DNA from: Niallia alba
GTDB taxonomy: Bacteria > Bacillota > Bacilli > Bacillales > Cytobacillaceae
Reading direction: 5' to 3'
Assembly (NCBI RefSeq): GCF_012933555.1
Contig: NZ_JABBPK010000001.1
Span: 4,628,001-4,692,000, forward strand
DNA: 64,000 nt
Shown: in pieces, positions 1 to 64,000 of the stretch
Layout of the letters: each line of letters opens with the position of its first letter
Position numbering within the stretch: the stretch's first letter is position 1
Translations under genes and position numbers: made by a program
Notes under the pieces: model-generated
Told to the model about the DNA's origin: nothing
Database searches by the model: none
The model's input: the letters and a program-made list of their open reading frames with translations, nothing else

Positions 1-232
1 CTTTGGCTGATTTCCTCCCTAGTTTGGCTGATATATCCATACTTTGGCTGATTTCCTCTCTAGTTTGGCTGATATATCCATGCTTTGGCTGATTTCCTCT
101 CTAGTTTGGCTGATATATCCATGCTTTGGCTGATTTCCTCTCTAGTTTGGCTGATATATCCATGCTTTGGCTGATTTCCTCCCTAGTTTGGCTGATATAA
201 CAATGCTTTGGCTGATTTCCCCCATGCTCTAG
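1..232. repeat. 41-bp tandem array, TTTGGCTGA family
   Basis: Five to six copies of a 41-bp unit run from the window edge. Each unit holds two TTTGGCTGA cores, spaced alternately 21 and 20 bp, one followed by TTTCCTC and the other by TATATCC. The array probably extends beyond the left edge. The same family, in the opposite orientation and with the same 20/21 spacing, recurs at 36015-36365. It lies about 100 bp past the 3' end of the aldo/keto reductase gene. The remaining bases to 326 hold nothing recognisable. Confidence 0.9.
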
Positions 233-326
233 CTAATTCCCACCAAACTCCGCCCAAATACATAACCATTTTCCCGCGAATACCCTCAACTACCGCCCAA
301 TTCCCCACTCCTTAAGTCAGCCTACC

Positions 327-1169
327 TCAAAACTCCTCATAAACAGCTGGATCTTGATCGGCAATCCGGCCATCTGCACGAGTAAGACTAGAAATTTTGT
401 TCATTTCTTCTTCGGTCAGTGTAAAATCGAATATTTCTAAGTTTTCTCGTTGGCGTTGTGGGGAGCTTGATTTTGGAATTGGCAATGCTCCTAGTTGGGT
501 GTGCCATCTGAGGATGACTTGGGATATTGATTTTCCGTGTGCTTCTGCTATTTGTTGAATGGTTTCGTTTTCTAATACATTGTTTGCTCGGCCGAGTGGG
601 CTCCATGATTCGGTTACGATGCCGTTTTCTTTGTCGTAGGCTAGTTGTTCTTTTTGTGAAAAAAATGGGTGTAGTTCTACTTGGTTAATACTTGGCAGTA
701 CGCCAGTTTCTTTTTTCAAGCGTTCGAGATGCTCTGGTAGGAAATTGCATACGCCAATAGAGCGGATGAGACCCCATTTTTTTGCGTCAATTAATGCTTG
801 CCATGCTTCTACGTATAAATCTGTTTTGGGATTTGGCCAGTGAATAAGAAATAAGTCGTAATAATCTAACTTTGTGCGGTAAAGTGATTCTTGGATGGTG
901 TAGAGTGCTTTGTCGTACTGGTGGTGTCGACCTGGAAGTTTGGAAGTTATGAATAACTGTTCTCTGCTTACTGTGCTGCGGCGAACAGCTTCTCCTAGTG
1001 CTCCTTCGTTTTCGTAATTGAAAGCAGAATCTAGTAAACGATAGCCCGTATCAATCGCTGAGGTTATTGCCTGAACGCCAGACGCTCCTCGTAAATTATA
1101 GGTACCAAGGCCAATTGCAGGAATAACAAGACCATCATTAAGTGTGATTTGTGGAATCGTTGTAGACAT
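327..1169 (-). CDS. Aldo/keto reductase (YtbE/YvgN-like)
   Basis: A 280-residue NADPH-dependent carbonyl reductase of the aldo/keto reductase superfamily, cytoplasmic, resembling the 2,5-diketo-D-gluconate reductase and methylglyoxal reductase group of Bacillus. The catalytic tetrad is visible: D47, Y52, K77 in ITSK and H110 in LIHWPNP. The C-terminal cofactor region PKSSSPQRQREN is also present. The length is typical of the family. The ATG is preceded by a GGAGGAAAT ribosome binding site at good spacing. It appears to be a single-gene unit transcribed away from the AbrB-like gene. The physiological substrate cannot be read from sequence. Confidence 0.93.
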   Translation of the reverse strand: MSTTIPQITLNDGLVIPAIGLGTYNLRGASGVQAITSAIDTGYRLLDSAFNYENEGALGEAVRRSTVSREQLFITSKLPGRHHQYDKALYTIQESLYRTKLDYYDLFLIHWPNPKTDLYVEAWQALIDAKKWGLIRSIGVCNFLPEHLERLKKETGVLPSINQVELHPFFSQKEQLAYDKENGIVTESWSPLGRANNVLENETIQQIAEAHGKSISQVILRWHTQLGALPIPKSSSPQRQRENLEIFDFTLTEEEMNKISSLTRADGRIADQDPAVYEEF

Positions 1170-1360
1170 GAATGATTTCCTCCTTCTCTAAATTAGGAAA
1201 AGATTTCCTCATCTACAAAGTATAGAGGATATCTAGTAACAAATTCTAGTGATTTGCTCCATCTATTTACCTTTATTTCAAAATATTTTTCTTTCATTCC
1301 GTAATCGGTATGTTAAAATATAGGATATATATTAAAAAAATGTATGGGGAGGGAAAAAGT

Positions 1361-1651
1361 ATGAAAAGCACAGGAATTGTTCGAAAAGTAGATGAATTAG
1401 GACGTATTGTTATTCCAAGAGAATTGCGAAGAACATTAGGAATTGAAATTAAGGATCCTTTGGAAATTTTTGTCGAAGGGGAAAAAATCGTCTTTCAGAA
1501 GTATAAAGCGTTTGAAGAATGTGCGATTACTGGGGAAGTCTCACCCGATAACATCAGTTTTGGTAACGGAAAGCTTGTGTTAAGCAAGGAAGGCGCAGAA
1601 TTATTAATGAAAGAATTGGAGTCGGTCTTTGCAAATGATTCTCACAAGTAA
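1361..1651 (+). CDS. AbrB-family transition-state regulator
   Basis: A 96-residue DNA-binding protein of the AbrB/Abh family. The N-terminal swapped-hairpin domain is clear (MKSTGIVRKVDELGRIVIP, then ELRRTLGI), followed by the short C-terminal multimerisation region (ITGEVSPDN, LSKEGAELL). These proteins repress stationary-phase genes in Bacillus. I chose the ATG at 1361, preceded by GGGGAGGGAAAAAGT, rather than the upstream in-frame ATG at 1310 that lacks a ribosome binding site; the family alignment begins exactly there. AbrB and Abh are close paralogues and I cannot decide which this is. A rho-independent terminator follows. Confidence 0.93.
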   Translation: MKSTGIVRKVDELGRIVIPRELRRTLGIEIKDPLEIFVEGEKIVFQKYKAFEECAITGEVSPDNISFGNGKLVLSKEGAELLMKELESVFANDSHK

Positions 1652-1674
1652 ACGATATACGAATATTTATTATA

Positions 1675-1724
1675 GGACAATTCCATCATTTTTCACTCGA
1701 TAGATGGGATTGTCTTTTCTTTTT
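1675..1724 (+). terminator. Terminator after AbrB-like gene
   Basis: An inverted repeat (GGACAATTCCATC against GATGGGATTGTC, with G-U pairs) is followed by a T-rich tract, 24 bp after the stop codon. Confidence 0.8.
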
Positions 1725-1777
1725 GAGAATAAACACCTTGCGCCCATTTCCCCCATTACGAATGGTAGTCCCCCACC

Positions 1778-2956
1778 CTAAGAGGAACTGTTCCATTCTA
1801 CAACATTTCTGCCTGTTTTCTTTGCTTTATATAGCATTTGATCTGCTTCTTTAATTAACTCATCTAATGATTTGCCATCGGATAGACCTCCTAATCCAAT
1901 GGAAACGGTTACTTTTTCATCTGGCTGGGTTTCTTCTCCAAAAAATCGATAATCCTCCACATTTTTGCGAAATCGCTCAGCAATGTTTACAGCTGTTTGC
2001 ATATTCGTTATGTTTGTAAAACAAATAATAAATTCCTCTCCACCATATCGGGCAAAAACATCTTCTTTTCTCATAGAGTCATTTAATAGCTGGGCAATAG
2101 TGCGCAGAACTGCATCACCTGCTGGATGACCATGGGTATCGTTATATTTTTTAAAATAATCTACATCCATCATGGCGATGACAACAGGTACATTACTTCC
2201 CATTAATTTTTCAACATTTGTTCGAAAAAAACGCAGATTATATAAGTTGGTCATGCTATCATGCCTTGAATGATATTCTAGTTCTTTCCGAAATAATAGC
2301 TTTCTGCTTACATCATTTTGCATAAAAAAAATGCAAAGAACAGCAGCTATCTCAAATAATATCAGACAAATGACTGTAATAAACGATACATTGGTCGTCT
2401 GAAGAATAAGGAAAAATCTTATAACCTGATAACAGTTAAACGCTCTTAACATATGCCTAATATTTAGAATGGAATATGGCGGATTATAGCATTTCCTATT
2501 CTGAAAAAAAGCTCCTATTGCAAATGGAAGGATGATGGCCTGGAAAATTCCTTGTAAAACACTTGTTCCACCTAGATGATAACGATATAGAGCTGGTAAG
2601 AAAGTGGAAATTAATCCATATTTCCAGCCCAATAAATAAGAAATATAGAAAATAGGAACACCTCGTAAATCTAAGCGTACTTCCCCATATATCAGTGGCT
2701 CCCACATTACACCTATACTTAGTAGACTAACAACAATGGGTAAAGCCCACATATACTTGAGAATATTTTTATAACGCAATACAAGGTATTCTTTTAGCTG
2801 CAGTACCAAAAACATAAATGTAATTATTAATGTTATATTATCTAAAAAGGCCTTAAGCATTAATTTAATTTTCATCACCCTATTTTCTTGTTGTAATTCT
2901 TGCTGAAAAAATGGATTGTTAATAACTGTATTTTGTCTCATCTCTTGCGATTTCAT
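1778..2956 (-). CDS. Membrane diguanylate cyclase, 5TM-GGDEF
   Basis: A protein of up to 392 residues. Its N-terminal half has five or six hydrophobic segments with a 5TMR_LYT-like pattern (LDLRGVPIFYISYLLGWKYG). The C-terminal GGDEF domain carries the active-site motif RYGGEEF and the metal/substrate region MMDVDYFKKYND. It is predicted to make cyclic di-GMP from GTP at the membrane. The start is uncertain: the first ATG has no good ribosome binding site, and an internal ATG at 2875 (MKIKLMLKAF) follows AATAGGGTG. An HD-GYP protein that could degrade the same messenger lies 5 kb away. No adjacent gene suggests a specific target. Confidence 0.88.
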   Translation of the reverse strand: MKSQEMRQNTVINNPFFQQELQQENRVMKIKLMLKAFLDNITLIITFMFLVLQLKEYLVLRYKNILKYMWALPIVVSLLSIGVMWEPLIYGEVRLDLRGVPIFYISYLLGWKYGLISTFLPALYRYHLGGTSVLQGIFQAIILPFAIGAFFQNRKCYNPPYSILNIRHMLRAFNCYQVIRFFLILQTTNVSFITVICLILFEIAAVLCIFFMQNDVSRKLLFRKELEYHSRHDSMTNLYNLRFFRTNVEKLMGSNVPVVIAMMDVDYFKKYNDTHGHPAGDAVLRTIAQLLNDSMRKEDVFARYGGEEFIICFTNITNMQTAVNIAERFRKNVEDYRFFGEETQPDEKVTVSIGLGGLSDGKSLDELIKEADQMLYKAKKTGRNVVEWNSSS

Positions 2957-3035
2957 GTTAAGAAAAGGTTGTTTTCGTAAAGTTTGTGGCTATTTACCCG
3001 TAGCCTGCATAACTTCGCTTTCCGTGGGGAGAACT

Positions 3036-3096
3036 ATTTTTTTAGAAAACAGAAGGACACGCCATTTACCGAGTTAATTCGGCAAGGGCATGTCCC
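3036..3096 (-). terminator. Terminator overlapping the end of the FNR-like gene
   Basis: On the minus strand GGACATGCC pairs with GGCGTGTCC around an inner CCGAATTAACTCGG, followed by a T-rich stretch. The hairpin includes the stop codon of the regulator gene. Confidence 0.6.
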
Positions 3097-3797
3097 CAAA
3101 CTTTCATTTTGTTTTGTGGTTTTTGTTCAATATATCCTTGTTCTTCAAAATCGGATAATTTACGGCTGATTGTTTCAGGTGTGGTTCCTAAATAGGAGGC
3201 TAAATCTTTTTTTGTCATTGGTAGCTTGATTTCTTGCGGTTGCTTTAGATCTTTTCCTTCGCCTAAACACTCTATCAAATAAAGAGCGATTCGTTTTTCC
3301 ACTTTTTCTGTTGCGAGATTGGTTGTTTGCTTTTCTGATTGTTCTAAACGGGCAGCAAATTCTGCCAAAATTTTGAAAGAAATCGTTGGATACCGTAATA
3401 ATAATGTGTGTAAATCCGCACGCTTGATGATACAGACATGTGTCTCCAGCATTGCTTCTGCGTATGCTTCATGGATTGTCTCTGTAAATAACGCTAACTC
3501 GCCTGTAAAGTCACCAGGATGCAAAATACGAATAAGCTGTTCTTTCCCAGACTCTGATAAACGGTAAATTTTTATTTTTCCTTTATTGACAATAGATAAA
3601 GAGTCGGATGGATCACCAGCATGATAAAGGATTTCTCCTTTTTTATAGATTAGTGATTGCACCATATCCATAATTTCTGCCATTTGTTCTTTTTCTAAAT
3701 GATTGAAAATAGGCACCGATGATACACAAGAATGAATAGATTCTGTTGAATGATTGCATTTAAAAGTATGATCACAAGATTGCTGCTTGCTCGGCAT
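3066..3797 (-). CDS. FNR-like Crp-family regulator
   Basis: A 243-residue regulator with a cNMP-binding-like beta barrel (about 30-150) and a C-terminal winged helix. Four cysteines match the iron-sulphur ligand pattern of Escherichia coli FNR: C8, C14 and C24 near the N-terminus and C122 in THVCIIK. The recognition helix TPETISRK carries the ExxSR signature of FNR, which reads TTGAT half-sites. A perfect TTGAT-N4-ATCAA site lies upstream of this operon. The gene is the last of three (metal-binding protein, P-type ATPase, regulator), 43 bp after the ATPase, so the operon is probably controlled by its own product. Oxygen or redox sensing is inferred from the cysteines. Lactococcal FlpA/FlpB are comparable family members linked to metal homeostasis. 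Confidence 0.88.
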   Translation of the reverse strand: MPSKQQSCDHTFKCNHSTESIHSCVSSVPIFNHLEKEQMAEIMDMVQSLIYKKGEILYHAGDPSDSLSIVNKGKIKIYRLSESGKEQLIRILHPGDFTGELALFTETIHEAYAEAMLETHVCIIKRADLHTLLLRYPTISFKILAEFAARLEQSEKQTTNLATEKVEKRIALYLIECLGEGKDLKQPQEIKLPMTKKDLASYLGTTPETISRKLSDFEEQGYIEQKPQNKMKVWGHALAELTR

Positions 3798-3840
3798 GCC
3801 GCACCCCTCCTCCTCCTATTCTACCATTTCACCAAGTAAT

Positions 3841-5736
3841 TTAAGCATGTTTAGCATGACTTTCCTTGCTACTTACTATTGGGACCTTTCTATTTGTCTT
3901 ATTAAAGCGCACTAATCTCATCGCATGTAAAATAACAATTAGCACACTTGCTTCATGAATAAACATCCCCGAAGCCAAATGAACATAATCGAGCAGGACA
4001 CCCATTAATAAAATAAACGCTACCCCAACTGCAAAATACGTGTTTGCTTTCATATTGCGAATCGTTGCTTTTGATAAAGCATATGCATGGGATAGTTGGG
4101 ACAATCGATCAGCCATTAATACGATATCAGCCGTTTCCATGGCAACATCGGTTCCTCCCTCTCCCATTGCCACTCCGATATTTGCCGTTCCAATAGCAGG
4201 TGCATCGTTAATACCGTCGCCAGCCATGGCTACCATATGTCCTTTCCTTTGTAATGCTTTTATCATTTCTACTTTATCTTCTGGTAATAATTCCGCATGA
4301 TACTCTTCTATTCCAAGCTGAGTTGCCACTATTTTGGCTGTTGCTTGATTATCACCCGTTAACATGACTACTTTGCGAATCCCATCTGCTCTTAATTCTT
4401 GTAAAGAAGTAACCGCATCTTCTCTTATTTGGTCAGCAACAGAAATTACTGCCTTTATTCCTCCATTCACAGCCACAAAGATAGCAGTATTTCCAAGGTT
4501 TTCACGTGCTACTGCATATTGGATAACACCTGTTGTCATTTCAATGCTAGATTCAAGCATCATCGAACGATTGCCAATGACGACCGTAAAACCTTCTACT
4601 TTAGCACTAATTCCTTTTCCTTTTATAATCTCTATCGTATTAGGTACTTGGTTCCATACTAATCTTCTTGTGAATGCTTCTTTTACTATCGCTTTTCCTA
4701 AATGATGTTCAGAACCGCTTTCTGCTTCTGCAGCCAAACGTAAAATTTCATTCTCGCTTATCTCTCCAAAGGTTTTTATGTCAGTTACTTCCGGCTTCCC
4801 TTTTGTCAATGTTCCCGTTTTATCAAACACTAATATATCCACTTTTGAAAGTATTTCCATTACTTCCCCACCTTTGACGAGAACGCCATTTCTTGCTCCA
4901 TTGCCAATTCCCGCCACATTTGATACAGGAGCTCCGATAACCAATGCCCCAGGACAGGCAATCACTAACAAAGTAATGGCTAAATGAAGATTTCTTGTAA
5001 TGGCATAAACGATAATTGCTAGCAAAACCACTCCCGGTGTATATAATTGTGCAAATCTATCTAAAAACTTCTCCGTTTTTGTTTTCGATTCTTGCGCTTC
5101 TTCTACTAATTCAATAATTTTGGCAAAGGTAGTATCATCACCAACCTTTTCTGCAAGCATCTCCAGATAACCGCTATCTACCATCGTACCGCTATATAAG
5201 GTATCTCCAGTTTTTTTCGTTACAGGAATACTCTCTCCGGTAATTGCCGCTTCATTTAGCAATGCCTTTCCAGTGATCACTTTTCCATCCACAGGAACTT
5301 GCCCACCAGAGCGTAATATAACTCGGTCCCCTTTTATCACTTCTTCTACTGATACTTCCACTTGCCTTTTATCCCTTATTACCGTTGCCTTTTGTGGGGT
5401 CATATTTATTAAATACTTTAGACTTGATCGCGTTTTTTCCAATGTACGAACTTCCAGAAAAGCGCCAAATAGAAACAGAAAAGCAACAATAGATGCTTCT
5501 ACATATTCCCCTATAAAAAGGGCTGCAATGACAGCAATGGTTACTAATAATTCAATACTAAATGCCTTCATTCGTAATGCAAGGAAAGCTTTCCTTGCAA
5601 TTGGTATACTAGCAATGACAGCAGCCACTATTAGAAAGTAACCTTTTCCCGTCTCCTTCCCCAGCATTCCCGTTATCATCCCAACTAAAATTAGTGTCCC
5701 TGAAATTATCATGTAATGATTCTTATGTTTGTTCAT
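3841..5736 (-). CDS. Heavy-metal P1B-type ATPase with atypical CPG motif
   Basis: A 631-residue P1B-type metal pump. The TGES actuator motif is at 166-169, the phosphorylated D305 lies in DKTGTLT, and MLTGDN and GDGINDAP follow. It has no N-terminal metal-binding domain; a separate 71-residue one is encoded just upstream. Key positions differ from the usual: the transmembrane metal motif is CPG (261-263) rather than CPC, SPC or CPH, the nucleotide-domain HP pair is H344-H345 in SEHHLG, and the last helix has LHAM where relatives have LN-A. The transported metal therefore cannot be assigned. It lies within an operon with an FNR-like regulator. The start follows an AGGTGG ribosome binding site. 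Confidence 0.9.
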   Translation of the reverse strand: MNKHKNHYMIISGTLILVGMITGMLGKETGKGYFLIVAAVIASIPIARKAFLALRMKAFSIELLVTIAVIAALFIGEYVEASIVAFLFLFGAFLEVRTLEKTRSSLKYLINMTPQKATVIRDKRQVEVSVEEVIKGDRVILRSGGQVPVDGKVITGKALLNEAAITGESIPVTKKTGDTLYSGTMVDSGYLEMLAEKVGDDTTFAKIIELVEEAQESKTKTEKFLDRFAQLYTPGVVLLAIIVYAITRNLHLAITLLVIACPGALVIGAPVSNVAGIGNGARNGVLVKGGEVMEILSKVDILVFDKTGTLTKGKPEVTDIKTFGEISENEILRLAAEAESGSEHHLGKAIVKEAFTRRLVWNQVPNTIEIIKGKGISAKVEGFTVVIGNRSMMLESSIEMTTGVIQYAVARENLGNTAIFVAVNGGIKAVISVADQIREDAVTSLQELRADGIRKVVMLTGDNQATAKIVATQLGIEEYHAELLPEDKVEMIKALQRKGHMVAMAGDGINDAPAIGTANIGVAMGEGGTDVAMETADIVLMADRLSQLSHAYALSKATIRNMKANTYFAVGVAFILLMGVLLDYVHLASGMFIHEASVLIVILHAMRLVRFNKTNRKVPIVSSKESHAKHA

Positions 5737-5747
5737 CTTCTATCCAC

Positions 5748-5963
5748 CTACTTTACAGCTAAGACAGAATAACCTATTTTACATAGGATATTTTTTATTT
5801 GTTGAGTCTCTAAAATATGGGAATCATATTCAACTTTTACTTTACTGGAGCTAAATAATACTTTTGCTGAAACAACTCCACTTGTTTTATGGAGAATCCC
5901 TTCCAATTTTTTAATACAAGATGGACATGTAAGTGGCTCTAATTGAAAAACAGCTTTAGACAT
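5748..5963 (-). CDS. Small HMA-domain metal-binding protein
   Basis: A 71-residue single-domain protein of the CopZ-like heavy-metal-associated fold. The metal-binding motif is CPSC in LTCPSCIKKLE, and the fold continues with VSAKV and KVKVEYD. It probably passes metal to the ATPase encoded 11 bp downstream, which lacks its own such domain. It is the first gene of the FNR-box operon. AAGGAGG precedes the ATG. Unlike most copper chaperones it lacks a methionine before the first cysteine, so copper specificity is not implied. Confidence 0.9.
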   Translation of the reverse strand: MSKAVFQLEPLTCPSCIKKLEGILHKTSGVVSAKVLFSSSKVKVEYDSHILETQQIKNILCKIGYSVLAVK

Positions 5964-5985
5964 TTTCTTTTCCTCCTTCTTTTTA

Positions 5986-6034
5986 CACCTTTATTGTAAA
6001 GAGAAAGGAGTTTTTTTTACTTGATATACATCAA
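5986..6034 (-). promoter_or_regulatory. Class II FNR-type promoter
   Basis: TTGATATACATCAA at 6021-6034 is a perfect TTGAT-N4-ATCAA FNR box. On the minus strand a TACAAT -10 box occupies 5998-5993, giving a predicted start near 5986 and placing the box centre at -41.5, the classical activating position. There is no separate -35 box, as expected when FNR replaces it. The promoter reads into the HMA/ATPase/regulator operon. Confidence 0.8.
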
Positions 6035-6222
6035 GTTTTATAAAAAACTTTTTCTAAAAGCTGTTGCCCATTATTAAAAGAGGAAATAATAATCGCTGAG
6101 GATTTATCAATGAAAGTAGGAGAATTACTTATACGAACTCTCCTATAAATTCCCCCATTAGCGAATGAGGATTCAACTGTGGATATACAAAAATAAACTT
6201 CTAAAAATAGCTCTCCTATCAT

Positions 6223-6543
6223 CTAGTGACGAGGTGCGAAGACCATAATCATTACCCCCACTAAACAAACCCCTGCACCTATCCAGTCATAAATATCTGG
6301 TGTTTTTCGATCTATTCCCCATCCCCACAAAACAGACAGAACGATAAAAATGCCGCCATAAGCAGCATACACTCTTCCAAATGACATAAACGATTGAAAG
6401 GTCGCAATAATCCCATATGATACGAGCAATATTCCTCCAAAAATCCCCCAATAATAAGACTTTCCCTCTCGCAGCCATTGCCAGATGAGATAGCCTCCAC
6501 CAATTTCAGCTAAACCAGCTAATATAAAAATAAGAATTGTCAT
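6223..6543 (-). CDS. UPF0060 (YnfA-family) membrane protein
   Basis: A 106-residue protein with four predicted membrane helices. It matches the YnfA/UPF0060 family throughout: an N-terminal [13 protein letters not shown] motif, then [10 protein letters not shown] and [18 protein letters not shown]. The family resembles small multidrug resistance transporters but the substrate is not established. A GGTGG ribosome binding site precedes the ATG. The 180 bases between this gene and the FNR box contain an open frame on the same strand (6031-6222) with no family resemblance, which I do not call. Confidence 0.92.
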
Positions 6544-6596
6544 CAGAAACCACCCTAATATCTAGTCTTTCATTCATTATACCAATATTAGGCTGA

Positions 6597-7059
6597 CTAT
6601 TTGCATCTATCTCTTGTGCTTTTTTCTATCATCTTTACCGAAAATTGATGAAAGAGCATTAGCATCACATAAAGAACAGGGTAGGTGAAAACTGAATAAA
6701 TTTGCTTCCAGCCATTCAAATAAAAAGTACCACTCCATATAAAGATGGTTTCATACACCATCGCAATGACTCCCCAGATGAAGACATAGATTATCTTTGT
6801 TTTCATTCCTTCTTTATACGGAAAATAATTCAAAAAAATGACATTAATCGTCGGATAAATTCCCAAAATATAAATGAAACTCTCCCAATCTTCTAAAATA
6901 TCCATATAAATCATATTTCAAATCAAGATAGGTATCTGTTATTAGTTGAAGGAACATTGCAAATAATGTAGTTGTCAACATTTCAATAGGCGTCAAACGT
7001 TTAGGAATAAAAAAAGCAATCCCATTAAATAAGATTACAATAAGGATAAGAACGAGCAT
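6597..7059 (-). pseudogene. Frameshifted CBO0543-type membrane protein
   Basis: Two overlapping frames together make one four-helix membrane protein. The first frame (from 7059) encodes the N-terminal part ending near KYDLYGYF. The second continues with DWESFIYILGIYPTINVIF and the C-terminal helices to 6597. The joined span is 463 nt, or 154 codons plus one base, which fits a single-base insertion near 6885-6905. The intact paralogue at 55237-55683 (148 residues) shares FMPKRLTKVEI against FIPKRLTPIEM, and another family member is immediately upstream at 7117-7683. The lesion could be real or an assembly error. Confidence 0.75.
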
Positions 7060-7116
7060 CTAATAACTCCAATCTATACTAATTGTCCATTCTTATCCTT
7101 GCCCAAAATAGATAAA

Positions 7117-7683
7117 TTACTCGTATCCTTCCTGCCACTTAGTAAATAATTTTGTCACTAAATATCCACCAACATATAGAAACCAATAAATCAAAAAGAT
7201 ATAGAAATAATTAACCCATTTATATGGTTCAAATAACCCGAGACTTGTTAACAATGGTTTGAAACCAAAGCCAAAGATGACCGCTAAAATGGTTGCATAA
7301 AGATAAAAATTTTTACCATGCTTCAATGTCCACTGATAGACTAGCATAATGGCTATCGGAATAATGGAACCATCCAGTGAGAAGCTCGGCAAAAACGGTA
7401 GCAACTGATATGGGTATGCCCATAAACCGAAGCGAATACCTATTGCATCTACATAGGAAAATAACATATGCACGGCAAATCCAAAGAATCCAATAATAAA
7501 AATACGTTTGCGGTCAATCGTAAAATACAAGACGACCAGTGGAACAACTAACATCAGTACTGCCACCCAAAACTGCCATGTATCCAAATTGGAATACATA
7601 CTCCAATACGTTTGTGCTTCTTTTGTATACTTCTCTTGAATGGAAACTAATCTATCAAACATAGAACGCTGTTGCTCATTCAT
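7117..7683 (-). CDS. CBO0543-type integral membrane protein
   Basis: A 188-residue membrane protein with an N-terminal charged helix (about 40 residues, Gln/Glu/Tyr-rich) and five or six hydrophobic segments. It resembles the CBO0543 family of Bacillus and Clostridium, whose function is unknown. I prefer the ATG at 7683, preceded by CTGGGGTGATC, over the ATG at 7707, which lacks a ribosome binding site. It sits 57 bp upstream of a frameshifted relative on the same strand, suggesting a tandem pair. A third relative lies at 55 kb. Confidence 0.7.
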   Translation of the reverse strand: MNEQQRSMFDRLVSIQEKYTKEAQTYWSMYSNLDTWQFWVAVLMLVVPLVVLYFTIDRKRIFIIGFFGFAVHMLFSYVDAIGIRFGLWAYPYQLLPFLPSFSLDGSIIPIAIMLVYQWTLKHGKNFYLYATILAVIFGFGFKPLLTSLGLFEPYKWVNYFYIFLIYWFLYVGGYLVTKLFTKWQEGYE

Positions 7684-7791
7684 CTGATCACCCCAGAGAT
7701 TATTCATTTATTGTTAGTATGAACGTTTATTTAGAAAATATTTCTCTTTCCTCCGGCTTATTAAATAGGAATATTAGGGAATGCTTTCAAT

Positions 7792-7926
7792 AAAGTGAAA
7801 CTTCCAGTAGCGGGGCTTCCGCTTCATCCCCACTGCTGTTTAGTGACCTTAACGGACAGTTAATCTCCCACCTATTTTCATAAGCTTGAGGTGGAAGTCT
7901 TACTGTCCGTTAAGAAGTGGGATAAA
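7792..7926 (+). repeat. 154-bp structured element, divergent copy
   Basis: A divergent, shortened copy of the element seen at 20974, 52382 and 54962. It begins AAAGTGAAACTTCC, holds a CAGTAGCGGGG/CCCCACTGCTG hairpin and an ACGGACAGT/ACTGTCCGT hairpin enclosing CCCACCT/AGGTGG, and ends AAGTGGGATAAAA. It lies between divergent genes, upstream of the HD-GYP gene. Confidence 0.85.
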
Positions 7927-7962
7927 AGAAGTTTCTTACGATTGTAGTAATGGGGGGTCTTT

Positions 7963-8880
7963 ATGCATCGGCGATTTTGGAATAATTTTGCTTATTTCCG
8001 TTATTATTTCTTTATTCTCTTATTTGTTAGTATCGTTTTGAATCGTTTTATTCTTGAAAATCAAGATAACTATTTTGTTTTATACATTTTATGCACTATT
8101 TTTTTGGGGATAGGCTTTTACAGTAGCCCCATTTGGGTGATTTTCCTGTTAACTTTTTTGGTGGTTACTTGTAGATTTTTCTTTCTCCCCGAACCATCCG
8201 CATCTTTCAGTACCTTTATTATCTATTTATTTACCTACCTTCTCATTACGTTCATTTCTGTAGCTTTTATGTCTCGAGTCCAAAGGGTGCTTGAAGATAA
8301 TTTAGCTTTAACAAAAGTACTTTCTAACGCACTCGACTCTAGAGATTCCTATACCATGCACCATTCGAAAAATGTGGCAAAATACGCAATGAAGATCGCC
8401 CAAAAAATGAATTTACCCCATTATTTATGTGAGGTCATTCATATTGGCGGACTACTTCACGATATTGGGAAAATAGGCATACCAGAGCATATTTTGACTA
8501 AGCCGGGAAAATTAACAGAACAGGAATATAAATTAATCAAAACACATACGACAAAGGGATTTGAAATCATTAAACACGTTAGACATTATAAAAATAGTGG
8601 CATATTAGATATTGTGTTATACCATCACGAGCGCTTTGATGGAAAAGGCTATCCAAAAGGTTTAAAAGGCGAAGAAATTCCATTAGTCGCCCGCATTGTG
8701 GCAGTAGCAGATAGTTTCGACGCAATGTCTTCCAAACGAGTCTATCGAAAAGAACTCCAATTAGAAACTATCCTTGAAGAAATTAAAGACAATAAAGGAA
8801 AACAATTTGACCCACTAGTAGTTGATGCTTTTCTAGCTTTATTTGCAGAGGAGTTTTATAAAGAAAAGGAGGGATTGTAA
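7963..8880 (+). CDS. Membrane HD-GYP phosphodiesterase
   Basis: A 305-residue protein. The first 110 residues contain four or five hydrophobic segments. The rest is an HD-GYP domain with the metal-binding HD in GGLLHDIGKIGIP, then HHERFDGKGYP (the GYP signature), and ARIVAVADSFDAM. Such proteins hydrolyse cyclic di-GMP or related dinucleotides. With the GGDEF protein at 1.8-3.0 kb this gives a possible synthesis/degradation pair, though no shared operon exists. GGGGGG precedes the ATG closely. All expected catalytic residues are present. Confidence 0.9.
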   Translation: MHRRFWNNFAYFRYYFFILLFVSIVLNRFILENQDNYFVLYILCTIFLGIGFYSSPIWVIFLLTFLVVTCRFFFLPEPSASFSTFIIYLFTYLLITFISVAFMSRVQRVLEDNLALTKVLSNALDSRDSYTMHHSKNVAKYAMKIAQKMNLPHYLCEVIHIGGLLHDIGKIGIPEHILTKPGKLTEQEYKLIKTHTTKGFEIIKHVRHYKNSGILDIVLYHHERFDGKGYPKGLKGEEIPLVARIVAVADSFDAMSSKRVYRKELQLETILEEIKDNKGKQFDPLVVDAFLALFAEEFYKEKEGL

Positions 8881-8964
8881 AAGCAGACAATGGTAGTATT
8901 TCTAGCCGTAATCCTCCTCGAAATATTACCAACAATAATCCATTTCTTCTCCTTATTAAAACCG

Positions 8965-9012
8965 TTGACTTCCAGCAAAAAATATGCGACAATCCAATAG
9001 TTCGTATACGAA
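8965..9012 (+). promoter_or_regulatory. Promoter and palindromic operator of the MarR operon
   Basis: TTGACT (8965-8970) and GACAAT (8988-8993) are separated by 17 bp and predict a start near 9000. The perfect palindrome TTCGTATACGAA occupies 9001-9012, right at that start. This is the expected position for autorepression by the first gene product, a MarR-type regulator. Confidence 0.65.
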
Positions 9013-9052
9013 CAGTTCCTATAAAAACAATATGGAAGGGAGAATTATTCAG

Positions 9053-9505
9053 ATGAACGGGTCGTTAAACAATGAATTAATCCGCTCTTATGCTCGCATT
9101 AACAAAGCCTACAACCACTTAGTTCAACTTGATGCGAAAAAATTAGATCTAACAGCAGTACAACTTAAAACACTGTACAGGATTTATTTCCAGCCCAACA
9201 TCGGCATAGGAGAATTAGCTACAAAATTATCTTTAACTAAAAGCACCGTTAGCGGTATTATCGATCGACTATCCCAACGCGAATTAATCGAACGAACCAT
9301 TCCTGAAGAAAATCGTCGATCTGTCAATATCCAACTAACGGAAGAAGGACAGCAAGTCATGCAACAATATTTCGCAGGCACGTCCATTCTAGCTAACAAA
9401 GTGAGAGAAGTTATGCAGCTTCCAGAAGAAGAAATAACCAAAATCCTAGAACTAAATGGGAAAATATTAGCCATTTTAATGGAAACCGAGGAGGAACAAC
9501 AATGA
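9053..9505 (+). CDS. MarR-family transcriptional regulator
   Basis: A 150-residue winged-helix regulator of the MarR family. The recognition region reads IGELATKLSLTKSTVSGIIDRLSQRELIERTIPEENRR in segments typical of the family (helix-turn-helix then wing), and the flanking helices form the dimer interface. I chose the ATG at 9053, downstream of GGAAGGGAGAA. The in-frame ATG at 8984 lies upstream of the predicted transcription start. It overlaps the next gene by 4 bp (ATGA), so it very probably controls the HlyD-MFS efflux pump that follows. The inducing compound is unknown. Confidence 0.9.
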   Translation: MNGSLNNELIRSYARINKAYNHLVQLDAKKLDLTAVQLKTLYRIYFQPNIGIGELATKLSLTKSTVSGIIDRLSQRELIERTIPEENRRSVNIQLTEEGQQVMQQYFAGTSILANKVREVMQLPEEEITKILELNGKILAILMETEEEQQ

Positions 9506-10152
9506 ATAATAAACGCATGATCTTATTAAATATTATCCTTTTAATCGTTTTAGTTGGCGGAGGATTCGCCGGCTATTACTTCTACGATCAATCCGTATCC
9601 TATATTAAAACAGATAATGCCCAAATCGCGGGACAACAAATCAGCATCGCTTCACCAGCAACTGGAAAATTAACAGAATGGAAAGGCGAAACAGGTACCG
9701 CTTTTAACAAAAATCAAAAGATTGGTACTGTAGAAGTTGTAACAGAAACAGGTACAACTGATATGCCTATTACCGTTCCTGACAACAGCACGATTGTGCA
9801 ATCAAGCGCTGTGCCAAATACCTTTATCGCAGCAGGAACTTCCCTTGCCAAAAGCTATGATTTAGACAATCTTTGGGTTACTGCAAATGTCGATGAAACA
9901 GACATCAACAAAGTAAAAGTCGGCCAAGAAGTAGATTTATATATCGATGCTTACCCAGATACCGTATTAACAGGGAAAATAGACAGTCTAGGACTTGCAA
10001 CAGCAGGCACCTTCTCCCTTCTGCCAAGCAACAACAGCTCAGGAAACTATACAAAAGAAACACAAGTTATTCCCGTAACAATCTCTATTGATAACTACGG
10101 CGGTCTAAAACTAATCCCAGGTATGAACGTTTCCGTAAGAATTCATAAGTAG
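9502..10152 (+). CDS. HlyD-family efflux adaptor (EmrA-like)
   Basis: A 216-residue adaptor protein. One N-terminal membrane helix (about 7-27) is followed by the barrel-lipoyl region (SYIKTDNAQIAGQQISIASP, with TGKL) and a C-terminal beta-barrel (DLDNLWVTANVDETDI, VKVGQEVDLYIDAYPD, IPGMNVSVRI). The coiled-coil hairpin found in Gram-negative EmrA is absent, leaving a short form. It is translationally coupled to the MarR gene and immediately followed by the DHA2 transporter gene, with which it should form a pump. Confidence 0.9.
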   Translation: MNNKRMILLNIILLIVLVGGGFAGYYFYDQSVSYIKTDNAQIAGQQISIASPATGKLTEWKGETGTAFNKNQKIGTVEVVTETGTTDMPITVPDNSTIVQSSAVPNTFIAAGTSLAKSYDLDNLWVTANVDETDINKVKVGQEVDLYIDAYPDTVLTGKIDSLGLATAGTFSLLPSNNSSGNYTKETQVIPVTISIDNYGGLKLIPGMNVSVRIHK

Positions 10153-10161
10153 GTGATGGAT

Positions 10162-12054
10162 ATGACCACTTACATCACAAGCTATATTATAGGAAGCCTA
10201 CTTCTCCTACTAATCATCAATCTTTTTTTACGAAAAAAGAAGACAGTAGCTAAACCAGACAGCGTAATAGAAGATGCTAAGAGGGAAAACGACATTCCGT
10301 CATCCCTTGAAAAAGCGGATATGGTGGAACCGGTAAAACCGTCTAAGGAAGTTGATATGGGAGAACACGCGGAGGCTATGAATGAGGAAGCTGATAAAGC
10401 GAAGCCTGACATAGAAGATGGCGTAGCCGAAGCTATGGAATCTAATAAAGCAATAGCGGACGAAGAGGATCACCTAGCTGAAGCTAAAGAATCCAAGACA
10501 AAAGCTCCTTATAAACCATTAGAAACTACCGAAGAAATAAACCGCAGCAAAGTAATTGTCGCCTTAATGCTAGGTGCGTTTGTTGCGATTCTTAACCAGA
10601 CTTTATTAAATGTGGCAATTCCACATATTATGAATGATTTAAATGTATCAACAAGCACGGTCCAATGGCTATCCACTGGATATATGCTGACAAATGGCGT
10701 GTTTATTCCAATCACCCCATTTTTGATTAATAAACTAGGCACAAGGAAATTACTTATTGCGGCGATTTCCGCTTTTACGATTGGTTCTGTTGTTTGTGCT
10801 ACCTCTGTTGGATTTTCGATGCTATTAATCGGACGCATCATCCAAGCAGCAGGTGCAGGTTTATTAATGCCACTTTTAATGACCGTCTTTTTAATTATTT
10901 TCCCGCCAGAAAAACGCGGAACAGCAATGGGGATCATGGGTGTTGTAATGATTTTCGCCCCTGCCATCGGTCCAACGTTATCAGGCTGGTTAATTGGTCA
11001 CTATTCTTGGAGAGTGTTATTCGAGCTTGTAATTCCAATTGGTATTCTCGATTTAATTATCGCAATTGCATGGATGAAAGATGTAACAAAAGTTTCAAAT
11101 CCAGTCTTTGATACAATCGGCTTTATTACTTGTACAGTCGGTCTAGGCTCCTTGCTTTACGGATTTAGTGAGGCTGGGAATAACGGCTGGGACAGCAAAG
11201 TTGTCGTTCTTTCTCTAATAATTGGTGTTATCTTCTTATGCCTGTTCGTCTGGAGAGAACTTACAACCGATGCTCCTATGGTCGACTTACGTGTATTCAA
11301 ATATAGTATCTTTACTTTAACAACATTAATAAGCATGATTGTAAATATGGCAATGTTTGCAGCAATGCTGCTTTTACCAATTTACTTGCAAAATATCCGC
11401 GGATTCACTGCACTAGATTCCGGATTATTAATGTTACCAGGTGCGATTATCATGGGGATTATGTCGCCGATTGCTGGAAAACTCTTTGACCGCTTTGGCG
11501 CCAGACCGCTTGCAATTATCGGTTTAATTATTACGGTGCTCACTACATGGGGATTCACACAATTAACGATGCAAACATCCTATTCCCATTTAATGATGCT
11601 TCATATTTTCCGGATGTTTGGTATGTCCTTTATTATGATGACCGTTATGACAGAAGGAATGAATCAACTTCCATTAAGCTTAACAAGCCACGGTACTGCT
11701 GTCTCCAATACAGCAAGAACTGTAGCAGGAAGTATCGGTACCGCCTTTTTAATTACAGTCATGACAAATCGCACAGCCTTTCATTTAGATAACTATAACA
11801 ATATTATCTCTTCAGCAAATCCCTATATCGCAGAGAAGTTTGCACAGCTGGGTCAAGGTTTAGCAGGCCTTACTGGATTACCAACAGGAGCTGGCCAAAC
11901 CTTAGCTATTTCCACTATCTATGGAAAAGCAGCACAAGCATCTACGATTAGCGGCATTAACGACGCCTTTATTGTGGCAACGATTATTGCTAGTGTTGCA
12001 TTGGTTCTATCGTTCTTTATCCGAAGAGCTAATACAGGTTCGAAAGAGAATTAA
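10162..12054 (+). CDS. DHA2-family MFS drug exporter with N-terminal extension
   Basis: A 630-residue transporter of the 14-helix DHA2 (EmrB/QacA) class. Family motifs include LNQTLLNVAIPHIM in the first core helix, GRIIQAAGAGLLMPL, and APAIGPTLSGWLIG (motif C, typical of antiporters). It carries an unusual first 130 residues: an extra helix (about 5-24) followed by a roughly 100-residue acidic, Glu/Ala/Lys-rich linker before the normal core begins at SKVIVALMLGAFV. I prefer the ATG at 10162, six bases after GTAGGTG; ATG at 10156 is also possible. It is the last gene of the MarR-HlyD-MFS operon and is followed by a clear terminator. The substrate is unknown. Confidence 0.92.
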   Translation: MTTYITSYIIGSLLLLLIINLFLRKKKTVAKPDSVIEDAKRENDIPSSLEKADMVEPVKPSKEVDMGEHAEAMNEEADKAKPDIEDGVAEAMESNKAIADEEDHLAEAKESKTKAPYKPLETTEEINRSKVIVALMLGAFVAILNQTLLNVAIPHIMNDLNVSTSTVQWLSTGYMLTNGVFIPITPFLINKLGTRKLLIAAISAFTIGSVVCATSVGFSMLLIGRIIQAAGAGLLMPLLMTVFLIIFPPEKRGTAMGIMGVVMIFAPAIGPTLSGWLIGHYSWRVLFELVIPIGILDLIIAIAWMKDVTKVSNPVFDTIGFITCTVGLGSLLYGFSEAGNNGWDSKVVVLSLIIGVIFLCLFVWRELTTDAPMVDLRVFKYSIFTLTTLISMIVNMAMFAAMLLLPIYLQNIRGFTALDSGLLMLPGAIIMGIMSPIAGKLFDRFGARPLAIIGLIITVLTTWGFTQLTMQTSYSHLMMLHIFRMFGMSFIMMTVMTEGMNQLPLSLTSHGTAVSNTARTVAGSIGTAFLITVMTNRTAFHLDNYNNIISSANPYIAEKFAQLGQGLAGLTGLPTGAGQTLAISTIYGKAAQASTISGINDAFIVATIIASVALVLSFFIRRANTGSKEN

Positions 12055-12060
12055 ATTTGA

Positions 12061-12098
12061 AAAATCCCGAGACATTGCGTGATGCTTCGGGATTTTTT
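12061..12098 (+). terminator. Terminator of the efflux operon
   Basis: AAAATCCCGA pairs with TCGGGATTTTTT, with a T6 tract, directly after the MFS stop codon. Confidence 0.9.
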
Positions 12099-12103
12099 GG
12101 CGT

Positions 12104-12700
12104 AGGTATGGGGACTGAGATTTTATGAAGGTCATTTTTACTTAGGGTTGCCTTAAAAGTGGGGTTCATTTCTTTTATGAACGCCACTTTTTTCAAGGAT
12201 TGCCTTGAATCTGGTTTTCATTTTCTTGATGAACCCCACTTTTTTCGGAGGTTAGCTTAAAAGTGGGGTTCATTTCTTTTATGAACACCACTTTTTTCGA
12301 GGGTTGCCTTAAAAGTGGGGTTCATTTCTTTTATGAACGCCACTTTTTTCGAGGGTTGCCTTAAATCTGGCTTTCATTCCCTTGATGAACGCGACTTTCC
12401 TCGAAGGTTACCTTAAATCTGGCTTTCATTTCTTTAATGAACACCACTTTTTCGGGGATTACCTTGAATCTGGTTTTCATTTTCTTGATGAACCCCACTT
12501 TCTTCCGGGATTGCCTTAAAAGTGGCTTTCATTCCCTTGATGAACGCCACTTTCCTCGAAGGTTACCTTAAATCTGGCTTTCATTTCTTTTATGAACACC
12601 ACTTTTTCGGGGATTACCTTAAATCTGGCTTTCATTCCCTTGATGAACGCCACTTTCTTCCGGGATTACCTTAAAAGTGGCTTTCATCTCTAATGATCAC
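12104..12700. repeat. 52-bp tandem hairpin array
   Basis: About twelve units repeat with a period of 52 bp. ATGA cores fall at 12125, 12177, 12229, 12281, 12333, 12385 and 12437, then with slips of one or two bases up to 12693. Each unit has an imperfect inverted repeat, AAAGTGG-GTTCAT against ATGAAC-CCACTTT, separated by six to eight bases, then a variable TTCGAGGGTTGCCTT-type spacer. Two versions of the left arm occur: AAAAGTGG and AAATCTGG. The same family recurs at 51385-52015 and as a relic at 22935-23012. Bases 12701-12805 hold only an AT-rich possible promoter. Confidence 0.92.
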
Positions 12701-12805
12701 CTTTTTCAACGCGGATTCCCCTTAAACTATTTCATACTTTATCCCATTTTCACATTTTATATAATATTGTATATTTAATGTAAACTATTTCCTTAAGAAA
12801 AGGTG

Positions 12806-12976
12806 ATGAAAATTAATAGATTCTATTACGCAACTATAGTGACCATCTTTCTTTTAATTTTAGTTAGTGTAGATATGATTACAGAGATAGTTTTTGTGAT
12901 TGTATTTATTCCATTGAGCATTTGGATGCTGTTTATTGGCATAGCTGAATTTAAAAAAACTTTTAAGATAAAATAG
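12806..12976 (+). CDS. Small two-helix membrane protein
   Basis: A 56-residue open frame beginning MKINRFYYAT and ending EFKKTFKIK. It has two hydrophobic segments (about 8-21 and 26-46) and a basic C-terminus, typical of small Bacillus membrane proteins. AAAGGTG lies just before the ATG, closer than usual. An AT-rich promoter-like stretch with TATAAT is found about 50 bp upstream. I recognise no family. It stands alone between the 52-bp array and the convergent oxidoreductase gene. Confidence 0.5.
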   Translation: MKINRFYYATIVTIFLLILVSVDMITEIVFVIVFIPLSIWMLFIGIAEFKKTFKIK

Positions 12977-13009
12977 CTCTCCTGCACTAAACAAACTTCC
13001 TCTCCCAAA

Positions 13010-13043
13010 ACAAAAAAGAAGCACCTCCTAACGAGGTGCTTCT
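13010..13043 (-). terminator. Terminator of the Gfo/Idh/MocA gene
   Basis: On the minus strand AGAAGCACCTC pairs with GAGGTGCTTCT and is followed by TTTTTTG. The hairpin includes the stop codon of the oxidoreductase. Confidence 0.85.
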
Positions 13044-14020
13044 CCTCCATAATATCCCTTAATCAACTGATCCATTACCCAGTTTGTTCTTGCCCCACTA
13101 ATTCCAGTGCTTGGACTAGTACCTTTTCCAGTTAACTCATCCACCATTAACTGAATCAAATGTTGCTGAATGTGACGGGGATTTTCGATTACCCACTCTT
13201 CCGTTGTCTCTGGTGTTGTTAATGTAATGGGACCATTGCCAAAGGTTGCGAAGGTTAATTTGCCTTTGCTTCCAATGATTTCATTTTCATCGATGTGGTC
13301 ATGGGCACTGAAACACCATGTGCCTGTTCCTTGAATACCTGACTCAAATAGATAACTGCCTGTCACTATATCTTCTGCTTGATAGCTGCCATTTTGATTG
13401 GTTGCGAATCCTTTCGCTTCTTTAATTGGACCTAGTAGAAAATCTAGGATATCCAATGTATGGCTTGCTAGATCAAGGAAAAGACCACCGCCTGCAAGTT
13501 CTGGTTGCACTCTCCATGCTTGATCGTCCTTTAAGGCAGGTTGATATTGAATCGTTCGCACAAATCGAATATCCCCTAATACACCACTATCAATAATTTC
13601 TTTTATTTTAAGAAAACGAGGAAGTGCTCGTCGATAATAAGCGACAAATAAAGGGACATCTGCTTGTTTACATGCTTCAATCATCTCTAGGCATTCTTGA
13701 TAATTTCTTGCCATCGGTTTTTCTACATACACTGGTTTGCCTGCTTTTGCGGCAAGGATTGTGTATTCTTTATGAAAAGCTGGTGGAGTAGCGACGTAAA
13801 CCGCGTCTACTTCTGGATCGTTGATCAAGGCTTCCGCATTGTCATACCATTTTGGAACATTATGACGCTCGGCATAATCCTTTGCCAATTCTCCATTTCT
13901 TCGCATGACTGCGACTAGCTTTGAATTTTCTGCTAATTGAAAGCCTGGTCCACTCTTAACCTCTGTTACATCTCCACAGCCAATAATTCCCCAACGAACT
14001 TCATTTTCTATCAATTTCAT
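13028..14020 (-). CDS. Gfo/Idh/MocA-family oxidoreductase
   Basis: A 330-residue NAD(P)-dependent oxidoreductase. The Rossmann region near the N-terminus reads WGIIGCGDVTEVKSGPGF, and the family EKP motif follows in VYVEKPMARN. The C-terminal half is the substrate-binding alpha/beta domain (LDLASHTLDILDFLLGPI). Family members act on sugars, inositols or glucose-fructose pairs; the substrate is not evident here. The ATG follows AAAGGGAGGTG. The gene seems to be its own transcription unit, ending in an efficient-looking terminator. Confidence 0.92.
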   Translation of the reverse strand: MKLIENEVRWGIIGCGDVTEVKSGPGFQLAENSKLVAVMRRNGELAKDYAERHNVPKWYDNAEALINDPEVDAVYVATPPAFHKEYTILAAKAGKPVYVEKPMARNYQECLEMIEACKQADVPLFVAYYRRALPRFLKIKEIIDSGVLGDIRFVRTIQYQPALKDDQAWRVQPELAGGGLFLDLASHTLDILDFLLGPIKEAKGFATNQNGSYQAEDIVTGSYLFESGIQGTGTWCFSAHDHIDENEIIGSKGKLTFATFGNGPITLTTPETTEEWVIENPRHIQQHLIQLMVDELTGKGTSPSTGISGARTNWVMDQLIKGYYGGEAPR

Positions 14021-14098
14021 TTTTATTTTTCACCTCCCTTTCTTATTCGCTATTCTATTTTTAAAACCCTTTATTTTTTATAAATATGTCTAGTCAAT

Positions 14099-15007
14099 TC
14101 AAATTTTTATTACTTGCCCAGTATAAATAAGATTAATATTCTTTATCTGTGGATTCTTTGCTTGGATTGCTGAAATAGTGGTACCATATGTTTTGGCGAT
14201 TTTCGTTAATGTTTCGCCACTTGAGACAATATGGATCGTTTCTTCTTGTGGGTTAATCCAAGATCCGGGCTTTCCTGCTACCGTTGTAACATTTATCATC
14301 CCTTGTGAGGTATTAAAAATCGTATATGTTCCTGGTTTGACGGTTCCTCTTTTATTTTGACCAGATTTGGCATCTGCCGCTGTCAGGAATGCATCAGTTT
14401 CTTGTCGTACCGTATACTTACTCGTCAGTACCACTTCTGTTCCCCAATATCCAGGCTCTTGCATAATTCGATTTCGGTCGATATTAACGCCTTCTATGAT
14501 AATATTATTTTCATGTTGATACATATGAATGAAGGGAGCGATTTCTCCGCGCGACCACGCATAAGTTTGCCAAAAATAATCAGCATAATCCCGCAATGCG
14601 TACATCACTGCATAGGAACCATATATCCCTACTTTATATGACCTTAACTGTTTTTTTATTGCTGAAAAATAAGCTTGAATTAGCTGCATTTGCTTCCCTG
14701 CCACATCACAATCAACGGCAAAATAGATGGCCGTTCCCTCAGGTTGCCCGACTGCCTTCGCCCACTTTTCTGCATCCTTTCCATCCACTATTCCCTGCTT
14801 TTCCGTAAAATAAGAAAGTTTATTAGCGCTTTTTTGAAAAATACTAATTAGTTTTATTCCTGTCTTTTGGATAATCTCTGCCTCTTTCTTGTCAAATGAC
14901 TTCCAGCTGTCTCCTAAATATCGTGCCGCATAGCGGAATCCTGCTCCTTTTAAATCCTTTGCCATTTTCTCTGTTAATTTGGTAGCACAATCAAATCCTA
15001 GTGTCAT
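14099..15007 (-). CDS. DUF1906 glycosidase-like protein with LysM domain
   Basis: A 302-residue protein. The N-terminal 210 residues match the DUF1906 (GH25-like TIM barrel) domain: LGFDCATKLTEKMAKDL, RYAARYLGD, IYFAVDCDV and GIYGSYAVM. The C-terminus is a LysM peptidoglycan-binding module (HIVSSGETLTKIAKTYGTTI, then NLIYTGQVIKI). No signal peptide is visible, so release may depend on lysis or on mother-cell or spore location; that is inference. I chose ATG 15007 after AAAGGAGTG. A cell wall or spore cortex role is likely, but hydrolase activity is not proven for the family. Confidence 0.88.
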   Translation of the reverse strand: MTLGFDCATKLTEKMAKDLKGAGFRYAARYLGDSWKSFDKKEAEIIQKTGIKLISIFQKSANKLSYFTEKQGIVDGKDAEKWAKAVGQPEGTAIYFAVDCDVAGKQMQLIQAYFSAIKKQLRSYKVGIYGSYAVMYALRDYADYFWQTYAWSRGEIAPFIHMYQHENNIIIEGVNIDRNRIMQEPGYWGTEVVLTSKYTVRQETDAFLTAADAKSGQNKRGTVKPGTYTIFNTSQGMINVTTVAGKPGSWINPQEETIHIVSSGETLTKIAKTYGTTISAIQAKNPQIKNINLIYTGQVIKI

Positions 15008-15071
15008 CTTTATCACTCCTTTTTCTTTTTATATAGAAAAAAAGCTAATAAAAGGTCAGCTGAATTTTGGC

Positions 15072-15091
15072 TTGTAACAGAAATGTTACCT
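15072..15091. promoter_or_regulatory. Inverted repeat between divergent genes
   Basis: GTAACA and TGTTAC form an inverted repeat (GTAACAGAAATGTTAC, 15074-15089) in the short region between the LysM gene and the LOV-STAS gene. It lies 60 to 80 bp before each start codon and may be a regulator site. No family is assigned. Confidence 0.35.
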
Positions 15092-15151
15092 GCTCATCCA
15101 TGTCGCCAATCCTTGAAACTGTTATACTGGAAGAAGAAAGGGGCGACTAAA

Positions 15152-15949
15152 GTGAGACAATATGATTATTCACAGATTTTCCGAGATACATTTATCAAAG
15201 AAGCTATCGACCGTGTCGGTGCAGGGATTGTCATTACAGACCCTAGCTTAGAAGATAATCCTATTATTTATGTCAATAAAGGCTTTGAAACACTAACCAA
15301 CTATCAAGCGGTTGATATTTTAGGAAAGAACTGTCGTTTTTTACAACAAGGAGCCAAAGATCAGCCCCAGCTTCAACACCTTCGAAATGCGATTGCGAAG
15401 AAAGAATCCATTGTGGTTACAATAAAGAATTATCGAAAAAATGGAGAAATGTTCTGGAATGAACTGTCGCTCTATCCTATCTATATTGGTGAGGAAAAGA
15501 AGTTATTCTTTGTCGGCATTCAAAAAGATATTACCGTTCAAAAGGAATCCGAGCAGCTTATTAAGGAATACATAGATGAAATTAATAACTTATCGACACC
15601 AATTATTTCTGTGCAAAAAAATGCCTCTGTTCTTCCCCTTATCGGCAATTTAACCGAAGAACGTTTTAGCCAGATGGTCACCAATATTGCGGAATATGCC
15701 GCTAGAACAAAAGAAAACTATTTTATAATCGATTTACAAGGACTGCTTAAATATGATGAAACTGTTCAACAAGGAATTATCCGGATTAAAGATATCCTTG
15801 CGCTCATGGGCACAGAACTAATTATTACCGGTATGCAAGTCAACATGGCAATTGATACGATTGAATATACATATGGAAAGAAGTTAAATATGCGTGTTTA
15901 CCCAACATGTCGGGATGCGCTTGAAGCTATTTCAGCTACTGATGCTTGA
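15152..15949 (+). CDS. ytvA: LOV-STAS blue-light photoreceptor (YtvA-like)
   Basis: A 265-residue protein with a flavin-binding LOV (PAS) domain followed by a STAS domain, the arrangement and length of Bacillus YtvA (261). The photoactive cysteine is in GKNCRFLQ, followed by the NYRKNGEMFWNEL strands. The linker helix (EYIDEINNLSTPIISV) leads into the STAS domain (NYFIIDLQGLLKYDE, TELIITGMQ). YtvA senses blue light through a flavin-cysteine adduct and feeds into the SigB stress stressosome. I chose the GTG at 15152, nine bases after AAAGGGG; the ATG at 15083 falls in the regulatory region. A hairpin follows. Confidence 0.9.
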   Translation: MRQYDYSQIFRDTFIKEAIDRVGAGIVITDPSLEDNPIIYVNKGFETLTNYQAVDILGKNCRFLQQGAKDQPQLQHLRNAIAKKESIVVTIKNYRKNGEMFWNELSLYPIYIGEEKKLFFVGIQKDITVQKESEQLIKEYIDEINNLSTPIISVQKNASVLPLIGNLTEERFSQMVTNIAEYAARTKENYFIIDLQGLLKYDETVQQGIIRIKDILALMGTELIITGMQVNMAIDTIEYTYGKKLNMRVYPTCRDALEAISATDA

Positions 15950-15954
15950 ATAAT

Positions 15955-15998
15955 AATCACCCTTTCTTCTCACACTAAGAAAAAAAGGGTGATTTTTT
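15955..15998 (+). terminator. Terminator, or SD-sequestering hairpin, after the LOV-STAS gene
   Basis: AATCACCCTTTCTT pairs with AAGAAAAAAAGGGTGATT and is followed by TTTTTT. The right arm also contains the AAAGGGTG ribosome binding site of the small frame beginning at 15999. Confidence 0.75.
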
Positions 15999-16166
15999 AT
16001 GACTAATTTTCTGCTGACGAATTTATTCTCTACCTTTCTCTTGCACCGTAATTTGCAGTGGCATCGCAAGCTTGTTTGGATAGCTATCCCGTTGTTTTTT
16101 CTATTTATGATTGTTCAAGCTAAATATATTGTTAATCGGTTGAAAAAGAATACCTTTCATTTTTAA
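15999..16166 (+). CDS. Possible small membrane protein
   Basis: A 55-residue frame beginning MTNFLLTNLF with one strong hydrophobic helix (about 26-41) and a basic C-terminus (VNRLKKNTFHF). AAAGGGTG lies eight bases upstream of the ATG, a good ribosome binding site, but it sits in the right arm of a terminator-like hairpin. Expression therefore depends on read-through or on a promoter inside the hairpin. No family is recognised. A chance frame cannot be excluded. Confidence 0.35.
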   Translation: MTNFLLTNLFSTFLLHRNLQWHRKLVWIAIPLFFLFMIVQAKYIVNRLKKNTFHF

Positions 16167-16278
16167 ATCTATGGGGAACAGGGATAAAATCCTTTCGCCT
16201 TTCTCCGCTAAATCTCTATTGATTATGTTTCCGTTTACATGTATAACTATCATATAGACATGAAAAAGGGTGAACATA

Positions 16279-16863
16279 TTGAATAATAAGATTATACTTT
16301 TCATCAACACAGTCGCTCAGTATACGACTGCTGGGTTTTATTTTTGGATATATCTTTTTCGTGGCGGTCTAGTGTATGGCTTAGTTCCTGCTGGCATTGG
16401 TCTGATTCATAGCATGGAGAGCATTCATAACGAGGTAGAATATAGCATTCGTATTGCCTTCGAGGAGGCTTACCAGAAACATAAAGATAATAAATCGCTT
16501 TCCTTTATTGTCTTTTTTCTTACCATTATTAGTCTGATTTCGGTTTACTATTCTTTAATTGTGGTGAGCCCAGTACTTGGCTTTTTTCAATTCCCACTTG
16601 TTTTCTTCACTTTTTTTGCATGGATTTATTATATTTACTGCATCTATTTTCTTGCTGATCCTCCGAGGGGCAATGGGGAGAAAAAATGGATTTATGCCCT
16701 TGCATTTGACACATGTATTCGTCGTTTCTTTAATAGCATTATCATTCTCGCAACATTAATTGCAATTAGTTTTCTCGTTCGTATTAATTTGCTAGTATTC
16801 ATCTTCTTTGCTCCGCCACTGACGATTTTTTTGACAAAATATATTGTGCCTAAGGTGAAATAA
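16279..16863 (+). CDS. DUF624-like (YesL-like) membrane protein
   Basis: A protein of about 195 residues with four or five hydrophobic segments and a short basic C-terminus. The pattern (early amphipathic helix, central KDNKSLSFIVFFLT after an acidic loop, then paired helices) recalls the DUF624/YesL proteins often found beside sugar ABC transporters, but similarity is weak. I chose a TTG start at 16279, seven bases after AAAGGGTGAA; a GTG at 16270 is the alternative. The gene ends next to the element containing the IS110 insertion and 2.2 kb from a sugar ABC operon. Confidence 0.6.
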   Translation: MNNKIILFINTVAQYTTAGFYFWIYLFRGGLVYGLVPAGIGLIHSMESIHNEVEYSIRIAFEEAYQKHKDNKSLSFIVFFLTIISLISVYYSLIVVSPVLGFFQFPLVFFTFFAWIYYIYCIYFLADPPRGNGEKKWIYALAFDTCIRRFFNSIIILATLIAISFLVRINLLVFIFFAPPLTIFLTKYIVPKVK

Positions 16864-17014
16864 ACCAAAAGAGGATGGGACATAACTAAATAGATACTCT
16901 GTAAAGACGAACAATTTCTAATATAGCTAGTAAATAGCGGCTGCTTTCGCATACTTTTTACAAGAGGAAATATAATTAGTTGGAAAAACAGAGCAGCCGG
17001 AATACACGAAGACT

Positions 17015-17399
17015 CCCTCCGGAAAAGTTGATATACCAACGTTTGTAGTAGATTATTGGTGAAATAAAAAATTTTTTTTAACTTATTTCAGACTTATCAC
17101 AGGTGGTTTTCCCCATTTTATAAAATAACTGGGAATGAAGAAGACGCTTCGCTAGAGTCAATAGGGATTAATTGACAAAGGTACATTATTTGATGCACTT
17201 TGGTCTCTACTATTCTTACGAGAACGTACCCTCCCATGTCTCTTAGCGTCGCGCGCTTACATTCCTTCGTTTGGTTTCATCATAAGGTAGAGGCTGGCAT
17301 CCTGCTCCTATATAGACTCTAAGTCATATGTCTTTTTATAAGCCAGCTACTGTGTCATCTTGTGAATTATTTTTTACATTAAGCTCTACCTTGGATATG
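17015..17399 (-). ncRNA. Candidate bridge/seek RNA region of the IS
   Basis: This 385-bp non-coding end lies 3' of the transposase and is the longer of the two non-coding ends. In the IS1111 subgroup of IS110 elements the guide RNA that specifies target and donor is encoded downstream of the transposase, so this is where it would be expected. I see short local inverted repeats but cannot define the RNA limits or its guide loops by eye. Confidence 0.35.
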
Positions 17400-18671
17400 T
17401 TAGGCGGGGAAGACGGAAATATCCTGTCTCATCCGTTCTCCATCAAACAAAACTTCTTGGTGACTTAACCCATGAAATACTTTCAATAGTTTACTACAGA
17501 GTATAACAAGTGCTTCTTTTTTCTTTAGTGGATTATTTGTCCTGGTAATATAATATTGATATAAATCGTGAAAGACCTTATTGTTTCGTATTAAAGGGAG
17601 TACTGCCCGATAGAGAAGCGATCGTAGTTTTCTTCTCCCTCGCTTTGAAAGACTTTTTCGACCAATATACTTTCCAGAAGAATTTTCTCGTAATGTTAAT
17701 CCCGCTAATTTTATGAGTTGGCGTGGATGTTGATAATTCTTTAGAGATCCTACTTCTGACAGTAAATCAATCACTGTCTCTTCCCCAATACCCGGAATCG
17801 ATAAGAGATAGTGAAATTCAGCTAGGTCTTCCACCATGTCTTTTAATTCTTGATTCACTGTTTCTAACTGATTTGTATATAGTTCATATTTTTGTATCAA
17901 CATAACAATTTCCAGTCGTGCCATTTCAACGCCTTCTGTTAAGCCGATGGATTGTTCTGCCGCCTTTATTAATTTGGCTATTTTGGATCTTGCTGGATAG
18001 GCCAGCTGTTCTTTCTCTCGATAGAAAGTGATCAACTCTTCTACCTCTCGTCCTACTAAGTCTACTGGTAAAGGCGTCTGTTTTAACACCGCACAAGCAT
18101 TCTTTCCTAACTCCTTAAAAGCAGTATAAAATTCAGGGAAATATCGGTCTGTCCATCGAATGATCTGGTTTTTTACTTTCGCTATTTCTTTCTTCACACT
18201 CCCCCGAATAGAAGATCCTTGTCTAAGTTCTGCTTCTATTCCTTCTAGCTTGCGAATAGAACTAAAATAGCCGTTTGTGATTAATTTGGCAATAACTCTC
18301 GCATCTTTCTTATCATTCTTTGTTTGGAGATTGTCATCCATTTCCTTCGATCGTTTTACATGTAAGGGATTCACAATGACGTAACGAATGCCTTTGGAGG
18401 CAAGAAATGCAGCGAGATTCATCCAATAATGACCTGTAGGTTCAAAACCGATCAAAAGATCCTTCTTTCCCTGTTTCTTCATCAATTGATGTAAGTGAAT
18501 ATAAAATTGTTGAAAGCCTTGATTAGACTGATGGACGGCGAAGGATTTACTTAATTCCCGTCCTCTATCATCCACTGCACAAGCATAATGCGTTCTTTTT
18601 GCTATATCAATGCCAATGATAAGAGTAGAATTAGTGACTTGATTTATTTTTTGATTACGTTTATTATTCAT
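17400..18671 (-). CDS. IS110-family transposase
   Basis: A 423-residue recombinase with the IS110 domain plan. An N-terminal RuvC-like DEDD domain has D22 in LIIGIDIAKRTH, E77 in GFEPTGHYW, and D120 and D123 in TKNDKKDARV. A coiled-coil middle follows, then the C-terminal Transposase_20 domain with LLSIPGIGEETVIDLLSEVG and a serine-bearing RENSSGKYIGRKSLSKRG. I chose the ATG at 18671, preceded by AAGGAGAATCTACT; an upstream ATG at 18743 lacks a ribosome binding site. The frame is intact, so the element may be active. These enzymes use a non-coding RNA to choose their targets. Confidence 0.95.
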   Translation of the reverse strand: MNNKRNQKINQVTNSTLIIGIDIAKRTHYACAVDDRGRELSKSFAVHQSNQGFQQFYIHLHQLMKKQGKKDLLIGFEPTGHYWMNLAAFLASKGIRYVIVNPLHVKRSKEMDDNLQTKNDKKDARVIAKLITNGYFSSIRKLEGIEAELRQGSSIRGSVKKEIAKVKNQIIRWTDRYFPEFYTAFKELGKNACAVLKQTPLPVDLVGREVEELITFYREKEQLAYPARSKIAKLIKAAEQSIGLTEGVEMARLEIVMLIQKYELYTNQLETVNQELKDMVEDLAEFHYLLSIPGIGEETVIDLLSEVGSLKNYQHPRQLIKLAGLTLRENSSGKYIGRKSLSKRGRRKLRSLLYRAVLPLIRNNKVFHDLYQYYITRTNNPLKKKEALVILCSKLLKVFHGLSHQEVLFDGERMRQDISVFPA

Positions 18672-19066
18672 AGTAGATTCTCCTTGCTGCGTATTGATTG
18701 GCGTTGATACATGCATCATATAGGAGTATCTTTTTTTATGCAAGCCCCTAAAACTACCCCCACAGGAATGCTCCTATGGGATTAGCGAGACAGTCTGAGA
18801 CCCTGCAGGCCACAGGCCGAAGCGGCTCAGCGCGAGCCCCATGGAAAGCGAAGTGTATTCCGGCTGCGGGGAATCGCACCAAACTTCATGGAAACATCCT
18901 TTGAAAAACAAATAAAAGCCCGAACAATTATACGGAACATTCATTAGCATCTTCGTATAATTGTTCGGAATTATCCTTGGCTGGAATACTTATGTCCCAG
19001 CCTCTTTTTTATTAACTATTTTCTTGTCTTTATAAATAATACGGAGCAGCACTCTTAAAATTAGTT

Positions 19067-19957
19067 TTATTTGACCGAACCAGATACTCCATTATAAATG
19101 TGTTTCTGTAATGTCAGGAACACGATTAAAATTGGCAGGATAACGATGATGACACCTGCTAGGATAACTGGCCAATCTGTGCCGTATGGACCTTTGAAGG
19201 CAAATAGTGCAGTTGAAATAACCTTCAAGTCTGGTGACGGCATATAAAGAAACGGGTTATAGAAATCGTTGTAAATTCCTACGCCACTGATGATTAGGAT
19301 GGTGATCATCGGTGCTTTTAATAATGGAAGAATGATTTTACGATAGATGGTAAAATAAGATGCTCCTTCCAAAATTGCTGCTTCGTCTAGCGAAACAGGA
19401 ATGTTTTTCAAATATTGTAGGAAGATATAAACGGCAATTACATCTGTTCCTAAGTTAAGCACAATCACAGACCAAATGGTATTGAATAAACCCATTCCAT
19501 TAATGATTTGGAAAGTTGCCACCTGTGTTGTAATACCCGGTATGAGTGTTGCAAGAAGGAATAGTGCTAGAATAACCTTCTTCATTTTGAAATTAAAGCG
19601 ATCAAGAACATAAGCTATCATTGTTCCTAAAAGGAGTTTTCCAATAATCGATGCGATAAAGATAAGAATCGTATTTTTAAAACCAGTAAGCATTTGCCCA
19701 TCGATAAATGCGGTTACGTAATTGCTGAAAGTAAAATTCTTCGGCAATTCTAAGACACCTGTTGTTAAAAATTCCTGTTTGGTTTTAAAGGAGCCGATAA
19801 TCACAACTAAAACAGGTACGATAGCAACGGCTGCTCCGAGTAATAAGCTTCCATATTTGACGAAAAATCCAAGGATATTCTTTATCATCATCGCAGTCGT
19901 TAATCCATTGTCGCTTTTTATTCCTGTTTGTTTTTCAAATCCTGCTTGTGATTTCAT
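19067..19957 (-). CDS. Sugar ABC transporter permease (MalG-type)
   Basis: A 296-residue inner-membrane permease with six predicted helices. The EAA loop that docks the ATPase reads EAAILEGASYFTIYRKIILPLLKAP. An N-terminal cytoplasmic tail precedes the first helix. It is one base downstream of the partner permease and pairs with it to form the channel of a carbohydrate importer of the CUT1 class. No ATPase is encoded nearby, so a shared MsmX-like ATPase is inferred. The neighbouring GH113 and epimerase genes suggest beta-mannan oligosaccharides as substrate; this is contextual. Confidence 0.93.
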   Translation of the reverse strand: MKSQAGFEKQTGIKSDNGLTTAMMIKNILGFFVKYGSLLLGAAVAIVPVLVVIIGSFKTKQEFLTTGVLELPKNFTFSNYVTAFIDGQMLTGFKNTILIFIASIIGKLLLGTMIAYVLDRFNFKMKKVILALFLLATLIPGITTQVATFQIINGMGLFNTIWSVIVLNLGTDVIAVYIFLQYLKNIPVSLDEAAILEGASYFTIYRKIILPLLKAPMITILIISGVGIYNDFYNPFLYMPSPDLKVISTALFAFKGPYGTDWPVILAGVIIVILPILIVFLTLQKHIYNGVSGSVK

Positions 19958-19958
19958 C

Positions 19959-20843
19959 CTATTTCGCTCCTTTCTCTCTTGTTAAGTATTGCTGCAGCAA
20001 GGTCACAACAATGACAATAACAAGTAATACTAATGCCATCGCAGAGGCTAATCCGACTTTGCTGAACTTAAATGCAGTGTCAATCGTCTGGATAACGAAT
20101 GTCTTTGTACCATTTGATCCGCCTGTCATAATGTAAGGAATTTCGAATACGCTTAGTGATCCGCTAATACCGAGAATAATATTTAAGAAGATGATTTGTT
20201 TAATGCTTGGCATGATAATATATCGGAATTGCTGCCAGCGATTTGCTCCATCAATCTCTGCAGCTTCATAAATTTCTGAATCAATAGACTGAATAGCACC
20301 AAGAAAAATAATGAAGTTAAAGCCCATATAACGCCAGATCGACGTAAATGCCATCGAAACGTTATTAATCGAGCGATCTCCTAACCATAAACGGATTTGA
20401 TCTTCTAATCCTAAGAAAGATAAAACAGTATCTAACGTCCCTCCACCTTTGTAGAAGTATAAGAAAATAAACCCAATTGCTACCCCATTCAATAAGTATG
20501 GGAAGAAAAGAATCCCTTTCCAAAGATTCGCAAATTTCACTTTAAAGGTTAAAACCGTTGCAAAATATAATGCGATTCCTAATTGCACGAATGTTGCAAA
20601 GAAATAATATAAACTTACTTTAAAAACGGAGAAATATTCAGGAGTAGTAAAAATTCGAATATAGTTATCCCAGCCAACACTTTCACTTGTTGGACTTATT
20701 CCATTCCAGTTTGTAAAGCTATACTGTACCATTTTAAATAAAGGATAATATGAAAATAACAAAAGCAAAAATACTGGTAGTGCGGAGAACAATACAATGA
20801 TTAATCTTCTTTGCCCATCGTACCCCAATTTAATTTTATTCAT
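19959..20843 (-). CDS. Sugar ABC transporter permease (MalF-type)
   Basis: A 294-residue permease with six predicted helices and the EAA motif YEAAEIDGANRWQQFRYIIMP. It is a CUT1-class partner of the downstream MalG-type permease. AAAGAGGTG lies before its ATG. The solute-binding protein gene is upstream at 21332-22648, separated by 488 bp that contain a hairpin and a copy of the 154-bp element. The three genes probably form one transport unit with reduced read-through to the permeases, a common way to make the binding protein in excess. Confidence 0.93.
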   Translation of the reverse strand: MNKIKLGYDGQRRLIIVLFSALPVFLLLLFSYYPLFKMVQYSFTNWNGISPTSESVGWDNYIRIFTTPEYFSVFKVSLYYFFATFVQLGIALYFATVLTFKVKFANLWKGILFFPYLLNGVAIGFIFLYFYKGGGTLDTVLSFLGLEDQIRLWLGDRSINNVSMAFTSIWRYMGFNFIIFLGAIQSIDSEIYEAAEIDGANRWQQFRYIIMPSIKQIIFLNIILGISGSLSVFEIPYIMTGGSNGTKTFVIQTIDTAFKFSKVGLASAMALVLLVIVIVVTLLQQYLTREKGAK

Positions 20844-20973
20844 CTTGCCTACACCTCTTTATTCTTTCGATAACGCCTATTTATGGAAAACTTATTCACC
20901 TCCATCGGCGCCGGAGCAAAATATAAAACTACCTAGAACGGAACTCTCTTTTGTTATAGCAATGTAAAAGGAA

Positions 20974-21118
20974 TAAAGTGAAACTTCCATCAGTGGGGAT
21001 TTTCCTTCCTCCCCCACTGATGGTTAGTTGAACCATTCGGACCTTTACGGACAGTTGATCTTCCTCGTATTCTTATAAGCTTACGGTTGAGTCTTACTGT
21101 CCGTTAAGAGTGGATAAA
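20974..21118 (+). repeat. 154-bp structured element, copy 2
   Basis: A good copy of the family. It begins AAAGTGAAACTTCCATCAG, has a CATCAGTGGGG/CCCCACTGATG hairpin, then TTACGGACAGT paired with ACTGTCCGTTAA, and ends AGAGTGGATAAA. It sits between the binding-protein and permease genes of the sugar importer, in the orientation opposite to their transcription. Confidence 0.9.
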
Positions 21119-21198
21119 TAATAGCTACAAAGTATGGATGCTACTCTCTGCTGTGTTCCGTCTAAAAAATGATTTTTACAAAAACTTATAATAACGAA

Positions 21199-21233
21199 GG
21201 TTACCTTAAGAGATTGACTCTTTTAAGATAACC
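21199..21233 (-). terminator. Hairpin between binding protein and permease genes
   Basis: GGTTACCTTAAGAG pairs with CTCTTTTAAGATAACC. On the minus strand it is followed only by a weak T-rich stretch (TTCGTTATT). It may act as a partial terminator or as an mRNA-stabilising stem protecting the binding-protein message. Confidence 0.55.
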
Positions 21234-21331
21234 CTCCATTCTTTAAAACTGTTGTTTTTCTATCTGTTATCTGTTGTTGTTGTGTTCTAATCGTTCTCAT
21301 TAAACCATGAGCATGTAACTGCTTTTTTGGT

Positions 21332-22648
21332 TTATTGACCAACTTCTTCGATTGCTTTGCCCCATTTTTCGTTGAGGTCTTTCATGATATCTTCAAAAGA
21401 TTCTTTCGTGTTTCCTTTTGCAGAATCCACGATTCGTTGTTTCGTTGCATCTGTTGTGCCTAAACCAATTTCAGAGCTGTTGTTAATATCAGCAAATAAT
21501 GATTCTTTTCCAGCAGGTGCAGGGGTTGGTTGGAAGAATTCCACGCCAGCTGTTTCCATTGATTTAAGAGCAGCAGGTAGTTGTGCTCCAACTTTTGGAG
21601 AAATACCACCAGTATCAGCAGCATAGTTAGACTCTTCTACAAACCAATCTAAGAAAGTACGCGCTGCTTCTTTATGCTTGCTGTTTACGTTAATACCGAT
21701 ATTGTAGTCTCCACCAATTGTAGTATATTGTTTTCCATCATGTGTTGTTGGGAATGCCGCAAATTGGATATCTTCTGGATTTTCTGCTAATGCTTGAACC
21801 TGTTCAATTGCCCAGCTTCCTAATACCATTGCTGCGATTTTTCCATCAGCAAGATCTTGCTTAGATTGTTCCCAATCTGTCGTTGTTGGGTCCGCTTCTG
21901 AATAGCCTTCTTTTACCGTATCATAAAGTAATTTGTAGATAGTATTCATTGGCTTTCCATCGTCAAATGGCGTTTTATCTGTTGTTAGCTCATTCGTGAA
22001 GTTTGGATCTCCTGCTGCGGATTCACGTACGAAATCCCAGTTAGACATTGCCCAGTTAGAAGCATAGTTTGTATATAATGGTGTACTATCCGGATTGGAT
22101 TCTTTAATTTTTCCTAATGCTGCTATGAAATCTTCTGGTGTTCTTGGGAATTCGGTGATTCCAGCATCATTGAACACTTTCATATTGACAAGTACACCTG
22201 TTGTATTTACTGCAATAGGAATACCGTATGATACTCCGTCATATGCACGGTCTGTTAATAGTAAGTATTTTTCTTCTAATTCTTTCTGATCACCAAGTGG
22301 CTCAAAGAAATTTGTGTTGTCTTCTGGCTTAATAGTTGTTGGAACCATTAATACATCGCCGTAGTCTTTTGAATTCATACGAATTTGCATTTGGCCAGCA
22401 TAGTCAGTAATTGTCTCTACTTTCACTTCAATGTCAGGATGTTTTTCATTGAATTCAGCAATGTATTCATCCCATTTCCCATTCCCAGACCAGTCTGTTT
22501 TGTGGTTAATAAAAGTGATTGTCTCTTTACCGTCTGCGCCTTTTTCTCCTTGCTTGTCCGAATCACTACTACAAGCACCCAGCATTAACGCAGCTGCACT
22601 AGCAATTAGGCCAAAACGAAATAGTTTGTTACTTTTTTTGATCCCCAT
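21332..22648 (-). CDS. Sugar-binding lipoprotein of an ABC importer
   Basis: A 438-residue extracellular solute-binding protein. It has a lipoprotein signal peptide with lipobox LGAC, with the lipidated cysteine near residue 26, and a family 1 solute-binding fold (ITFINHKTDWSGNGKWDEYI, KIAAMVLGSWAIEQVQ, FAAFPTTHDGKQYTTIGGDY). It captures an oligosaccharide outside the membrane for the two permeases encoded downstream. A cre-like site lies upstream at 22711-22724. The neighbouring GH113, epimerase and GH36 genes point to mannan or galactomannan oligosaccharides. Confidence 0.92.
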   Translation of the reverse strand: MGIKKSNKLFRFGLIASAAALMLGACSSDSDKQGEKGADGKETITFINHKTDWSGNGKWDEYIAEFNEKHPDIEVKVETITDYAGQMQIRMNSKDYGDVLMVPTTIKPEDNTNFFEPLGDQKELEEKYLLLTDRAYDGVSYGIPIAVNTTGVLVNMKVFNDAGITEFPRTPEDFIAALGKIKESNPDSTPLYTNYASNWAMSNWDFVRESAAGDPNFTNELTTDKTPFDDGKPMNTIYKLLYDTVKEGYSEADPTTTDWEQSKQDLADGKIAAMVLGSWAIEQVQALAENPEDIQFAAFPTTHDGKQYTTIGGDYNIGINVNSKHKEAARTFLDWFVEESNYAADTGGISPKVGAQLPAALKSMETAGVEFFQPTPAPAGKESLFADINNSSEIGLGTTDATKQRIVDSAKGNTKESFEDIMKDLNEKWGKAIEEVGQ

Positions 22649-22710
22649 TCTATTTTCCCTCCAAATAATTAGGTCATATAAAGAGTTGAAGCTATTCTGA
22701 AAACCCTATC

Positions 22711-22724
22711 ATTAAGCGCTTACA
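22711..22724 (-). promoter_or_regulatory. Candidate cre site (CcpA)
   Basis: TGTAAGCGCTTAAT on the minus strand matches the CcpA consensus TGWAANCGNTNWCA except for the last two bases. It lies about 65 bp upstream of the binding-protein start, which fits glucose repression. Confidence 0.5.
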
Positions 22725-22751
22725 AACATATTCTACCATGGATATTTTCAT

Positions 22752-22761
22752 TTGTATAGAC
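22752..22761. promoter_or_regulatory. TATAGAC motif, candidate mannan operator
   Basis: TTGTATAGAC resembles half or more of a GntR/HutC-type operator (TTGTATAGACAA-like). Related sequences occur at 24027-24039 and 34241-34250, before the other mannan-locus operons. Confidence 0.35.
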
Positions 22762-22934
22762 TTTTATTATAAAAGTAAGTACAAATATTTTCCGTTGTTT
22801 TATGAGTGGTTAAGCGTATACATTTTGTTGTTTTTTGAGATAGTAGTTGGTTTTTTATTTGAGATACTTGCTACTAAACAGGCTTTGATAACCTTGCCAT
22901 GTTACCTTTTGCTTGCTCTCCCAGCTTTACTTTG

Positions 22935-23012
22935 ATTTGACCCCCTCGATGAACACCACTTTTTCACTTAACCATGCTTCCAATGGCTTTCATTCCTCTA
23001 ATAATCACCGCT
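22935..23012. repeat. Relic of the 52-bp hairpin array
   Basis: About one and a half degenerate units of the 52-bp family are visible: GATGAACACCACTTTTT, then AATGGCTTTCATTCCTCTAATAATCACCG-like sequence. They lie just past the 3' end of the GH113 gene. Confidence 0.6.
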
Positions 23013-23017
23013 TCTCT

Positions 23018-23971
23018 CTAAATCCACTCCTCATTCCCACCAACAGAAGAATAATAATCTTTAATCACTTTCTCCGCTGCTTTTCCATACACTGCGTAAT
23101 CTTGATCACTACTTGCTCGTTCAATTGGATAAAGATGAGCTTTCCAATCCCATAGGGCAAAGCCTTTTACCCAGCTTCTTTTGCTTGTCGCTTTAAACAT
23201 GGCTTCATACCAACTTTTTTGGACTTCTTCGCTGAATTTTCCTCTTTTTGTCCAGTCATTTGGAAGTACATCTCCCCCTACCCAGCTTGGACAACCGGCT
23301 TCACAAAAAAAGAATGGTTTCTGATGTTTCTCGACTACCTTTTCAATGCGGTCTAATTGTGTTTCCCACGCATCAATCGGATAATAGCCGCTAGATGAAA
23401 TTACATCGACAGCATCCCACCATTTTAAGACATCTTCTTGGTATTTATCACAATTGTAGGTGATTAATCCGCTATAAACTTTGCGTACTTCCTTTATAAG
23501 ATGACGCCATTCTGCCTCTCTTCTGTCTGCATTTACTAACTCACAGCCAATAACAAACATCGGGCACTTCATTTCCTCTGCTATTTTCGCATAGTGAAGA
23601 ATGTACTCATTATAAGATGCGAACCACTCCGACCATTTTGGTTCACATGGTACATCGGTGTCGAAAAAATTAATATGGGCACGCCATGTGCCGTCCGAAA
23701 CGTTTACCATTGGTTTTAAAATAACCTTCAAACCCATTTTGTTAGCGCATTCAATTAATTCTATCGTTTCTTCATCACTAACTACATTCGGATGATTCCT
23801 CCAATTGATAGTGATGGATTGTGGGGTATCCTGCTCTGCAACAACAGTAAGGACAATATGCTCAACCGCACATCTTTCTTTTAACAACTGTAGTGATTCT
23901 TTTGTTCTTGCGTCTTGCCATTCTCCCCTTTTGTTCATAAATCCAAAGCTAAAACCTTTAATGAATTCCAT
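23018..23971 (-). CDS. GH113 endo-beta-1,4-mannanase-like
   Basis: A 317-residue TIM-barrel glycosidase resembling family GH113 mannanases: it starts MEFIKGFSFGFMNKRGEW, has KMGLKVILKPMVN, the acid/base glutamate in FVIGCELVNADRRE, and the nucleophile glutamate in FFFCEAGCPSW. No signal peptide is present, so it acts in the cytoplasm on imported manno-oligosaccharides rather than on polymer. GGAAAGGAG precedes the ATG. It is transcribed toward the ABC operon, 370 bp away, and divergently from the MATE-epimerase pair. Family assignment is by motif and length; activity is inferred. Confidence 0.82.
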   Translation of the reverse strand: MEFIKGFSFGFMNKRGEWQDARTKESLQLLKERCAVEHIVLTVVAEQDTPQSITINWRNHPNVVSDEETIELIECANKMGLKVILKPMVNVSDGTWRAHINFFDTDVPCEPKWSEWFASYNEYILHYAKIAEEMKCPMFVIGCELVNADRREAEWRHLIKEVRKVYSGLITYNCDKYQEDVLKWWDAVDVISSSGYYPIDAWETQLDRIEKVVEKHQKPFFFCEAGCPSWVGGDVLPNDWTKRGKFSEEVQKSWYEAMFKATSKRSWVKGFALWDWKAHLYPIERASSDQDYAVYGKAAEKVIKDYYSSVGGNEEWI

Positions 23972-24026
23972 CGAGATTCTCTCCTTTCCATCTATAAACC
24001 TATATAAATATAAAGTTTTATATTGA

Positions 24027-24039
24027 ATTGTCTATACTT
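24027..24039. promoter_or_regulatory. TATAGAC motif in the GH113/MATE divergent promoter
   Basis: ATTGTCTATACTT is the reverse of AAGTATAGACAAT. It shares the TATAGAC core with the sites at 22752 and 34241. It lies between the divergent GH113 and MATE genes, where one operator could serve both. Confidence 0.4.
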
Positions 24040-24131
24040 TTGTTGTAAATTAATTATATATTTCGACTTCTGATATGTAAAGAACCAATCGGGAGAAAAA
24101 ATAGACAATTTAAGAGAAAGAAAGTGACAGA

Positions 24132-25481
24132 ATGGAAGATAGCAAGAAAGAATACTATAGGAAAATGTTGTATTTCACGATTCCTATAACCATTCAGCTT
24201 TTGATTACTTCGGGTCTGAATATAATTGATTCGATTATGGTAGGTAGACTCGGAGTAGATAGTATTGCCGCTGTCGGTATCGCCAATAAATTTACGCAAA
24301 TTCCAACAATTCTGCTACAGGGATTTGCTAGTGGCGCGACGATTTTTTGTGCACAATACTGGGGGGCCAGAAATAAAAATGGCATTAGTCGCTCTGTTAT
24401 TTTTGTAAGCGTACTCACCATGATTTTCTCCCTTTTCTTTACGCTTTTGACCCAGTTTTTCTCCTATCCGATTCTTGGCTTCTTTTCATCGGATATGTCT
24501 GTTAAACAATTGGGAGGCGAATTCCTTCATATCCTTGGTTACTCCTATGTTTTTACTGCTTTATCGATGATTTTTGTAATCGCTTTAAAAACAACAGGCG
24601 AGGTACGGAAACCGACCTACTATAGCGTAATTGCTTTATTAGTTAATACCCTATTAAACTATGTCTTAATTTACGGTAACTTCGGGGCGCCTGCTTTAGG
24701 GGTCGAAGGAGCTGCGATTGCTACGCTAATTGCGCGGATCATCCAAACAGGTCTTTTATTTATGCTCCTTGTAAAAAAAGAGTTCATTTCTTTATCGATT
24801 ATTAAAAAGAATCTCGATGTTTTCCGAAGCAGTTTAAGCAAGCATTATTTTAAAATCACGATGCCATCAATTATCAACCATGGTACGTGGACACTCGGCG
24901 ATACACTATTTTTCTGGCTGTATGCGTCGATGGGTACAAATCAAACAGCCGCTATTTCGATGATTGATCCGATTATTTTTATTTTCACCTGTATATTTAC
25001 TGGAATAAGTGATGCCTCAGCGGTAATGATTGGAAACCAGCTTGGAGCAAATGATAAGAAAGGGGCATTTCAGTATGCTAAGAATTTCATCCGGATTACA
25101 ACGGGTACCTCTGTTGTCGTTGGAATTCTAATTCTGATTGCGCTGCCACATGTATTATCTCTTTATCAACTTACCCCAGAAGTAGAACAACTTGTTTACG
25201 GAATTATATTTGTATATATTCCCTATTCGCTTGCGAAAAATTTAAATTATATTAACAATGTAGGCATTCTTCGTGCCGGTGGAGATACAAAATACGTGAT
25301 GTGGTTAGATACGATCGGCGTGTGGCTCATAGGTCTGCCACTTGCGGCATTAGGCGTATACTTCCAGCTACCTTTGTTTGCTGTCTATGCACTTGCTAAC
25401 TCCCATGATTTTATTCGAGCTTTCTTGGGAATAAAAAGAACTTATACGAAAAAATGGATTCGCAATATCGTTGAAGGGTAA
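24132..25481 (+). CDS. MATE-family transporter
   Basis: A 449-residue protein with twelve predicted helices and the two-fold MATE pattern. Family features include MLYFTIPITIQLLITSGLNIIDSIMVGRLG, ASGATIFCAQYWGA, LNYVLIYGNFG and VEGAAIATLIARI. MATE proteins export cations or drugs using Na+ or H+. Here it lies 27 bp upstream of the epimerase gene on the same strand and diverges from the mannanase gene, so a role tied to sugar metabolism, such as release of excess products, is possible but untested. The ribosome binding site (AGAAAGAAAGTGA) is weak. Confidence 0.88.
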   Translation: MEDSKKEYYRKMLYFTIPITIQLLITSGLNIIDSIMVGRLGVDSIAAVGIANKFTQIPTILLQGFASGATIFCAQYWGARNKNGISRSVIFVSVLTMIFSLFFTLLTQFFSYPILGFFSSDMSVKQLGGEFLHILGYSYVFTALSMIFVIALKTTGEVRKPTYYSVIALLVNTLLNYVLIYGNFGAPALGVEGAAIATLIARIIQTGLLFMLLVKKEFISLSIIKKNLDVFRSSLSKHYFKITMPSIINHGTWTLGDTLFFWLYASMGTNQTAAISMIDPIIFIFTCIFTGISDASAVMIGNQLGANDKKGAFQYAKNFIRITTGTSVVVGILILIALPHVLSLYQLTPEVEQLVYGIIFVYIPYSLAKNLNYINNVGILRAGGDTKYVMWLDTIGVWLIGLPLAALGVYFQLPLFAVYALANSHDFIRAFLGIKRTYTKKWIRNIVEG

Positions 25482-25508
25482 AGAGTGTAAAAAAGAGGAG
25501 GAGTTACG

Positions 25509-26702
25509 ATGAAAAAAGTAGAGTTTATCGAAGAGTTAGAGAATCGCATACTGCCATTTTGGTTGAATTTAGTAGATAAGGAGAATGGCGGTTTTTATGG
25601 AGTCGTTGATTACAATCTCAAGATTCATCCTGAAGCCCATAAAGGAGGCGTTTTAGGTGCTAGAAACTTGTGGACCTTTTCCGCTGCATATCAGTACAAA
25701 CAAGACCCAGCCTATTTAGAAGCAGCCCATCATGCCTATGAATTTTTGAAAAATAAGCTTTGGGATCATGAAAATGGTGGCATCTATTGGATCGTTGATT
25801 ATAAAGGCAATCCTGTTCTTTCATCAAAACACGTTTATGCACAAAGCTTTGCACTGTATGGCTTAAGTGAGTATTATAAGGTGTCTAAAGATATGGAAGT
25901 ATTAGCATTAGCACAAAAATTGTTTTACCTCATTGAAAATATTTGCTATTCTGAAGCCTTGAATGGGTATCTGGAAGAGTTTCATGCCGATTGGACGAAG
26001 AAGGAAAATGTTTTATTAAATGAAGGTGCGGAGGCTGCTTTTACAACAAATAGCCATTTGCATATTATCGAAGCTTATACGACACTCTATCAAATTTGGC
26101 CTGACGAAAAGCTATTAAGTAAAATCGATAATCTATTAACCCTTTTCCATACTCATATTTTCGACCATGAAAAGCATTATTGCCAAGCTGCCTTTGATCC
26201 AAATTGGAATAGCATTAAGGATACTTTCTCATTTGGCCACGATATTGAAACGAGCTGGCTTTTAACAGAAGCTTTAACAGTAACAAAGCTTGATCGTCCC
26301 GAGATCGTGGAAATAAATAAGCTTATGGCACTTGAGGTTGCAAGAGAGGGACTCGCAGATGATGGATCCCTAATGGATTACAAGGCAAATGATTTCATTC
26401 ACCCTACAAGAGTCTGGTGGGGCCAAGCCGAAGCAGTAATCGGCTTCCACAACGCCTATGAATTAACGAATATTCCAAACTATTTAATGTATAGTGAAGA
26501 TGTATGGAAATACATTCAAGCATCTATCCATGATCAGCGCGAAGGTGGAGAATGGTACTCCCGCATTGATGCAAATGGTGAAGTTATTTCTTCCCTGCGT
26601 GATACTAAATACTATTCACAAGAAAACATCGTCGATTCATGGAAATGCCCATACCATAATGCTCGAATGTGCTTAGAAATGATTAAACGTTTAACTGATT
26701 AA
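25509..26702 (+). CDS. AGE-family epimerase (cellobiose/mannobiose 2-epimerase-like)
   Basis: A 397-residue (alpha/alpha)6-barrel enzyme of the N-acylglucosamine 2-epimerase family. It shows NGGFYGVVDYN, GVLGARNLWTFSAAY, the histidine in SFGHDIETSWLL and the C-terminal WKCPYHNARMCLEM, features of cellobiose 2-epimerase. Such enzymes convert beta-1,4-mannobiose to mannosyl-glucose, or cellobiose to glucosyl-mannose, an established step of intracellular mannan breakdown. AGAGGAGGAG precedes the ATG. With the adjacent GH113 and nearby GH36 and GH1 genes this supports a mannan pathway. Confidence 0.88.
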   Translation: MKKVEFIEELENRILPFWLNLVDKENGGFYGVVDYNLKIHPEAHKGGVLGARNLWTFSAAYQYKQDPAYLEAAHHAYEFLKNKLWDHENGGIYWIVDYKGNPVLSSKHVYAQSFALYGLSEYYKVSKDMEVLALAQKLFYLIENICYSEALNGYLEEFHADWTKKENVLLNEGAEAAFTTNSHLHIIEAYTTLYQIWPDEKLLSKIDNLLTLFHTHIFDHEKHYCQAAFDPNWNSIKDTFSFGHDIETSWLLTEALTVTKLDRPEIVEINKLMALEVAREGLADDGSLMDYKANDFIHPTRVWWGQAEAVIGFHNAYELTNIPNYLMYSEDVWKYIQASIHDQREGGEWYSRIDANGEVISSLRDTKYYSQENIVDSWKCPYHNARMCLEMIKRLTD

Positions 26703-26705
26703 AAG

Positions 26706-27279
26706 GAAAGAGGTTGGGAAATAAGTATTCCAGTCATAGATAAACCCGAACAACTATCAAATAATCCTAAATGATTGTTCGGGTTTTATTAGTTTTATAA
26801 AAGGCTGTTTCAGTACAGTTAGTGTTAATATCCGCAGCCTGAATACACTTCGCTTTCCATGGGGCGAGCGCCGAGCCGCTTCGGCCTATGGCCTGCAGGG
26901 TCTCGGACTTTCTCGCAGCTCCCATAGGAGTCTACGTGTATTCAGGCTGCTCCATATTTCCTACTAATTCATTTTTTCTAAAAAAACAATATTTTTTAGG
27001 GAATTGCCTTTAAAAACAGAGTGGAATGGAGCGGAAGACACTCGACTCCTGCGGGAAGTAGAGCAATCTTTAGACCCCACAGGCTTTAGCCGAGGAGGCT
27101 TAGGTTGCTCCCCGCGGAAAGCGAGTTTCTGTAGCGCAATGGAACGAATTAGTTTTTACACTTGACTATATTTAAAAACATAAATAACCATTGTATAAAA
27201 GGAACCTTTATTTAAGTGATAAATTAGAGATTGTTCGTCTTTACAGATTGGCTATCTAGTTTTGTCCCAGCCTCTTATC
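26706..27279. repeat. GAGGCTGGGACA-bounded composite element, intact copy
   Basis: A 574-bp element between the epimerase gene and the convergent aldo/keto reductase gene. Its ends are inverted: GAAAGAGGTTGGGAAATAAG and TTTGTCCCAGCCTCTT. Inside are a small hairpin (CCCGAACAA/TTGTTCGGG), one GC-rich palindromic module at about 26835-26955 (with GAGCCGCTTCGGCC and CTGCAGGGTCT), and a second, inverted and diverged module at 27020-27145. No coding potential is seen. The outermost inverted ends could also act as a bidirectional terminator. Confidence 0.85.
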
Positions 27280-27281
27280 TT

Positions 27282-28271
27282 CTATCCTTTTAGCACCTCG
27301 TCAATCGCAGCAAGTTCTTCTTCGCTAAAGTGAATGTTGTCCAATGCCTTCACGTTGTCTTCAATTTGGCTTACTTTACTCGCCCCTATTAGAACGCTTG
27401 TTACAATGCCATCGCGTAAAATCCAGGCAACAGCCATTTCCGCAAGTGTTTGCCCTCTTTCTTTGGCAATATGGTTTAATGCTTTCACTTTACCAATTGT
27501 CTGGTTAACATTTTCTTTATGTAGCCATAATCCCGTTTCTCGGTTTGCACGAGAATCTTCAGGAATGCCATTTAGATAACGATCTGTCAATAACCCTTGT
27601 GCAAGCGGACTGAAAGCAATTGCCCCGAGCTGTTTTTCCACCAGTACATCCTTCAAACCATCTTCAATCCAGCGATTAAACATGCTATAGGACGGCTGAT
27701 GAATAATGAATGGCGTTTTTTTCGCTGCAAAAATTTCAGCAATCTCCCTAGTTTGCTCTGGCGAATAGTTCGAAACGCCAACATATAGAGCCTTTCCTTG
27801 ACGTACCAATAAATCCAATGCTTCCGCAGTCTCCTCTAAAGGTGTTTCCTTGTCAGGACGATGATGATAATAAATATCGACATAATCAAGTCCCATTCGC
27901 TTTAAGCTTTGGTCAAGACTAGCGACTAAATACTTTTTCGAGCCACCATCCCCATAAGGACCAGCCCACATCCCATAACCTGCTTTTGTAGAAATAATCA
28001 GTTCATCGCGATACGGCTTTAAATCTCTTTCCAAAATCTTCGCAAAGTTTTCTTCCGCACTACCAGCAGGGGGCCCATAGTTATTCGCCAAGTCAAAATG
28101 CGTAATCCCTAAGTCAAACGCTCTTCTCACAAGGGCACGCCCATTCTCAAACAAATCAACATCCCCAAAATTATGCCATAACCCTAAAGACAACGCCGAT
28201 AATTTCAACCCACTTTTCCCAACACGATTATACAACATCTTCTCATATCTATTTTCGTCTGCAATATACAT
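27282..28271 (-). CDS. Aldo/keto reductase (YghZ/L-GAP reductase-like)
   Basis: A 329-residue aldo/keto reductase of the AKR14 (YghZ) type. The catalytic D, Y and K are found in THFDLANNYGPP and ISTKAGYGMW, and the H in YYHHRPD. The C-terminal SVLIGASKVSQIEDNV binds the cofactor. The GPYGDGGSKKYL insertion is typical of L-glyceraldehyde 3-phosphate reductases. AGAGGGATA precedes the ATG. It lies between two repeat regions and apparently is not part of the sugar operon. Confidence 0.92.
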   Translation of the reverse strand: MYIADENRYEKMLYNRVGKSGLKLSALSLGLWHNFGDVDLFENGRALVRRAFDLGITHFDLANNYGPPAGSAEENFAKILERDLKPYRDELIISTKAGYGMWAGPYGDGGSKKYLVASLDQSLKRMGLDYVDIYYHHRPDKETPLEETAEALDLLVRQGKALYVGVSNYSPEQTREIAEIFAAKKTPFIIHQPSYSMFNRWIEDGLKDVLVEKQLGAIAFSPLAQGLLTDRYLNGIPEDSRANRETGLWLHKENVNQTIGKVKALNHIAKERGQTLAEMAVAWILRDGIVTSVLIGASKVSQIEDNVKALDNIHFSEEELAAIDEVLKG

Positions 28272-28462
28272 AATGTATCCCTCTTCTCAAATTATTTAAC
28301 TGCTACTTTTTGAAAAAAAAATAACAAAGTGGACTAACGATTTATTCGAATTCAGGCAGATCATTTGGTGGTTAGTCCCACTTCGGCGGAACCGTGCCAG
28401 TTTGTTTGTGAGCTTAGCAGTTTTATATGCGCATTTTCCTAGTTTAATTGTAGGTTTGGCGC

Positions 28463-28620
28463 TTTTATTTGCGACTTTGGCACTTTTTCTTGCGACTTTC
28501 ACCACTTTACTTGCGACTCCGACACTTTACTTGCGACTTTCACCACTTTACTTGCGACTCCGGCACTTTTTCTTGCGACTTTCTCAACTTTACTTGCGAC
28601 TTCGGCACTTTTTCTTGCGA
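28463..28620. repeat. 21-bp tandem array, TTGCGACT family
   Basis: Eight copies of TTGCGA begin at 28469, 28490, 28511, 28531, 28552, 28573, 28594 and 28615, so the period is 21 bp with a single 20-bp step. Units read ACTTGCGACTTTCACCACTTT or ACTTGCGACTCCGGCACTTTT. Degenerate units may extend back to about 28400. The array abuts the stop codon of the ROK kinase gene. The gap from 28272 to 28400 shows nothing else. Confidence 0.92.
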
Positions 28621-28623
28621 TCC

Positions 28624-29499
28624 CTACTTCCCAAAAGCAAGCTCATAATTATAAACAGCACCAATTAAATTAGCGTCGTTTTGAAACTCGCAAATAGCTA
28701 CTTCCGGGATAAATGGGGCAATTTTTGCACTTTCTACTACTTTTGCTAGATGAGCGTTGAGCTCGTCAAGTAGTCCTTCTTTACTGGAGACGCCGCCGCC
28801 AATAATGATTTTCTCTGGATCAAAGCTGTACTGCAGATTATAGATGCCTATTGCTAAGTAGTGATAGAACGTTTCAACCTCTTCTTTTGCGATTTCATCT
28901 CCTTGTTCTGCGAGTTCAAATACTTCCTTGCCGCTTAATTCGTTTTCTAATTCCATTCGTTTAGAATAGCGTTTTGCCATATTCACTGCGGTGCCTAGAT
29001 CACTGAACGTTTTATCTTCTTTAAGGAGCATGTAGCCAAATTCACCGCCAAATAGATGTTTTCCGTGGCGGACTTTACCATCAACGATAACAGCGCCTCC
29101 TATTCCTGAACCAATCACAACAAATAGCACATTTTGCAGTCCTTTTGCTGCACCTCTCCATACTTCCGCAAGCCCAGCACAATTGGCATCATTTTCCATT
29201 GAAACCGGGCAGCCAAATAGCTCCTCTAACTCGAAAAAAACCGGAAAGTGGTGGATATAAGGAACGGCACTTGCCCCTTCAATCACACCTTTACTCTGAT
29301 TCACAGCGCCTGGAGCACTGAATGCAACGCCGTCAATTGTGTATTTTGCGTCTATCTTTCCTTTTAACTGAACCATTTCTTGTTTCATTTCATCCCAAGT
29401 TTTTGGAGTGACAAAAGAGCCTTTATCCACTAGCTGTTCTTTTTCCCATACAGCAAACTTCACGGAAGACCCGCCTATATCCATTACTAATAAAGACAT
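28624..29499 (-). CDS. ROK-family sugar kinase without zinc motif
   Basis: A 291-residue ROK kinase. It has an N-terminal ATP-binding loop (LLVMDIGGSSVKFAVWE), a catalytic aspartate region (SMENDANCAGLAE), VVIGSGIGGAVIVDG, and the C-terminal EKIIIGGGVS. The cysteine zinc motif normally following GEFGH is missing here: the segment reads GGEFGYMLLKEDKTFSDLGT. It probably phosphorylates a sugar released by the GH enzymes; glucose, mannose or a beta-glucoside are candidates. AGGAGGTG precedes the ATG. It is last in the CE7-GH36-GH1-ROK set. Confidence 0.9.
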   Translation of the reverse strand: MSLLVMDIGGSSVKFAVWEKEQLVDKGSFVTPKTWDEMKQEMVQLKGKIDAKYTIDGVAFSAPGAVNQSKGVIEGASAVPYIHHFPVFFELEELFGCPVSMENDANCAGLAEVWRGAAKGLQNVLFVVIGSGIGGAVIVDGKVRHGKHLFGGEFGYMLLKEDKTFSDLGTAVNMAKRYSKRMELENELSGKEVFELAEQGDEIAKEEVETFYHYLAIGIYNLQYSFDPEKIIIGGGVSSKEGLLDELNAHLAKVVESAKIAPFIPEVAICEFQNDANLIGAVYNYELAFGK

Positions 29500-29514
29500 A
29501 TGAACACCTCCTCA

Positions 29515-29528
29515 TGTGTGCGCTTTCA
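29515..29528 (-). promoter_or_regulatory. Weak cre-like site before the ROK gene
   Basis: TGTGTGCGCTTTCA (plus strand) has two mismatches to the CcpA consensus and lies in the 90-bp gap between the GH1 and ROK genes. Confidence 0.3.
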
Positions 29529-29589
29529 CTCTTATTATATGCTTTAAGAAAAGACCATCGCAAAAGATAAGCGATGATCTTCTTACTAA

Positions 29590-30981
29590 TTATTCAATCC
29601 CATTATTAGCACTTACTTCTTTAATCCAATGTCCAGACTTCTTAATTGTTTTCACCTGTGTATGAATATTATTTGAAATAAATCCATAACGGTTGCGGTA
29701 GGCATTCATCCAGCTCCAGCAATCGATTGGCGTCCATAAATGGTAACCGTAGCAATTAGAGCCTTCCTCGATTCCTTTATGAACCCATTCTAAATGCTCT
29801 TGAATAAATTCGATTCGGTAATCATCCTCGATCACGCCTTCTTCATTTAAGAAGCGATCTTCTCGAGAAACACCCATGCCGTTTTCCGACACGAACCATT
29901 CGATATTTTTATAGTTATCGCGAATGTTGATGGCAATATCATAAAGTGCCTCAGGGAAGATTTCCCACCCTTTATCTAAGTTCATGCGGCGACCTGGCAT
30001 TGCGTAATTATCATAATAACGATCTGGCATCCAGTCTCCAACACTATTTGGTGCTACATCCGGCGCTTTTACGCGTGATGGATGATAGAAGTTTACCCCA
30101 AGAGTATCGATCGTATTTTCTTTTAAAATAGCTAATTCTTCTTCTGTTGATTCCCAAATTACTTTGTCTTTTGTTAAAAGTTCCACTAATGCCGGTGGGA
30201 ATTCACCGTAAACTGCTGTATGAAGGAACATTTCATTGCGCCATAGGTCCGCAATTCGCCCTGCTTCCACGTCTTCTGGCTTATCGCTTGCTGGATAAGA
30301 AGGCGTCAGGTTTAAGATGGTGCCTATTTTTGCACCCTTTTCGTTCATCTTCAAATCGCGGAATTCTTTGATTGCTTTTGCAGAAGCAAGGTTTAGATTG
30401 TATGCCACCTGCACTGCCTTTTTCCCGTCTACTACTTTTGGATAATGGAATTGGTACAAATATTGTCCATCAACAATTACCATTGGCTCATTAAATGTGA
30501 ACCAGTGCTTGACACGATCGCCGAATAATTCGAAACAGCGACGAGCAAATTTTGCAAAAAGATCGACGACATGCTTGGATTCCCAACCGCCATATTTATG
30601 ATATAGCTCTACTGGCAAATCAAAATGGTGTAAATTCATAACCGGTGTAATTCCTTGTTTAATAAATTCATCAATGACATTGTTATAAAAGCGTACCCCA
30701 TCTTCGTTTAAGCTTGCTGTTTCGAAATCATCAATTAAACGTGTCCATTGAATGGAAGTACGAACAGAGTTTAAGTTGATATCTTTCATTAAAGCAATAT
30801 CCTCTTCATAGCTATTGTAAAAATTAGATGCTGTATCTGGTCCTACGTGGTTATAGAATAATTCTGGCTCCACTTCATACCAGTAGTCAAAAACATTTGC
30901 ATGTTGTTTATTAAAACGACCTTCACTTTGCGGTCCAGATGTTGCTGCACCCCACCAAAAATTTTTCGGGAACTTTTTCAT
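29590..30981 (-). CDS. GH1 beta-glycosidase
   Basis: A 463-residue family 1 glycosidase. It begins KKFPKNFWWGAATSGPQSEG, with the acid/base glutamate in FTFNEPMV and the nucleophile in WFVSENGMGV; the C-terminal YHLWTPIDCWSWMNAYRNRYGFI completes the barrel. It has no signal peptide. In this context it may cleave beta-glucosides or beta-mannosides, for example mannosyl-glucose made by the epimerase. No PTS components lie nearby, so a non-phosphorylated substrate is likely. GGAGACG precedes the ATG, 14 bp after the GH36 gene. Confidence 0.9.
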   Translation of the reverse strand: MKKFPKNFWWGAATSGPQSEGRFNKQHANVFDYWYEVEPELFYNHVGPDTASNFYNSYEEDIALMKDINLNSVRTSIQWTRLIDDFETASLNEDGVRFYNNVIDEFIKQGITPVMNLHHFDLPVELYHKYGGWESKHVVDLFAKFARRCFELFGDRVKHWFTFNEPMVIVDGQYLYQFHYPKVVDGKKAVQVAYNLNLASAKAIKEFRDLKMNEKGAKIGTILNLTPSYPASDKPEDVEAGRIADLWRNEMFLHTAVYGEFPPALVELLTKDKVIWESTEEELAILKENTIDTLGVNFYHPSRVKAPDVAPNSVGDWMPDRYYDNYAMPGRRMNLDKGWEIFPEALYDIAINIRDNYKNIEWFVSENGMGVSREDRFLNEEGVIEDDYRIEFIQEHLEWVHKGIEEGSNCYGYHLWTPIDCWSWMNAYRNRYGFISNNIHTQVKTIKKSGHWIKEVSANNGIE

Positions 30982-30995
30982 GATATTCGTCTCCT

Positions 30996-33230
30996 TTATT
31001 GTTTCTCCGTTAAGTAAAATATTTTGCTGTTGTAATCGGTAATATGCTCTCTTGACCAGTAATCGCTAGCTCGATCGATATAGTTTCCTGCTAAAATAAG
31101 CCCGATTTCCATTAAATCATCGCCATATCGTTCTAAGTCACTATTCACTGTATATAATTTATCTGCTTCCAAACCTTTTAGCTGCAAGCGTTCATATGGT
31201 CTATTGGGCTTCGCTAAAACTTCATAGTAGCCAACAATTGCTTCTGTTTTATCTTGGGAAACAACCATCCAAGCTGTTTCGTTATTGGTAAAAGGACTTT
31301 GCAGACGGATAAATGTTCCTTGTTGTATCAATTTGCGATGTTTTTTAAAGAAGGCAATATGCTCCTTCATTTTCGCATGTTCTTTTTCAGGCATTTTCGT
31401 AATGTCTAGCTCATAACCAAATGTACCGAAATAGGCAACATTTGCTCTTGTATCTAGACTTGTCATTCTGCCAACTTGATGGTTCGGAATTGCTGATACA
31501 TGGCTTCCAATACTAGATAGCGGATAAACCAAAGACGTACCATATTGAATTTTCAGACGCTCTACCGCATCCGTATCATCACTCGCCCATGCTTGCGGCG
31601 CATAATAAAGCATTCCTGGGTCAAATCGCGCCCCGCCACCAGCACAGGATTCAATTAACAGATGTGGATATTTATCTAGCAATCTCTCATATAAAGAATA
31701 CACGCCTAAAATATAGCGATGGAATACTTCTCCTTGCTGATCCTTTGGCAATGCAATAGAGAAGGCTTCGGAAATATAGCGGTTCATATCCCATTTGATA
31801 TAGTCAATCTTGCTGGTCGAAAGAAGTGCATCCATTTGGGCAAAAATTCCGTCGACAACCTCAGGACGAGAATAATCGAGGACAAATTGGTTTCTGCCAT
31901 GGGATGTTCTTTTTCTAGGAACATGAATGAGCCAATCAGGATGTTCATTAAAAAGCTTGGTCCCTTTACTGATCATTTCTGGCTCAAACCATAAACCAAA
32001 CTTTAGGTCTAATGCATGAATTTTCTCTGCTAAGCCTTTGATGCCATTAGGCAATTTATCTTTGTTTTCAAACCAATCACCTAGCGAGGAAGTGTCATCA
32101 TGCCTTTCCCCAAACCAGCCATCATCTAAAACGAATAATTCGACACCAAGCTCTGCCGCTTTTTTGGCAATATCTAAGATTTTTTCCTCGTTAAAGTCAA
32201 AATAGGTTGCTTCCCAGTTGTTAATGAGAATCGGACGCTCCCTATCACGCCATTCGCCTCGAGCAAGTCTTGTACGATAAAGTTCATGGAAGGTCTGGCT
32301 CATCCCATTTAATCCTTCATCCGAAAAAACAATAACTGCTTCTGGTGTCTGAAATGCTTCAGTTGGTTTCAATCGCCACGCGAATTCGAATGGATTGATT
32401 CCGAGCATTGCTCTTGTAACTTGATACGTATCTACTTCTACTTGTGCTAAAAAGTTGCCGCTATAAATTAAACTGAAGCCATAAGCTTGGCCTGTATGCT
32501 CTGTCGTATCTGGTCGCACCAATGCCATAAAAGGATTATGTTGATGACTGCTCGCCCCTCTCGCACTAGAGACAGCTTGAATACCTGTTATAACTGGCTT
32601 TCTCTCCATATGATTTTCCCTTGCCCAGGCACCATGCAAATGAACAAGTTCAAAGTTCTTATCTGGAAAATCAAGGCTTAAACTCATCGCCGACTCCAAA
32701 TCATATTCATGCTCTCCGTTGTTTACAAACTTCGCACTGCGAGCAATCGCCTTTCTTCCTGCAAAAATGGTATAAAATAAATGAATACTTATATCAGAAT
32801 ACGTATCTTTTAATACAACTTCTAATGTCTCCGCTTCGTCCATGTTCTCTACATAAGTAGCAGGTAGCCCAGTTAATGCTGGTTTTCCTTCTAGGATGTT
32901 ATGATGATCGTAACGAAAATCAGAAATTCGATCTCCTTCCGGATAGCGGATTTGCTGAGCTGGCGTACGAAAGTCAGTTGTTCCATAAGAAGGATATTCT
33001 TGTCTTATATGTTCTAAGGAAGAGGTATGATCCCCCTCTATTTGGTTATTCGAGGGACGAATCTCTCTTTCTAGTAAGTATTGAAAATTATCACGATGTC
33101 TAATTGCTTTGCCAAAATAGAGATGCTCTAGCTGAGATGTTTTTTCTATGACACGAAATAAATAACTAATAAGTCCGTTTGTTAAATGAAATTCTAGTGT
33201 TTCTTTATTGAACGTAATCATTTTACTCAT
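30996..33230 (-). CDS. GH36 alpha-galactosidase
   Basis: A 744-residue GH36 enzyme with the N-terminal beta-sandwich, TIM barrel and C-terminal domain of the bacterial RafA/AgaN group. The nucleophile aspartate lies in YIKWDMNR and the acid/base in WASDDTDA; ELFVLDDGWFG and ESCAGGGARFDPGMLYY are diagnostic. It has no signal peptide, so it removes alpha-1,6-galactosyl branches inside the cell. It overlaps the esterase gene end by 8 bp and precedes GH1, forming one operon. Raffinose-family sugars are an alternative substrate. Confidence 0.94.
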   Translation of the reverse strand: MSKMITFNKETLEFHLTNGLISYLFRVIEKTSQLEHLYFGKAIRHRDNFQYLLEREIRPSNNQIEGDHTSSLEHIRQEYPSYGTTDFRTPAQQIRYPEGDRISDFRYDHHNILEGKPALTGLPATYVENMDEAETLEVVLKDTYSDISIHLFYTIFAGRKAIARSAKFVNNGEHEYDLESAMSLSLDFPDKNFELVHLHGAWARENHMERKPVITGIQAVSSARGASSHQHNPFMALVRPDTTEHTGQAYGFSLIYSGNFLAQVEVDTYQVTRAMLGINPFEFAWRLKPTEAFQTPEAVIVFSDEGLNGMSQTFHELYRTRLARGEWRDRERPILINNWEATYFDFNEEKILDIAKKAAELGVELFVLDDGWFGERHDDTSSLGDWFENKDKLPNGIKGLAEKIHALDLKFGLWFEPEMISKGTKLFNEHPDWLIHVPRKRTSHGRNQFVLDYSRPEVVDGIFAQMDALLSTSKIDYIKWDMNRYISEAFSIALPKDQQGEVFHRYILGVYSLYERLLDKYPHLLIESCAGGGARFDPGMLYYAPQAWASDDTDAVERLKIQYGTSLVYPLSSIGSHVSAIPNHQVGRMTSLDTRANVAYFGTFGYELDITKMPEKEHAKMKEHIAFFKKHRKLIQQGTFIRLQSPFTNNETAWMVVSQDKTEAIVGYYEVLAKPNRPYERLQLKGLEADKLYTVNSDLERYGDDLMEIGLILAGNYIDRASDYWSREHITDYNSKIFYLTEKQ

Positions 33231-34182
33231 GATCTAGCAAAAACCCCCTGACTCTATCTCCTAGTTTCGGCAAATATTCATGCCCATACTCTGGGAAGAA
33301 TATCATCTCTTTTGGTGATGAAATCTGATTGTAGACAGCAAATTGTGTCACTGGCGGGCAAACCCCGTCTTCTAAAGCAATCGCCCACTTTACTTCCGCC
33401 TTAATTCTAGGCGCTAAATGCTGTAAATCGATATATTCTAATGTATCGAAAAATTCCTCTTCTCTGTCATGCATTGGATCGCGGAATCGGAACCAATAAG
33501 CCAATTCCTCATAAGCAGAAGCGTTAATATCTAACTCAAACACTTTTCGATAATCACTAAGGAATGGATATTGTGCGACGACTTTTATCACTCTCGGTTC
33601 AAGTGCTGCACAGGCTAACGATAAAGCTCCGCCTTGCGATGCCCCTTGAACAGAAATCTCCTCTTCATCGACTTCCTCCATGCTCATTAAAATTCTTGCA
33701 GCATGAGCAGTATCTAAAAATACACTTCGATAATAAAGGCTTTCTGGTCCTTCTTCGACACCACGAATAATTAACCCTTTTAATGTCGTTCCTTTTGCGG
33801 TTGTATTATCTTCTGATTCTCCGCCTTGCCCGCGACAATCCATCGCAAGAACGGCGAATCCCTCTGTTACCCAAGAAAGCTTATCGCCAAAGTCACCGCT
33901 GTCCCCATGGTAACCATGGAACATCAGCATACCAGGCACTTTTCCTTCTATTTTCTTCGGTCGGATGTATTGGCATCTTATCTTAGCACCTTTTACACCC
34001 GTAAAATATAAATTGTAAAAGTCTGCTATTTTTGAAGGAATGTCTACTTTTTCTAACTCGTAATCCAAGCTTTGTTCATCCAGCTCTTGCAACGCCTTAT
34101 CCCAAAACACATCATAATCCGCGGGCTTTCTACCAGAGCCTTTATATTCTCGATATTCATTGATTACCTGCTCTTTTTTCAT
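33223..34182 (-). CDS. CE7 acetyl esterase / cephalosporin C deacetylase
   Basis: A 319-residue alpha/beta hydrolase of carbohydrate esterase family 7. All three family signatures are present: RGQGG, GASQGG with the nucleophile serine, and the histidine in YGHEY. CE7 enzymes remove acetyl groups from small acetylated oligosaccharides in the cytoplasm, suiting acetylated galactoglucomannan or xylan fragments. I chose ATG 34182 after GGAGGTG; the ATG at 34197 would overlap that site. It is the first gene of the operon, and a one-mismatch cre site lies 18 bp upstream. Confidence 0.92.
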   Translation of the reverse strand: MKKEQVINEYREYKGSGRKPADYDVFWDKALQELDEQSLDYELEKVDIPSKIADFYNLYFTGVKGAKIRCQYIRPKKIEGKVPGMLMFHGYHGDSGDFGDKLSWVTEGFAVLAMDCRGQGGESEDNTTAKGTTLKGLIIRGVEEGPESLYYRSVFLDTAHAARILMSMEEVDEEEISVQGASQGGALSLACAALEPRVIKVVAQYPFLSDYRKVFELDINASAYEELAYWFRFRDPMHDREEEFFDTLEYIDLQHLAPRIKAEVKWAIALEDGVCPPVTQFAVYNQISSPKEMIFFPEYGHEYLPKLGDRVRGFLLDHE

Positions 34183-34199
34183 GAAGGGCACCTCCACAC

Positions 34200-34213
34200 T
34201 GTTATCGCTTTCA
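34200..34213 (-). promoter_or_regulatory. Candidate cre site (CcpA)
   Basis: TGTTATCGCTTTCA matches the CcpA consensus with one mismatch. Its place close to the start of the CE7-GH36-GH1-ROK operon fits roadblock-type catabolite repression. Confidence 0.6.
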
Positions 34214-34240
34214 TTATAATGTATATACCTGAAATTGTAA

Positions 34241-34250
34241 ATGTCTATAT
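34241..34250. promoter_or_regulatory. TATAGAC motif before the CE7 operon
   Basis: ATGTCTATAT is the reverse of ATATAGACAT and shares the TATAGAC core with sites at 22752 and 24027. GTATATAC at 34221-34228 is a possible second half. Confidence 0.3.
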
Positions 34251-34339
34251 TTATTTTAAAAATGTAAAACCAAAACTTTGGGTGATAGCGTTAACTCGCT
34301 GGTGTGGCTATTTTATTGGTGATTTTGCTCCCTATTACT

Positions 34340-34470
34340 TGCCGATTCCACGCTTTTATTTACGATATCAGCTTCTTTACTTGCGACTTCACCCCTTTTA
34401 CTTGCGACTCCCACCCTTTTACTTGCAACTTCCACTCTTTTTCTTGCGACTCCCACTCTTTTTCTTGCGG
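34340..34470. repeat. 21-bp tandem array, TTGCGACT family
   Basis: TTGCGA or close variants start at 34381, 34402, 34423, 34444 and 34465, an exact 21-bp period, with one or two degenerate units before. It lies between the divergent esterase operon and AraR-like gene. Confidence 0.88.
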
Positions 34471-34540
34471 TTCACCACCTAATACTCCTTCACTCTTTCG
34501 ACCCAAAATAAAGAAACTTTTCACAAAAAAGCATAAATAA

Positions 34541-34564
34541 TGTATATCTGCAGAATTATCTGCA
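34541..34564 (+). promoter_or_regulatory. Direct repeat before the AraR-like gene
   Basis: TATCTGCA occurs twice, at 34545-34552 and 34557-34564, a spacing of 12 bp, 44 bp upstream of the regulator start. It may be an autoregulatory site. It does not match the classical AraR operator. Confidence 0.3.
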
Positions 34565-34607
34565 TTTGTTAGAAGTAACAGATTTGCTTTTAAAGGGGGG
34601 CTTTACA

Positions 34608-35735
34608 GTGGGACGACATTCGAAGAAGTTAATAGTGGTTGATGCGGTAAAGGATTGGGTGATGGATGGAAGAGTGAAGCCAGGAGAGCGATTTTATTCA
34701 GAGTATGAACTGGCGAAATTATTTGATGTGAGTAGGCATACGGTTCGTCTAGCGATGAGAGAGCTGGTTCATGAGGGGTGGCTTTATCGGGAGCAAGGTG
34801 TTGGCACTTTTTGCGGCGAGCCTTTTGCTAGTAAGAAAGGCGATAGCAAAACAAATGGGAAAAATATAGGGGTGATGATGACTTATCTTTCCGATTATAT
34901 TTTTCCATCGATTATTCGCGGAATGGAGACCTATTTGACGGATAGAGGTTATTCTTTAACATTAGTCTGTACGGAAAATGACCATGCGAAAGAACGGCTA
35001 TGTCTCCGCAATTTGCTTGATTTGAACATGGATGGCTTTATTTTGGAGCCTACTAAAAGCAGTCAATTTAATCCTAATATGGACTGTTATCTTGAACTGG
35101 AAGAGCGTAATATTCCGTATTTAATGATTAATCAGTTCTATTCTCAGCTTTCTCCCTTCCATTTAAAAATAGATGATGTCAAAGGGGGATATATGGCGAC
35201 AGATCATCTGATTCAGCTTGGTCATGAACAAATTCTAGGAATCTTTAAGTCTGATGATTTGCAAGGTGTTCATCGTATGCAAGGCTTTTTGCAGGCAATG
35301 CGAAGCGGAAAACGTCCAATTAGTCCAGAGCATGTCGTAACCTTTACAACCGAACAATTAAATGACGATTTTACAGAAAAACTTTTGAATACGCTTACAA
35401 ACAAAAACACAATGCCAACTGCGATTGTTTGTTACAATGATTTTATCGCAATGTCAGTACATAAAGTTTTAGAAAAATTACAATTGTCCGTACCAGAGGA
35501 TGTCTCTCTCATCGGATTTGATGATGTTAAACCAGCTGGATCAACAAAGATACCATTAACAACCATTGCCCATCCGAAAAGCCGTATGGGGGTTGATGCT
35601 GCTAAATGGATTATTGCAGCAGTAGAAGGAAAAGAACTTAATCTATCAAACGAGCCTCCTATTATTTATGAACCAGAACTAGTGATACGTTCGTCAACGG
35701 ACGTCGTAAAAAAGAACAGATCCGCCGTGTCCTAA
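34608..35735 (+). CDS. AraR-like GntR/LacI hybrid regulator
   Basis: A 375-residue repressor with a GntR winged helix (about 5-75; SEYELAKLFDVSRHTVRLAMRELVHEG, then GVGTF) joined to a LacI-type sugar-binding domain (NIGVMMTYLSDYIFPSIIRG, VICYNDFIAMSV, SLIGFDDVKPAGSTKIPLTTI). This fusion is typical of Bacillus AraR (362 residues). I chose the GTG at 34608, eight bases after AAAGGGGGG; the ATG at 34566 lies too far upstream. It sits between the mannan and arabinan operons, either of which it could control. AraR identity is by architecture only. Confidence 0.88.
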   Translation: MGRHSKKLIVVDAVKDWVMDGRVKPGERFYSEYELAKLFDVSRHTVRLAMRELVHEGWLYREQGVGTFCGEPFASKKGDSKTNGKNIGVMMTYLSDYIFPSIIRGMETYLTDRGYSLTLVCTENDHAKERLCLRNLLDLNMDGFILEPTKSSQFNPNMDCYLELEERNIPYLMINQFYSQLSPFHLKIDDVKGGYMATDHLIQLGHEQILGIFKSDDLQGVHRMQGFLQAMRSGKRPISPEHVVTFTTEQLNDDFTEKLLNTLTNKNTMPTAIVCYNDFIAMSVHKVLEKLQLSVPEDVSLIGFDDVKPAGSTKIPLTTIAHPKSRMGVDAAKWIIAAVEGKELNLSNEPPIIYEPELVIRSSTDVVKKNRSAVS

Positions 35736-35750
35736 CACACGCGGATCTGT
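35716..35750 (+). terminator. Hairpin overlapping the end of the AraR-like gene
   Basis: ACAGATCCGC with GTGT pairs with ACAC and GCGGATCTGT. The stop codon lies in the loop. No T tract follows, so it may be a weak terminator or a 3' stabilising stem. Confidence 0.55.
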
Positions 35751-35805
35751 CATCCTATAAAGACAACTAACCATCGATTTATATGTAAAAAATACAGAGG
35801 ATGCA

Positions 35806-35877
35806 ATGGTCAAAGTGAAAGAATTTTGGCAAAAGAAGAGTCGAACTGCGCTGAAGAATGAAGCAAAAGAGCTCTAG
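35806..35877 (+). other. Possible 23-codon frame
   Basis: A frame of 23 codons beginning MVKVKEFWQK and ending KNEAKEL follows AGAGG at five bases. It lies between the two hairpins after the AraR-like gene. It may be a remnant or chance; no family is recognised. Confidence 0.2.
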
Positions 35878-35893
35878 TAGTATTTTACTTAAG

Positions 35894-35939
35894 AAAAAGG
35901 CTGTAGTGTTTGTTTTTCGAACAACACTACAGCCTTTTT
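35894..35939 (+). terminator. Strong bidirectional terminator
   Basis: AAAAAGGCTGTAGTGTT pairs perfectly with AACACTACAGCCTTTTT, with T and A tracts on both sides, between the AraR-like gene and the convergent GH51 gene. Confidence 0.9.
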
Positions 35940-36014
35940 GATGTTTGGTGGTGGTGGGAATGATGAAAATTCTATTTTAGCCGAGCCAGAGTCACTTTAA
36001 TTGGAACGAAAATG

Positions 36015-36365
36015 TTGGATATCAGCCAAAGTTTTATTTTTTCAGCTAAACTTCAGCTCATATCAGCCAATCTTTTGTTTTTTCAGCTAAACTTCAGCTC
36101 ATATCAGCCAATCTTTCGTTTTTTCAGCCAAACTTCAACTCTTATCAGCCAAACTTTTGTTTTTTCAGCTAAACCCATCACGATATCAGCCAATCTTTCG
36201 CTTTTTCAGCCAAACCCATCACGATATCAGCCAATCTTTCGCTTTTTCAGCCAATCCCATCACGATATCAGCCAATCTTTCGTTTTTTCAGCCAAACCCA
36301 TCACGATATCAGCCAATCTTTCGCTTTTTCAGCCAAACCCATCACGATATCAGCCAATCTCCTCC
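36015..36365. repeat. 41-bp tandem array, TTGGCTGA family (reverse)
   Basis: About eight units of 41 bp. CAGCCAA or CAGCTAA cores alternate at 20 and 21 bp (36023, 36043, 36064, 36084, 36105 and onward), one flanked by ATATCAGCC and the other by TTTTTCAGCC. This is the reverse-complement orientation of the array at 1-232. It ends just before the GH51 stop codon. The flanking bases 35940-36014 hold nothing else. Confidence 0.92.
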
Positions 36366-36373
36366 TCCCCCCA

Positions 36374-38790
<2,417 letters not shown>

Positions 38791-39720
38791 CTACTGTTCC
38801 TCCTTTCTGAACATCCCAAAGAACTTTAATTGAATAAAGGTAATGATAAAAGTGATCACCAATAATGTAATGCCCACCGCAGAGCCAAATCCTAAGTTAT
38901 TTTGTTCAATTCCCTTCTGATAAAGATAGCCAACGATTGTTAAACCAATATTATTGGGGGAGCGATTGCTTCCATATAACATATAGCTTTCTGCAAACAT
39001 GGAAAGTCCACCATAAATACTAATCGTAAAAACATAAATAGATATTGGCTTTAATAGAGGTAGGGTAATATGTGTGAATTTCTTCCAAGTAGATGCTCCA
39101 TCTACTTCTGCTGATTCGTAAAGTTCTTTTGGAATATTTTGCAGACCTGCTAAGAAATAAAGAATATTGATCCCCATCCACTTCCATGTAGCAAGCACAA
39201 CAAGCACAAACATACTTGTTCCAGCATAATTAAGCCAAGCTCTTGGCTCTAATCCAAAAGTAGAAAGAATGGAGTTTAATAGTGCTCCATCTTGGCCTCC
39301 AAAAATGAGACGAAAGATAATTCCAGCTACTACGACAGAGGTTAGCGCTGGTATAAATGTGACGGATCGGAAAAAATTTTTCGCAAACATTAATTTTGAG
39401 TTTAGTAGTACTGCCAATATCAATGGCAATGGGATAAGAATACAAAGAGTCAATAACGTATATATCGCGCTATTTTTTATTGCTGTTAGAAAGGTAGAAT
39501 TCCATAACCCTGCATAGTTTTCTATACCGATGAAAGTAGTTTGGCCTGGCAATACTTCTTGGAAACTCATAATAAAAGTAGATACTACCGGGTAGGCAAA
39601 AAAGATAGCAAAAGAAATAATAAAAGGTAGAACAAAAAAATATGGAGCTGCTTTTTGTGAATATAATAGATTAGTACGTCTCTTTTTCCCAAGCTGCTTT
39701 CCTATACTTCCCTTATCCAT
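38791..39720 (-). CDS. ABC permease, AraP-like
   Basis: A 309-residue MalF-type permease with a basic N-terminal tail, six predicted helices and the EAA loop LYESAEVDGASTWKKFTHITLPLLKP. It is tightly coupled to the AraQ-like gene downstream and 66 bp after the binding-protein gene. AGGAGG lies before the ATG. Substrate assignment to arabino-oligosaccharides rests on its neighbours. Confidence 0.92.
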   Translation of the reverse strand: MDKGSIGKQLGKKRRTNLLYSQKAAPYFFVLPFIISFAIFFAYPVVSTFIMSFQEVLPGQTTFIGIENYAGLWNSTFLTAIKNSAIYTLLTLCILIPLPLILAVLLNSKLMFAKNFFRSVTFIPALTSVVVAGIIFRLIFGGQDGALLNSILSTFGLEPRAWLNYAGTSMFVLVVLATWKWMGINILYFLAGLQNIPKELYESAEVDGASTWKKFTHITLPLLKPISIYVFTISIYGGLSMFAESYMLYGSNRSPNNIGLTIVGYLYQKGIEQNNLGFGSAVGITLLVITFIITFIQLKFFGMFRKEEQ

Positions 39721-39786
39721 GTACCCTCCTCCTATCTTTTTTTATAGGGAGTATTCAACAATCAAACACCCCCTCATTTGTAAAAT

Positions 39787-41088
39787 TTATTCTAATTCCT
39801 TCTGGGCCTCTTCTAGAACTTGCTGCGGATCCTTCCTATCAATCAGTGTTTGAAAGAGTATTGTTGTTTTAACCGCATTTGAAACGTCTGGTGTTTTTTC
39901 ACCAATATTTACTCCTTCGATTTCATCTTCTACCTCAAGTAATGTATCAAAAATATTCGGGCCAAAATATTCAGTAAACTGGTTGGATTCCTTCAACTCT
40001 GGTAATTCCCAAACGTCTGTGCGAATAGGATCAAATCCTAATAACTGCCAAATCTTGATATTCCCTTCTTTTGATAGCTTTGCATAGGCGAGGAATTTTT
40101 TCGCAAACTCAGGATGTTCTGATTGATTGGTTACTACTGTCCCTGTTCCACCCATTCCGGCTGATCTTGGAGAGCCTTCTTTCCATGATGGCATTGGTCT
40201 AATGATTATTTTCCCTTTCAAATCTGGCATATAATCTGTGAATCTTCCCATATACCACATTGGCATCCAAACAGAAGCAGCACCTCCATTATTCATAAAG
40301 CCATAATACTCTTCAGCATGGTGATCATTACCGGGTGCTGGAATAGCAATACCTTCTTTTACTAATTCTTGCTGGTATTTTAATACGTCGACAATGCGCG
40401 GATCAGTTAGATTGACGTTACCATTATGGTCTAATAAATCATCATTTCCCTCTAGTTGAGCAACCTGTGGCCAAAAGGACCATTGATCCTCCACATCAAG
40501 TGTTGTCATTGGTATACCTGTTTTCTCCACAACCATTTTTCCTGCTTCTTTAAAATCTTCCCATGTGACGATATCATCTGGATTTACACCGGCTTTATCC
40601 ATTATTTCTTTGTTATAATAAATAACAGCTGCCCCAACATGAAAGTCTATTCCATAGGTGACTCCATCCTTCGAATAAATATCTAGTCTAGATTGCACGA
40701 CATTTTCTCTTTCTGGATCGACCACATCATCCAATGGCAAAATCTGAGGTGTTCCTTTTAAAAAGTTACCAAATTTACTAATTTCTATATCGGAAATATC
40801 TGGAGCCCCTTTTCCTGATTGCAAGGCGACAAGTAATTTATTATGCAAGTCTTCATATGGATACGTATTTACCTTAATGCTGATTTGATCGTCTGGATTT
40901 TCTTCATTCCACATTTCCGCCATTTTTTCATAATACTGTCCATGCAATTCATTAAAGGTCCATAATTCTACTTTTGTCCCCTTTCCCTCATTGGAGTAGC
41001 CTGAGTTAGAACTATCCTTATTACAGCCAGCTAAAAATACGGAGAATACAAGCAGCATGACAAGAAAAGCAAACATACTCTTTTTCAT
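39787..41088 (-). CDS. Arabino-oligosaccharide-binding lipoprotein, AraN-like
   Basis: A 433-residue solute-binding protein with a lipoprotein signal peptide (lipobox LAGC, cysteine near residue 22) and the family 1 extracellular fold (KVELWTFNELHGQYYEKMAEMW in two strands and helices, WEDFKEAGKMVVEKTG). It is first in the AraN-AraP-AraQ-AbfA-like operon. A one-mismatch cre site lies about 140 bp upstream. Substrate is inferred from the GH51 partner. Confidence 0.9.
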   Translation of the reverse strand: MKKSMFAFLVMLLVFSVFLAGCNKDSSNSGYSNEGKGTKVELWTFNELHGQYYEKMAEMWNEENPDDQISIKVNTYPYEDLHNKLLVALQSGKGAPDISDIEISKFGNFLKGTPQILPLDDVVDPERENVVQSRLDIYSKDGVTYGIDFHVGAAVIYYNKEIMDKAGVNPDDIVTWEDFKEAGKMVVEKTGIPMTTLDVEDQWSFWPQVAQLEGNDDLLDHNGNVNLTDPRIVDVLKYQQELVKEGIAIPAPGNDHHAEEYYGFMNNGGAASVWMPMWYMGRFTDYMPDLKGKIIIRPMPSWKEGSPRSAGMGGTGTVVTNQSEHPEFAKKFLAYAKLSKEGNIKIWQLLGFDPIRTDVWELPELKESNQFTEYFGPNIFDTLLEVEDEIEGVNIGEKTPDVSNAVKTTILFQTLIDRKDPQQVLEEAQKELE

Positions 41089-41477
41089 TTTTTATCCCCT
41101 CTTAGTTTGTTTTTATGCTAACCCTTATTAGGATTTAAGCCATGGCTAAAAGCTGTTCTTTATTTTAGATTTGTTTAAATTGATTTACATGTTTACATAG
41201 TATTAACTAAATTAAAGTTTAATGAATACGTTTTCATTTTTCGTTCGATTGGCATAGAATTTATGTAATATTTTCATATTCTTCTTCATCCAACGTCTAT
41301 TCCTAGTTCCATAAGCTTGACCCTTTTCTTCATTTTTAAAAAATAGCTGTTCTTCTAAGTCAAAAGAACGAATTTATCTTTTTCCTTCTTTTTAATAAAA
41401 CCTAAAACATATGATTTAAAAAGAGGTTAATCCTTTTAAATCTAGCAAACTTCAAAATATAAAGGAGGTCATTTACA
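41089..41477. other. Divergent control region, arabinan operon and YesL gene
   Basis: A 389-bp AT-rich gap. It holds a cre-like site (41223-41236), a tandem TTTACATG/TTTACATA motif (41183-41199), and an AGCCATGGCT palindrome near 41139. The last two are candidate regulator sites. No coding frame is evident. Confidence 0.4.
41223..41236 (-). promoter_or_regulatory. Candidate cre site (CcpA)
   Basis: TGAATACGTTTTCA matches the CcpA consensus with one mismatch, upstream of the AraN-like gene. Confidence 0.6.
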
Positions 41478-42053
41478 ATGTTTACTAATCCTCTTATTAA
41501 TAAAATCTACTCCCTTTCCAATTGGATAGTAAAAATATGCTATGTGAACCTATTATGGGGGATCTTTATGCTAGTGGGATTGATTGTATTTGGGTTTTTC
41601 CCCGCTACGGTTGCGCTGTTTACTGTTTGTCGGAAGTGGATGTTGGGGGATCGCGATATCTCTATTTTTTCAACCTTTTGGAGTGCGTATAAAAAGGAAT
41701 TTATCCTGAGCAACCTTTTAGGAGCTCTTCTGCTTTTTATCGGGCTTGTCCTATATGCTGATTTACTAATGATTCAACAAACTACTATTATCGTTCTACA
41801 TTATTTGTATGTCCCGCTCCTTCTTATTTGTGGGTTATACCTATCTACTATCCTTTCTTTTTTTCCAATGTACGTTCATTATGATACTAAAGGGTTCCAG
41901 CTGATTAAAAATGCCTTTCTTATTGGCTTCATTGCACCTATCTCTTTTGTGAAGCATATCATCGGTCTTGGAATCATTAGCTATTTATTCATTACATTTC
42001 CTGGATCTGTTCTTCTCTTTGGCGGATGTATCCCAGCCCTTTACATGATGTGA
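41478..42053 (+). CDS. YesL-family (DUF624) membrane protein
   Basis: A 191-residue protein with five hydrophobic segments and the YesL/DUF624 pattern: NLLWGIFMLVGLIVFGFFPATVALFTVCRKW in the first two helices and DRDISIFSTFWSAYKKEF in the loop. These proteins accompany sugar ABC transporters and glycosidases in Firmicutes; their function is not known. AAAGGAGGTC precedes the ATG. It is divergent from the arabinan operon and followed by an ArsR-type regulator. Confidence 0.9.
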   Translation: MFTNPLINKIYSLSNWIVKICYVNLLWGIFMLVGLIVFGFFPATVALFTVCRKWMLGDRDISIFSTFWSAYKKEFILSNLLGALLLFIGLVLYADLLMIQQTTIIVLHYLYVPLLLICGLYLSTILSFFPMYVHYDTKGFQLIKNAFLIGFIAPISFVKHIIGLGIISYLFITFPGSVLLFGGCIPALYMM

Positions 42054-42125
42054 GTTGCCAACTCGGCCTTTACACAATACGAAAGGAAAAGAGCTATTCA
42101 ACAACAAACTTAAGGATGTGATGTC

Positions 42126-43037
42126 ATGATACATATTAAAGATTTACGTTCTGGTATTCCTATTTTCAAGGCATTAAGCTCTGAAATACGGGTTGAAATC
42201 CTTTCATTACTCACGAAAAATGGAAGTCTTAATTTAAATGAGATTGCTCAAAAATTAAACTTGTCCAATGGGGCTGTAACCATGCACATTAAAAAACTAG
42301 AAGAGAGCGGAATAATCGATGTATCAACGGCTGTTGGCAAACATGGTATTCAAAAAATTTGCTATTTAAATGAGAATCTACTTACAGTTGAGCTGCAAAA
42401 CAATAAAAGTGAAAATTATTATGAATATGAAATAAAGGTGGGGCATTATTGCGATTATTTGGCGGAAGCAACATGTGGACTTGCTACAAAGGACAGCATT
42501 ATTGGAGAATTTGATGATCCTCGCTATTTCGCAGATCCAGAACATATAAAAGCAGGCATCGTATGGTTAACGAAAGGCTTCTTAGAATACCGCATCCCCA
42601 ATTACTTAAAAAAAAATCAAGACTTTAAGGAAATCCAATTCATTTTTGAAATAGGCTCAGAGGCACCTTATTATAATAACAATTGGCCTTCTGACATCGT
42701 TTTTTCCTTAAATAATAAGGAGCTAGGGAAATGGACGTCGCCTGGAGACTTTGGGGGAGAAAAAGGAGTCTGTACTCCTGCATGGTGGCCACCCCATTTA
42801 AACCAATATGGCTTACTAAAATTATTGCGCATCAATGAACACGGCACCTTTATCGATGGCTGCCGCATCTCCAATGTCACCATTTCCGATATTATATTAG
42901 ATCAAAAATCAGACATTAAATTCCGCTTAGCAGTAGCCGATCAAGGAAACATCGGCGGACTTACCCTATACGGAAAAAACTTCGGCAATTACAATCAAGA
43001 CATCATTGCGCGAATTATGTATGAGATTGTGAGCTGA
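42126..43037 (+). CDS. ArsR-type regulator with long C-terminal domain
   Basis: A 303-residue protein. Residues 10-85 form a winged helix of the ArsR type (FKALSSEIRVEILSLLTKNGSLNLNEIAQKL, then SNGAVTMHIKKLEESGII). The remaining 215 residues are a beta-rich domain (YEYEIKVGHYCDYLAEATCGLA, FGGEKGVCTPAWWPPHLNQYG) with several aromatic residues and no metal motif. Similar regulators occur beside GH51 and related genes in Bacillus, where a sugar ligand is plausible. It probably controls the divergent arabinan operon. No established name is known to me. Confidence 0.8.
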   Translation: MIHIKDLRSGIPIFKALSSEIRVEILSLLTKNGSLNLNEIAQKLNLSNGAVTMHIKKLEESGIIDVSTAVGKHGIQKICYLNENLLTVELQNNKSENYYEYEIKVGHYCDYLAEATCGLATKDSIIGEFDDPRYFADPEHIKAGIVWLTKGFLEYRIPNYLKKNQDFKEIQFIFEIGSEAPYYNNNWPSDIVFSLNNKELGKWTSPGDFGGEKGVCTPAWWPPHLNQYGLLKLLRINEHGTFIDGCRISNVTISDIILDQKSDIKFRLAVADQGNIGGLTLYGKNFGNYNQDIIARIMYEIVS

Positions 43038-43106
43038 TTAGAAGATTAGTGAGCCCTAGTACGAGACTCCTAGAATGAAATTAACCTACCAGTTGAAAAG
43101 TACGTT

Positions 43107-43157
43107 AAAAAAAACACCTCTCAAATGCAGATAACTCTACATTCAAAAGGTGTTTTT
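43107..43157 (-). terminator. Terminator of gtaB
   Basis: On the minus strand AAAACACCT with TGAATGTAG pairs with CTGCATTTGA and AGGTGTTTTTTTT, directly after the stop codon. A tract on the other side makes it potentially bidirectional. Confidence 0.85.
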
Positions 43158-43159
43158 TA

Positions 43160-44056
43160 TTACAATACTTTGATTTTATCTAAATCAGCTTTATCAAGTA
43201 CTGTCTTCATATATTCCATAATTTCTTCTCGCATTTCATCGCGTTGTAATGCGAATTCTAATGTTGTTTTAACGAATCCTAACGTTTCACCAACATCATA
43301 GCGGTCACCTTCAAAATCGTAAGCGAAAACGCGTTGAATTTGGTTTAATTGTTGGATAGCATCTGTTAATTGGATTTCTCCGCCTGCACCTGTTTGTTGA
43401 TTTTCCAAGTACATGAAGATTTCTGGTGTTAACACGTAGCGACCCATGATTGCTAGATTAGAAGGTGCTGTTCCAGGAGCTGGTTTTTCAATAAAATTAT
43501 TTACCTGGTATCTTCTTCCTTCGCTTTCACCTGGATCTACAATTCCGTAACGGTGTGTTTCATTATCTGGTACAGTTTGAACACCAATAACAGAAGCATG
43601 CGTTTCTTCATATTGGTCAATTAATTGTTTCAGGCATGGTGTATCGCTTTGTACGATATCGTCGCCAAGTAGAACAGCAAATGGCTCATCACCAATAAAG
43701 CTTTTCGCACACCAAACAGCATGTCCTAAACCTTTTGGCTCTTTTTGTCTAATATAATGAATATCTGCAAGATTTGAGGAATATTGAACTTTTTCAAGTA
43801 ATTCAAATTTCTCTTTATCACGTAGATTCTGTTCTAATTCATGTGCGTAATCGAAGTGATCTTCAATCGCTCTCTTGCCCTTACCAGTAACGATAATAAT
43901 ATCTTCAATACCAGAAGCAATTGCTTCTTCTACGATATATTGAATAGTAGGCTTATCGACAATTGGTAACATTTCTTTCGGCATTGCTTTCGTTGCTGGC
44001 AAAAATCTAGTTCCTAGACCAGCGGCTGGTATGATCGCTTTTCTTACTTTTTTCAA
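43160..44056 (-). CDS. gtaB: UTP-glucose-1-phosphate uridylyltransferase
   Basis: A 298-residue enzyme making UDP-glucose from UTP and glucose 1-phosphate, for teichoic acid glucosylation, glycolipids and polysaccharide. It is a full-length Gta[36 protein letters not shown] appears near the N-terminus in the nucleotide-binding loop, followed by LGDDIVQSD and [10 protein letters not shown] chose TTG at 44056, eight bases after AAAGGAGG, because the protein then begins as in Bacillus GtaB; the upstream ATG at 44077 overlaps the ribosome binding site. It forms a single-gene unit. Confidence 0.97.
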
Positions 44057-44077
44057 CTTATTTCCTCCTTTAGACAA

Positions 44078-44368
44078 TTAACTTTATAATTATACCATTT
44101 TTTTGCTAAAAAGGGTTTTAAATACGAATTTCTTCTTTGTAAATTATTAGCAATGCTTAAAAATTTGTTCTATATAATATATATATAAAACAAAACAAGT
44201 ATTAAAATGTTCTTAATAACGCACAACTATCATACCACTTTCTAGCATTTTTGAAAATAGTTTTATATGTATTTGTTAATAAACTTATCACTTTTTACAA
44301 TTTTTTGTCAAATGTCCTTTTAACCATTTTAAGAATTGAATATTCAGAAAACTTGTTATTTTAGCATA
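44078..44368. other. AT-rich intergenic region
   Basis: About 290 bp of strongly AT-rich DNA with a TATATATATA run near 44180, upstream of gtaB. It must contain the gtaB promoter, but no box stands out and no frame looks coding. Confidence 0.4.
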
Positions 44369-44370
44369 CA

Positions 44371-44400
44371 AAAAAGAGCTGTAATGACAACCCTTTTTTT
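44371..44400 (-). terminator. Terminator after the YdhK-like gene
   Basis: AAGGGTTGT and ACAGCTCTT pair with G-U pairs on the minus strand and are followed by TTTTTTG. Confidence 0.55.
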
Positions 44401-44406
44401 TCTACA

Positions 44407-44961
44407 TTATTCGGGATAAACTTCTTTCTCTGTAACCCATTTGTGATTGGTTACCATTTCGCCACCTGTTGTTGGCTGGTAGTCTACCATATATACAGTT
44501 GTGTTCTCAGCAGATTCGATTATAGCCTTCGCGCCTTTCATTCCTTCCATATGATCTGCTTCTAGGGTAACCTCTGTTCCCTTCTCAAGCATTTCACTTC
44601 CAGCATCCTTTATTTCATCTTGGATAACCCATTTATGATGCTTGATCGGTTCTCCTCCTGTTGTTGGAGTGTAAGTAACCTGATAAGCAATCGTATCAAA
44701 TGCATTTAACACCGTTGCTTCTGCACGATCCATCCCTTCCATGTGATCTGCTTTTAAAACCACCTGACTACCTTCTTTATATGTTGGATCCGCTGCCGGT
44801 TCTAAACCTTCGGGAATATCTGGTGAGCCAGTTTCTTGGTGCCCATGCTCGGATTGGTTTGACTGCGTTTGATTGTCGCTATTTTTTTCACCGGAGGAAC
44901 AGCCATAAAACAATAACAATACGGTAAAAATTGCAGCGATATAAACATGTCTACTTTTCAT
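44407..44961 (-). CDS. ydhK: YdhK-family (DUF1541) lipoprotein
   Basis: A 184-residue lipoprotein with signal peptide and lipobox near FYGCSS (cysteine at 21). A Ser/Gln/His-rich linker is followed by two tandem DUF1541 repeats: YKEGSQVVLKADHMEGM to HHKWVIQDEI, and LEKGTEVTLEADHMEGM to NHKWVTEKEV. The whole-length match to Bacillus YdhK is clear. The function is unknown; the family is often near metal or copper genes. AGGAGG precedes the ATG. It lies 57 bp from the kinase gene on the same strand. Confidence 0.92.
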   Translation of the reverse strand: MKSRHVYIAAIFTVLLLFYGCSSGEKNSDNQTQSNQSEHGHQETGSPDIPEGLEPAADPTYKEGSQVVLKADHMEGMDRAEATVLNAFDTIAYQVTYTPTTGGEPIKHHKWVIQDEIKDAGSEMLEKGTEVTLEADHMEGMKGAKAIIESAENTTVYMVDYQPTTGGEMVTNHKWVTEKEVYPE

Positions 44962-45018
44962 TCTATTACCTCCTCTATTATGAATTCTTTCACTAAAGAG
45001 GAAATTTTAAACATTGGT

Positions 45019-46707
45019 CTATTTATTCGCTAAAGGTAATCGAATAGTAAAGGTTGTGCCAACACCATCTTCTGAAATGAAATCTATTTGGCCTTTATGC
45101 TCTGCAATAATGTTATAGCAAATTACTAACCCTAAACCTGTTCCTTTTTCTTTCGTCGTGTAAAAAGGTTCTCCCAGTTTATTCTTTATGTCATCAGGAA
45201 TTCCCTTACCATTGTCGTTGATGGTGACAACAATCCATTTCCCATCAAGTTTTGCTTCCATATTGATGGTTCCACCGTTTTCCATCGCTTCAATCGCATT
45301 TTTAACCAAATTGATAAAAACTTGTTTCATCTGATCAACATTACATAAAGCATGTAAATCATTATCATATGCATCTAAATTAATTACGACATTATCAAGA
45401 TTTGCTTGTGATTGCATCAACGTATAAACATCTAGAAGAATTTTTCCGATGTTTATTTCTTTAATTTCTGACTTTGCTGGTTTTCCTAGAAACATTAACT
45501 CGCTCGCAATTGTTTCAATCCGATTGATTTCAATATCAAGGATTGGATAAATGTCTTTTAATTTCATTGCTCCTTGGTATGCAAGTTTTAGAAATCCTTT
45601 AATAGCGGTTAAGGGATTTCTAATTTCATGGGCAATACTTGCGGCCAATTGCCCAGCTATTCCTAGTTTTTCGTTCTTGATCTGCAGCTGTTGGTTCTCT
45701 TTTCTGACACTTATGTCTCGAGCTATAATAATGATTGTGGAACTTAAATCTTCAAAAAGGAACGGATAAGCTAACAGCTCCACCTCGACTACCTTTCCAT
45801 TAGGTGTAATTAGCTCCATTTCGTATGGAGTTACTATTTCTTCCTGCCATATAAGCTCTTTCTTTTCTAAAAACTTTTCTAAAAAGTCTGGTTCCATAAT
45901 TTCATAAGCAGATTTTCCGACAAGGTCTTCTGTATCAAGTAGTTTTACAGCTGCTTTATTAGCATACATAATAATATTGTTGGAAGTAATGAAGACAGCA
46001 TCTAGCATATCTTCTACTAGACGGGAATAGTAGGTTTGTGCTAGTTGTAGATTGGCAATGGTCTCTTCGTATTTGCCATTTCTCACGAGGGGAGGAGACA
46101 AGATTTCCTTTTCATACCCATTGGATAATGTGAATTCTGTATCGGTCATCACATATGGATGGTGCTTTGCTAAATCAATATAATTACTTGCAGATAACTC
46201 CGTCCCGTTATAGGCACATACCGTGTAATTCTGATAAGTTCTAATATACTTATCTACCTCATCCTCATATTGAAGCAATTTATCCATGATTTCCTCTTGC
46301 TTGAGGAGGGTGGGTATTTTTCCCCAATAACGAATCGTTATATCTTTATTAAAAAAATAATCGGAATTAATGGAGCCATTGGTTGCTTCTAAAATACTCC
46401 CTAAATAAAGCTCTCCATTTCGATAATAGACCTCTTCACTATCAATAAAATGAATCCGATCGATTTGCTCATTAAACAGTCCATGTTCTTCCAACTTCTT
46501 GATTATTAGTGGCCATATTTTCTTCTGATCTACTAAAACAACTATTTGCTCTAAAAGCAGACCGGTTTTTATGAAGGACGCTGCATTGGTTATGTATTTT
46601 TCTTCATTGCTTGTTATGTACATGATATGTGCGCCGCAAGTCAAATCGGAGAGATTTGTAAGAGCAATCTCTGGATGGTATCTTGTCTGAGGAGTATATA
46701 CAGCCAT
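45019..46707 (-). CDS. MEDS-PAS sensor histidine kinase
   Basis: A 562-residue kinase without membrane segments. Residues 15-180 resemble the MEDS (DcmR-type sensory) domain (GAHIMYITSNEEKYITNAASFIKTGL). A PAS domain follows (MLDAVFITSNNIIMYANKAAVKLL), then a HisKA region with the phospho-histidine in IAHEIRNPLTAIKGF, and an ATPase domain (NLVKNAIEAME, DNGKGIP, TTKEKGTGLGL). Its kinase core resembles the KinA-E sporulation kinases, which feed the phosphorelay. No response regulator is adjacent, as is typical of that group. The signal is not known. Confidence 0.9.
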   Translation of the reverse strand: MAVYTPQTRYHPEIALTNLSDLTCGAHIMYITSNEEKYITNAASFIKTGLLLEQIVVLVDQKKIWPLIIKKLEEHGLFNEQIDRIHFIDSEEVYYRNGELYLGSILEATNGSINSDYFFNKDITIRYWGKIPTLLKQEEIMDKLLQYEDEVDKYIRTYQNYTVCAYNGTELSASNYIDLAKHHPYVMTDTEFTLSNGYEKEILSPPLVRNGKYEETIANLQLAQTYYSRLVEDMLDAVFITSNNIIMYANKAAVKLLDTEDLVGKSAYEIMEPDFLEKFLEKKELIWQEEIVTPYEMELITPNGKVVEVELLAYPFLFEDLSSTIIIIARDISVRKENQQLQIKNEKLGIAGQLAASIAHEIRNPLTAIKGFLKLAYQGAMKLKDIYPILDIEINRIETIASELMFLGKPAKSEIKEINIGKILLDVYTLMQSQANLDNVVINLDAYDNDLHALCNVDQMKQVFINLVKNAIEAMENGGTINMEAKLDGKWIVVTINDNGKGIPDDIKNKLGEPFYTTKEKGTGLGLVICYNIIAEHKGQIDFISEDGVGTTFTIRLPLANK

Positions 46708-46802
46708 TAAAAACCCCCTACTTTCTTTATAAGTTTAATATCCTTTTATTATAGCATGTAAATTTCCGACTATTTGGATGATTTTTTGTTTTTCTTAAAA
46801 TT

Positions 46803-46847
46803 AAAGGACAGTCCTTCACTGCTTTAATACAGTGAGGGACTGTCCTT
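46803..46847 (-). terminator. Terminator of the Na+/H+ antiporter gene
   Basis: AAGGACAGTCC-CTCACTG pairs with CAGTGA-GGACTGTCCTT around a short loop, followed by TTTAATTTT on the minus strand. Confidence 0.85.
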
Positions 46848-46854
46848 CCTTTTC

Positions 46855-48879
46855 TTATTCTTCGTATTCATACAATGTTGCACTTTCAATATAATTAACA
46901 AATCGACGAAGCTCTTTTGCCTGTTCTCGATTCATTTCCCCTTTTTCATACATTTTCTGAATCGTCGCTCGCTGTTGATCCACAATACCTAGACGCAATT
47001 CTTCTATTTGTTCCTGCAGCTTTTCATTAAATGATGCAGTTGGTTTTTCCCAACGATCGACCATGCGTCGGTACTCTAGAATAACGGTCTCTACTAGTTG
47101 TTTTTTCTCAGCAGATTCTTTCCATTTTTCTAAATAAGAAATGGCAGATTTCATCGAATCCAATAAAATTTCTTTGCTGATACGCATTTGTTCCCTTCGA
47201 TCCAATTTGGTGCCACGTTGCTTTCGTGCAAAGCGTTTCCATCCTCTCATTGCCTTTCCAAATAAAAATTTGGTCCCTGCCTGCACGTTTGTGGAAAGTA
47301 TTTCTTCTCGATAATCCAATGATTTTTCAAAGATCTCAAACACTTCTTCTGTGATTTTATCCTCCTTTAATAATTGATGCACATAGTTTCGCTCTTCCTT
47401 CAGTGCACGCAATCTTATTTCAACCATTGCATTGAAATTGGTTTCTTCTTCTTCTGTTCTTTCCACTTGATTTAACTGCCGAATGCGTCGTTTATATTCA
47501 TCAATTAGTTCATAAGCCGCCGCGCTATTTTCTTCATTCATTTCTAAATAGAGCTTATCAATCGTGGAGAGCATAATCTTTTTCTTCGCTCTAATTAACA
47601 GATCCTCATCATCCATTTCCGCTGCTCCACTATTTTTACTAAGGTATGGCAAGAATATCGTTGCTGCAAGTAAGGTGAACAGGATCACACCTGCTGCTAG
47701 AAAGAGGATTAAGGAGCGTTCCGGAAATCCTTGTCCAGTATGGATGACAAATGGAATTGATAGCACCCCTGCCATTGTTACGGCTCCGCGAACTCCTGTC
47801 AAACTGACAAGCAAGGTATGCTTAATACTTGGCTTTTCGATTTCCTTCGTCTTATCTGTTTTAAATTCATAGATAGAAAATAAATAGGACCAGAAAAAGC
47901 GAATACTAAGAATCACGACACCAATTAAAATAACATATCCAATAATTAACCAGTTACTCAAAGAAGGATCTTCGACCGTATCTACAATAGAAGATGGAAT
48001 ATTTAAGCCTAATAGTAAAAATACAATCCCGTTGAGAATAAAAATAACGATAGACCAAATATTTTCCGTCAGAACCTGTTCCTCAGCAAGCATCGTCTCT
48101 GTTCTTTCACTTACTAATGAATGAATAATTCCCCCAACTACAACAGCAATAACCCCAGAGGCATGAAGCACTTCCTCTGCCACGATAAAGATTAAGAACG
48201 GCGTCAACACTTGTAATAAGGAGTGAAAGGTGACATCCTGTATCCCTTGTTTCCGCAATATAAAACGAATCATGATAATAAGAAGGCCTAAAACAAGACC
48301 TGCAACTGCCCCTATAAAGAACGTATAAGTAAAATCAGTAAGTGCCTCTGTAATCGAGAAATATCCAGTTACAACAGCAGCAACCGCATAATTAAATGCG
48401 ACTAACCCAGAAGCATCATTAATAAGCGATTCCCCTCTTACAAGGTTGAGCACTCTTGCCGGTATATGAATTCGCTTGGCAATTCCATTTACTGCAACTG
48501 GATCTGTCGGGGACAGAATCGCTGCTAAAGCAAACGCTGCCGCTAACGGAATACTTGGAATGAGCCAATGAATAAAGTAGCCGCCGACTATTGTCGTCAG
48601 CAATACTAATATAATGGCATTTCCTAAAATAGAAGCTCGCATTTTCCACAGCTCTTCTCTTGGAAAATGCCTACCATCGTTGTAAAGCAATGGAGCAACG
48701 AATAAGAGCAAAAACCACTCCGCCTCCAATTCGAGCTCAAACTCAGAAAATAATAAGGCCATCAACACTCCAAACGCAATTTGCGTTAGCGCAGTTGGAA
48801 TGGACGGAAGATAATGGCTAACAATATTAGAAATCAGTAAGCAAAGCAGTAATAAAATGATTGTAATTAATAACTCCAT
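46855..48879 (-). CDS. CPA1-family Na+/H+ antiporter with long cytoplasmic tail
   Basis: A 674-residue antiporter with about twelve helices in the first 410 residues and a 260-residue charged, coiled-coil-rich C-terminal tail. Ion-binding aspartates are in LSPTDPVAVN and RGESLINDASGLVAFN, the hallmarks of NhaP/CPA1 exchangers; SLTGVRGAVTMAGVLSIP follows later. It should exchange Na+ (or K+) for H+ at the cytoplasmic membrane and contribute to pH and salt tolerance. It is a monocistronic gene with its own terminator. The tail may regulate activity. Confidence 0.94.
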   Translation of the reverse strand: MELLITIILLLLCLLISNIVSHYLPSIPTALTQIAFGVLMALLFSEFELELEAEWFLLLFVAPLLYNDGRHFPREELWKMRASILGNAIILVLLTTIVGGYFIHWLIPSIPLAAAFALAAILSPTDPVAVNGIAKRIHIPARVLNLVRGESLINDASGLVAFNYAVAAVVTGYFSITEALTDFTYTFFIGAVAGLVLGLLIIMIRFILRKQGIQDVTFHSLLQVLTPFLIFIVAEEVLHASGVIAVVVGGIIHSLVSERTETMLAEEQVLTENIWSIVIFILNGIVFLLLGLNIPSSIVDTVEDPSLSNWLIIGYVILIGVVILSIRFFWSYLFSIYEFKTDKTKEIEKPSIKHTLLVSLTGVRGAVTMAGVLSIPFVIHTGQGFPERSLILFLAAGVILFTLLAATIFLPYLSKNSGAAEMDDEDLLIRAKKKIMLSTIDKLYLEMNEENSAAAYELIDEYKRRIRQLNQVERTEEEETNFNAMVEIRLRALKEERNYVHQLLKEDKITEEVFEIFEKSLDYREEILSTNVQAGTKFLFGKAMRGWKRFARKQRGTKLDRREQMRISKEILLDSMKSAISYLEKWKESAEKKQLVETVILEYRRMVDRWEKPTASFNEKLQEQIEELRLGIVDQQRATIQKMYEKGEMNREQAKELRRFVNYIESATLYEYEE

Positions 48880-49369
48880 CTTGTTGTCTCCTTGAAAATT
48901 CTTTCTCTAGTTTCTCTCATTTTTATGTAGATTATGTTGTTTGGGCATTGTTTTGTAAATAGACTTATTCCGCTTAAAAAGAGATTCCCTAATTGGAATC
49001 TCTCAGTTTGTAGAAAACCCCTAATTTTTTAAAATAGAAGTTTGTATATAGCATATTTATTAGTCCCTTTGAATAGGGATGTTACTTTCCGCTCCAGGGG
49101 CTCGCGCTGAGCCGCTTCGGCCTTTAGCCTGCAGGATCTAAGCTGTCTCACTAATCCTACAGGAGTCTCACCCCTTCCACTCCAAGCAAGGCATAAAATT
49201 CCATTTAACTTTTCAAAAATCTTTTTGTCTACAAATTGAGAAATTCCTCAATTGGAATCTCCTTATTTGTTTAAACCGTAAATCTTTTTTATCCGTTTCA
49301 AATGATGACGTCCACGACCGATATTGACCGTGGATTCTCCGTTATTTGCGAACCTACTGTTGCTTTACA
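48880..49369. repeat. Intergenic region with GC-rich palindromic module
   Basis: The module at about 49060-49200 (with CTCGCGCTGAGCCGCTTCGG and CCTGCAGGATCTAAGCTG) is the reverse complement of 59265-59430, including its flank TATTAGTCCCTTTGAATAGGG. It is flanked by two small hairpins holding the same sequence: GAGATTCC-CTAATTGGAATCTC at about 48980-49003 and AAATTCCTCAATTGGAATCT near 49239-49260. These resemble inverted end sequences of a larger element. No coding sequence is seen. Confidence 0.75.
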
Positions 49370-49882
49370 TTACCCTTCTACTGGAGACTTAGGACCTGCT
49401 AATTCTAGCTGATAAAAAGCTAAATCTAACCATTTCTCAAATTTATAGCCTGCTTTTTTAATCGTGCCCGAATACGTAAATCCTAGTTTCTCATGAATGA
49501 AAATACTTCCTTTATTTGTGCTATCGATTCCAGCAATAAGGGTCGCATAGCCCTCTTCTTCTGCGCGTTCAATTAGTACTTTTAATAATTGAGTACCAAT
49601 TCCTTTCTTTCTTGCTTCTTTATGGACATACACCGAATGCTCAATCGAATACTTATATGCTGGCCATGCCCGAAAAGGACCATATGTAGCAAATCCAAAT
49701 ACTTTTCCATCCTCTTCAAAAACAAAGAGAGGATACCCACCCTCCACTTTCTGGTCATACCATGCTTTTCTGTCTTCCAAAGAGTGTGCATGATAATCAT
49801 ATACGGCAGTCGTATGTAAGATTGCATCATTATATATTTCTAAAACCTCTCCTAAATCTGTTTCCTTCATCTCTCGGATCAT
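49370..49882 (-). CDS. GNAT acetyltransferase (phosphinothricin type)
   Basis: A 170-residue GNAT enzyme of the PAT/YwnH group. IREMKETDLGEVLEIYNDAI begins the fold, and the acetyl-CoA loop is in VYVHKEARKKGIGTQLLKVLI (first halves of the motif visible as HKEARKKGIGTQLL). GSIFIHEKLGF follows. Family members acetylate phosphinothricin or methionine sulphone-like amines; the actual substrate is not known. The C-terminus (LAGPKSPVEG) extends slightly past the usual end. The gene is monocistronic. Confidence 0.9.
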   Translation of the reverse strand: MIREMKETDLGEVLEIYNDAILHTTAVYDYHAHSLEDRKAWYDQKVEGGYPLFVFEEDGKVFGFATYGPFRAWPAYKYSIEHSVYVHKEARKKGIGTQLLKVLIERAEEEGYATLIAGIDSTNKGSIFIHEKLGFTYSGTIKKAGYKFEKWLDLAFYQLELAGPKSPVEG

Positions 49883-50028
49883 CGCTTTATCCCCTTTTTT
49901 ACTATTAAAAAAATTCTCTCTAATATACTAATCTTATTAAGTAAGATACCAAGTAGGGACGAAAAATGAAAGTATTTTCTATTAATTGCGGATATGAAAT
50001 AAAGATGTCCTATTCAGACATCTCCATC

Positions 50029-50379
50029 CTATTTCTTATTATTGTAGCCTCTTTCACCAAATGGCTGTAATTTCTCCAACCACTTTTCCTCCAACTTTGC
50101 TAGCTCTTCTTTTTCATTATAATAAGGATCGTCTTTCGGCTTTAGCACTTCTACAATCTCAAATGAAAATGCGTCCTTCCCGTATTCCTTCCATTCTTCC
50201 ACTAATTTCTTATTGGCATATCCGCCATTTTCCAGTGAAAATTTCACTCCATTAATTGTTTTAAAATTTCTCGTGCTAACAACACAAATTTTCCCGTTCT
50301 TACTATTCGTTATCGTATAAATACCAGCTTCAATCGGAATTTCTCTATACTGTTGTTTTAGCTCTTTTTTGCGGTCCAT
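50029..50379 (-). CDS. GIY-YIG-fold protein with altered active site
   Basis: A 116-residue protein with a GIY-YIG-like core: GIYTITNSKNGKICVVSTRN near residue 19, where usual members read GIYxIxN...xYVGSTxN. The tyrosine of the second motif is replaced by C and the glycine by V, so nuclease activity is doubtful. The rest (WKEYGKDAFSFEIVEVL, EKEELAKLEEKWLEKLQPFGERGYN) matches a Bacillus-specific group. It is downstream of the DUF2087 gene on the same strand, an arrangement I recall as common in Bacillaceae. Confidence 0.8.
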   Translation of the reverse strand: MDRKKELKQQYREIPIEAGIYTITNSKNGKICVVSTRNFKTINGVKFSLENGGYANKKLVEEWKEYGKDAFSFEIVEVLKPKDDPYYNEKEELAKLEEKWLEKLQPFGERGYNNKK

Positions 50380-50494
50380 GTTATGTCTATCACCTTTCTA
50401 TTATTTTTTTGTGTTCTCGTAAAGGTTGTTGCTGTTCCCCACAGCTTGAATAATTAATTTTCTATTGAAAAAACAAGATTCTTTTTGAAAAAAA

Positions 50495-51241
50495 CTATTT
50501 TTTTAACCAATAAAGGCTTCCATCTGCTTTGCGATCAAGAAATCCGTATTCAATTAAATATCTTCTTATCAGAACATAATCATCATAAATAGTCTTTAAA
50601 AGCTGATTTAATTCCTTTTCGGAATAGCTCTCTTGCTCTTCTAAATACTTGGATATTTCCCGGAGAACAATTAATTTTTGCTTTTGCTTGATTGGAAATT
50701 TACTCAAAACCCCATCCTTGAAATATTTAGCTGTTATGCTTTCCTGTTCTTCTTCCGTAATATTGTATCTATCGTCTACCATTGTGGCTGTTTTATGAAC
50801 AGGAACAAAGCTAGGCGCATGATTATCCTTTTCCTTCATTAACTCCATAATCGCCAGAAAATTTCTCGCTTGCCTTTCCTTTTCCTTAAGAGCAAAGCGA
50901 TGATGCCGAATGGTTGAAGCACTGCCAATTGCCAGCGCTTTTTTCACTTCTTCATCACTTTTCCCATGATAAAATAGCTCCAGCAATTTAGTCTGATGCT
51001 CCGTTAACCCTGTCATCTTTTTATCTAAGCTAAGTAAATAATGAAAAACAGATTGATGAGCATCTTTTATGTGGTGCTGCATGAACTTTTCCGCTTCATA
51101 TAATGTTCCATCTTGTGGATAGATAATACCTTTCTCTATCTGCTCCCCACATAAAAGACAAAGATAGGAATCCTGTTCATCGATATAGCCCTTTTTTAAT
51201 TCATCAATCGTTGCATTTTGAAAATAAGATGAAATCTCCAT
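50495..51241 (-). CDS. DUF2087 transcriptional regulator-like protein
   Basis: A 248-residue protein. The N-terminal part has a CLLCGEQIEKG zinc-ribbon-like pair of cysteines with HHIKDAH. A LuxR-like helix-turn-helix lies at about 80-120 (LTEHQTKLLELFYHGKSDEEVKKAL). The C-terminus is a DUF2087 domain (KFPIKQKQKLIVLREISKYL, DDYVLIRRYLIEYGFLDRKADG). DUF2087 proteins are putative regulators of unknown target. It is followed by the GIY-YIG-like gene, 115 bp away. Its promoter region is AT-rich, and the 52-bp array lies beyond. Confidence 0.85.
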   Translation of the reverse strand: MEISSYFQNATIDELKKGYIDEQDSYLCLLCGEQIEKGIIYPQDGTLYEAEKFMQHHIKDAHQSVFHYLLSLDKKMTGLTEHQTKLLELFYHGKSDEEVKKALAIGSASTIRHHRFALKEKERQARNFLAIMELMKEKDNHAPSFVPVHKTATMVDDRYNITEEEQESITAKYFKDGVLSKFPIKQKQKLIVLREISKYLEEQESYSEKELNQLLKTIYDDYVLIRRYLIEYGFLDRKADGSLYWLKK

Positions 51242-51384
51242 AAAACAAACACCTCGTTTATATGTTTGTTATTTTACAAACATATATTATTTATGTCAGT
51301 TAAATAATATACTTTATTTGGTTAACCGTCAATGTTTAGGGAGATTTTGTTTGTTTTGATGGTAGTAAGCTGGGAGGAATCTGT

Positions 51385-52015
51385 GCGAGATGAACGCTAC
51401 TTTTTCGTTTGATTCTCTGCTTTTTGGCGTTCATCTAAGCGATGAACACCACTTTTCTCCTGTTTCCTCTGCCTTTTGGCTTTCATCCACTTAATGAACG
51501 CCACCTTTCTACTGCCTCCTCTGCTTTTTGGCTTTCATCCACTCGATGAACACCACTTTTCTCCTGCTTTCTCAACTTTTTGGCGTTCATCCACTTAATG
51601 AACGCCACCTTTCTACTGCCTCCTCTGCTTTTTGGCTTTCATCCACTCGATGAACACCACTTTTCTCCTGTTTCCTCAACTTTTTGGCGTTCATCCACTT
51701 AATGAACGCCACTTTTCTCTTATCTCCTCTGCTTTTTGGCTTTCATCCACTCGATGAACACCACTTTTCTCCTGCTTCCTCTACTTTTCGGTTTTCATCC
51801 ACTTAATGAACGCCACTTTTCTCTTATCTCCTTTGCTTTTTGGTTTTCATCCACTTGATGAAAACCACTTTTCTCCTATCTCCTTTGCTTTTTGGCGTTC
51901 ATCCACTTGATGAACGCCACTTTTCTCCTGCCTCCTCTACTTTTGGCTTTCATTCACTTGATGAACACTACTTTTCTCCTGCCTCTTCTGCTTTTTGGTG
52001 TTCATCTTCACCCCC
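51385..52015. repeat. 52-bp tandem hairpin array, second locus
   Basis: Twelve units with ATGAAC (one ATGAAA) at 51390, 51442, 51494, 51546, 51598, 51650, 51702, 51754, 51806, 51858, 51910 and 51961: exactly 52 bp apart except the last step of 51. Each holds the hairpin GGCGTTCAT/ATGAACGCC or the variant GGCTTTCAT/ATGAACACC, followed by ACTTTTCTCCTG-like spacer. The two variants largely alternate, giving a 104-bp higher-order unit in places. It lies between the DUF2087 promoter and the broken HAD gene. Confidence 0.95.
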
Positions 52016-52102
52016 TAACTCCTCCTCTAGCAATCTCCCAATAGACTTTCCAAAATAAGTATATTACCATGTAAGAAAACAGTATTTATGGAGGAGTAAA
52101 AT

Positions 52103-52830
52103 TTGAATATTCTTTGGGATTTTGATGGTACGTTATTTGATACATATCCTGCTTATACAGATATTCTTTATACAGTATTGGAAGAAAAGGTGGATAAGGC
52201 AGCTATTTATAAAGAGTTGAAAGTTTCTTTCTCCCATGCAATTGAGTATTTTCACTTAACAGAAGAGCAACGAAATGAGATTAAGCAGATGAATAAAGGA
52301 ATTGTTGTTAGTGAAGTGAGGCCTTTTCCAGGTGTAGAGGAAATTTTAAAGGCTGCGGAAACAAATGTGATTATGACACATAAAGTGAAACTTCCATCAG
52401 TGGGGGTTTCCTTCCTCCCCCACTGATGGTTAGTTGAACCAATCGGACCTTTACGGACAGTTGATCTCCCACCTAGCTTCCTCGTATTCCCATAAGCTTG
52501 AGGGGGGGAGTCTTACTGTCCGTTAAGAGTGGGACAAAAGTCATGAGGGTGTAATGAAGTTTTTGCGGTATTATGGATGGGAGAACTATTTTGCGGAAAT
52601 TGTTACTTTAGCGAATGGCTTTCCCAGAAAGCCGGCAGTAAATTTTTATCAATATTTACATACAAAATATTCAATTGACTTAGCCATTGGGGGATCGGGA
52701 ACTGGATTTAATTCCAGCAAAGGAATTAGGAATCCCCACCTGTATGTTCCAAAACCAGTGTGATTTTGCTGACTTTTCTCTCGCAAACTATACTGAATTT
52801 TTTACCGTATACCCGATGACAAAGGGGTGA
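52103..52830 (+). pseudogene. HAD-family phosphatase, doubly disrupted
   Basis: An N-terminal HAD motif (WDFDGTLFDTYPAY) and PGVEEILKAAETNVIMTHK run to 52381. The frame is then broken by a 154-bp insertion and resumes with SHEGVMKFLRYYGWENYF. A second lesion, one extra G in the G5 run at 52689-52693, shifts the frame; the corrected reading gives GDRELDLIPAKELGIP, the HAD motif IV, to a stop at 52830. Removing 154 bp and one base leaves 573 nt, exactly 191 codons. The intact gene would have resembled a phosphoglycolate phosphatase-like HAD hydrolase. SD sequence is GGAGGAG. Confidence 0.88.
52382..52535 (+). mobile_element. 154-bp structured element inserted in the HAD gene
   Basis: This copy interrupts the HAD pseudogene. 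It runs from AAAGTGAAACTTCC to AAGAGTGGGAC and is followed by AAAAGTCAT; removing 154 bp restores ACA CAT AAA AGT CAT GAG in frame. The flanks are consistent with a 3-bp AAA duplication. Two hairpins are strong: CATCAGTGGGGG/CCCCCACTGATG and TTACGGACAGT/ACTGTCCGTTAA. It has no coding capacity. Similar copies are at 7792, 20974 and 54962. Confidence 0.88.
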
Positions 52831-53285
52831 GGATTATTTTTAAAAGAAAATTAATCGCTGCTAGTTTTACTTGTTCTCTTTATACGATACTGCTTGGATT
52901 ATTAGTACCAGATTTAATTGATAGCAAGGCAACATATTTTCAATCGGTAATAACAAGTATTTCCATCTACTTTCTTTATACGATACCAGCAATCTTTGTT
53001 TATGGTCTGTTCACTTCTTTTGTAAGTGATAAGATTGGGGAATTGTTGGCGCGGAAAACAGGGGAAAATAATTTCGCTTGGCACATTTCTTTATTGCTCC
53101 ATCTATTATTTGGGTCTGTCCTTCTTTTTATTAGTTTGCCGGCTGCTTTGCTATTTTACCTCATTGATCGGCTGCTTCGAAAAAAAGACCGTTTCTTCAC
53201 CTGGACACATAGTCTGTTATCTATTGCATTGCCTATTTTCCTTTGGCTTTTAACAATGGTAAATGAATGGTTTTCCATTTTTTAA
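52827..53285 (+). CDS. Small membrane protein (UPF0715-like)
   Basis: A 152-residue protein with four hydrophobic segments (about 9-29, 38-62, 87-112, 124-148). The features YTIPAIFVYGLFTSFVSDKIGELL and LLFYLIDRLLRKKDRF resemble Bacillus UPF0715 membrane proteins. Start is a GTG that overlaps the HAD pseudogene stop (GTGA). It was probably coupled to that gene and may now be poorly translated. The function is unknown. Confidence 0.65.
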   Translation: MRIIFKRKLIAASFTCSLYTILLGLLVPDLIDSKATYFQSVITSISIYFLYTIPAIFVYGLFTSFVSDKIGELLARKTGENNFAWHISLLLHLLFGSVLLFISLPAALLFYLIDRLLRKKDRFFTWTHSLLSIALPIFLWLLTMVNEWFSIF

Positions 53286-53318
53286 AAAGGGCATTCCAAT
53301 GAAAACTCGGAATGCTCC
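53284..53318 (-). terminator. Terminator after the metallophosphoesterase gene
   Basis: GGAGCATTCC pairs with GGAATGCCC on the minus strand and is followed by TTTTTAAAAAA. It lies between convergent genes. Confidence 0.75.
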
Positions 53319-54122
53319 TCACTCTTTCTTCAACACTACTTCCACAATCTCTGGTCGGTTAAAAATTCTTTGGGGAATAATGCTATTTCCTAAACCTCTA
53401 TTAACGATCATTACCGTTTCTTTGTTTTTATACATACCTGCTGTATATTTCGGCATGAATCCTTGGTCTGGCGCAATTATACCACCGATAAAAGGCAGTC
53501 TTACTTGGCCGCCATGTGCATGGCCAGTTAGCACTAGATCGATATTTTCATAGAGGGAAAATAATTCAGGTCGATGGGAGAGCAACAGATTAAAATGTTC
53601 CTCTTGTGATAAGCTATCTACTATTCTAGACAGCTCTTGTTCTCCTGACAAAAAAGCAGGATCATCCACCCCCATGATATTTATCGTCTCTCCACCTATA
53701 TGGAACAAGGTCTGTTCATTTCTTAATACTTGAACGCCGGTTTGCTCTAATTTCTCTTCTAACGAAGGAAATTTTCCTGACCATGATTCATGATTTCCTG
53801 TAACATAATACGTCGGAGCTAGTTCAACCAGTTTTTCCATTAGTGTCATGCTTTTCTGTTCGTCATATTTTTTTGAATCCACTAGATCTCCAGTAAAAAC
53901 AATGAGATCCGGATCTAGCTGTTTTACACGATTTACTAACCGCTTTTGGTTTTTTCCAAACTGCTTGCTATGCAGATCCGATAACTGCACTATTTTTAAC
54001 GAATCCCCTATTTTTGGGGATGAGAGAGTGAAAGTGGAGGTAGTCAGACTATTATTTTGATAGAAAGAAAAAAACAGACAGATGCCTATTAATAGGCTAA
54101 TAATTAACATTCTTTTTTTCAC
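53319..54122 (-). CDS. Membrane-anchored metallophosphoesterase (YkuE-like)
   Basis: A 267-residue protein with one N-terminal membrane helix and a calcineurin-like phosphoesterase domain on the outside. Metal ligands are visible: D and H in QLSDLHSKQFG, D in FTGDLVDSK, N and H in YVTGNHESW, H in LLSHRPE and HxH in LTGHAHGGQVRLP. Members of this group hydrolyse phospholipid head groups or similar esters. It overlaps no neighbour, being 5 bp after the membrane protein gene upstream, so both are probably co-transcribed. Confidence 0.92.
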   Translation of the reverse strand: MKKRMLIISLLIGICLFFSFYQNNSLTTSTFTLSSPKIGDSLKIVQLSDLHSKQFGKNQKRLVNRVKQLDPDLIVFTGDLVDSKKYDEQKSMTLMEKLVELAPTYYVTGNHESWSGKFPSLEEKLEQTGVQVLRNEQTLFHIGGETINIMGVDDPAFLSGEQELSRIVDSLSQEEHFNLLLSHRPELFSLYENIDLVLTGHAHGGQVRLPFIGGIIAPDQGFMPKYTAGMYKNKETVMIVNRGLGNSIIPQRIFNRPEIVEVVLKKE

Positions 54123-54127
54123 TTACA

Positions 54128-54874
54128 TCACTCTTTCTCCCATTTCACCTCAAAACCGCCCTGCAATCCATCTCCGGTAACAATGAGCTTATAAGTTTCT
54201 GTTTTTTTAGCTTCAAAGGTTAAAATGGTCTTCTCTTCATTACTTAAACCAATTCTACGGTTTTTTTCGTCTATTAAGTAGTAGCCAAAGCCACCACCAT
54301 TACGATTGGTAAAATCAATGTGGACGGTAACATTTTCCCCTTTTTTGGCTTTAATCGGAACCTCTTCCTCCCCATTAAAATAAGCAAAATATGCTTCATA
54401 GGATTGTTCGCCTCTTATGGTATTCCATTCCTTTTTTACAGTGAAATCAGGAATTGTTAGCAAGAGGAAGAAAATCGGTGTAATAGCAAATGTCCATTTA
54501 AACCAGCTTACTTTTGCTGCGATTTTAATCCCTATGTAAAATAATAACGCGCTAATTAAACCAGAAGTTGCCGCAAATAGAGGGAAAACATTCCAAACTA
54601 TCGGCAGAAAAAGACAAAGGCCAGCTAAAATATACAAACATACCTCTAGCTTTGGAAAATATTTAGCTATCCAGTCAATCAACATCGAAAGAAGAATCCC
54701 AAAACCAAAAAAACCTATCCAAAAGAATGGATTTTTAATTTCATGCGAAAATAAATATAAATCAAAACTTGATAGAAAAAGATAGGAAAAAAAGATTGAT
54801 GCCGCAAAACCTGCTCCTGCTAGTTTTATTAAGGCATATTGTATTCCCCTACGGATATTCTGACTATCTACCAT
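54128..54874 (-). CDS. Membrane protein with C-terminal beta domain
   Basis: A 248-residue protein with about five hydrophobic segments in the first 150 residues, then an extracytoplasmic domain of about 95 residues (VPIKAKKGENVTVHIDFTNR, GFGYYLIDEKNRRIGLSNEE, YKLIVTGDGLQGGFEVKWE) of beta-strand character. No family is recognised. I chose ATG 54874 after TTGGGAGGAAC; the ATG at 54889 overlaps that site. Its gene precedes the phosphoesterase by 5 bp. Confidence 0.75.
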   Translation of the reverse strand: MVDSQNIRRGIQYALIKLAGAGFAASIFFSYLFLSSFDLYLFSHEIKNPFFWIGFFGFGILLSMLIDWIAKYFPKLEVCLYILAGLCLFLPIVWNVFPLFAATSGLISALLFYIGIKIAAKVSWFKWTFAITPIFFLLLTIPDFTVKKEWNTIRGEQSYEAYFAYFNGEEEVPIKAKKGENVTVHIDFTNRNGGGFGYYLIDEKNRRIGLSNEEKTILTFEAKKTETYKLIVTGDGLQGGFEVKWEKE

Positions 54875-54961
54875 ATTTGTTCCTCCCAAAGGATAGTTAC
54901 TAACATTCTATCAAAATAAGGAAATGAATTGTTAAAAACTTGAAAAATAAGCAGGTGATAT

Positions 54962-55116
54962 AAAGTGAAACTTCCATCAGTTGAGGGTTCCTTCATCCCC
55001 CACTTATGGTTAGTTGAACCAATCGGACCTTTACGGACAGTCGATCTCCCACCTTTCTTTCTCCTATTCTCTTAAGCCTAAGGGGGAGTCTTACTATCCG
55101 TAAAGAGTGGGATAAA
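54962..55116 (+). repeat. 154-bp structured element, copy 4
   Basis: A copy with slightly degraded first hairpin (CATCAGTTGAGGG/CCCCCACTTATG), then TTACGGACAGT and ACTATCCGTAA, ending AGAGTGGGATAAAA. It is in the divergent region between the membrane protein and CBO0543-type genes. Confidence 0.88.
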
Positions 55117-55236
55117 ATCAATTATTGTTTTATATGCTTTTAGTAAATAGATGATTCCTATTTCATTTGCATTCTCGGTTTAAATCATAACAAGTGGGTC
55201 ATACTTATGTTATGTATCTTTTCGGGAGTGAAATAT

Positions 55237-55683
55237 ATGATGTGGTTTCCTTATCTTTATCTCCTTTTGACTCTAATCATCCTTTTGTTCATGCCAAAGC
55301 GCCTGACAAAAGTAGAAATATATGTAACATGGTTTGTGGTCGCTTTAATTAATTTAAGCTCGGACCTCATCTTAAGTTTTGTCTTCCATATGTATGAGTT
55401 AGGACCAAAAGGAGTACAGCTTTCTGTTCATTTTATTGAACTAACACTTGGTGCCACTCATGGAATAATTTATTTGAATTTTATGCCCCAGCACTTCAAA
55501 AGCTATATCCCCTATTTTTGCGCTTGGCTCGTTTACTCTGTTCTTTTGGAGTATCTCCTGCTTTCCTTCGAATTCCTTACTTATAGCGGATGGCACTTAT
55601 GGTATTCAGGAATTTATTATGCATTTGCCTTACTTTATACAAGATGGCATTTAACCTTTATTCGCAGTGAGAAACAAGGTTAA
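55237..55683 (+). CDS. CBO0543-type membrane protein
   Basis: A 148-residue membrane protein with four hydrophobic segments. FMPKRLTKVEIYVTW and the later LGATHGIIYLNFMP resemble the frameshifted gene at 6597-7059 (FIPKRLTPIEM, PTINVIFLNYFP). These belong to the CBO0543 group, of unknown function. I chose the ATG at 55237 after GGGAGTGA; an in-frame ATG at 55207 lacks a ribosome binding site. Confidence 0.75.
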   Translation: MMWFPYLYLLLTLIILLFMPKRLTKVEIYVTWFVVALINLSSDLILSFVFHMYELGPKGVQLSVHFIELTLGATHGIIYLNFMPQHFKSYIPYFCAWLVYSVLLEYLLLSFEFLTYSGWHLWYSGIYYAFALLYTRWHLTFIRSEKQG

Positions 55684-55705
55684 TGGGGAGCGAAGCGAGG
55701 TACCT

Positions 55706-56311
55706 TTACAACCAACCATTCCGCTTCGCTTTCGCAATGGCTTCCATTCGATTTTTTGCTTCTAATTTGCTGATTGCTTCGGAGATGTAATTGCGAATTG
55801 TTCCAGATGATAAAAAAAGTGTTGCAGCAATCTCCTTTACTGACTTCCCTTTTTCAATTAGTATTAATATTTCCCTTTCCCGCTTTGATAATGGGTTTTC
55901 TTTTCCGATACTGCCAAAAATTAATTCAGAAGCGAATTCTCTTTTTCCATTCATAATATTTCGAATTGCTTCCGCTAATTCTTCACTTGGACCATCTTTT
56001 AATAAATAGCCATGGACATTCGCGTTTAGGGCTCTTTCAAAATATCCTGGTCGTGCAAATGTGGTTAAAATAACAACTTTACAAGGAGATTTCAGCTTCT
56101 TCAATTCCTCTGCGACATCAAGGCCGCTTTTTATCGGCATTTCAATATCTAATAAGCAAACATCTGGGTTATGCTCTTTAATAAGGGTTAATGCTTGTTC
56201 ACCATTTTCTGCTTGGCCGACGACTTCTAAATCTTCTTCAAAGTTAAGCAGTGTTCCTAAAGCTCCTCTAAGCATGCGTTGGTCTTCTGAGATGATAATT
56301 CGAATCACCAT
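55706..56311 (-). CDS. NarL-family response regulator (YvfU-like)
   Basis: A 201-residue regulator with an N-terminal receiver (phospho-acceptor D in VCLLDIEMPIKSG, then T in VILTTFARPGY and K in LLKDGPSEE) and a C-terminal LuxR helix-turn-helix (LSKREREILILIEKGKSVKEIAATLFLSSGTIRNYI in the usual pattern). It overlaps the end of the kinase gene by 7 bp. Gene order ABC ATPase, permease, kinase, regulator equals Bacillus yvfR-yvfS-yvfT-yvfU. It probably controls its own operon. Confidence 0.92.
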   Translation of the reverse strand: MVIRIIISEDQRMLRGALGTLLNFEEDLEVVGQAENGEQALTLIKEHNPDVCLLDIEMPIKSGLDVAEELKKLKSPCKVVILTTFARPGYFERALNANVHGYLLKDGPSEELAEAIRNIMNGKREFASELIFGSIGKENPLSKREREILILIEKGKSVKEIAATLFLSSGTIRNYISEAISKLEAKNRMEAIAKAKRNGWL

Positions 56312-57438
56312 ATTTCCTCCTTTCGTCTTTCCTTTCGAATGATTGGAACAACGATGTGAAGGGTTGTTCCATTACTGGATGAAATTCTCCATTTTCCGTC
56401 TACTAGCTCCAGTCTTTCTTGCATTCCCAATAGTCCATTTCCCTCATTCCGTCCCTCTTCCAAGCCTTTTCCATTATCCTGAACAATAAGTTCAATTGTC
56501 CCTATATGTTGTTGAATTGCTACTTTGCTAGTTGTCGCAGCACTGTGCTTAACAATATTGGTAACAGCTTCTTTTAAACAAAGACTAATAATATTCTGTG
56601 ATAAAAGCGGCACTTCGCTATCTTTCATGTCGATTGTAATTTCTGTATTAATCCCTGCTGCTTGCAAAGTTGTTTGCACCTCTATTATTGCTTCTCGAAT
56701 AGTAATTGCCCGCATGTCAGACACTAGCTCACGAACTTGTTTTAAAGCTGCCCTAGAAATTCCTTCCATTTCTTTCGCCTCTTTAATTGCACTTTCTGGT
56801 TGGGGATAGACCATTTTTCCAACGAGCTGACTCTTTAATGTCAGGAGCGATAAAGTGTGGCCGAGCGTATCATGCAAATCGCGGGCAATTCTCATGCGTT
56901 CTTCTTTTTTAACTAAATAACTAATTTGTTCATTCGCTAAATCCAACTGCCTTTCTAAATCCATACGACGATTCATGGAGCGGATTCCAAAAGGAGAAAT
57001 CAGCATAATAAGAAAGAAGGGAATCAAAAAGATAAGGGAATTAGGGTTGATATCCTTCCAACTGATTCCAATTGGGATTAGTAAAGAGAGGACAAACAGA
57101 CTGTAAAAATAATAGAAATATTTTTTCCCAGAATAATATCCGATGAAATTTGCAGGGAAATACCCCATAAATAATAGATTAGGATCATAAAAGATACTAA
57201 AAATCATGACAAGCAAAATTTGAATAACAAGCCAATAATTAAATCGATTCTCTTCTATACTGCTGTATAATTGTCGGTACGACAGAAGAAATACAAGTAC
57301 AAGAAGAAATCCGACTATTTGCTTAATCCCCTCTTCCTTCATCACCTGCATAATCGGAAGGAGTACATATACTAAAAAGATATAAGGAAAAAAGCCATAT
57401 CTTCTCGGAAAAAGCTCGAACCTCTTCTTGGTATCCAT
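56305..57438 (-). CDS. Sensor histidine kinase, HisKA_3 (YvfT/DesK-like)
   Basis: A 377-residue kinase with five or six helices in the first 150 residues. The phospho-acceptor histidine lies in RIARDLHDTLGHTLSLL, and the ATPase domain follows (LKEAVTNIVKHSAAT, DNGKGLEEG, GNGLLGMQERLEL). I chose ATG 57438 after TAGGAGAAAG; the ATG at 57471 overlaps the permease gene. The DesK-like domain plan suggests sensing at or in the membrane. Partner: the overlapping response regulator. Confidence 0.9.
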   Translation of the reverse strand: MDTKKRFELFPRRYGFFPYIFLVYVLLPIMQVMKEEGIKQIVGFLLVLVFLLSYRQLYSSIEENRFNYWLVIQILLVMIFSIFYDPNLLFMGYFPANFIGYYSGKKYFYYFYSLFVLSLLIPIGISWKDINPNSLIFLIPFFLIMLISPFGIRSMNRRMDLERQLDLANEQISYLVKKEERMRIARDLHDTLGHTLSLLTLKSQLVGKMVYPQPESAIKEAKEMEGISRAALKQVRELVSDMRAITIREAIIEVQTTLQAAGINTEITIDMKDSEVPLLSQNIISLCLKEAVTNIVKHSAATTSKVAIQQHIGTIELIVQDNGKGLEEGRNEGNGLLGMQERLELVDGKWRISSSNGTTLHIVVPIIRKERRKEEIW

Positions 57439-57445
57439 CTTTCTC

Positions 57446-58183
57446 CTACACCGCCTCTCGTTTTTTTCCAATATAAGTTGATAATACCATAAATAGAAGG
57501 AGGTACCCGATAATCATCAGATAATTAAAAAAAGAGGGGGACTGGTTCCTAATTATTTCCCATGCTCCGTTTGCAAAATGATAGGAAGGAACCCATTTTG
57601 CCACTTGCTGCATGAAGGATGGAAATACCTCGATTGGCATCCACATTCCCCCTGTTATGGCCATAGTCATATAGATAAGATTACTAATTCCTGAAGCAGT
57701 TTCTACTTTTTTAATGGTACCAATAATTGTTCCAAGCGCCAAAAACGGCAGTGATCCAAATAATATCCAAAGACCACAAAGCATCCACTGAGAAAAAGTT
57801 AGGCTAACATTATTAATGAGGATCCCAGCGGTAAAGATAACAAGGATGGAAAATAGATGAATCACTGTTTGTGCTATCATTTTTGCACCATAATAAACGA
57901 ATTGGGATAGTGGAGTAATTTGTAAATAAATTGTCCAGCCTTCTGCTTTTTCCTGCACGATTTTAATTCCTAAGGTCATAATACTCGAACCCATAATACT
58001 AAAGGTCGTCATCGACATTAAATAATGAAGATTCCATAATGCCTCATCATCTCGAGGTGCTGTGAAAATATTTGTAAATAAAAAATAGAAAAGGACGGGA
58101 ACAAGCAAGGACCAAAAAATATAATATTTGTTTCGAAGCATTCGTATGATTTCTACTTTACTTTGCATCCAAAAACATTTCAT
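57446..58183 (-). CDS. ABC-2 type permease (YvfS-like)
   Basis: A 245-residue membrane protein with six predicted helices and the ABC-2 pattern (LRNKYYIFWSLLVPVLFYFLFTN at the start, SNLIYMTMAITGGMWMPIEVFP with the G/W-rich late motif). It pairs with the ATPase gene, which it overlaps by 26 bp. Substrates of such small exporters include lipids, antimicrobial peptides or linearmycin-like polyketides; here unknown. Confidence 0.9.
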   Translation of the reverse strand: MKCFWMQSKVEIIRMLRNKYYIFWSLLVPVLFYFLFTNIFTAPRDDEALWNLHYLMSMTTFSIMGSSIMTLGIKIVQEKAEGWTIYLQITPLSQFVYYGAKMIAQTVIHLFSILVIFTAGILINNVSLTFSQWMLCGLWILFGSLPFLALGTIIGTIKKVETASGISNLIYMTMAITGGMWMPIEVFPSFMQQVAKWVPSYHFANGAWEIIRNQSPSFFNYLMIIGYLLLFMVLSTYIGKKREAV

Positions 58184-59084
58184 TGCCTACCTCCTTCTTC
58201 TCTCCCAATAGCTGTGAAAAAACCTCTTCTAATCGACCTAGCTTTACTTCAATATGGTAGATATTTAGTTGCCTATCAAAGATTTCTTTTAAGAGTTGAT
58301 CCGAGTTTTTAGCAACAAGTGTTACTTTATCCTTCTCTTTCTGCACATCCTCAACAAAGGGAAAATTCTGATAGAAATCTAATGTATAAGGGGTTCGTTC
58401 TTGGAACATAACTCTTGGCTTTGTTAGCTTTTCCTTTAGATGTGCTGGCGTACCGTCGCCTACAACCTCACCTTTATTTATCATGATTATTCTCCCCGCT
58501 ACTTCATCTGCCTCTTGCAAGTAATGGGTTGTAAAAAGGATTGTTTTTCCTTGCCTGTTTAGTTCCTTCATTTTTTTCCAAAACTGTTCTCTTGATGTTA
58601 CATCCATGCCAACGGTTGGCTCATCCAAAAACAGCAAATCAGGATTACCTGCTAGTGCCAGCGCAAAGTTTAGTCGTCTTTTTTGGCCACCGGAGAGCTT
58701 TTCTGTCCGTTGATTCCAGTCTTCTTCTTGAAGTCCTGTTAGTTCCAACAAGGTAGTCAATTCAATGGGATTTTGATAATAGCTTTGAATTAATTGAATC
58801 AGCTCTCTTACCTTTAAACTATCCATTACACTGACTTCTTGAAGCATTCCACCAATCTTTTCTAACACTTCCTTTTGTCTTGGATTCTTTTGAAAAAGGG
58901 AGACAGTTCCTCGTGTAGGCTTCATTAAGCCTAGCAGCATCCGCATCGTCGTCGTTTTCCCTGCTCCATTCGCTCCTAAGATCGCTACCATTTCCCCTTG
59001 TTTAATCGAAAAAGAAACGTCCTTTACTGCTTTCTTCTGCTGAAATTCTTTCGTTACGTTCCTTAACTCTACAATCGTTTGCAA
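58158..59084 (-). CDS. ABC transporter ATP-binding protein (YvfR-like)
   Basis: A 308-residue ATPase. Walker A is in LGANGAGKTTTMRML, the signature is LSGGQKRRLNFALAL, Walker B is DLLFLDEPTVGMD and the H-loop is LFTTHYLQEADEV. The C-terminal 80 residues are the extension typical of ABC-2 drug exporters. I chose TTG 59084, five bases after GGAGGTGG, so the protein begins MQTIVELRNV; TTG 59099 would overlap the ribosome binding site. It is the first gene of the YvfRSTU-like operon. Confidence 0.92.
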   Translation of the reverse strand: MQTIVELRNVTKEFQQKKAVKDVSFSIKQGEMVAILGANGAGKTTTMRMLLGLMKPTRGTVSLFQKNPRQKEVLEKIGGMLQEVSVMDSLKVRELIQLIQSYYQNPIELTTLLELTGLQEEDWNQRTEKLSGGQKRRLNFALALAGNPDLLFLDEPTVGMDVTSREQFWKKMKELNRQGKTILFTTHYLQEADEVAGRIIMINKGEVVGDGTPAHLKEKLTKPRVMFQERTPYTLDFYQNFPFVEDVQKEKDKVTLVAKNSDQLLKEIFDRQLNIYHIEVKLGRLEEVFSQLLGEKKEVGNEMFLDAK

Positions 59085-59111
59085 TTTCTCCACCTCCAAG
59101 CTTCTATCTTT

Positions 59112-59177
59112 ATTTTAGCTAGCAGCAGGAGAACTGATTAGTCGCAGATGTCAGGAATCTCGGATGACAAATGTCAT
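59112..59177 (-). promoter_or_regulatory. Candidate response-regulator promoter
   Basis: A perfect inverted repeat ATGACA-AA-TGTCAT lies at 59164-59177, and a further ATGTCA half-site at 59148-59153. On the minus strand a TAAAAT -10-like box is at 59117-59112 with no good -35, so the half-site is near -45 and the palindrome near -65. This layout fits activation by the YvfU-like regulator. Confidence 0.5.
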
Positions 59178-59202
59178 TTTTTTTAAGAAAACTTCTCTCG
59201 AT

Positions 59203-59430
59203 GGGGGTCTTACTACCAGTTAAAAGTGGGACAAAAAAATTTTTAGAAACTTACATTGAATTTTCATGCGTTGCTTGGAGTGGAAGGGGTGAGACTCCTG
59301 TGGGATTAGCGAGACAGCTTAGACCCTGCAGGCCAAAGGCAGACCGCGGCTAAGCGCGAGCCCCACGGAAAGCGAACCCCTGGAGCGGAAAGCAACATCC
59401 CTATTCAAAGGGACTAATAAATATACTATT
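59203..59430. repeat. Element fragment plus GC-rich palindromic module
   Basis: At 59203-59236 GGGGGTCTTACTACCAGTTA and AAAGTGGGACAAAA are the right end of the 154-bp family. Then 59265-59430 is a copy of the GC-rich module (GGGATTAGCGAGACAGCTTA, CCTGCAGGCC, GCGCGAGCCCCACGGAAAGC) ending CATCCCTATTCAAAGGGACTA. It is an inverted match of 49060-49225. Confidence 0.8.
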
Positions 59431-59486
59431 CAGAAGTTTGACTACAGTCTGAAATGTTCTGGCTAATCACCAGAACATTTTTTATC

Positions 59487-59951
59487 TTATTCTTCTGTTG
59501 TCATTATGAAAAATTCTACATCATTAGCATTCTTAAATGCAGAGATTCTGCGAAAACCAAACTTTTCATATAAAGCGATGGCTCGATTATTAAAAGTTGC
59601 AACGGTGAGACGCAAAGGATGTTCCGTCTCTATAGAATCGAGGATACATTGCATAAAGCTGGTTCCCTGACCTTGTCCGGTTAAATCAGGGCGCATGCCT
59701 AAACCAATATCAAGGTATCCTTCTGGGTATGCTTGAAAAAGGTAGCCGATCGGAACCTGGGCAGCATAGCCTGTGCAATAGAATCCCACTAACTCTCCAT
59801 TATGTTCAATTGCATAATAGGGATTTTCTGCGAACTCTTGCAACGATTCCTCTGTCACTTCACTATTATATAAATCGTAAGGAGCGGGATAAGTCCAGCT
59901 AAGAATTTCCCTCGTTGCTTGCTCTGTCATCTTTTGTATAGAAAAGTCCAT
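59487..59951 (-). CDS. GNAT-family N-acetyltransferase
   Basis: A 154-residue GNAT protein. The acetyl-CoA-binding motif lies in GLGMRPDLTGQGQGTSFMQCIL, with PLRLTVATFNNRAIALYEKFGF completing motif B. The N-terminal MDFSIQKMTEQATREILSW is typical of Bacillus members. The acceptor is unknown. The start overlaps the stop of the DUF2500 gene (TAATG), so they are translationally coupled. Confidence 0.9.
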   Translation of the reverse strand: MDFSIQKMTEQATREILSWTYPAPYDLYNSEVTEESLQEFAENPYYAIEHNGELVGFYCTGYAAQVPIGYLFQAYPEGYLDIGLGMRPDLTGQGQGTSFMQCILDSIETEHPLRLTVATFNNRAIALYEKFGFRRISAFKNANDVEFFIMTTEE

Positions 59952-60337
59952 TACCTATTCTCCTCTATGTGTTTATTTCGAGTGAACCCCAAATATCTCG
60001 TTCCTTGAAATTGCAGTTCCCCGCTGTCTCCTTCTACCAGCATGCCATATTCTTCTCCTTTTAGTTGAAATTCGGTGCGATCTCCACTGGGAAATTCAAA
60101 GGTTATATAATAGTTGCTATACGAGCTACTTTCCCCACCACCATGTACACTCGTTCTTTTCGTAACCACTTTAGCGGGTGTAGAAAGTAGTGGCTGCTGA
60201 TTGTTTTTATTCCATTTCATAATTGAACTGATGATAGCAAAAATAAAAAGACCAATAATAATAACAAATACCACAAAGATGAAAATCGGTCCAATCGTGA
60301 ACATGATATCATCCCCACCTGTATAAAAATCTTCCAT
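59951..60337 (-). CDS. DUF2500 membrane-anchored protein
   Basis: A 128-residue protein. A single membrane helix (about 15-37) is followed by a soluble beta domain with STPAKVVTKRTSVHGGGES, YYITFEFPSGDRTEFQLKGEEYG and GELQFQGTRYLGF, the DUF2500 pattern. Function is unknown. AGAAGGGAAC precedes the ATG at 60337. It is the first of two coupled genes and divergent from the DUF2089 operon. Confidence 0.88.
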   Translation of the reverse strand: MEDFYTGGDDIMFTIGPIFIFVVFVIIIGLFIFAIISSIMKWNKNNQQPLLSTPAKVVTKRTSVHGGGESSSYSNYYITFEFPSGDRTEFQLKGEEYGMLVEGDSGELQFQGTRYLGFTRNKHIEENR

Positions 60338-60581
60338 ATAAATTGTTCCCTTCTAAAAGTATTTTCGCCTTGATTTCCATATAGCCTTTATTACGCTCCC
60401 ATTTAGGAAAAAGTTTCAACTTGTAGCTGTTGATTTTCTACATTCTTTGTTATTTCAATAAATTTAAATGTAAAATTAAATAATCTTATATTTAAAATCT
60501 AATTTATTTATTTTTTCAACTATTAAATTGACTTTTTAATATAATTTATTAATCTAACATAGAAAGGAGGTAGGCATTAAT

Positions 60582-60968
60582 ATGAATTATCCAGTTATTA
60601 ATGATTGTCCTGTCTGTCATCACGAACTCCATGTAACAAAGCTAGAATGTAGTCATTGCCATACAACGATTGAAAATCGCTTTCATCTTTCCAAATGGCA
60701 TTCTTTTTCAGATGAGCAAATGCATTTTATTGAAACATTTATCCTTTCACGAGGAAGCATTAAAGAAGTAGAAAAAAAACTTGGTATTTCTTATCCAACT
60801 GTTCGAGGAAAGCTGGATGATATTATTCGGATTATGACAGGCGAAGGGGAAGAAACAGAGAGACAACCAAGTAAAATTAGTACGGAAAGAAAAGCGGATA
60901 TTCTAGAAAAGCTAGAAAATAATGAAATAACAGCAGAGGAAGCCATCCAATTAATGAAGAACATTTAA
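60582..60968 (+). CDS. DUF2089 zinc-ribbon regulator-like protein
   Basis: A 128-residue protein with an N-terminal zinc ribbon (CPVCHHEL, CSHCHTTI) and a helix-turn-helix (FILSRGSIKEVEKKLGISYPTVRGKLDDI), then a C-terminal SHOCT-like helix pair (ILEKLENNEITAEEAIQLMKN). DUF2089 proteins are putative transcription regulators. AGGAGGTAGG precedes the ATG. It starts a three-gene operon; the next protein begins with a similar helix pair. Confidence 0.9.
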   Translation: MNYPVINDCPVCHHELHVTKLECSHCHTTIENRFHLSKWHSFSDEQMHFIETFILSRGSIKEVEKKLGISYPTVRGKLDDIIRIMTGEGEETERQPSKISTERKADILEKLENNEITAEEAIQLMKNI

Positions 60969-60982
60969 GGAGGATATGAAAC

Positions 60983-61366
60983 ATGAATGATGAATTGAAA
61001 CGAATTTTAACAATGGTTGAAAACGGAAAACTAACATCTGATCAAGCAACGACACTTATCGATTCAATGGAGGAAAAAACGGAAAAGAAAACCTTGCTTG
61101 AAGATAGCCCTTATCTAAATCGCCTACTTAAAGTACGAATCCAATCGGAAACAAATGATAATATTAACGTTAATGTTCCAATTAGACTAGTAAAAGTACT
61201 GCTTCAAACCGGAATAGGTATCGCGGCAAAAATCCCCCAAGCCCAAACCTATACGGAAAATATCGATGTGGAATTATTATTAACTGCCATTGATAGCGAA
61301 TTAGTCGGCGAAATTGTTAATGCCAAATTAGCGAACGGTGACAGCATCAATGTGTATGTGGAATAG
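60983..61366 (+). CDS. SHOCT-like domain protein (YvlB-related)
   Basis: A 127-residue protein. The first 30 residues form a SHOCT-like helix pair (RILTMVENGKLTSDQATTLIDSM), as in Bacillus YvlB. The rest is a beta-rich segment (LLKVRIQSETNDNINVNVPIRLVKVLL, DVELLLTAIDSELVGEIVNAKL) of the type preceding adhesin-like DUF4097 regions. It is co-transcribed with the DUF2089 gene, which may regulate it. It is probably linked to envelope stress, by analogy only. Confidence 0.85.
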   Translation: MNDELKRILTMVENGKLTSDQATTLIDSMEEKTEKKTLLEDSPYLNRLLKVRIQSETNDNINVNVPIRLVKVLLQTGIGIAAKIPQAQTYTENIDVELLLTAIDSELVGEIVNAKLANGDSINVYVE

Positions 61367-61378
61367 TGGAGTGAAACT

Positions 61379-61663
61379 ATGGTAAAGGTAACTGTCCAGA
61401 CAGAAAAACATAAACGTTATTACATCATTCTCCCTACTTTTCTGTTAAGTACTTTTATTAATTTCGCCTTTTCAAAACGGTTATGGAAATTTATTCACAA
61501 CCGAACGAAGGAGCAAACAGTCGAGGCCATCTATAGGAACGCTAGTGATATAAAATTTTTATTAAAAATGTTGAGTAAAGAGCTTAAATACACTTCTCTG
61601 TCTGAGCCACTTGTTGATATTTGCCTAAAAGACGGAACTTATGTAAAGGTGACGATCACATGA
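61379..61663 (+). CDS. Hypothetical protein, last of DUF2089 operon
   Basis: A 94-residue basic protein beginning VKVTVQTEKHKRYYIILPTF and ending LVDICLKDGTYVKVTIT, with no membrane segment long enough for certainty (a short hydrophobic run at 16-29). Its first and last strands resemble those of the preceding protein (VRIQSET, DSINVYVE), hinting at a common fold. GTGGAGTG precedes the ATG. No function is known. Confidence 0.75.
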   Translation: MVKVTVQTEKHKRYYIILPTFLLSTFINFAFSKRLWKFIHNRTKEQTVEAIYRNASDIKFLLKMLSKELKYTSLSEPLVDICLKDGTYVKVTIT

Positions 61664-61744
61664 AATGTGCACTTCTCCTTAAAAAGAAAAAATCTAATGC
61701 TCGCAACACTAGATTTGTGTGAAACCTTTATTTGTTTTTAGCTA

Positions 61745-61792
61745 AAACACCTTTCCTACACTCGTTTGTTTAAGGGAAGGTGCTCTTTTCTT
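61745..61792 (+). terminator. Terminator downstream of the DUF2089 operon
   Basis: CACCTTTCC pairs with GGGAAGGTG and is followed by CTCTTTTCTT. It lies between convergent genes, 80 bp after the last stop codon. Confidence 0.7.
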
Positions 61793-61821
61793 ACTATAGC
61801 ACAGGTCGAAATATTTGTGAA

Positions 61822-62370
61822 TTACTCATGCGGTGCGCCAGGTGGATAGAAACTTGGCGGCATTTTAATCCATCCATGTTCCCTCATTCTCGTTTTAAGC
61901 TCCATCCCATAAATACTTTTTTCTGTATGGAAACGAATCCACATTAAGCCAACGTCGCTACGAACACTTTGCGTGATATTTGTGGAACACATAACAATAT
62001 TGCCTGTTACTTTGGCAGCTAGTAAGTTTGCTATTTCCATATCGGTAGATTTCGCCCCTAAAGGAATGGCATTTGGATCAGATTTTGGTTTTGATTCAGC
62101 AGAGCTGGAAAGAGGCACGCCTTCATTTATCATGAATTCCTCTAGGTTGTTTCGCTGTTCTGTTGCTAATTCTCTTGCTTCATTAATCAATTTAATTAAA
62201 ACATTGTCTGTTGTTGTATTAAGAGCCATTTCAAGTACAGGAATTTCATCCGCTATTGCAGCTTGATATGTCCAGCAACCCATCGCCTCTCCAATATGAA
62301 GTAGCGGCTTCGGTTCAGAGTCAAATCTCGTCTTAATATAGTCGAGAAATGCTTCCATTTTATGTGCCAT
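61822..62370 (-). CDS. DUF3231 protein
   Basis: A 182-residue protein of the DUF3231 family, related to spore coat-associated ferritin-like helical proteins. It shows HIGEAMGCWTYQAAI, LINEARELATEQRNNLEEFM and IPLGAKSTDMEIANLLAAKV; the C-terminus (MPPSFYPPGAPHE) is proline-rich. Family members are often doubled; this one has a single repeat. I chose ATG 62370 after AAGAGGTG. A spore or stress role is inferred. It is monocistronic. Confidence 0.85.
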   Translation of the reverse strand: MAHKMEAFLDYIKTRFDSEPKPLLHIGEAMGCWTYQAAIADEIPVLEMALNTTTDNVLIKLINEARELATEQRNNLEEFMINEGVPLSSSAESKPKSDPNAIPLGAKSTDMEIANLLAAKVTGNIVMCSTNITQSVRSDVGLMWIRFHTEKSIYGMELKTRMREHGWIKMPPSFYPPGAPHE

Positions 62371-62561
62371 GATGTACACCTCTTCGTGTTTTTACCTATA
62401 ATGTTTACAATTAAATGGAAGTTTATTCAGGATAAAACTATTTAGAGCAATCGATACGTAAAAAGGATATCTTTTTTTCGCACCTGATGGAGCACATTTT
62501 TAGATGTTAAGGCTAATAGCTGTTGACTCTGTTGATTTTATTTATAGTTTTGGAGCTTTAC

Positions 62562-62752
62562 TTGTGGCTTTTATTCTTTTACTTGCGACTTTCGCACTTT
62601 TACTTGCGACTTTCACCCTCTTACTTGCGACTCTCACCCTTTTACTTGCGACTTTCACCCGCTTACTTGCGACTTTCACCCGCTTACTTGCGACTCTCAC
62701 CCTTTTACTTGCGACTCTCACCCTTTTACTTGCGACTCTCTCCATCTCCAAC
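62562..62752. repeat. 21-bp tandem array, TTGCGACT family
   Basis: Eight TTGCGA cores at 62583, 62604, 62625, 62646, 62667, 62688, 62709 and 62730, exactly 21 bp apart. Units read TTTTACTTGCGACTCTCACCC or with GC at the start. The array ends 12 bp before the trpS stop codon. Bases 62380-62560 hold the DUF3231 promoter region and no clear feature. Confidence 0.95.
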
Positions 62753-62763
62753 TTTCCTTCTCC

Positions 62764-63762
62764 TTAACGCGCCACTCCAATTTGCTTTCTTACTTCTTGT
62801 AAAAATGGTAGTGTTCGAGCTCTTGCTTTTTCCGCTCCTTTTCGGAGAAGCTCATCTATTTTTTCAGGATTACCCATTAACTCCTTGTATTTCTTGCGTG
62901 GTTCTTCTAAGAATCGATTCATGACTTGGAACAATTCCTTTTTCACTTCTCCCCATCCGACTCCATTTTCGTATCTTTGGCGCATTTGCTCTACTTCTTC
63001 AGCACTTGCAAATTCCTTATACAAAGTAAACAAGATAGACGTCTCCGTCTCTTTTGGTGCTTCTGGTGGGAGAGAATTGGTTTTGATTTTATTAATGAGC
63101 TTTTGTAACTTTACTGGCTCTTCAAAAAGAGGAATTGTATTATGATAACTTTTGCTCATTTTTCGACCATCCAAGCCTGGCAAGATACTAGTTTCTTCAT
63201 CCACTATATATTCCGGTAGCACAAAAGTTTCCCCATAATGATGATTAAAGCTGTCGGCAATATCTCGCGCAATTTCAACATGCTGGATTTGATCTTTTCC
63301 TACAGGTACCATATTGGCTTGAAAAGCAAGAATATCGGCTGCCATGAGGATTGGGTACGTAAACAGTCCCATGTTTACGCCATCATCAACCTCTTTTCCT
63401 GCTTGTTTATTGCTGTCGACGATTCCTTTATAAGCATGTGCGCGATTCATCAACCCTTTTGGAGAAAAACAAGCTAATATCCAATTTAATTCAAAGATTT
63501 CCGGTACGTCGGACTGCCGATAAAGGATTACTTTTTCCGGATCTAACCCAAGAGCTAACCATGTTGCTGCCACCCCATAGGTTAACGTTCGAAACTCTTC
63601 GCGATCGTGAATTTTCGTTAAACCATGATAATCTGCAATAAAATAAGCTGCCTGATAATCACTGTTTTCCGCTAGTTGCAAAGCAGGTTTAATTGCCCCT
63701 ATATAGTTTCCTAAATGTATTTGTCCAGTTGGTTTAATACCAGTTAAAACTATTTTTCCCAT
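62764..63762 (-). CDS. trpS: Tryptophanyl-tRNA synthetase
   Basis: A 332-residue class I synthetase that charges tRNA-Trp. The HIGH-type motif is in TGIKPTGQIHLGNYIGAI and the KMSKS motif in LDGRKMSKSYHNTIPLF. The length is that of Bacillus TrpS (330). I chose ATG 63762, eight bases after GGGAGGATA; the upstream ATG at 63801 lies in the leader terminator. It is preceded by a T-box leader, so it is induced by uncharged tRNA-Trp. Confidence 0.97.
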   Translation of the reverse strand: MGKIVLTGIKPTGQIHLGNYIGAIKPALQLAENSDYQAAYFIADYHGLTKIHDREEFRTLTYGVAATWLALGLDPEKVILYRQSDVPEIFELNWILACFSPKGLMNRAHAYKGIVDSNKQAGKEVDDGVNMGLFTYPILMAADILAFQANMVPVGKDQIQHVEIARDIADSFNHHYGETFVLPEYIVDEETSILPGLDGRKMSKSYHNTIPLFEEPVKLQKLINKIKTNSLPPEAPKETETSILFTLYKEFASAEEVEQMRQRYENGVGWGEVKKELFQVMNRFLEEPRKKYKELMGNPEKIDELLRKGAEKARARTLPFLQEVRKQIGVAR

Positions 63763-63789
63763 CTGCTTATCCTCCCTTTTATAAAACAC

Positions 63790-64000
63790 AAAAAGGGCCA
63801 CTCATCCTATAAAAAGGACGAGTAACCCCGTGGTGCCACCTTCATTCGTTTATTTCACATAAACGCACTTAATCCGTACAGAAACATAGCTGTTCCGATA
63901 CTTTGTCTTTTTTAACGGTAAGACGTTCCGCGCAGCCTACTAGTGGGTTCAGCCTTGTAGCTCAGAAGCCCATTCAGCAATCAATCCGTACTGATTCGCA
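63790..64000 (-). promoter_or_regulatory. T-box riboswitch (tryptophan), cut by window edge
   Basis: On the minus strand AAGGTGGCACCACGGGG (63842-63826) is the conserved T-box sequence. A terminator, GTTACTCGTCCT paired with AGGATGAGTGGCC and followed by TTTTT, lies at 63790-63827. The conserved GAATCAGTA-like end at 63990 begins the leader's Stem I region, so most of the leader is inside the window; the extreme 5' end may lie outside. It controls the downstream trpS. Confidence 0.93.

Follow-up and report, generated by a model that had tools for sequence, protein, structure and literature searches.

Intergenic tandem arrays of Niallia alba share the two unit lengths of Bacillus satellite repeats and a purine polarity that follows replication

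The detailed analysis of a 64,000-nt stretch of the Niallia alba chromosome (the window), of a 39% sample of that chromosome (genome G000) and of its relatives G007 to G010 shows that intergenic arrays of unrelated sequence families share two unit lengths and place their purines on the leading strand. The window arrays belong to the 20-21 nt and 52 nt classes published for Bacillus; our best guess, which we hold tentatively, is that the arrays are sites for putative DNA-binding proteins, polarised by replication.

Using TRF, we found seven intergenic tandem-repeat arrays in the window, which fall into three families: three arrays of TTGCGACT at 21 bp, two of TTGGCTGA at 20+21 bp and two of a 52 bp ATGAAC palindrome. 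They are given here as Slots A to G, with one lone core:

1-220, plus strand: Slot A, TTGGCTGA array of 41 bp (20+21), TRF, 5.4 copies inside the window
12144-12691, plus strand: Slot B, ATGAAC palindrome array of 52 bp, TRF, 10.6 copies, convergent genes either side
22948-22963, plus strand: lone 52 bp family core (GATGAACACCACTTTT), genome place 4650948
28455-28620, plus strand: Slot C, TTGCGACT array of 21 bp, TRF, 8 copies, 3' end of a minus-strand gene 4 bp away
34330-34469, plus strand: Slot D, TTGCGACT array of 21 bp, TRF, 6.7 copies, divergent genes either side
36018-36360, minus strand: Slot E, TTGGCTGA array of 41 bp, TRF, 8.4 copies, convergent site
51389-52006, plus strand: Slot F, ATGAAC palindrome array of 52 bp, TRF, 11.9 copies, divergent genes either side
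62557-62737, plus strand: Slot G, TTGCGACT array of 21 bp, TRF, 8.6 copies, 3' end of a minus-strand gene 27 bp away

The Slot A array extends leftward past the window edge (matches at 4627453-4628097), and TTGGCTGA lies on the plus strand there and on the minus strand in Slot E. The window holds 18 matches to TTGCGACT (shuffle mean 1.4), 25 to TTGGCTGA (2.4) and 16 to GAACGCC (3.2), counts that none of 100 shuffles reached for any of the three. TRF and the shuffles together bear out the first-pass annotation in its three families at 21, 41 (20+21) and 52 bp. It had also described a GAACGCC hairpin family at two loci plus a relic, and we find the two 52 bp arrays and the lone core at 22948, which is probably the relic that was meant.

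Over the chromosome sample, 38 arrays were found, and 30 of them have a period of 20/21, 41 or 52. The other eight are three arrays with periods of 18, 27 and 30 inside predicted genes and five of 151-155 bp. None of the 38 has a period of 31 or 62-63, which argues for two preferred lengths and not for a general helical rule. The period distribution, proposed as a check on helical multiples, is therefore only partly in agreement with that idea: two, four (as two plus two) and five turns occur, three and six were not seen in this sample, and the mean pitches differ. By arithmetic, the families give 20.5/2 = 10.25, 21/2 = 10.5 and 52/5 = 10.4 bp per turn; since no single helical repeat fits all three, one family or more must have cores that drift round the helix in long arrays, which corrects the proposal that each core lies on the same helix face. 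What is confirmed over the sampled chromosome is that unrelated sequence families have two common lengths, with ATGAAC and a GGGCTC-type family at 52 bp in G000 and TTGGCTGA and TTGCGACT at 20-21 bp.

Within the arrays of the G000 sample and of G007, the spacing of the cores is almost invariant, while spacer sequences vary from array to array and from species to species. The spacings, with their counts, are 20 (125), 21 (141), 41 (11), 42 (1), 43 (1) and 61 (1) for TTGGCTGA; 20 (6), 21 (33) and 42 (2) for TTGCGACT; and 51 (5), 52 (168), 53 (5), 104 (11) and 156 (1) for ATGAAM[ACG]CC. A scan of the genome collection for TTGCGACT pairs gave at least 120 stretches and, among the matches listed, 90 arrays, of which 38 have a period of 21 bp and 27 a period of 7 bp; it was left out of the period evidence because the search pattern itself biases periods.

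A serious rival, although we consider it somewhat unlikely, is that these are neutral satellites without function, which arise by replication slippage or by unequal exchange in permissive DNA 3' of genes, are inherited as slots, and become purine-rich on one strand because replication-coupled amplification favours such units. The fixed spacing of cores between unrelated spacers speaks against this, and so do smaller duplications. TRF gave 76 smaller clusters, of which 2 family members were set apart, 45 are coding and 29 noncoding; the periods of the 29 are scattered, with no cluster at 20-21 or 52, so that these lengths do not appear to be a general product of tandem duplication here. Two that were kept among the 29 (797333 and 1307706, 52 bp each) resemble a second 52 bp family.

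The 52 bp unit also allowed us to ask at which level it is recognised. The arm test took only units with intact TTCAT, ATGAA, GG and CC, and in all 54 of these recognised units the gap between half-sites is 7 bases. Standard pairs occur at arm positions 4/7' in 18 of the 54, against about 27 expected from independent arms, and at positions 3/8' in 44, against about 46 (expectations calculated by hand). As pairing is no better than independence, the arms match the half-site consensus and not one another. We thus set aside an RNA hairpin or cruciform constraint on this unit, and the missing covariation favours DNA-level recognition over an RNA hairpin.

The strand composition of the arrays follows replication. 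Their mean purine fraction on the leading strand is 0.654, compared with 0.527 in other intergenic DNA, and it exceeds the values at fourfold sites (0.547 and 0.516). It is above 0.5 in 28 of the 30 sampled arrays, irrespective of the direction of the adjacent gene; the two below are 3241178 (0.29) and 2663222 (0.49), and in G007 3425080 is also below (0.37). The G007 set comprised 10 arrays irrespective of coding status, leaving aside an 18 bp array and another of 276 bp. We dropped 3156361 as an exception to the polarity: only its core is reversed, and its leading-strand purine fraction is 0.61. By orientation of cores, TTGCGACT follows the fork in 8 of 8 loci, the core of the 52 bp units does so at 20 of the 22 loci among the matches listed (of 128 in G000), and TTGGCTGA is mixed (8 leading, 5 lagging). 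The 52 bp loci of G007 were counted as 17 of 17, with 1394991, at the skew sign change, omitted. One of the 22 listed loci, 2749211, lies close to the terminus.

Transcription direction was rejected as the cause of polarity, because in seven arrays the nearest gene that abuts by its 3' end lies on the lagging strand, and all seven keep their purines on the leading strand. These seven, together with the two divergent-gene sites (0.75 and 0.73), would also suit a role at the RNA level. The most plausible such role would be that of polar terminators, or of stretches that load Rho, halting head-on transcription; another would be that of small RNAs. Rho prefers C-rich, G-poor RNA, and the head-on strand of the arrays has this composition (C 0.283, G 0.135). 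The 52 nt repeats of B. coagulans are transcribed, according to an excerpt of PMC8625621. We nevertheless regard an RNA-level role as improbable: it leaves the 20-21 and 52 nt periods unexplained, stem pairing is not maintained in the 52 bp units, and an Rfam scan of the window gave no family at the gathering threshold.

The polarity is not exclusive to the arrays. Three coding repeat arrays have values of 0.71-0.77, the 45 small coding duplications have a mean of 0.606 (32 above 0.5), and the 29 noncoding ones are weakly polar (mean 0.561, 21 above 0.5); part of the polarity may hence be a general bias of tandem duplication, as the neutral explanation would have it. In the same direction, the spectrum of variants within arrays leads to an equilibrium purine fraction of 0.57 (0.49-0.65), which overlaps the consensus of 0.67 (0.61-0.71). 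Against it, array length and polarity are uncorrelated (Spearman -0.13, p 0.49).

With gene neighbours and coding status taken from a home-made ORF caller, 28 of the 30 sampled arrays lie outside predicted genes, and the other two (1059515 and 3958174) overlap low-scoring predicted ORFs. The view that nearly all arrays abut gene 3' ends holds in the sample, where 28 of 30 face one, but less well in the window, where at least one 3' end is faced by five of seven, the exceptions being 34330 and 51389 between divergent genes. The tendency is real, as 38 3' ends and 18 5' ends face arrays against 1677:1685 for all ends. Outside arrays we saw no avoidance of cores (TTGGCTGA 68 vs 67.5 expected, TTGCGACT 29 vs 29.8), and this chance frequency adds to the neutral side. 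Lone cores at chance level are compatible with cooperativity and also with no function.

In the related species, the same chromosomal places often carry arrays. TTGGCTGA arrays lie at the place orthologous to Slot A in G007 (3416283) and G008 (4228926); at that of Slot B, G007 has TTGGCTGA, G008 another 52 bp family and G010 three ATGAA-type units. Slot C corresponds to arrays or degenerate TTGCG units in G007, G008 and G009, and Slot D to a 21 bp array in G008 (4243332). At Slot E, where the left flank (35756-35863) is conserved next to an array in both species, G007 has TTGGCTGA and G008 a TTTATTGTCC-type 21/42 bp array. Slot F has a 52 bp array in G007 (3452256) and a short remnant in G008 (4256876), and Slot G has 3 copies in G007 and about 25 in G008. 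This sharing exceeds chance (p 0.0018 for G007, p 0.0002 for G008); the G007 test scored C and D as empty for want of a TRF array, though degenerate TTGCG units are visible at C, and was made without A and E, which had no usable anchor pair. At two of the seven slots the relatives carry a different family. Such an exchange, which the neutral explanation does not readily accommodate, looks new as a case of unrelated families at one chromosomal site in related species. A further reading, which we think rather unlikely, is that the chromosomes of this clade have satellite slots in which a role is kept and the sequence can change: families of 20-21 and 52 bp, though unrelated, would replace each other and be rebuilt with the purine strand the same way to the fork. 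The functional information would then reside in the period and in the polarity to the fork and not in the sequence.

The families are narrowly distributed. Pairs of TTGGCTGA cores occur in 5 of 13 congeneric genomes (463, 637, 144, 70 and 313 pairs); among 48 other genomes, one has a single pair. A plasmid or phage origin was rejected, as the 51389 array has no blastn match in plasmids or phages and the 36018 array none in plasmids. The arrays could alternatively be REP-like mobile repeats that a Y1 (HuH) transposase spreads on the single-stranded lagging-strand template, which would orient copies to the fork. Y1 transposases use this template, as stated in an excerpt of PMC6006769, and in G000 a dispersed element some 152 bp long is fork-oriented in 67 of 77 loci, as are the 52 bp and TTGCGACT cores described above. 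Six congeners with these repeat families have a divergent Y1 transposase (PF01797, 47-64 bits) and none of seven others does, and one Y1 protein scores 77.5 bits to the REP-associated model (cut-off 80). In sequence identity, however, the window species is closer to these six than to the remaining seven, and the co-occurrence may be descent. With TTGGCTGA cores unoriented, two of the families not palindromic and 2.6 kb around one of the two Y1 genes free of arrays, we find this explanation quite doubtful.

For the 20-21 and 52 nt tandem repeats of Bacillus, nucleoid-protein and RNA roles (small RNAs included) have been proposed and two helical turns noted (Subirana & Messeguer 2021, PMC8161180). 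The suggestion of a class of bacterial satellite DNA was right: such a class, with both unit lengths seen here, is in the literature for Bacillus. The window arrays share with these repeats the unit lengths, 40-41 nt relatives, noncoding location, several families per genome, short characteristic sequences and clade specificity. The class comprises at least four units of constant 20-21 or 51-53 nt, and the window arrays have 5.4 to 11.9; 28 of 30 sampled arrays are noncoding, several families have the same length, and their sequence is specific to the species or its relatives. Replication strand, gene 3' ends, exchange of families at slots and arm covariation are treated here and not in PMC8161180, and the spacer polarity that follows replication direction looks new beyond the published class.

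Other systems are more distant. As far as an excerpt of PMC9879509 describes them, Borg repeats have a base bias by replichore strand (A 48.4% in units vs 38.4% on the coding strand), which is also in line with neutral satellites, but they are perfect units of archaeal linear elements, biased to A alone. REP/BIME elements, in the portion of PMC3733652 available, are likewise intergenic, between tandem or convergent genes and 3' of coding regions, and G000 has a RAYT-like gene as those systems do. REPs are described there as 20-40 bp palindromes tagged GTAG or CGTC, whereas TTGGCTGA and TTGCGACT units are not palindromic and the 52 bp units, on reading, have no such tag; RAYT genes are flanked by repeats, and the one inspected here is the Y1 gene without an array nearby. 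Judged by their description in part of PMC6542083, the bcr1-type MITEs of the Bacillus cereus group recall, in TTTAT motif and size, the 152 bp element and not the 21/41/52 bp arrays. CRISPRs have constant repeats and unique spacers, and here spacers are almost identical between the units of an array. The direct repeats of plasmid centromeres, such as sopC of F, span about four turns and hold a short site that a DNA-binding protein recognises; that type is one plasmid locus beside the gene of its binder, unlike the dozens of chromosomal loci and the putative binder here. Finally, GAGAAGGG, which we take to be a DNA translocase polarity motif (SRS type), occurs twice in the 10.4 kb of array DNA, at a raw density of 0.19 vs 0.024 per kb overall. 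Two copies are too few for 30 arrays, and we consider the translocase-signal reading unlikely.

Based on these results, we return to DNA-binding proteins. Each unit consists of a conserved core of a few bases (TTGGCTGA, ACTTGCGACT or the TTCAT-N7-ATGAA palindrome) and a spacer of fixed length and free sequence. The cores would be putative targets of at least one sequence-specific protein whose binding requires many such sites at a defined distance from each other. Such a need would leave lone cores without a role and keep the period while spacer sequence is free; polarity may be selected if an array must meet the fork, or head-on RNA polymerase, in a certain orientation. As for the candidate nucleoid-protein or topology-control role of the first-pass annotation, fixed core spacing, variable spacers and missing covariation in the 52 bp palindrome fit recognition of DNA. 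Points weighed against a DNA binder are that we found no protein that binds the array cores, that TTGGCTGA cores stand in either orientation and that the mean pitch differs among families.

In conclusion, the 20-21 and 52 nt repeats of Bacillus have so far been described without an explanation. Polarity, the exchange of families at slots and the missing covariation separate a DNA binder, control of head-on transcription and replication-coupled amplification, each of which can be tested at the bench. If the slots are indeed exchangeable, they would be a bacterial counterpart of eukaryotic satellite turnover.

The seven arrays claimed for the window (G000:C1:4628001-4692000, on a contig of 5,233,187 bp) by the first-pass annotation were all found, their abundance being far over chance, and by eye their unit combines a short core with a spacer in which the plus strand is mostly rich in pyrimidines. 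They are a further member of a published repeat class, as had been rightly spotted: the class, its two lengths and its 40-41 nt relatives have been described (PMC8161180), in a paper that also points out that 20-21 nt makes two turns of the helix and considers roles for nucleoid proteins and for RNA. The repeats of B. coagulans are transcribed, according to PMC8625621. Our sample of the chromosome comprised the window and 99 stretches of 20 kb, spaced roughly one per 52 kb, together 2.04 of 5.23 Mb; TRF clusters counted as arrays if they reached 2.9 copies and about 60 bp. This gave 38 arrays, with periods of 18 (one), 20-21 (seven), 27 (one), 30 (one), 41 (11), 52 (12) and 151-155 bp (five). 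Predicted genes contain the 18, 27 and 30 bp arrays; of the 30 arrays in the class with periods of 20/21, 41 or 52 bp, two overlap predicted ORFs of low score. Outside the window this class numbers 23 arrays in 1.98 Mb, which scales to about 60 per chromosome; among 76 smaller TRF clusters, the 29 noncoding ones outside the families have scattered periods. The idea that the periods follow multiples of the helical turn holds in part: those of 20-21, 41 and 52 bp recur across the chromosome sample, but none of the 38 sampled arrays has a period of 31 or 62-63 bp.

According to GC skew, replication starts near position 0 and ends near 2.73 Mb, the sign having flipped from the stretch at 2.704 Mb to the one at 2.756 Mb. 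The 30 arrays have a mean purine fraction of 0.654 on the leading strand, versus 0.527 over 792 array-free intergenic regions; the fraction exceeds 0.5 in 28 of the 30 and 0.6 in 24, as against 2.9% of the control regions (Mann-Whitney p 2e-14). Fourfold sites give 0.547 in leading genes and 0.516 in lagging genes. Arrays whose closest gene abutting by its 3' end lies on the lagging strand are still purine-rich on the leading strand (7/7), as are 19 of the 21 whose closest such gene lies on the leading strand. The TTGGCTGA core lies on the leading strand in eight arrays and on the lagging strand in five, and the spacers of this family exceed 0.5 purine in 12 of 13 arrays, the remaining one being at 0.50. 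The 52 bp core is oriented to the fork at 20 of 22 G000 loci among the matches listed and at all 17 placeable loci of a second species (G007), and the TTGCGACT core at 8/8 G000 loci. Polarity agrees in nine of ten G007 arrays of these periods and in 8/8 within 60 kb of a third species (G008), where the leading strand was assigned by local skew. The exceptions in composition are 3241178 (0.29) and 2663222 (0.49) in G000 and 3425080 (0.37) in G007.

Gracilibacillus oryzae strain TD8 carries 21 bp arrays of the TTGCGACT type, 11-31 copies long, on five stretches (L089, L179, L180, L184, L193), and L184 has two 52 bp arrays on the same contig as its 21 bp array. Purine on the local-skew strand is 0.59 in the 21 bp array of L184 and 0.78-0.79 in the other four, and 0.35 and 0.64 in the two 52 bp arrays, local skews being mostly too weak for strand assignment.

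Such polarity could stem from selection or from mutation bias. From the variants inside 40 arrays, the purine fraction at equilibrium comes to 0.57 (bootstrap 0.49-0.65), while the consensus has 0.67 (0.61-0.71); the gap leans against plain mutation bias, but the two intervals share part of their range. Polarity is also present in three coding tandem arrays (0.71-0.77), and small duplications average 0.606 when coding and 0.561, a weak polarity, when noncoding; that coding arrays and small duplications have polarity in common leans towards mutation bias.

The G000 sample also contains 77 loci of a dispersed element about 152 bp long. The element is fork-oriented at 67 of them, and in five places 3-6 copies stand head-to-tail as an array. 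Its window copies are:

7795-7926, minus strand: ~152 bp element, starting TTTATCCCACTCTTAACGG
20978-21118, minus strand: same element
52385-52538, minus strand: same element
54965-55116, minus strand: same element

Rfam returned no family at the gathering threshold over the whole window; the TTTAT start is reminiscent of bcr1-type elements (PMC6542083). By eye, the exceptional array at 3241178 directly follows a match to the element, and sequence resembling the element's end comes after it. The apparent host copy of this 52 bp array (G000:C1:3241051-3241560, stretch L243) has the minority orientation. Judged by eye, the reversed-polarity array seems to lie inside an element copy, and the element is a possible carrier of arrays.

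For the 52 bp palindrome, recognition could be of DNA or of RNA. The loop has 7 bases in all 54 recognised units, in a search that allowed 6-9. Arm positions 4/7' form standard pairs in 18 of 54, against about 27 expected by hand for independent arms (G.A 21, T.C 15, G-C 11, T-A 7), and positions 3/8' in 44 of 54, against about 46 by hand (T.G wobble, 33). From these counts, each arm seems to obey its own half-site consensus, as would be seen at a dimeric protein site.

Nearly all the arrays had also been said to abut gene 3' ends. At least one such end is faced by 28 of the 30 in the sample, but the other two, both divergent sites of the window, depart from this; 38 3' and 18 5' ends face arrays, for 1677 and 1685 among all ends sampled. 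Judged by synteny, the place that matches each of the seven window sites holds an array or a remnant of one in G007, G008 or both. As a strict test, intervals between anchor genes were scored for arrays in both genomes and compared by Fisher test: G000 and G007 gave 3 with arrays in both, 2 in G000 only, 0 in G007 only and 28 in neither (p 0.0018), and G000 and G008 gave 4, 1 (G000 only), 0 and 24 (p 0.0002). Arrays occupy the same slots across species because of common descent; the exchange of families there is the part that common descent alone leaves unexplained.

Repeat families at two slots in congeneric genomes
Slot B (12144-12691), G000: ATGAAC 52 bp family
Slot B, G007 and G012: TTGGCTGA (G012 cut by contig ends)
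Slot B, G008: a different 52 bp family adjoining one ATGAAC-type unit
Slot B, G010: three ATGAA-type units
Slot E (36018-36360), G000 and G007: TTGGCTGA
Slot E, G008: TTTATTGTCC-type 21/42 bp array

The position of slot E is set by its conserved left flank (108 bp), and the surrounding DNA differs through inserted segments. It sits at the left edge of a segment of about 6.7 kb (36374-43107) that begins with an arabinosylfuranosidase-like gene and for which blastn finds no long counterpart in the aligned G007 and G008 stretches.

Mobility by a Y1 transposase has also to be weighed. A divergent enzyme close to the RAYT group is present in six congeners where these repeat families were found (G000, G007-G010, G012) and was found in none of the other seven of 13; the six are also nearer the window species in sequence, so the co-occurrence may reflect descent. 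The G000 matches are:

G000:C1:4586050-4586620 (stretch L269): RAYT-like Y1 transposase gene, PF01797 at 51 bits, REP_Tyr_transpos at 77.5 bits (cut-off 80), adjoining a gene named by eye as Mg-chelatase-like
G000:C1:4566123-4566446: second Y1 transposase match

No arrays were seen around the one RAYT-like gene inspected.

A search of the open-access literature found no account of these repeats having replichore polarity or exchanging families at slots, and both features appear to be new. The nearest precedent found for strand bias within tandem repeats is that of Borg tandem repeats (PMC9879509). Replication polarity and slot exchange merit tests.
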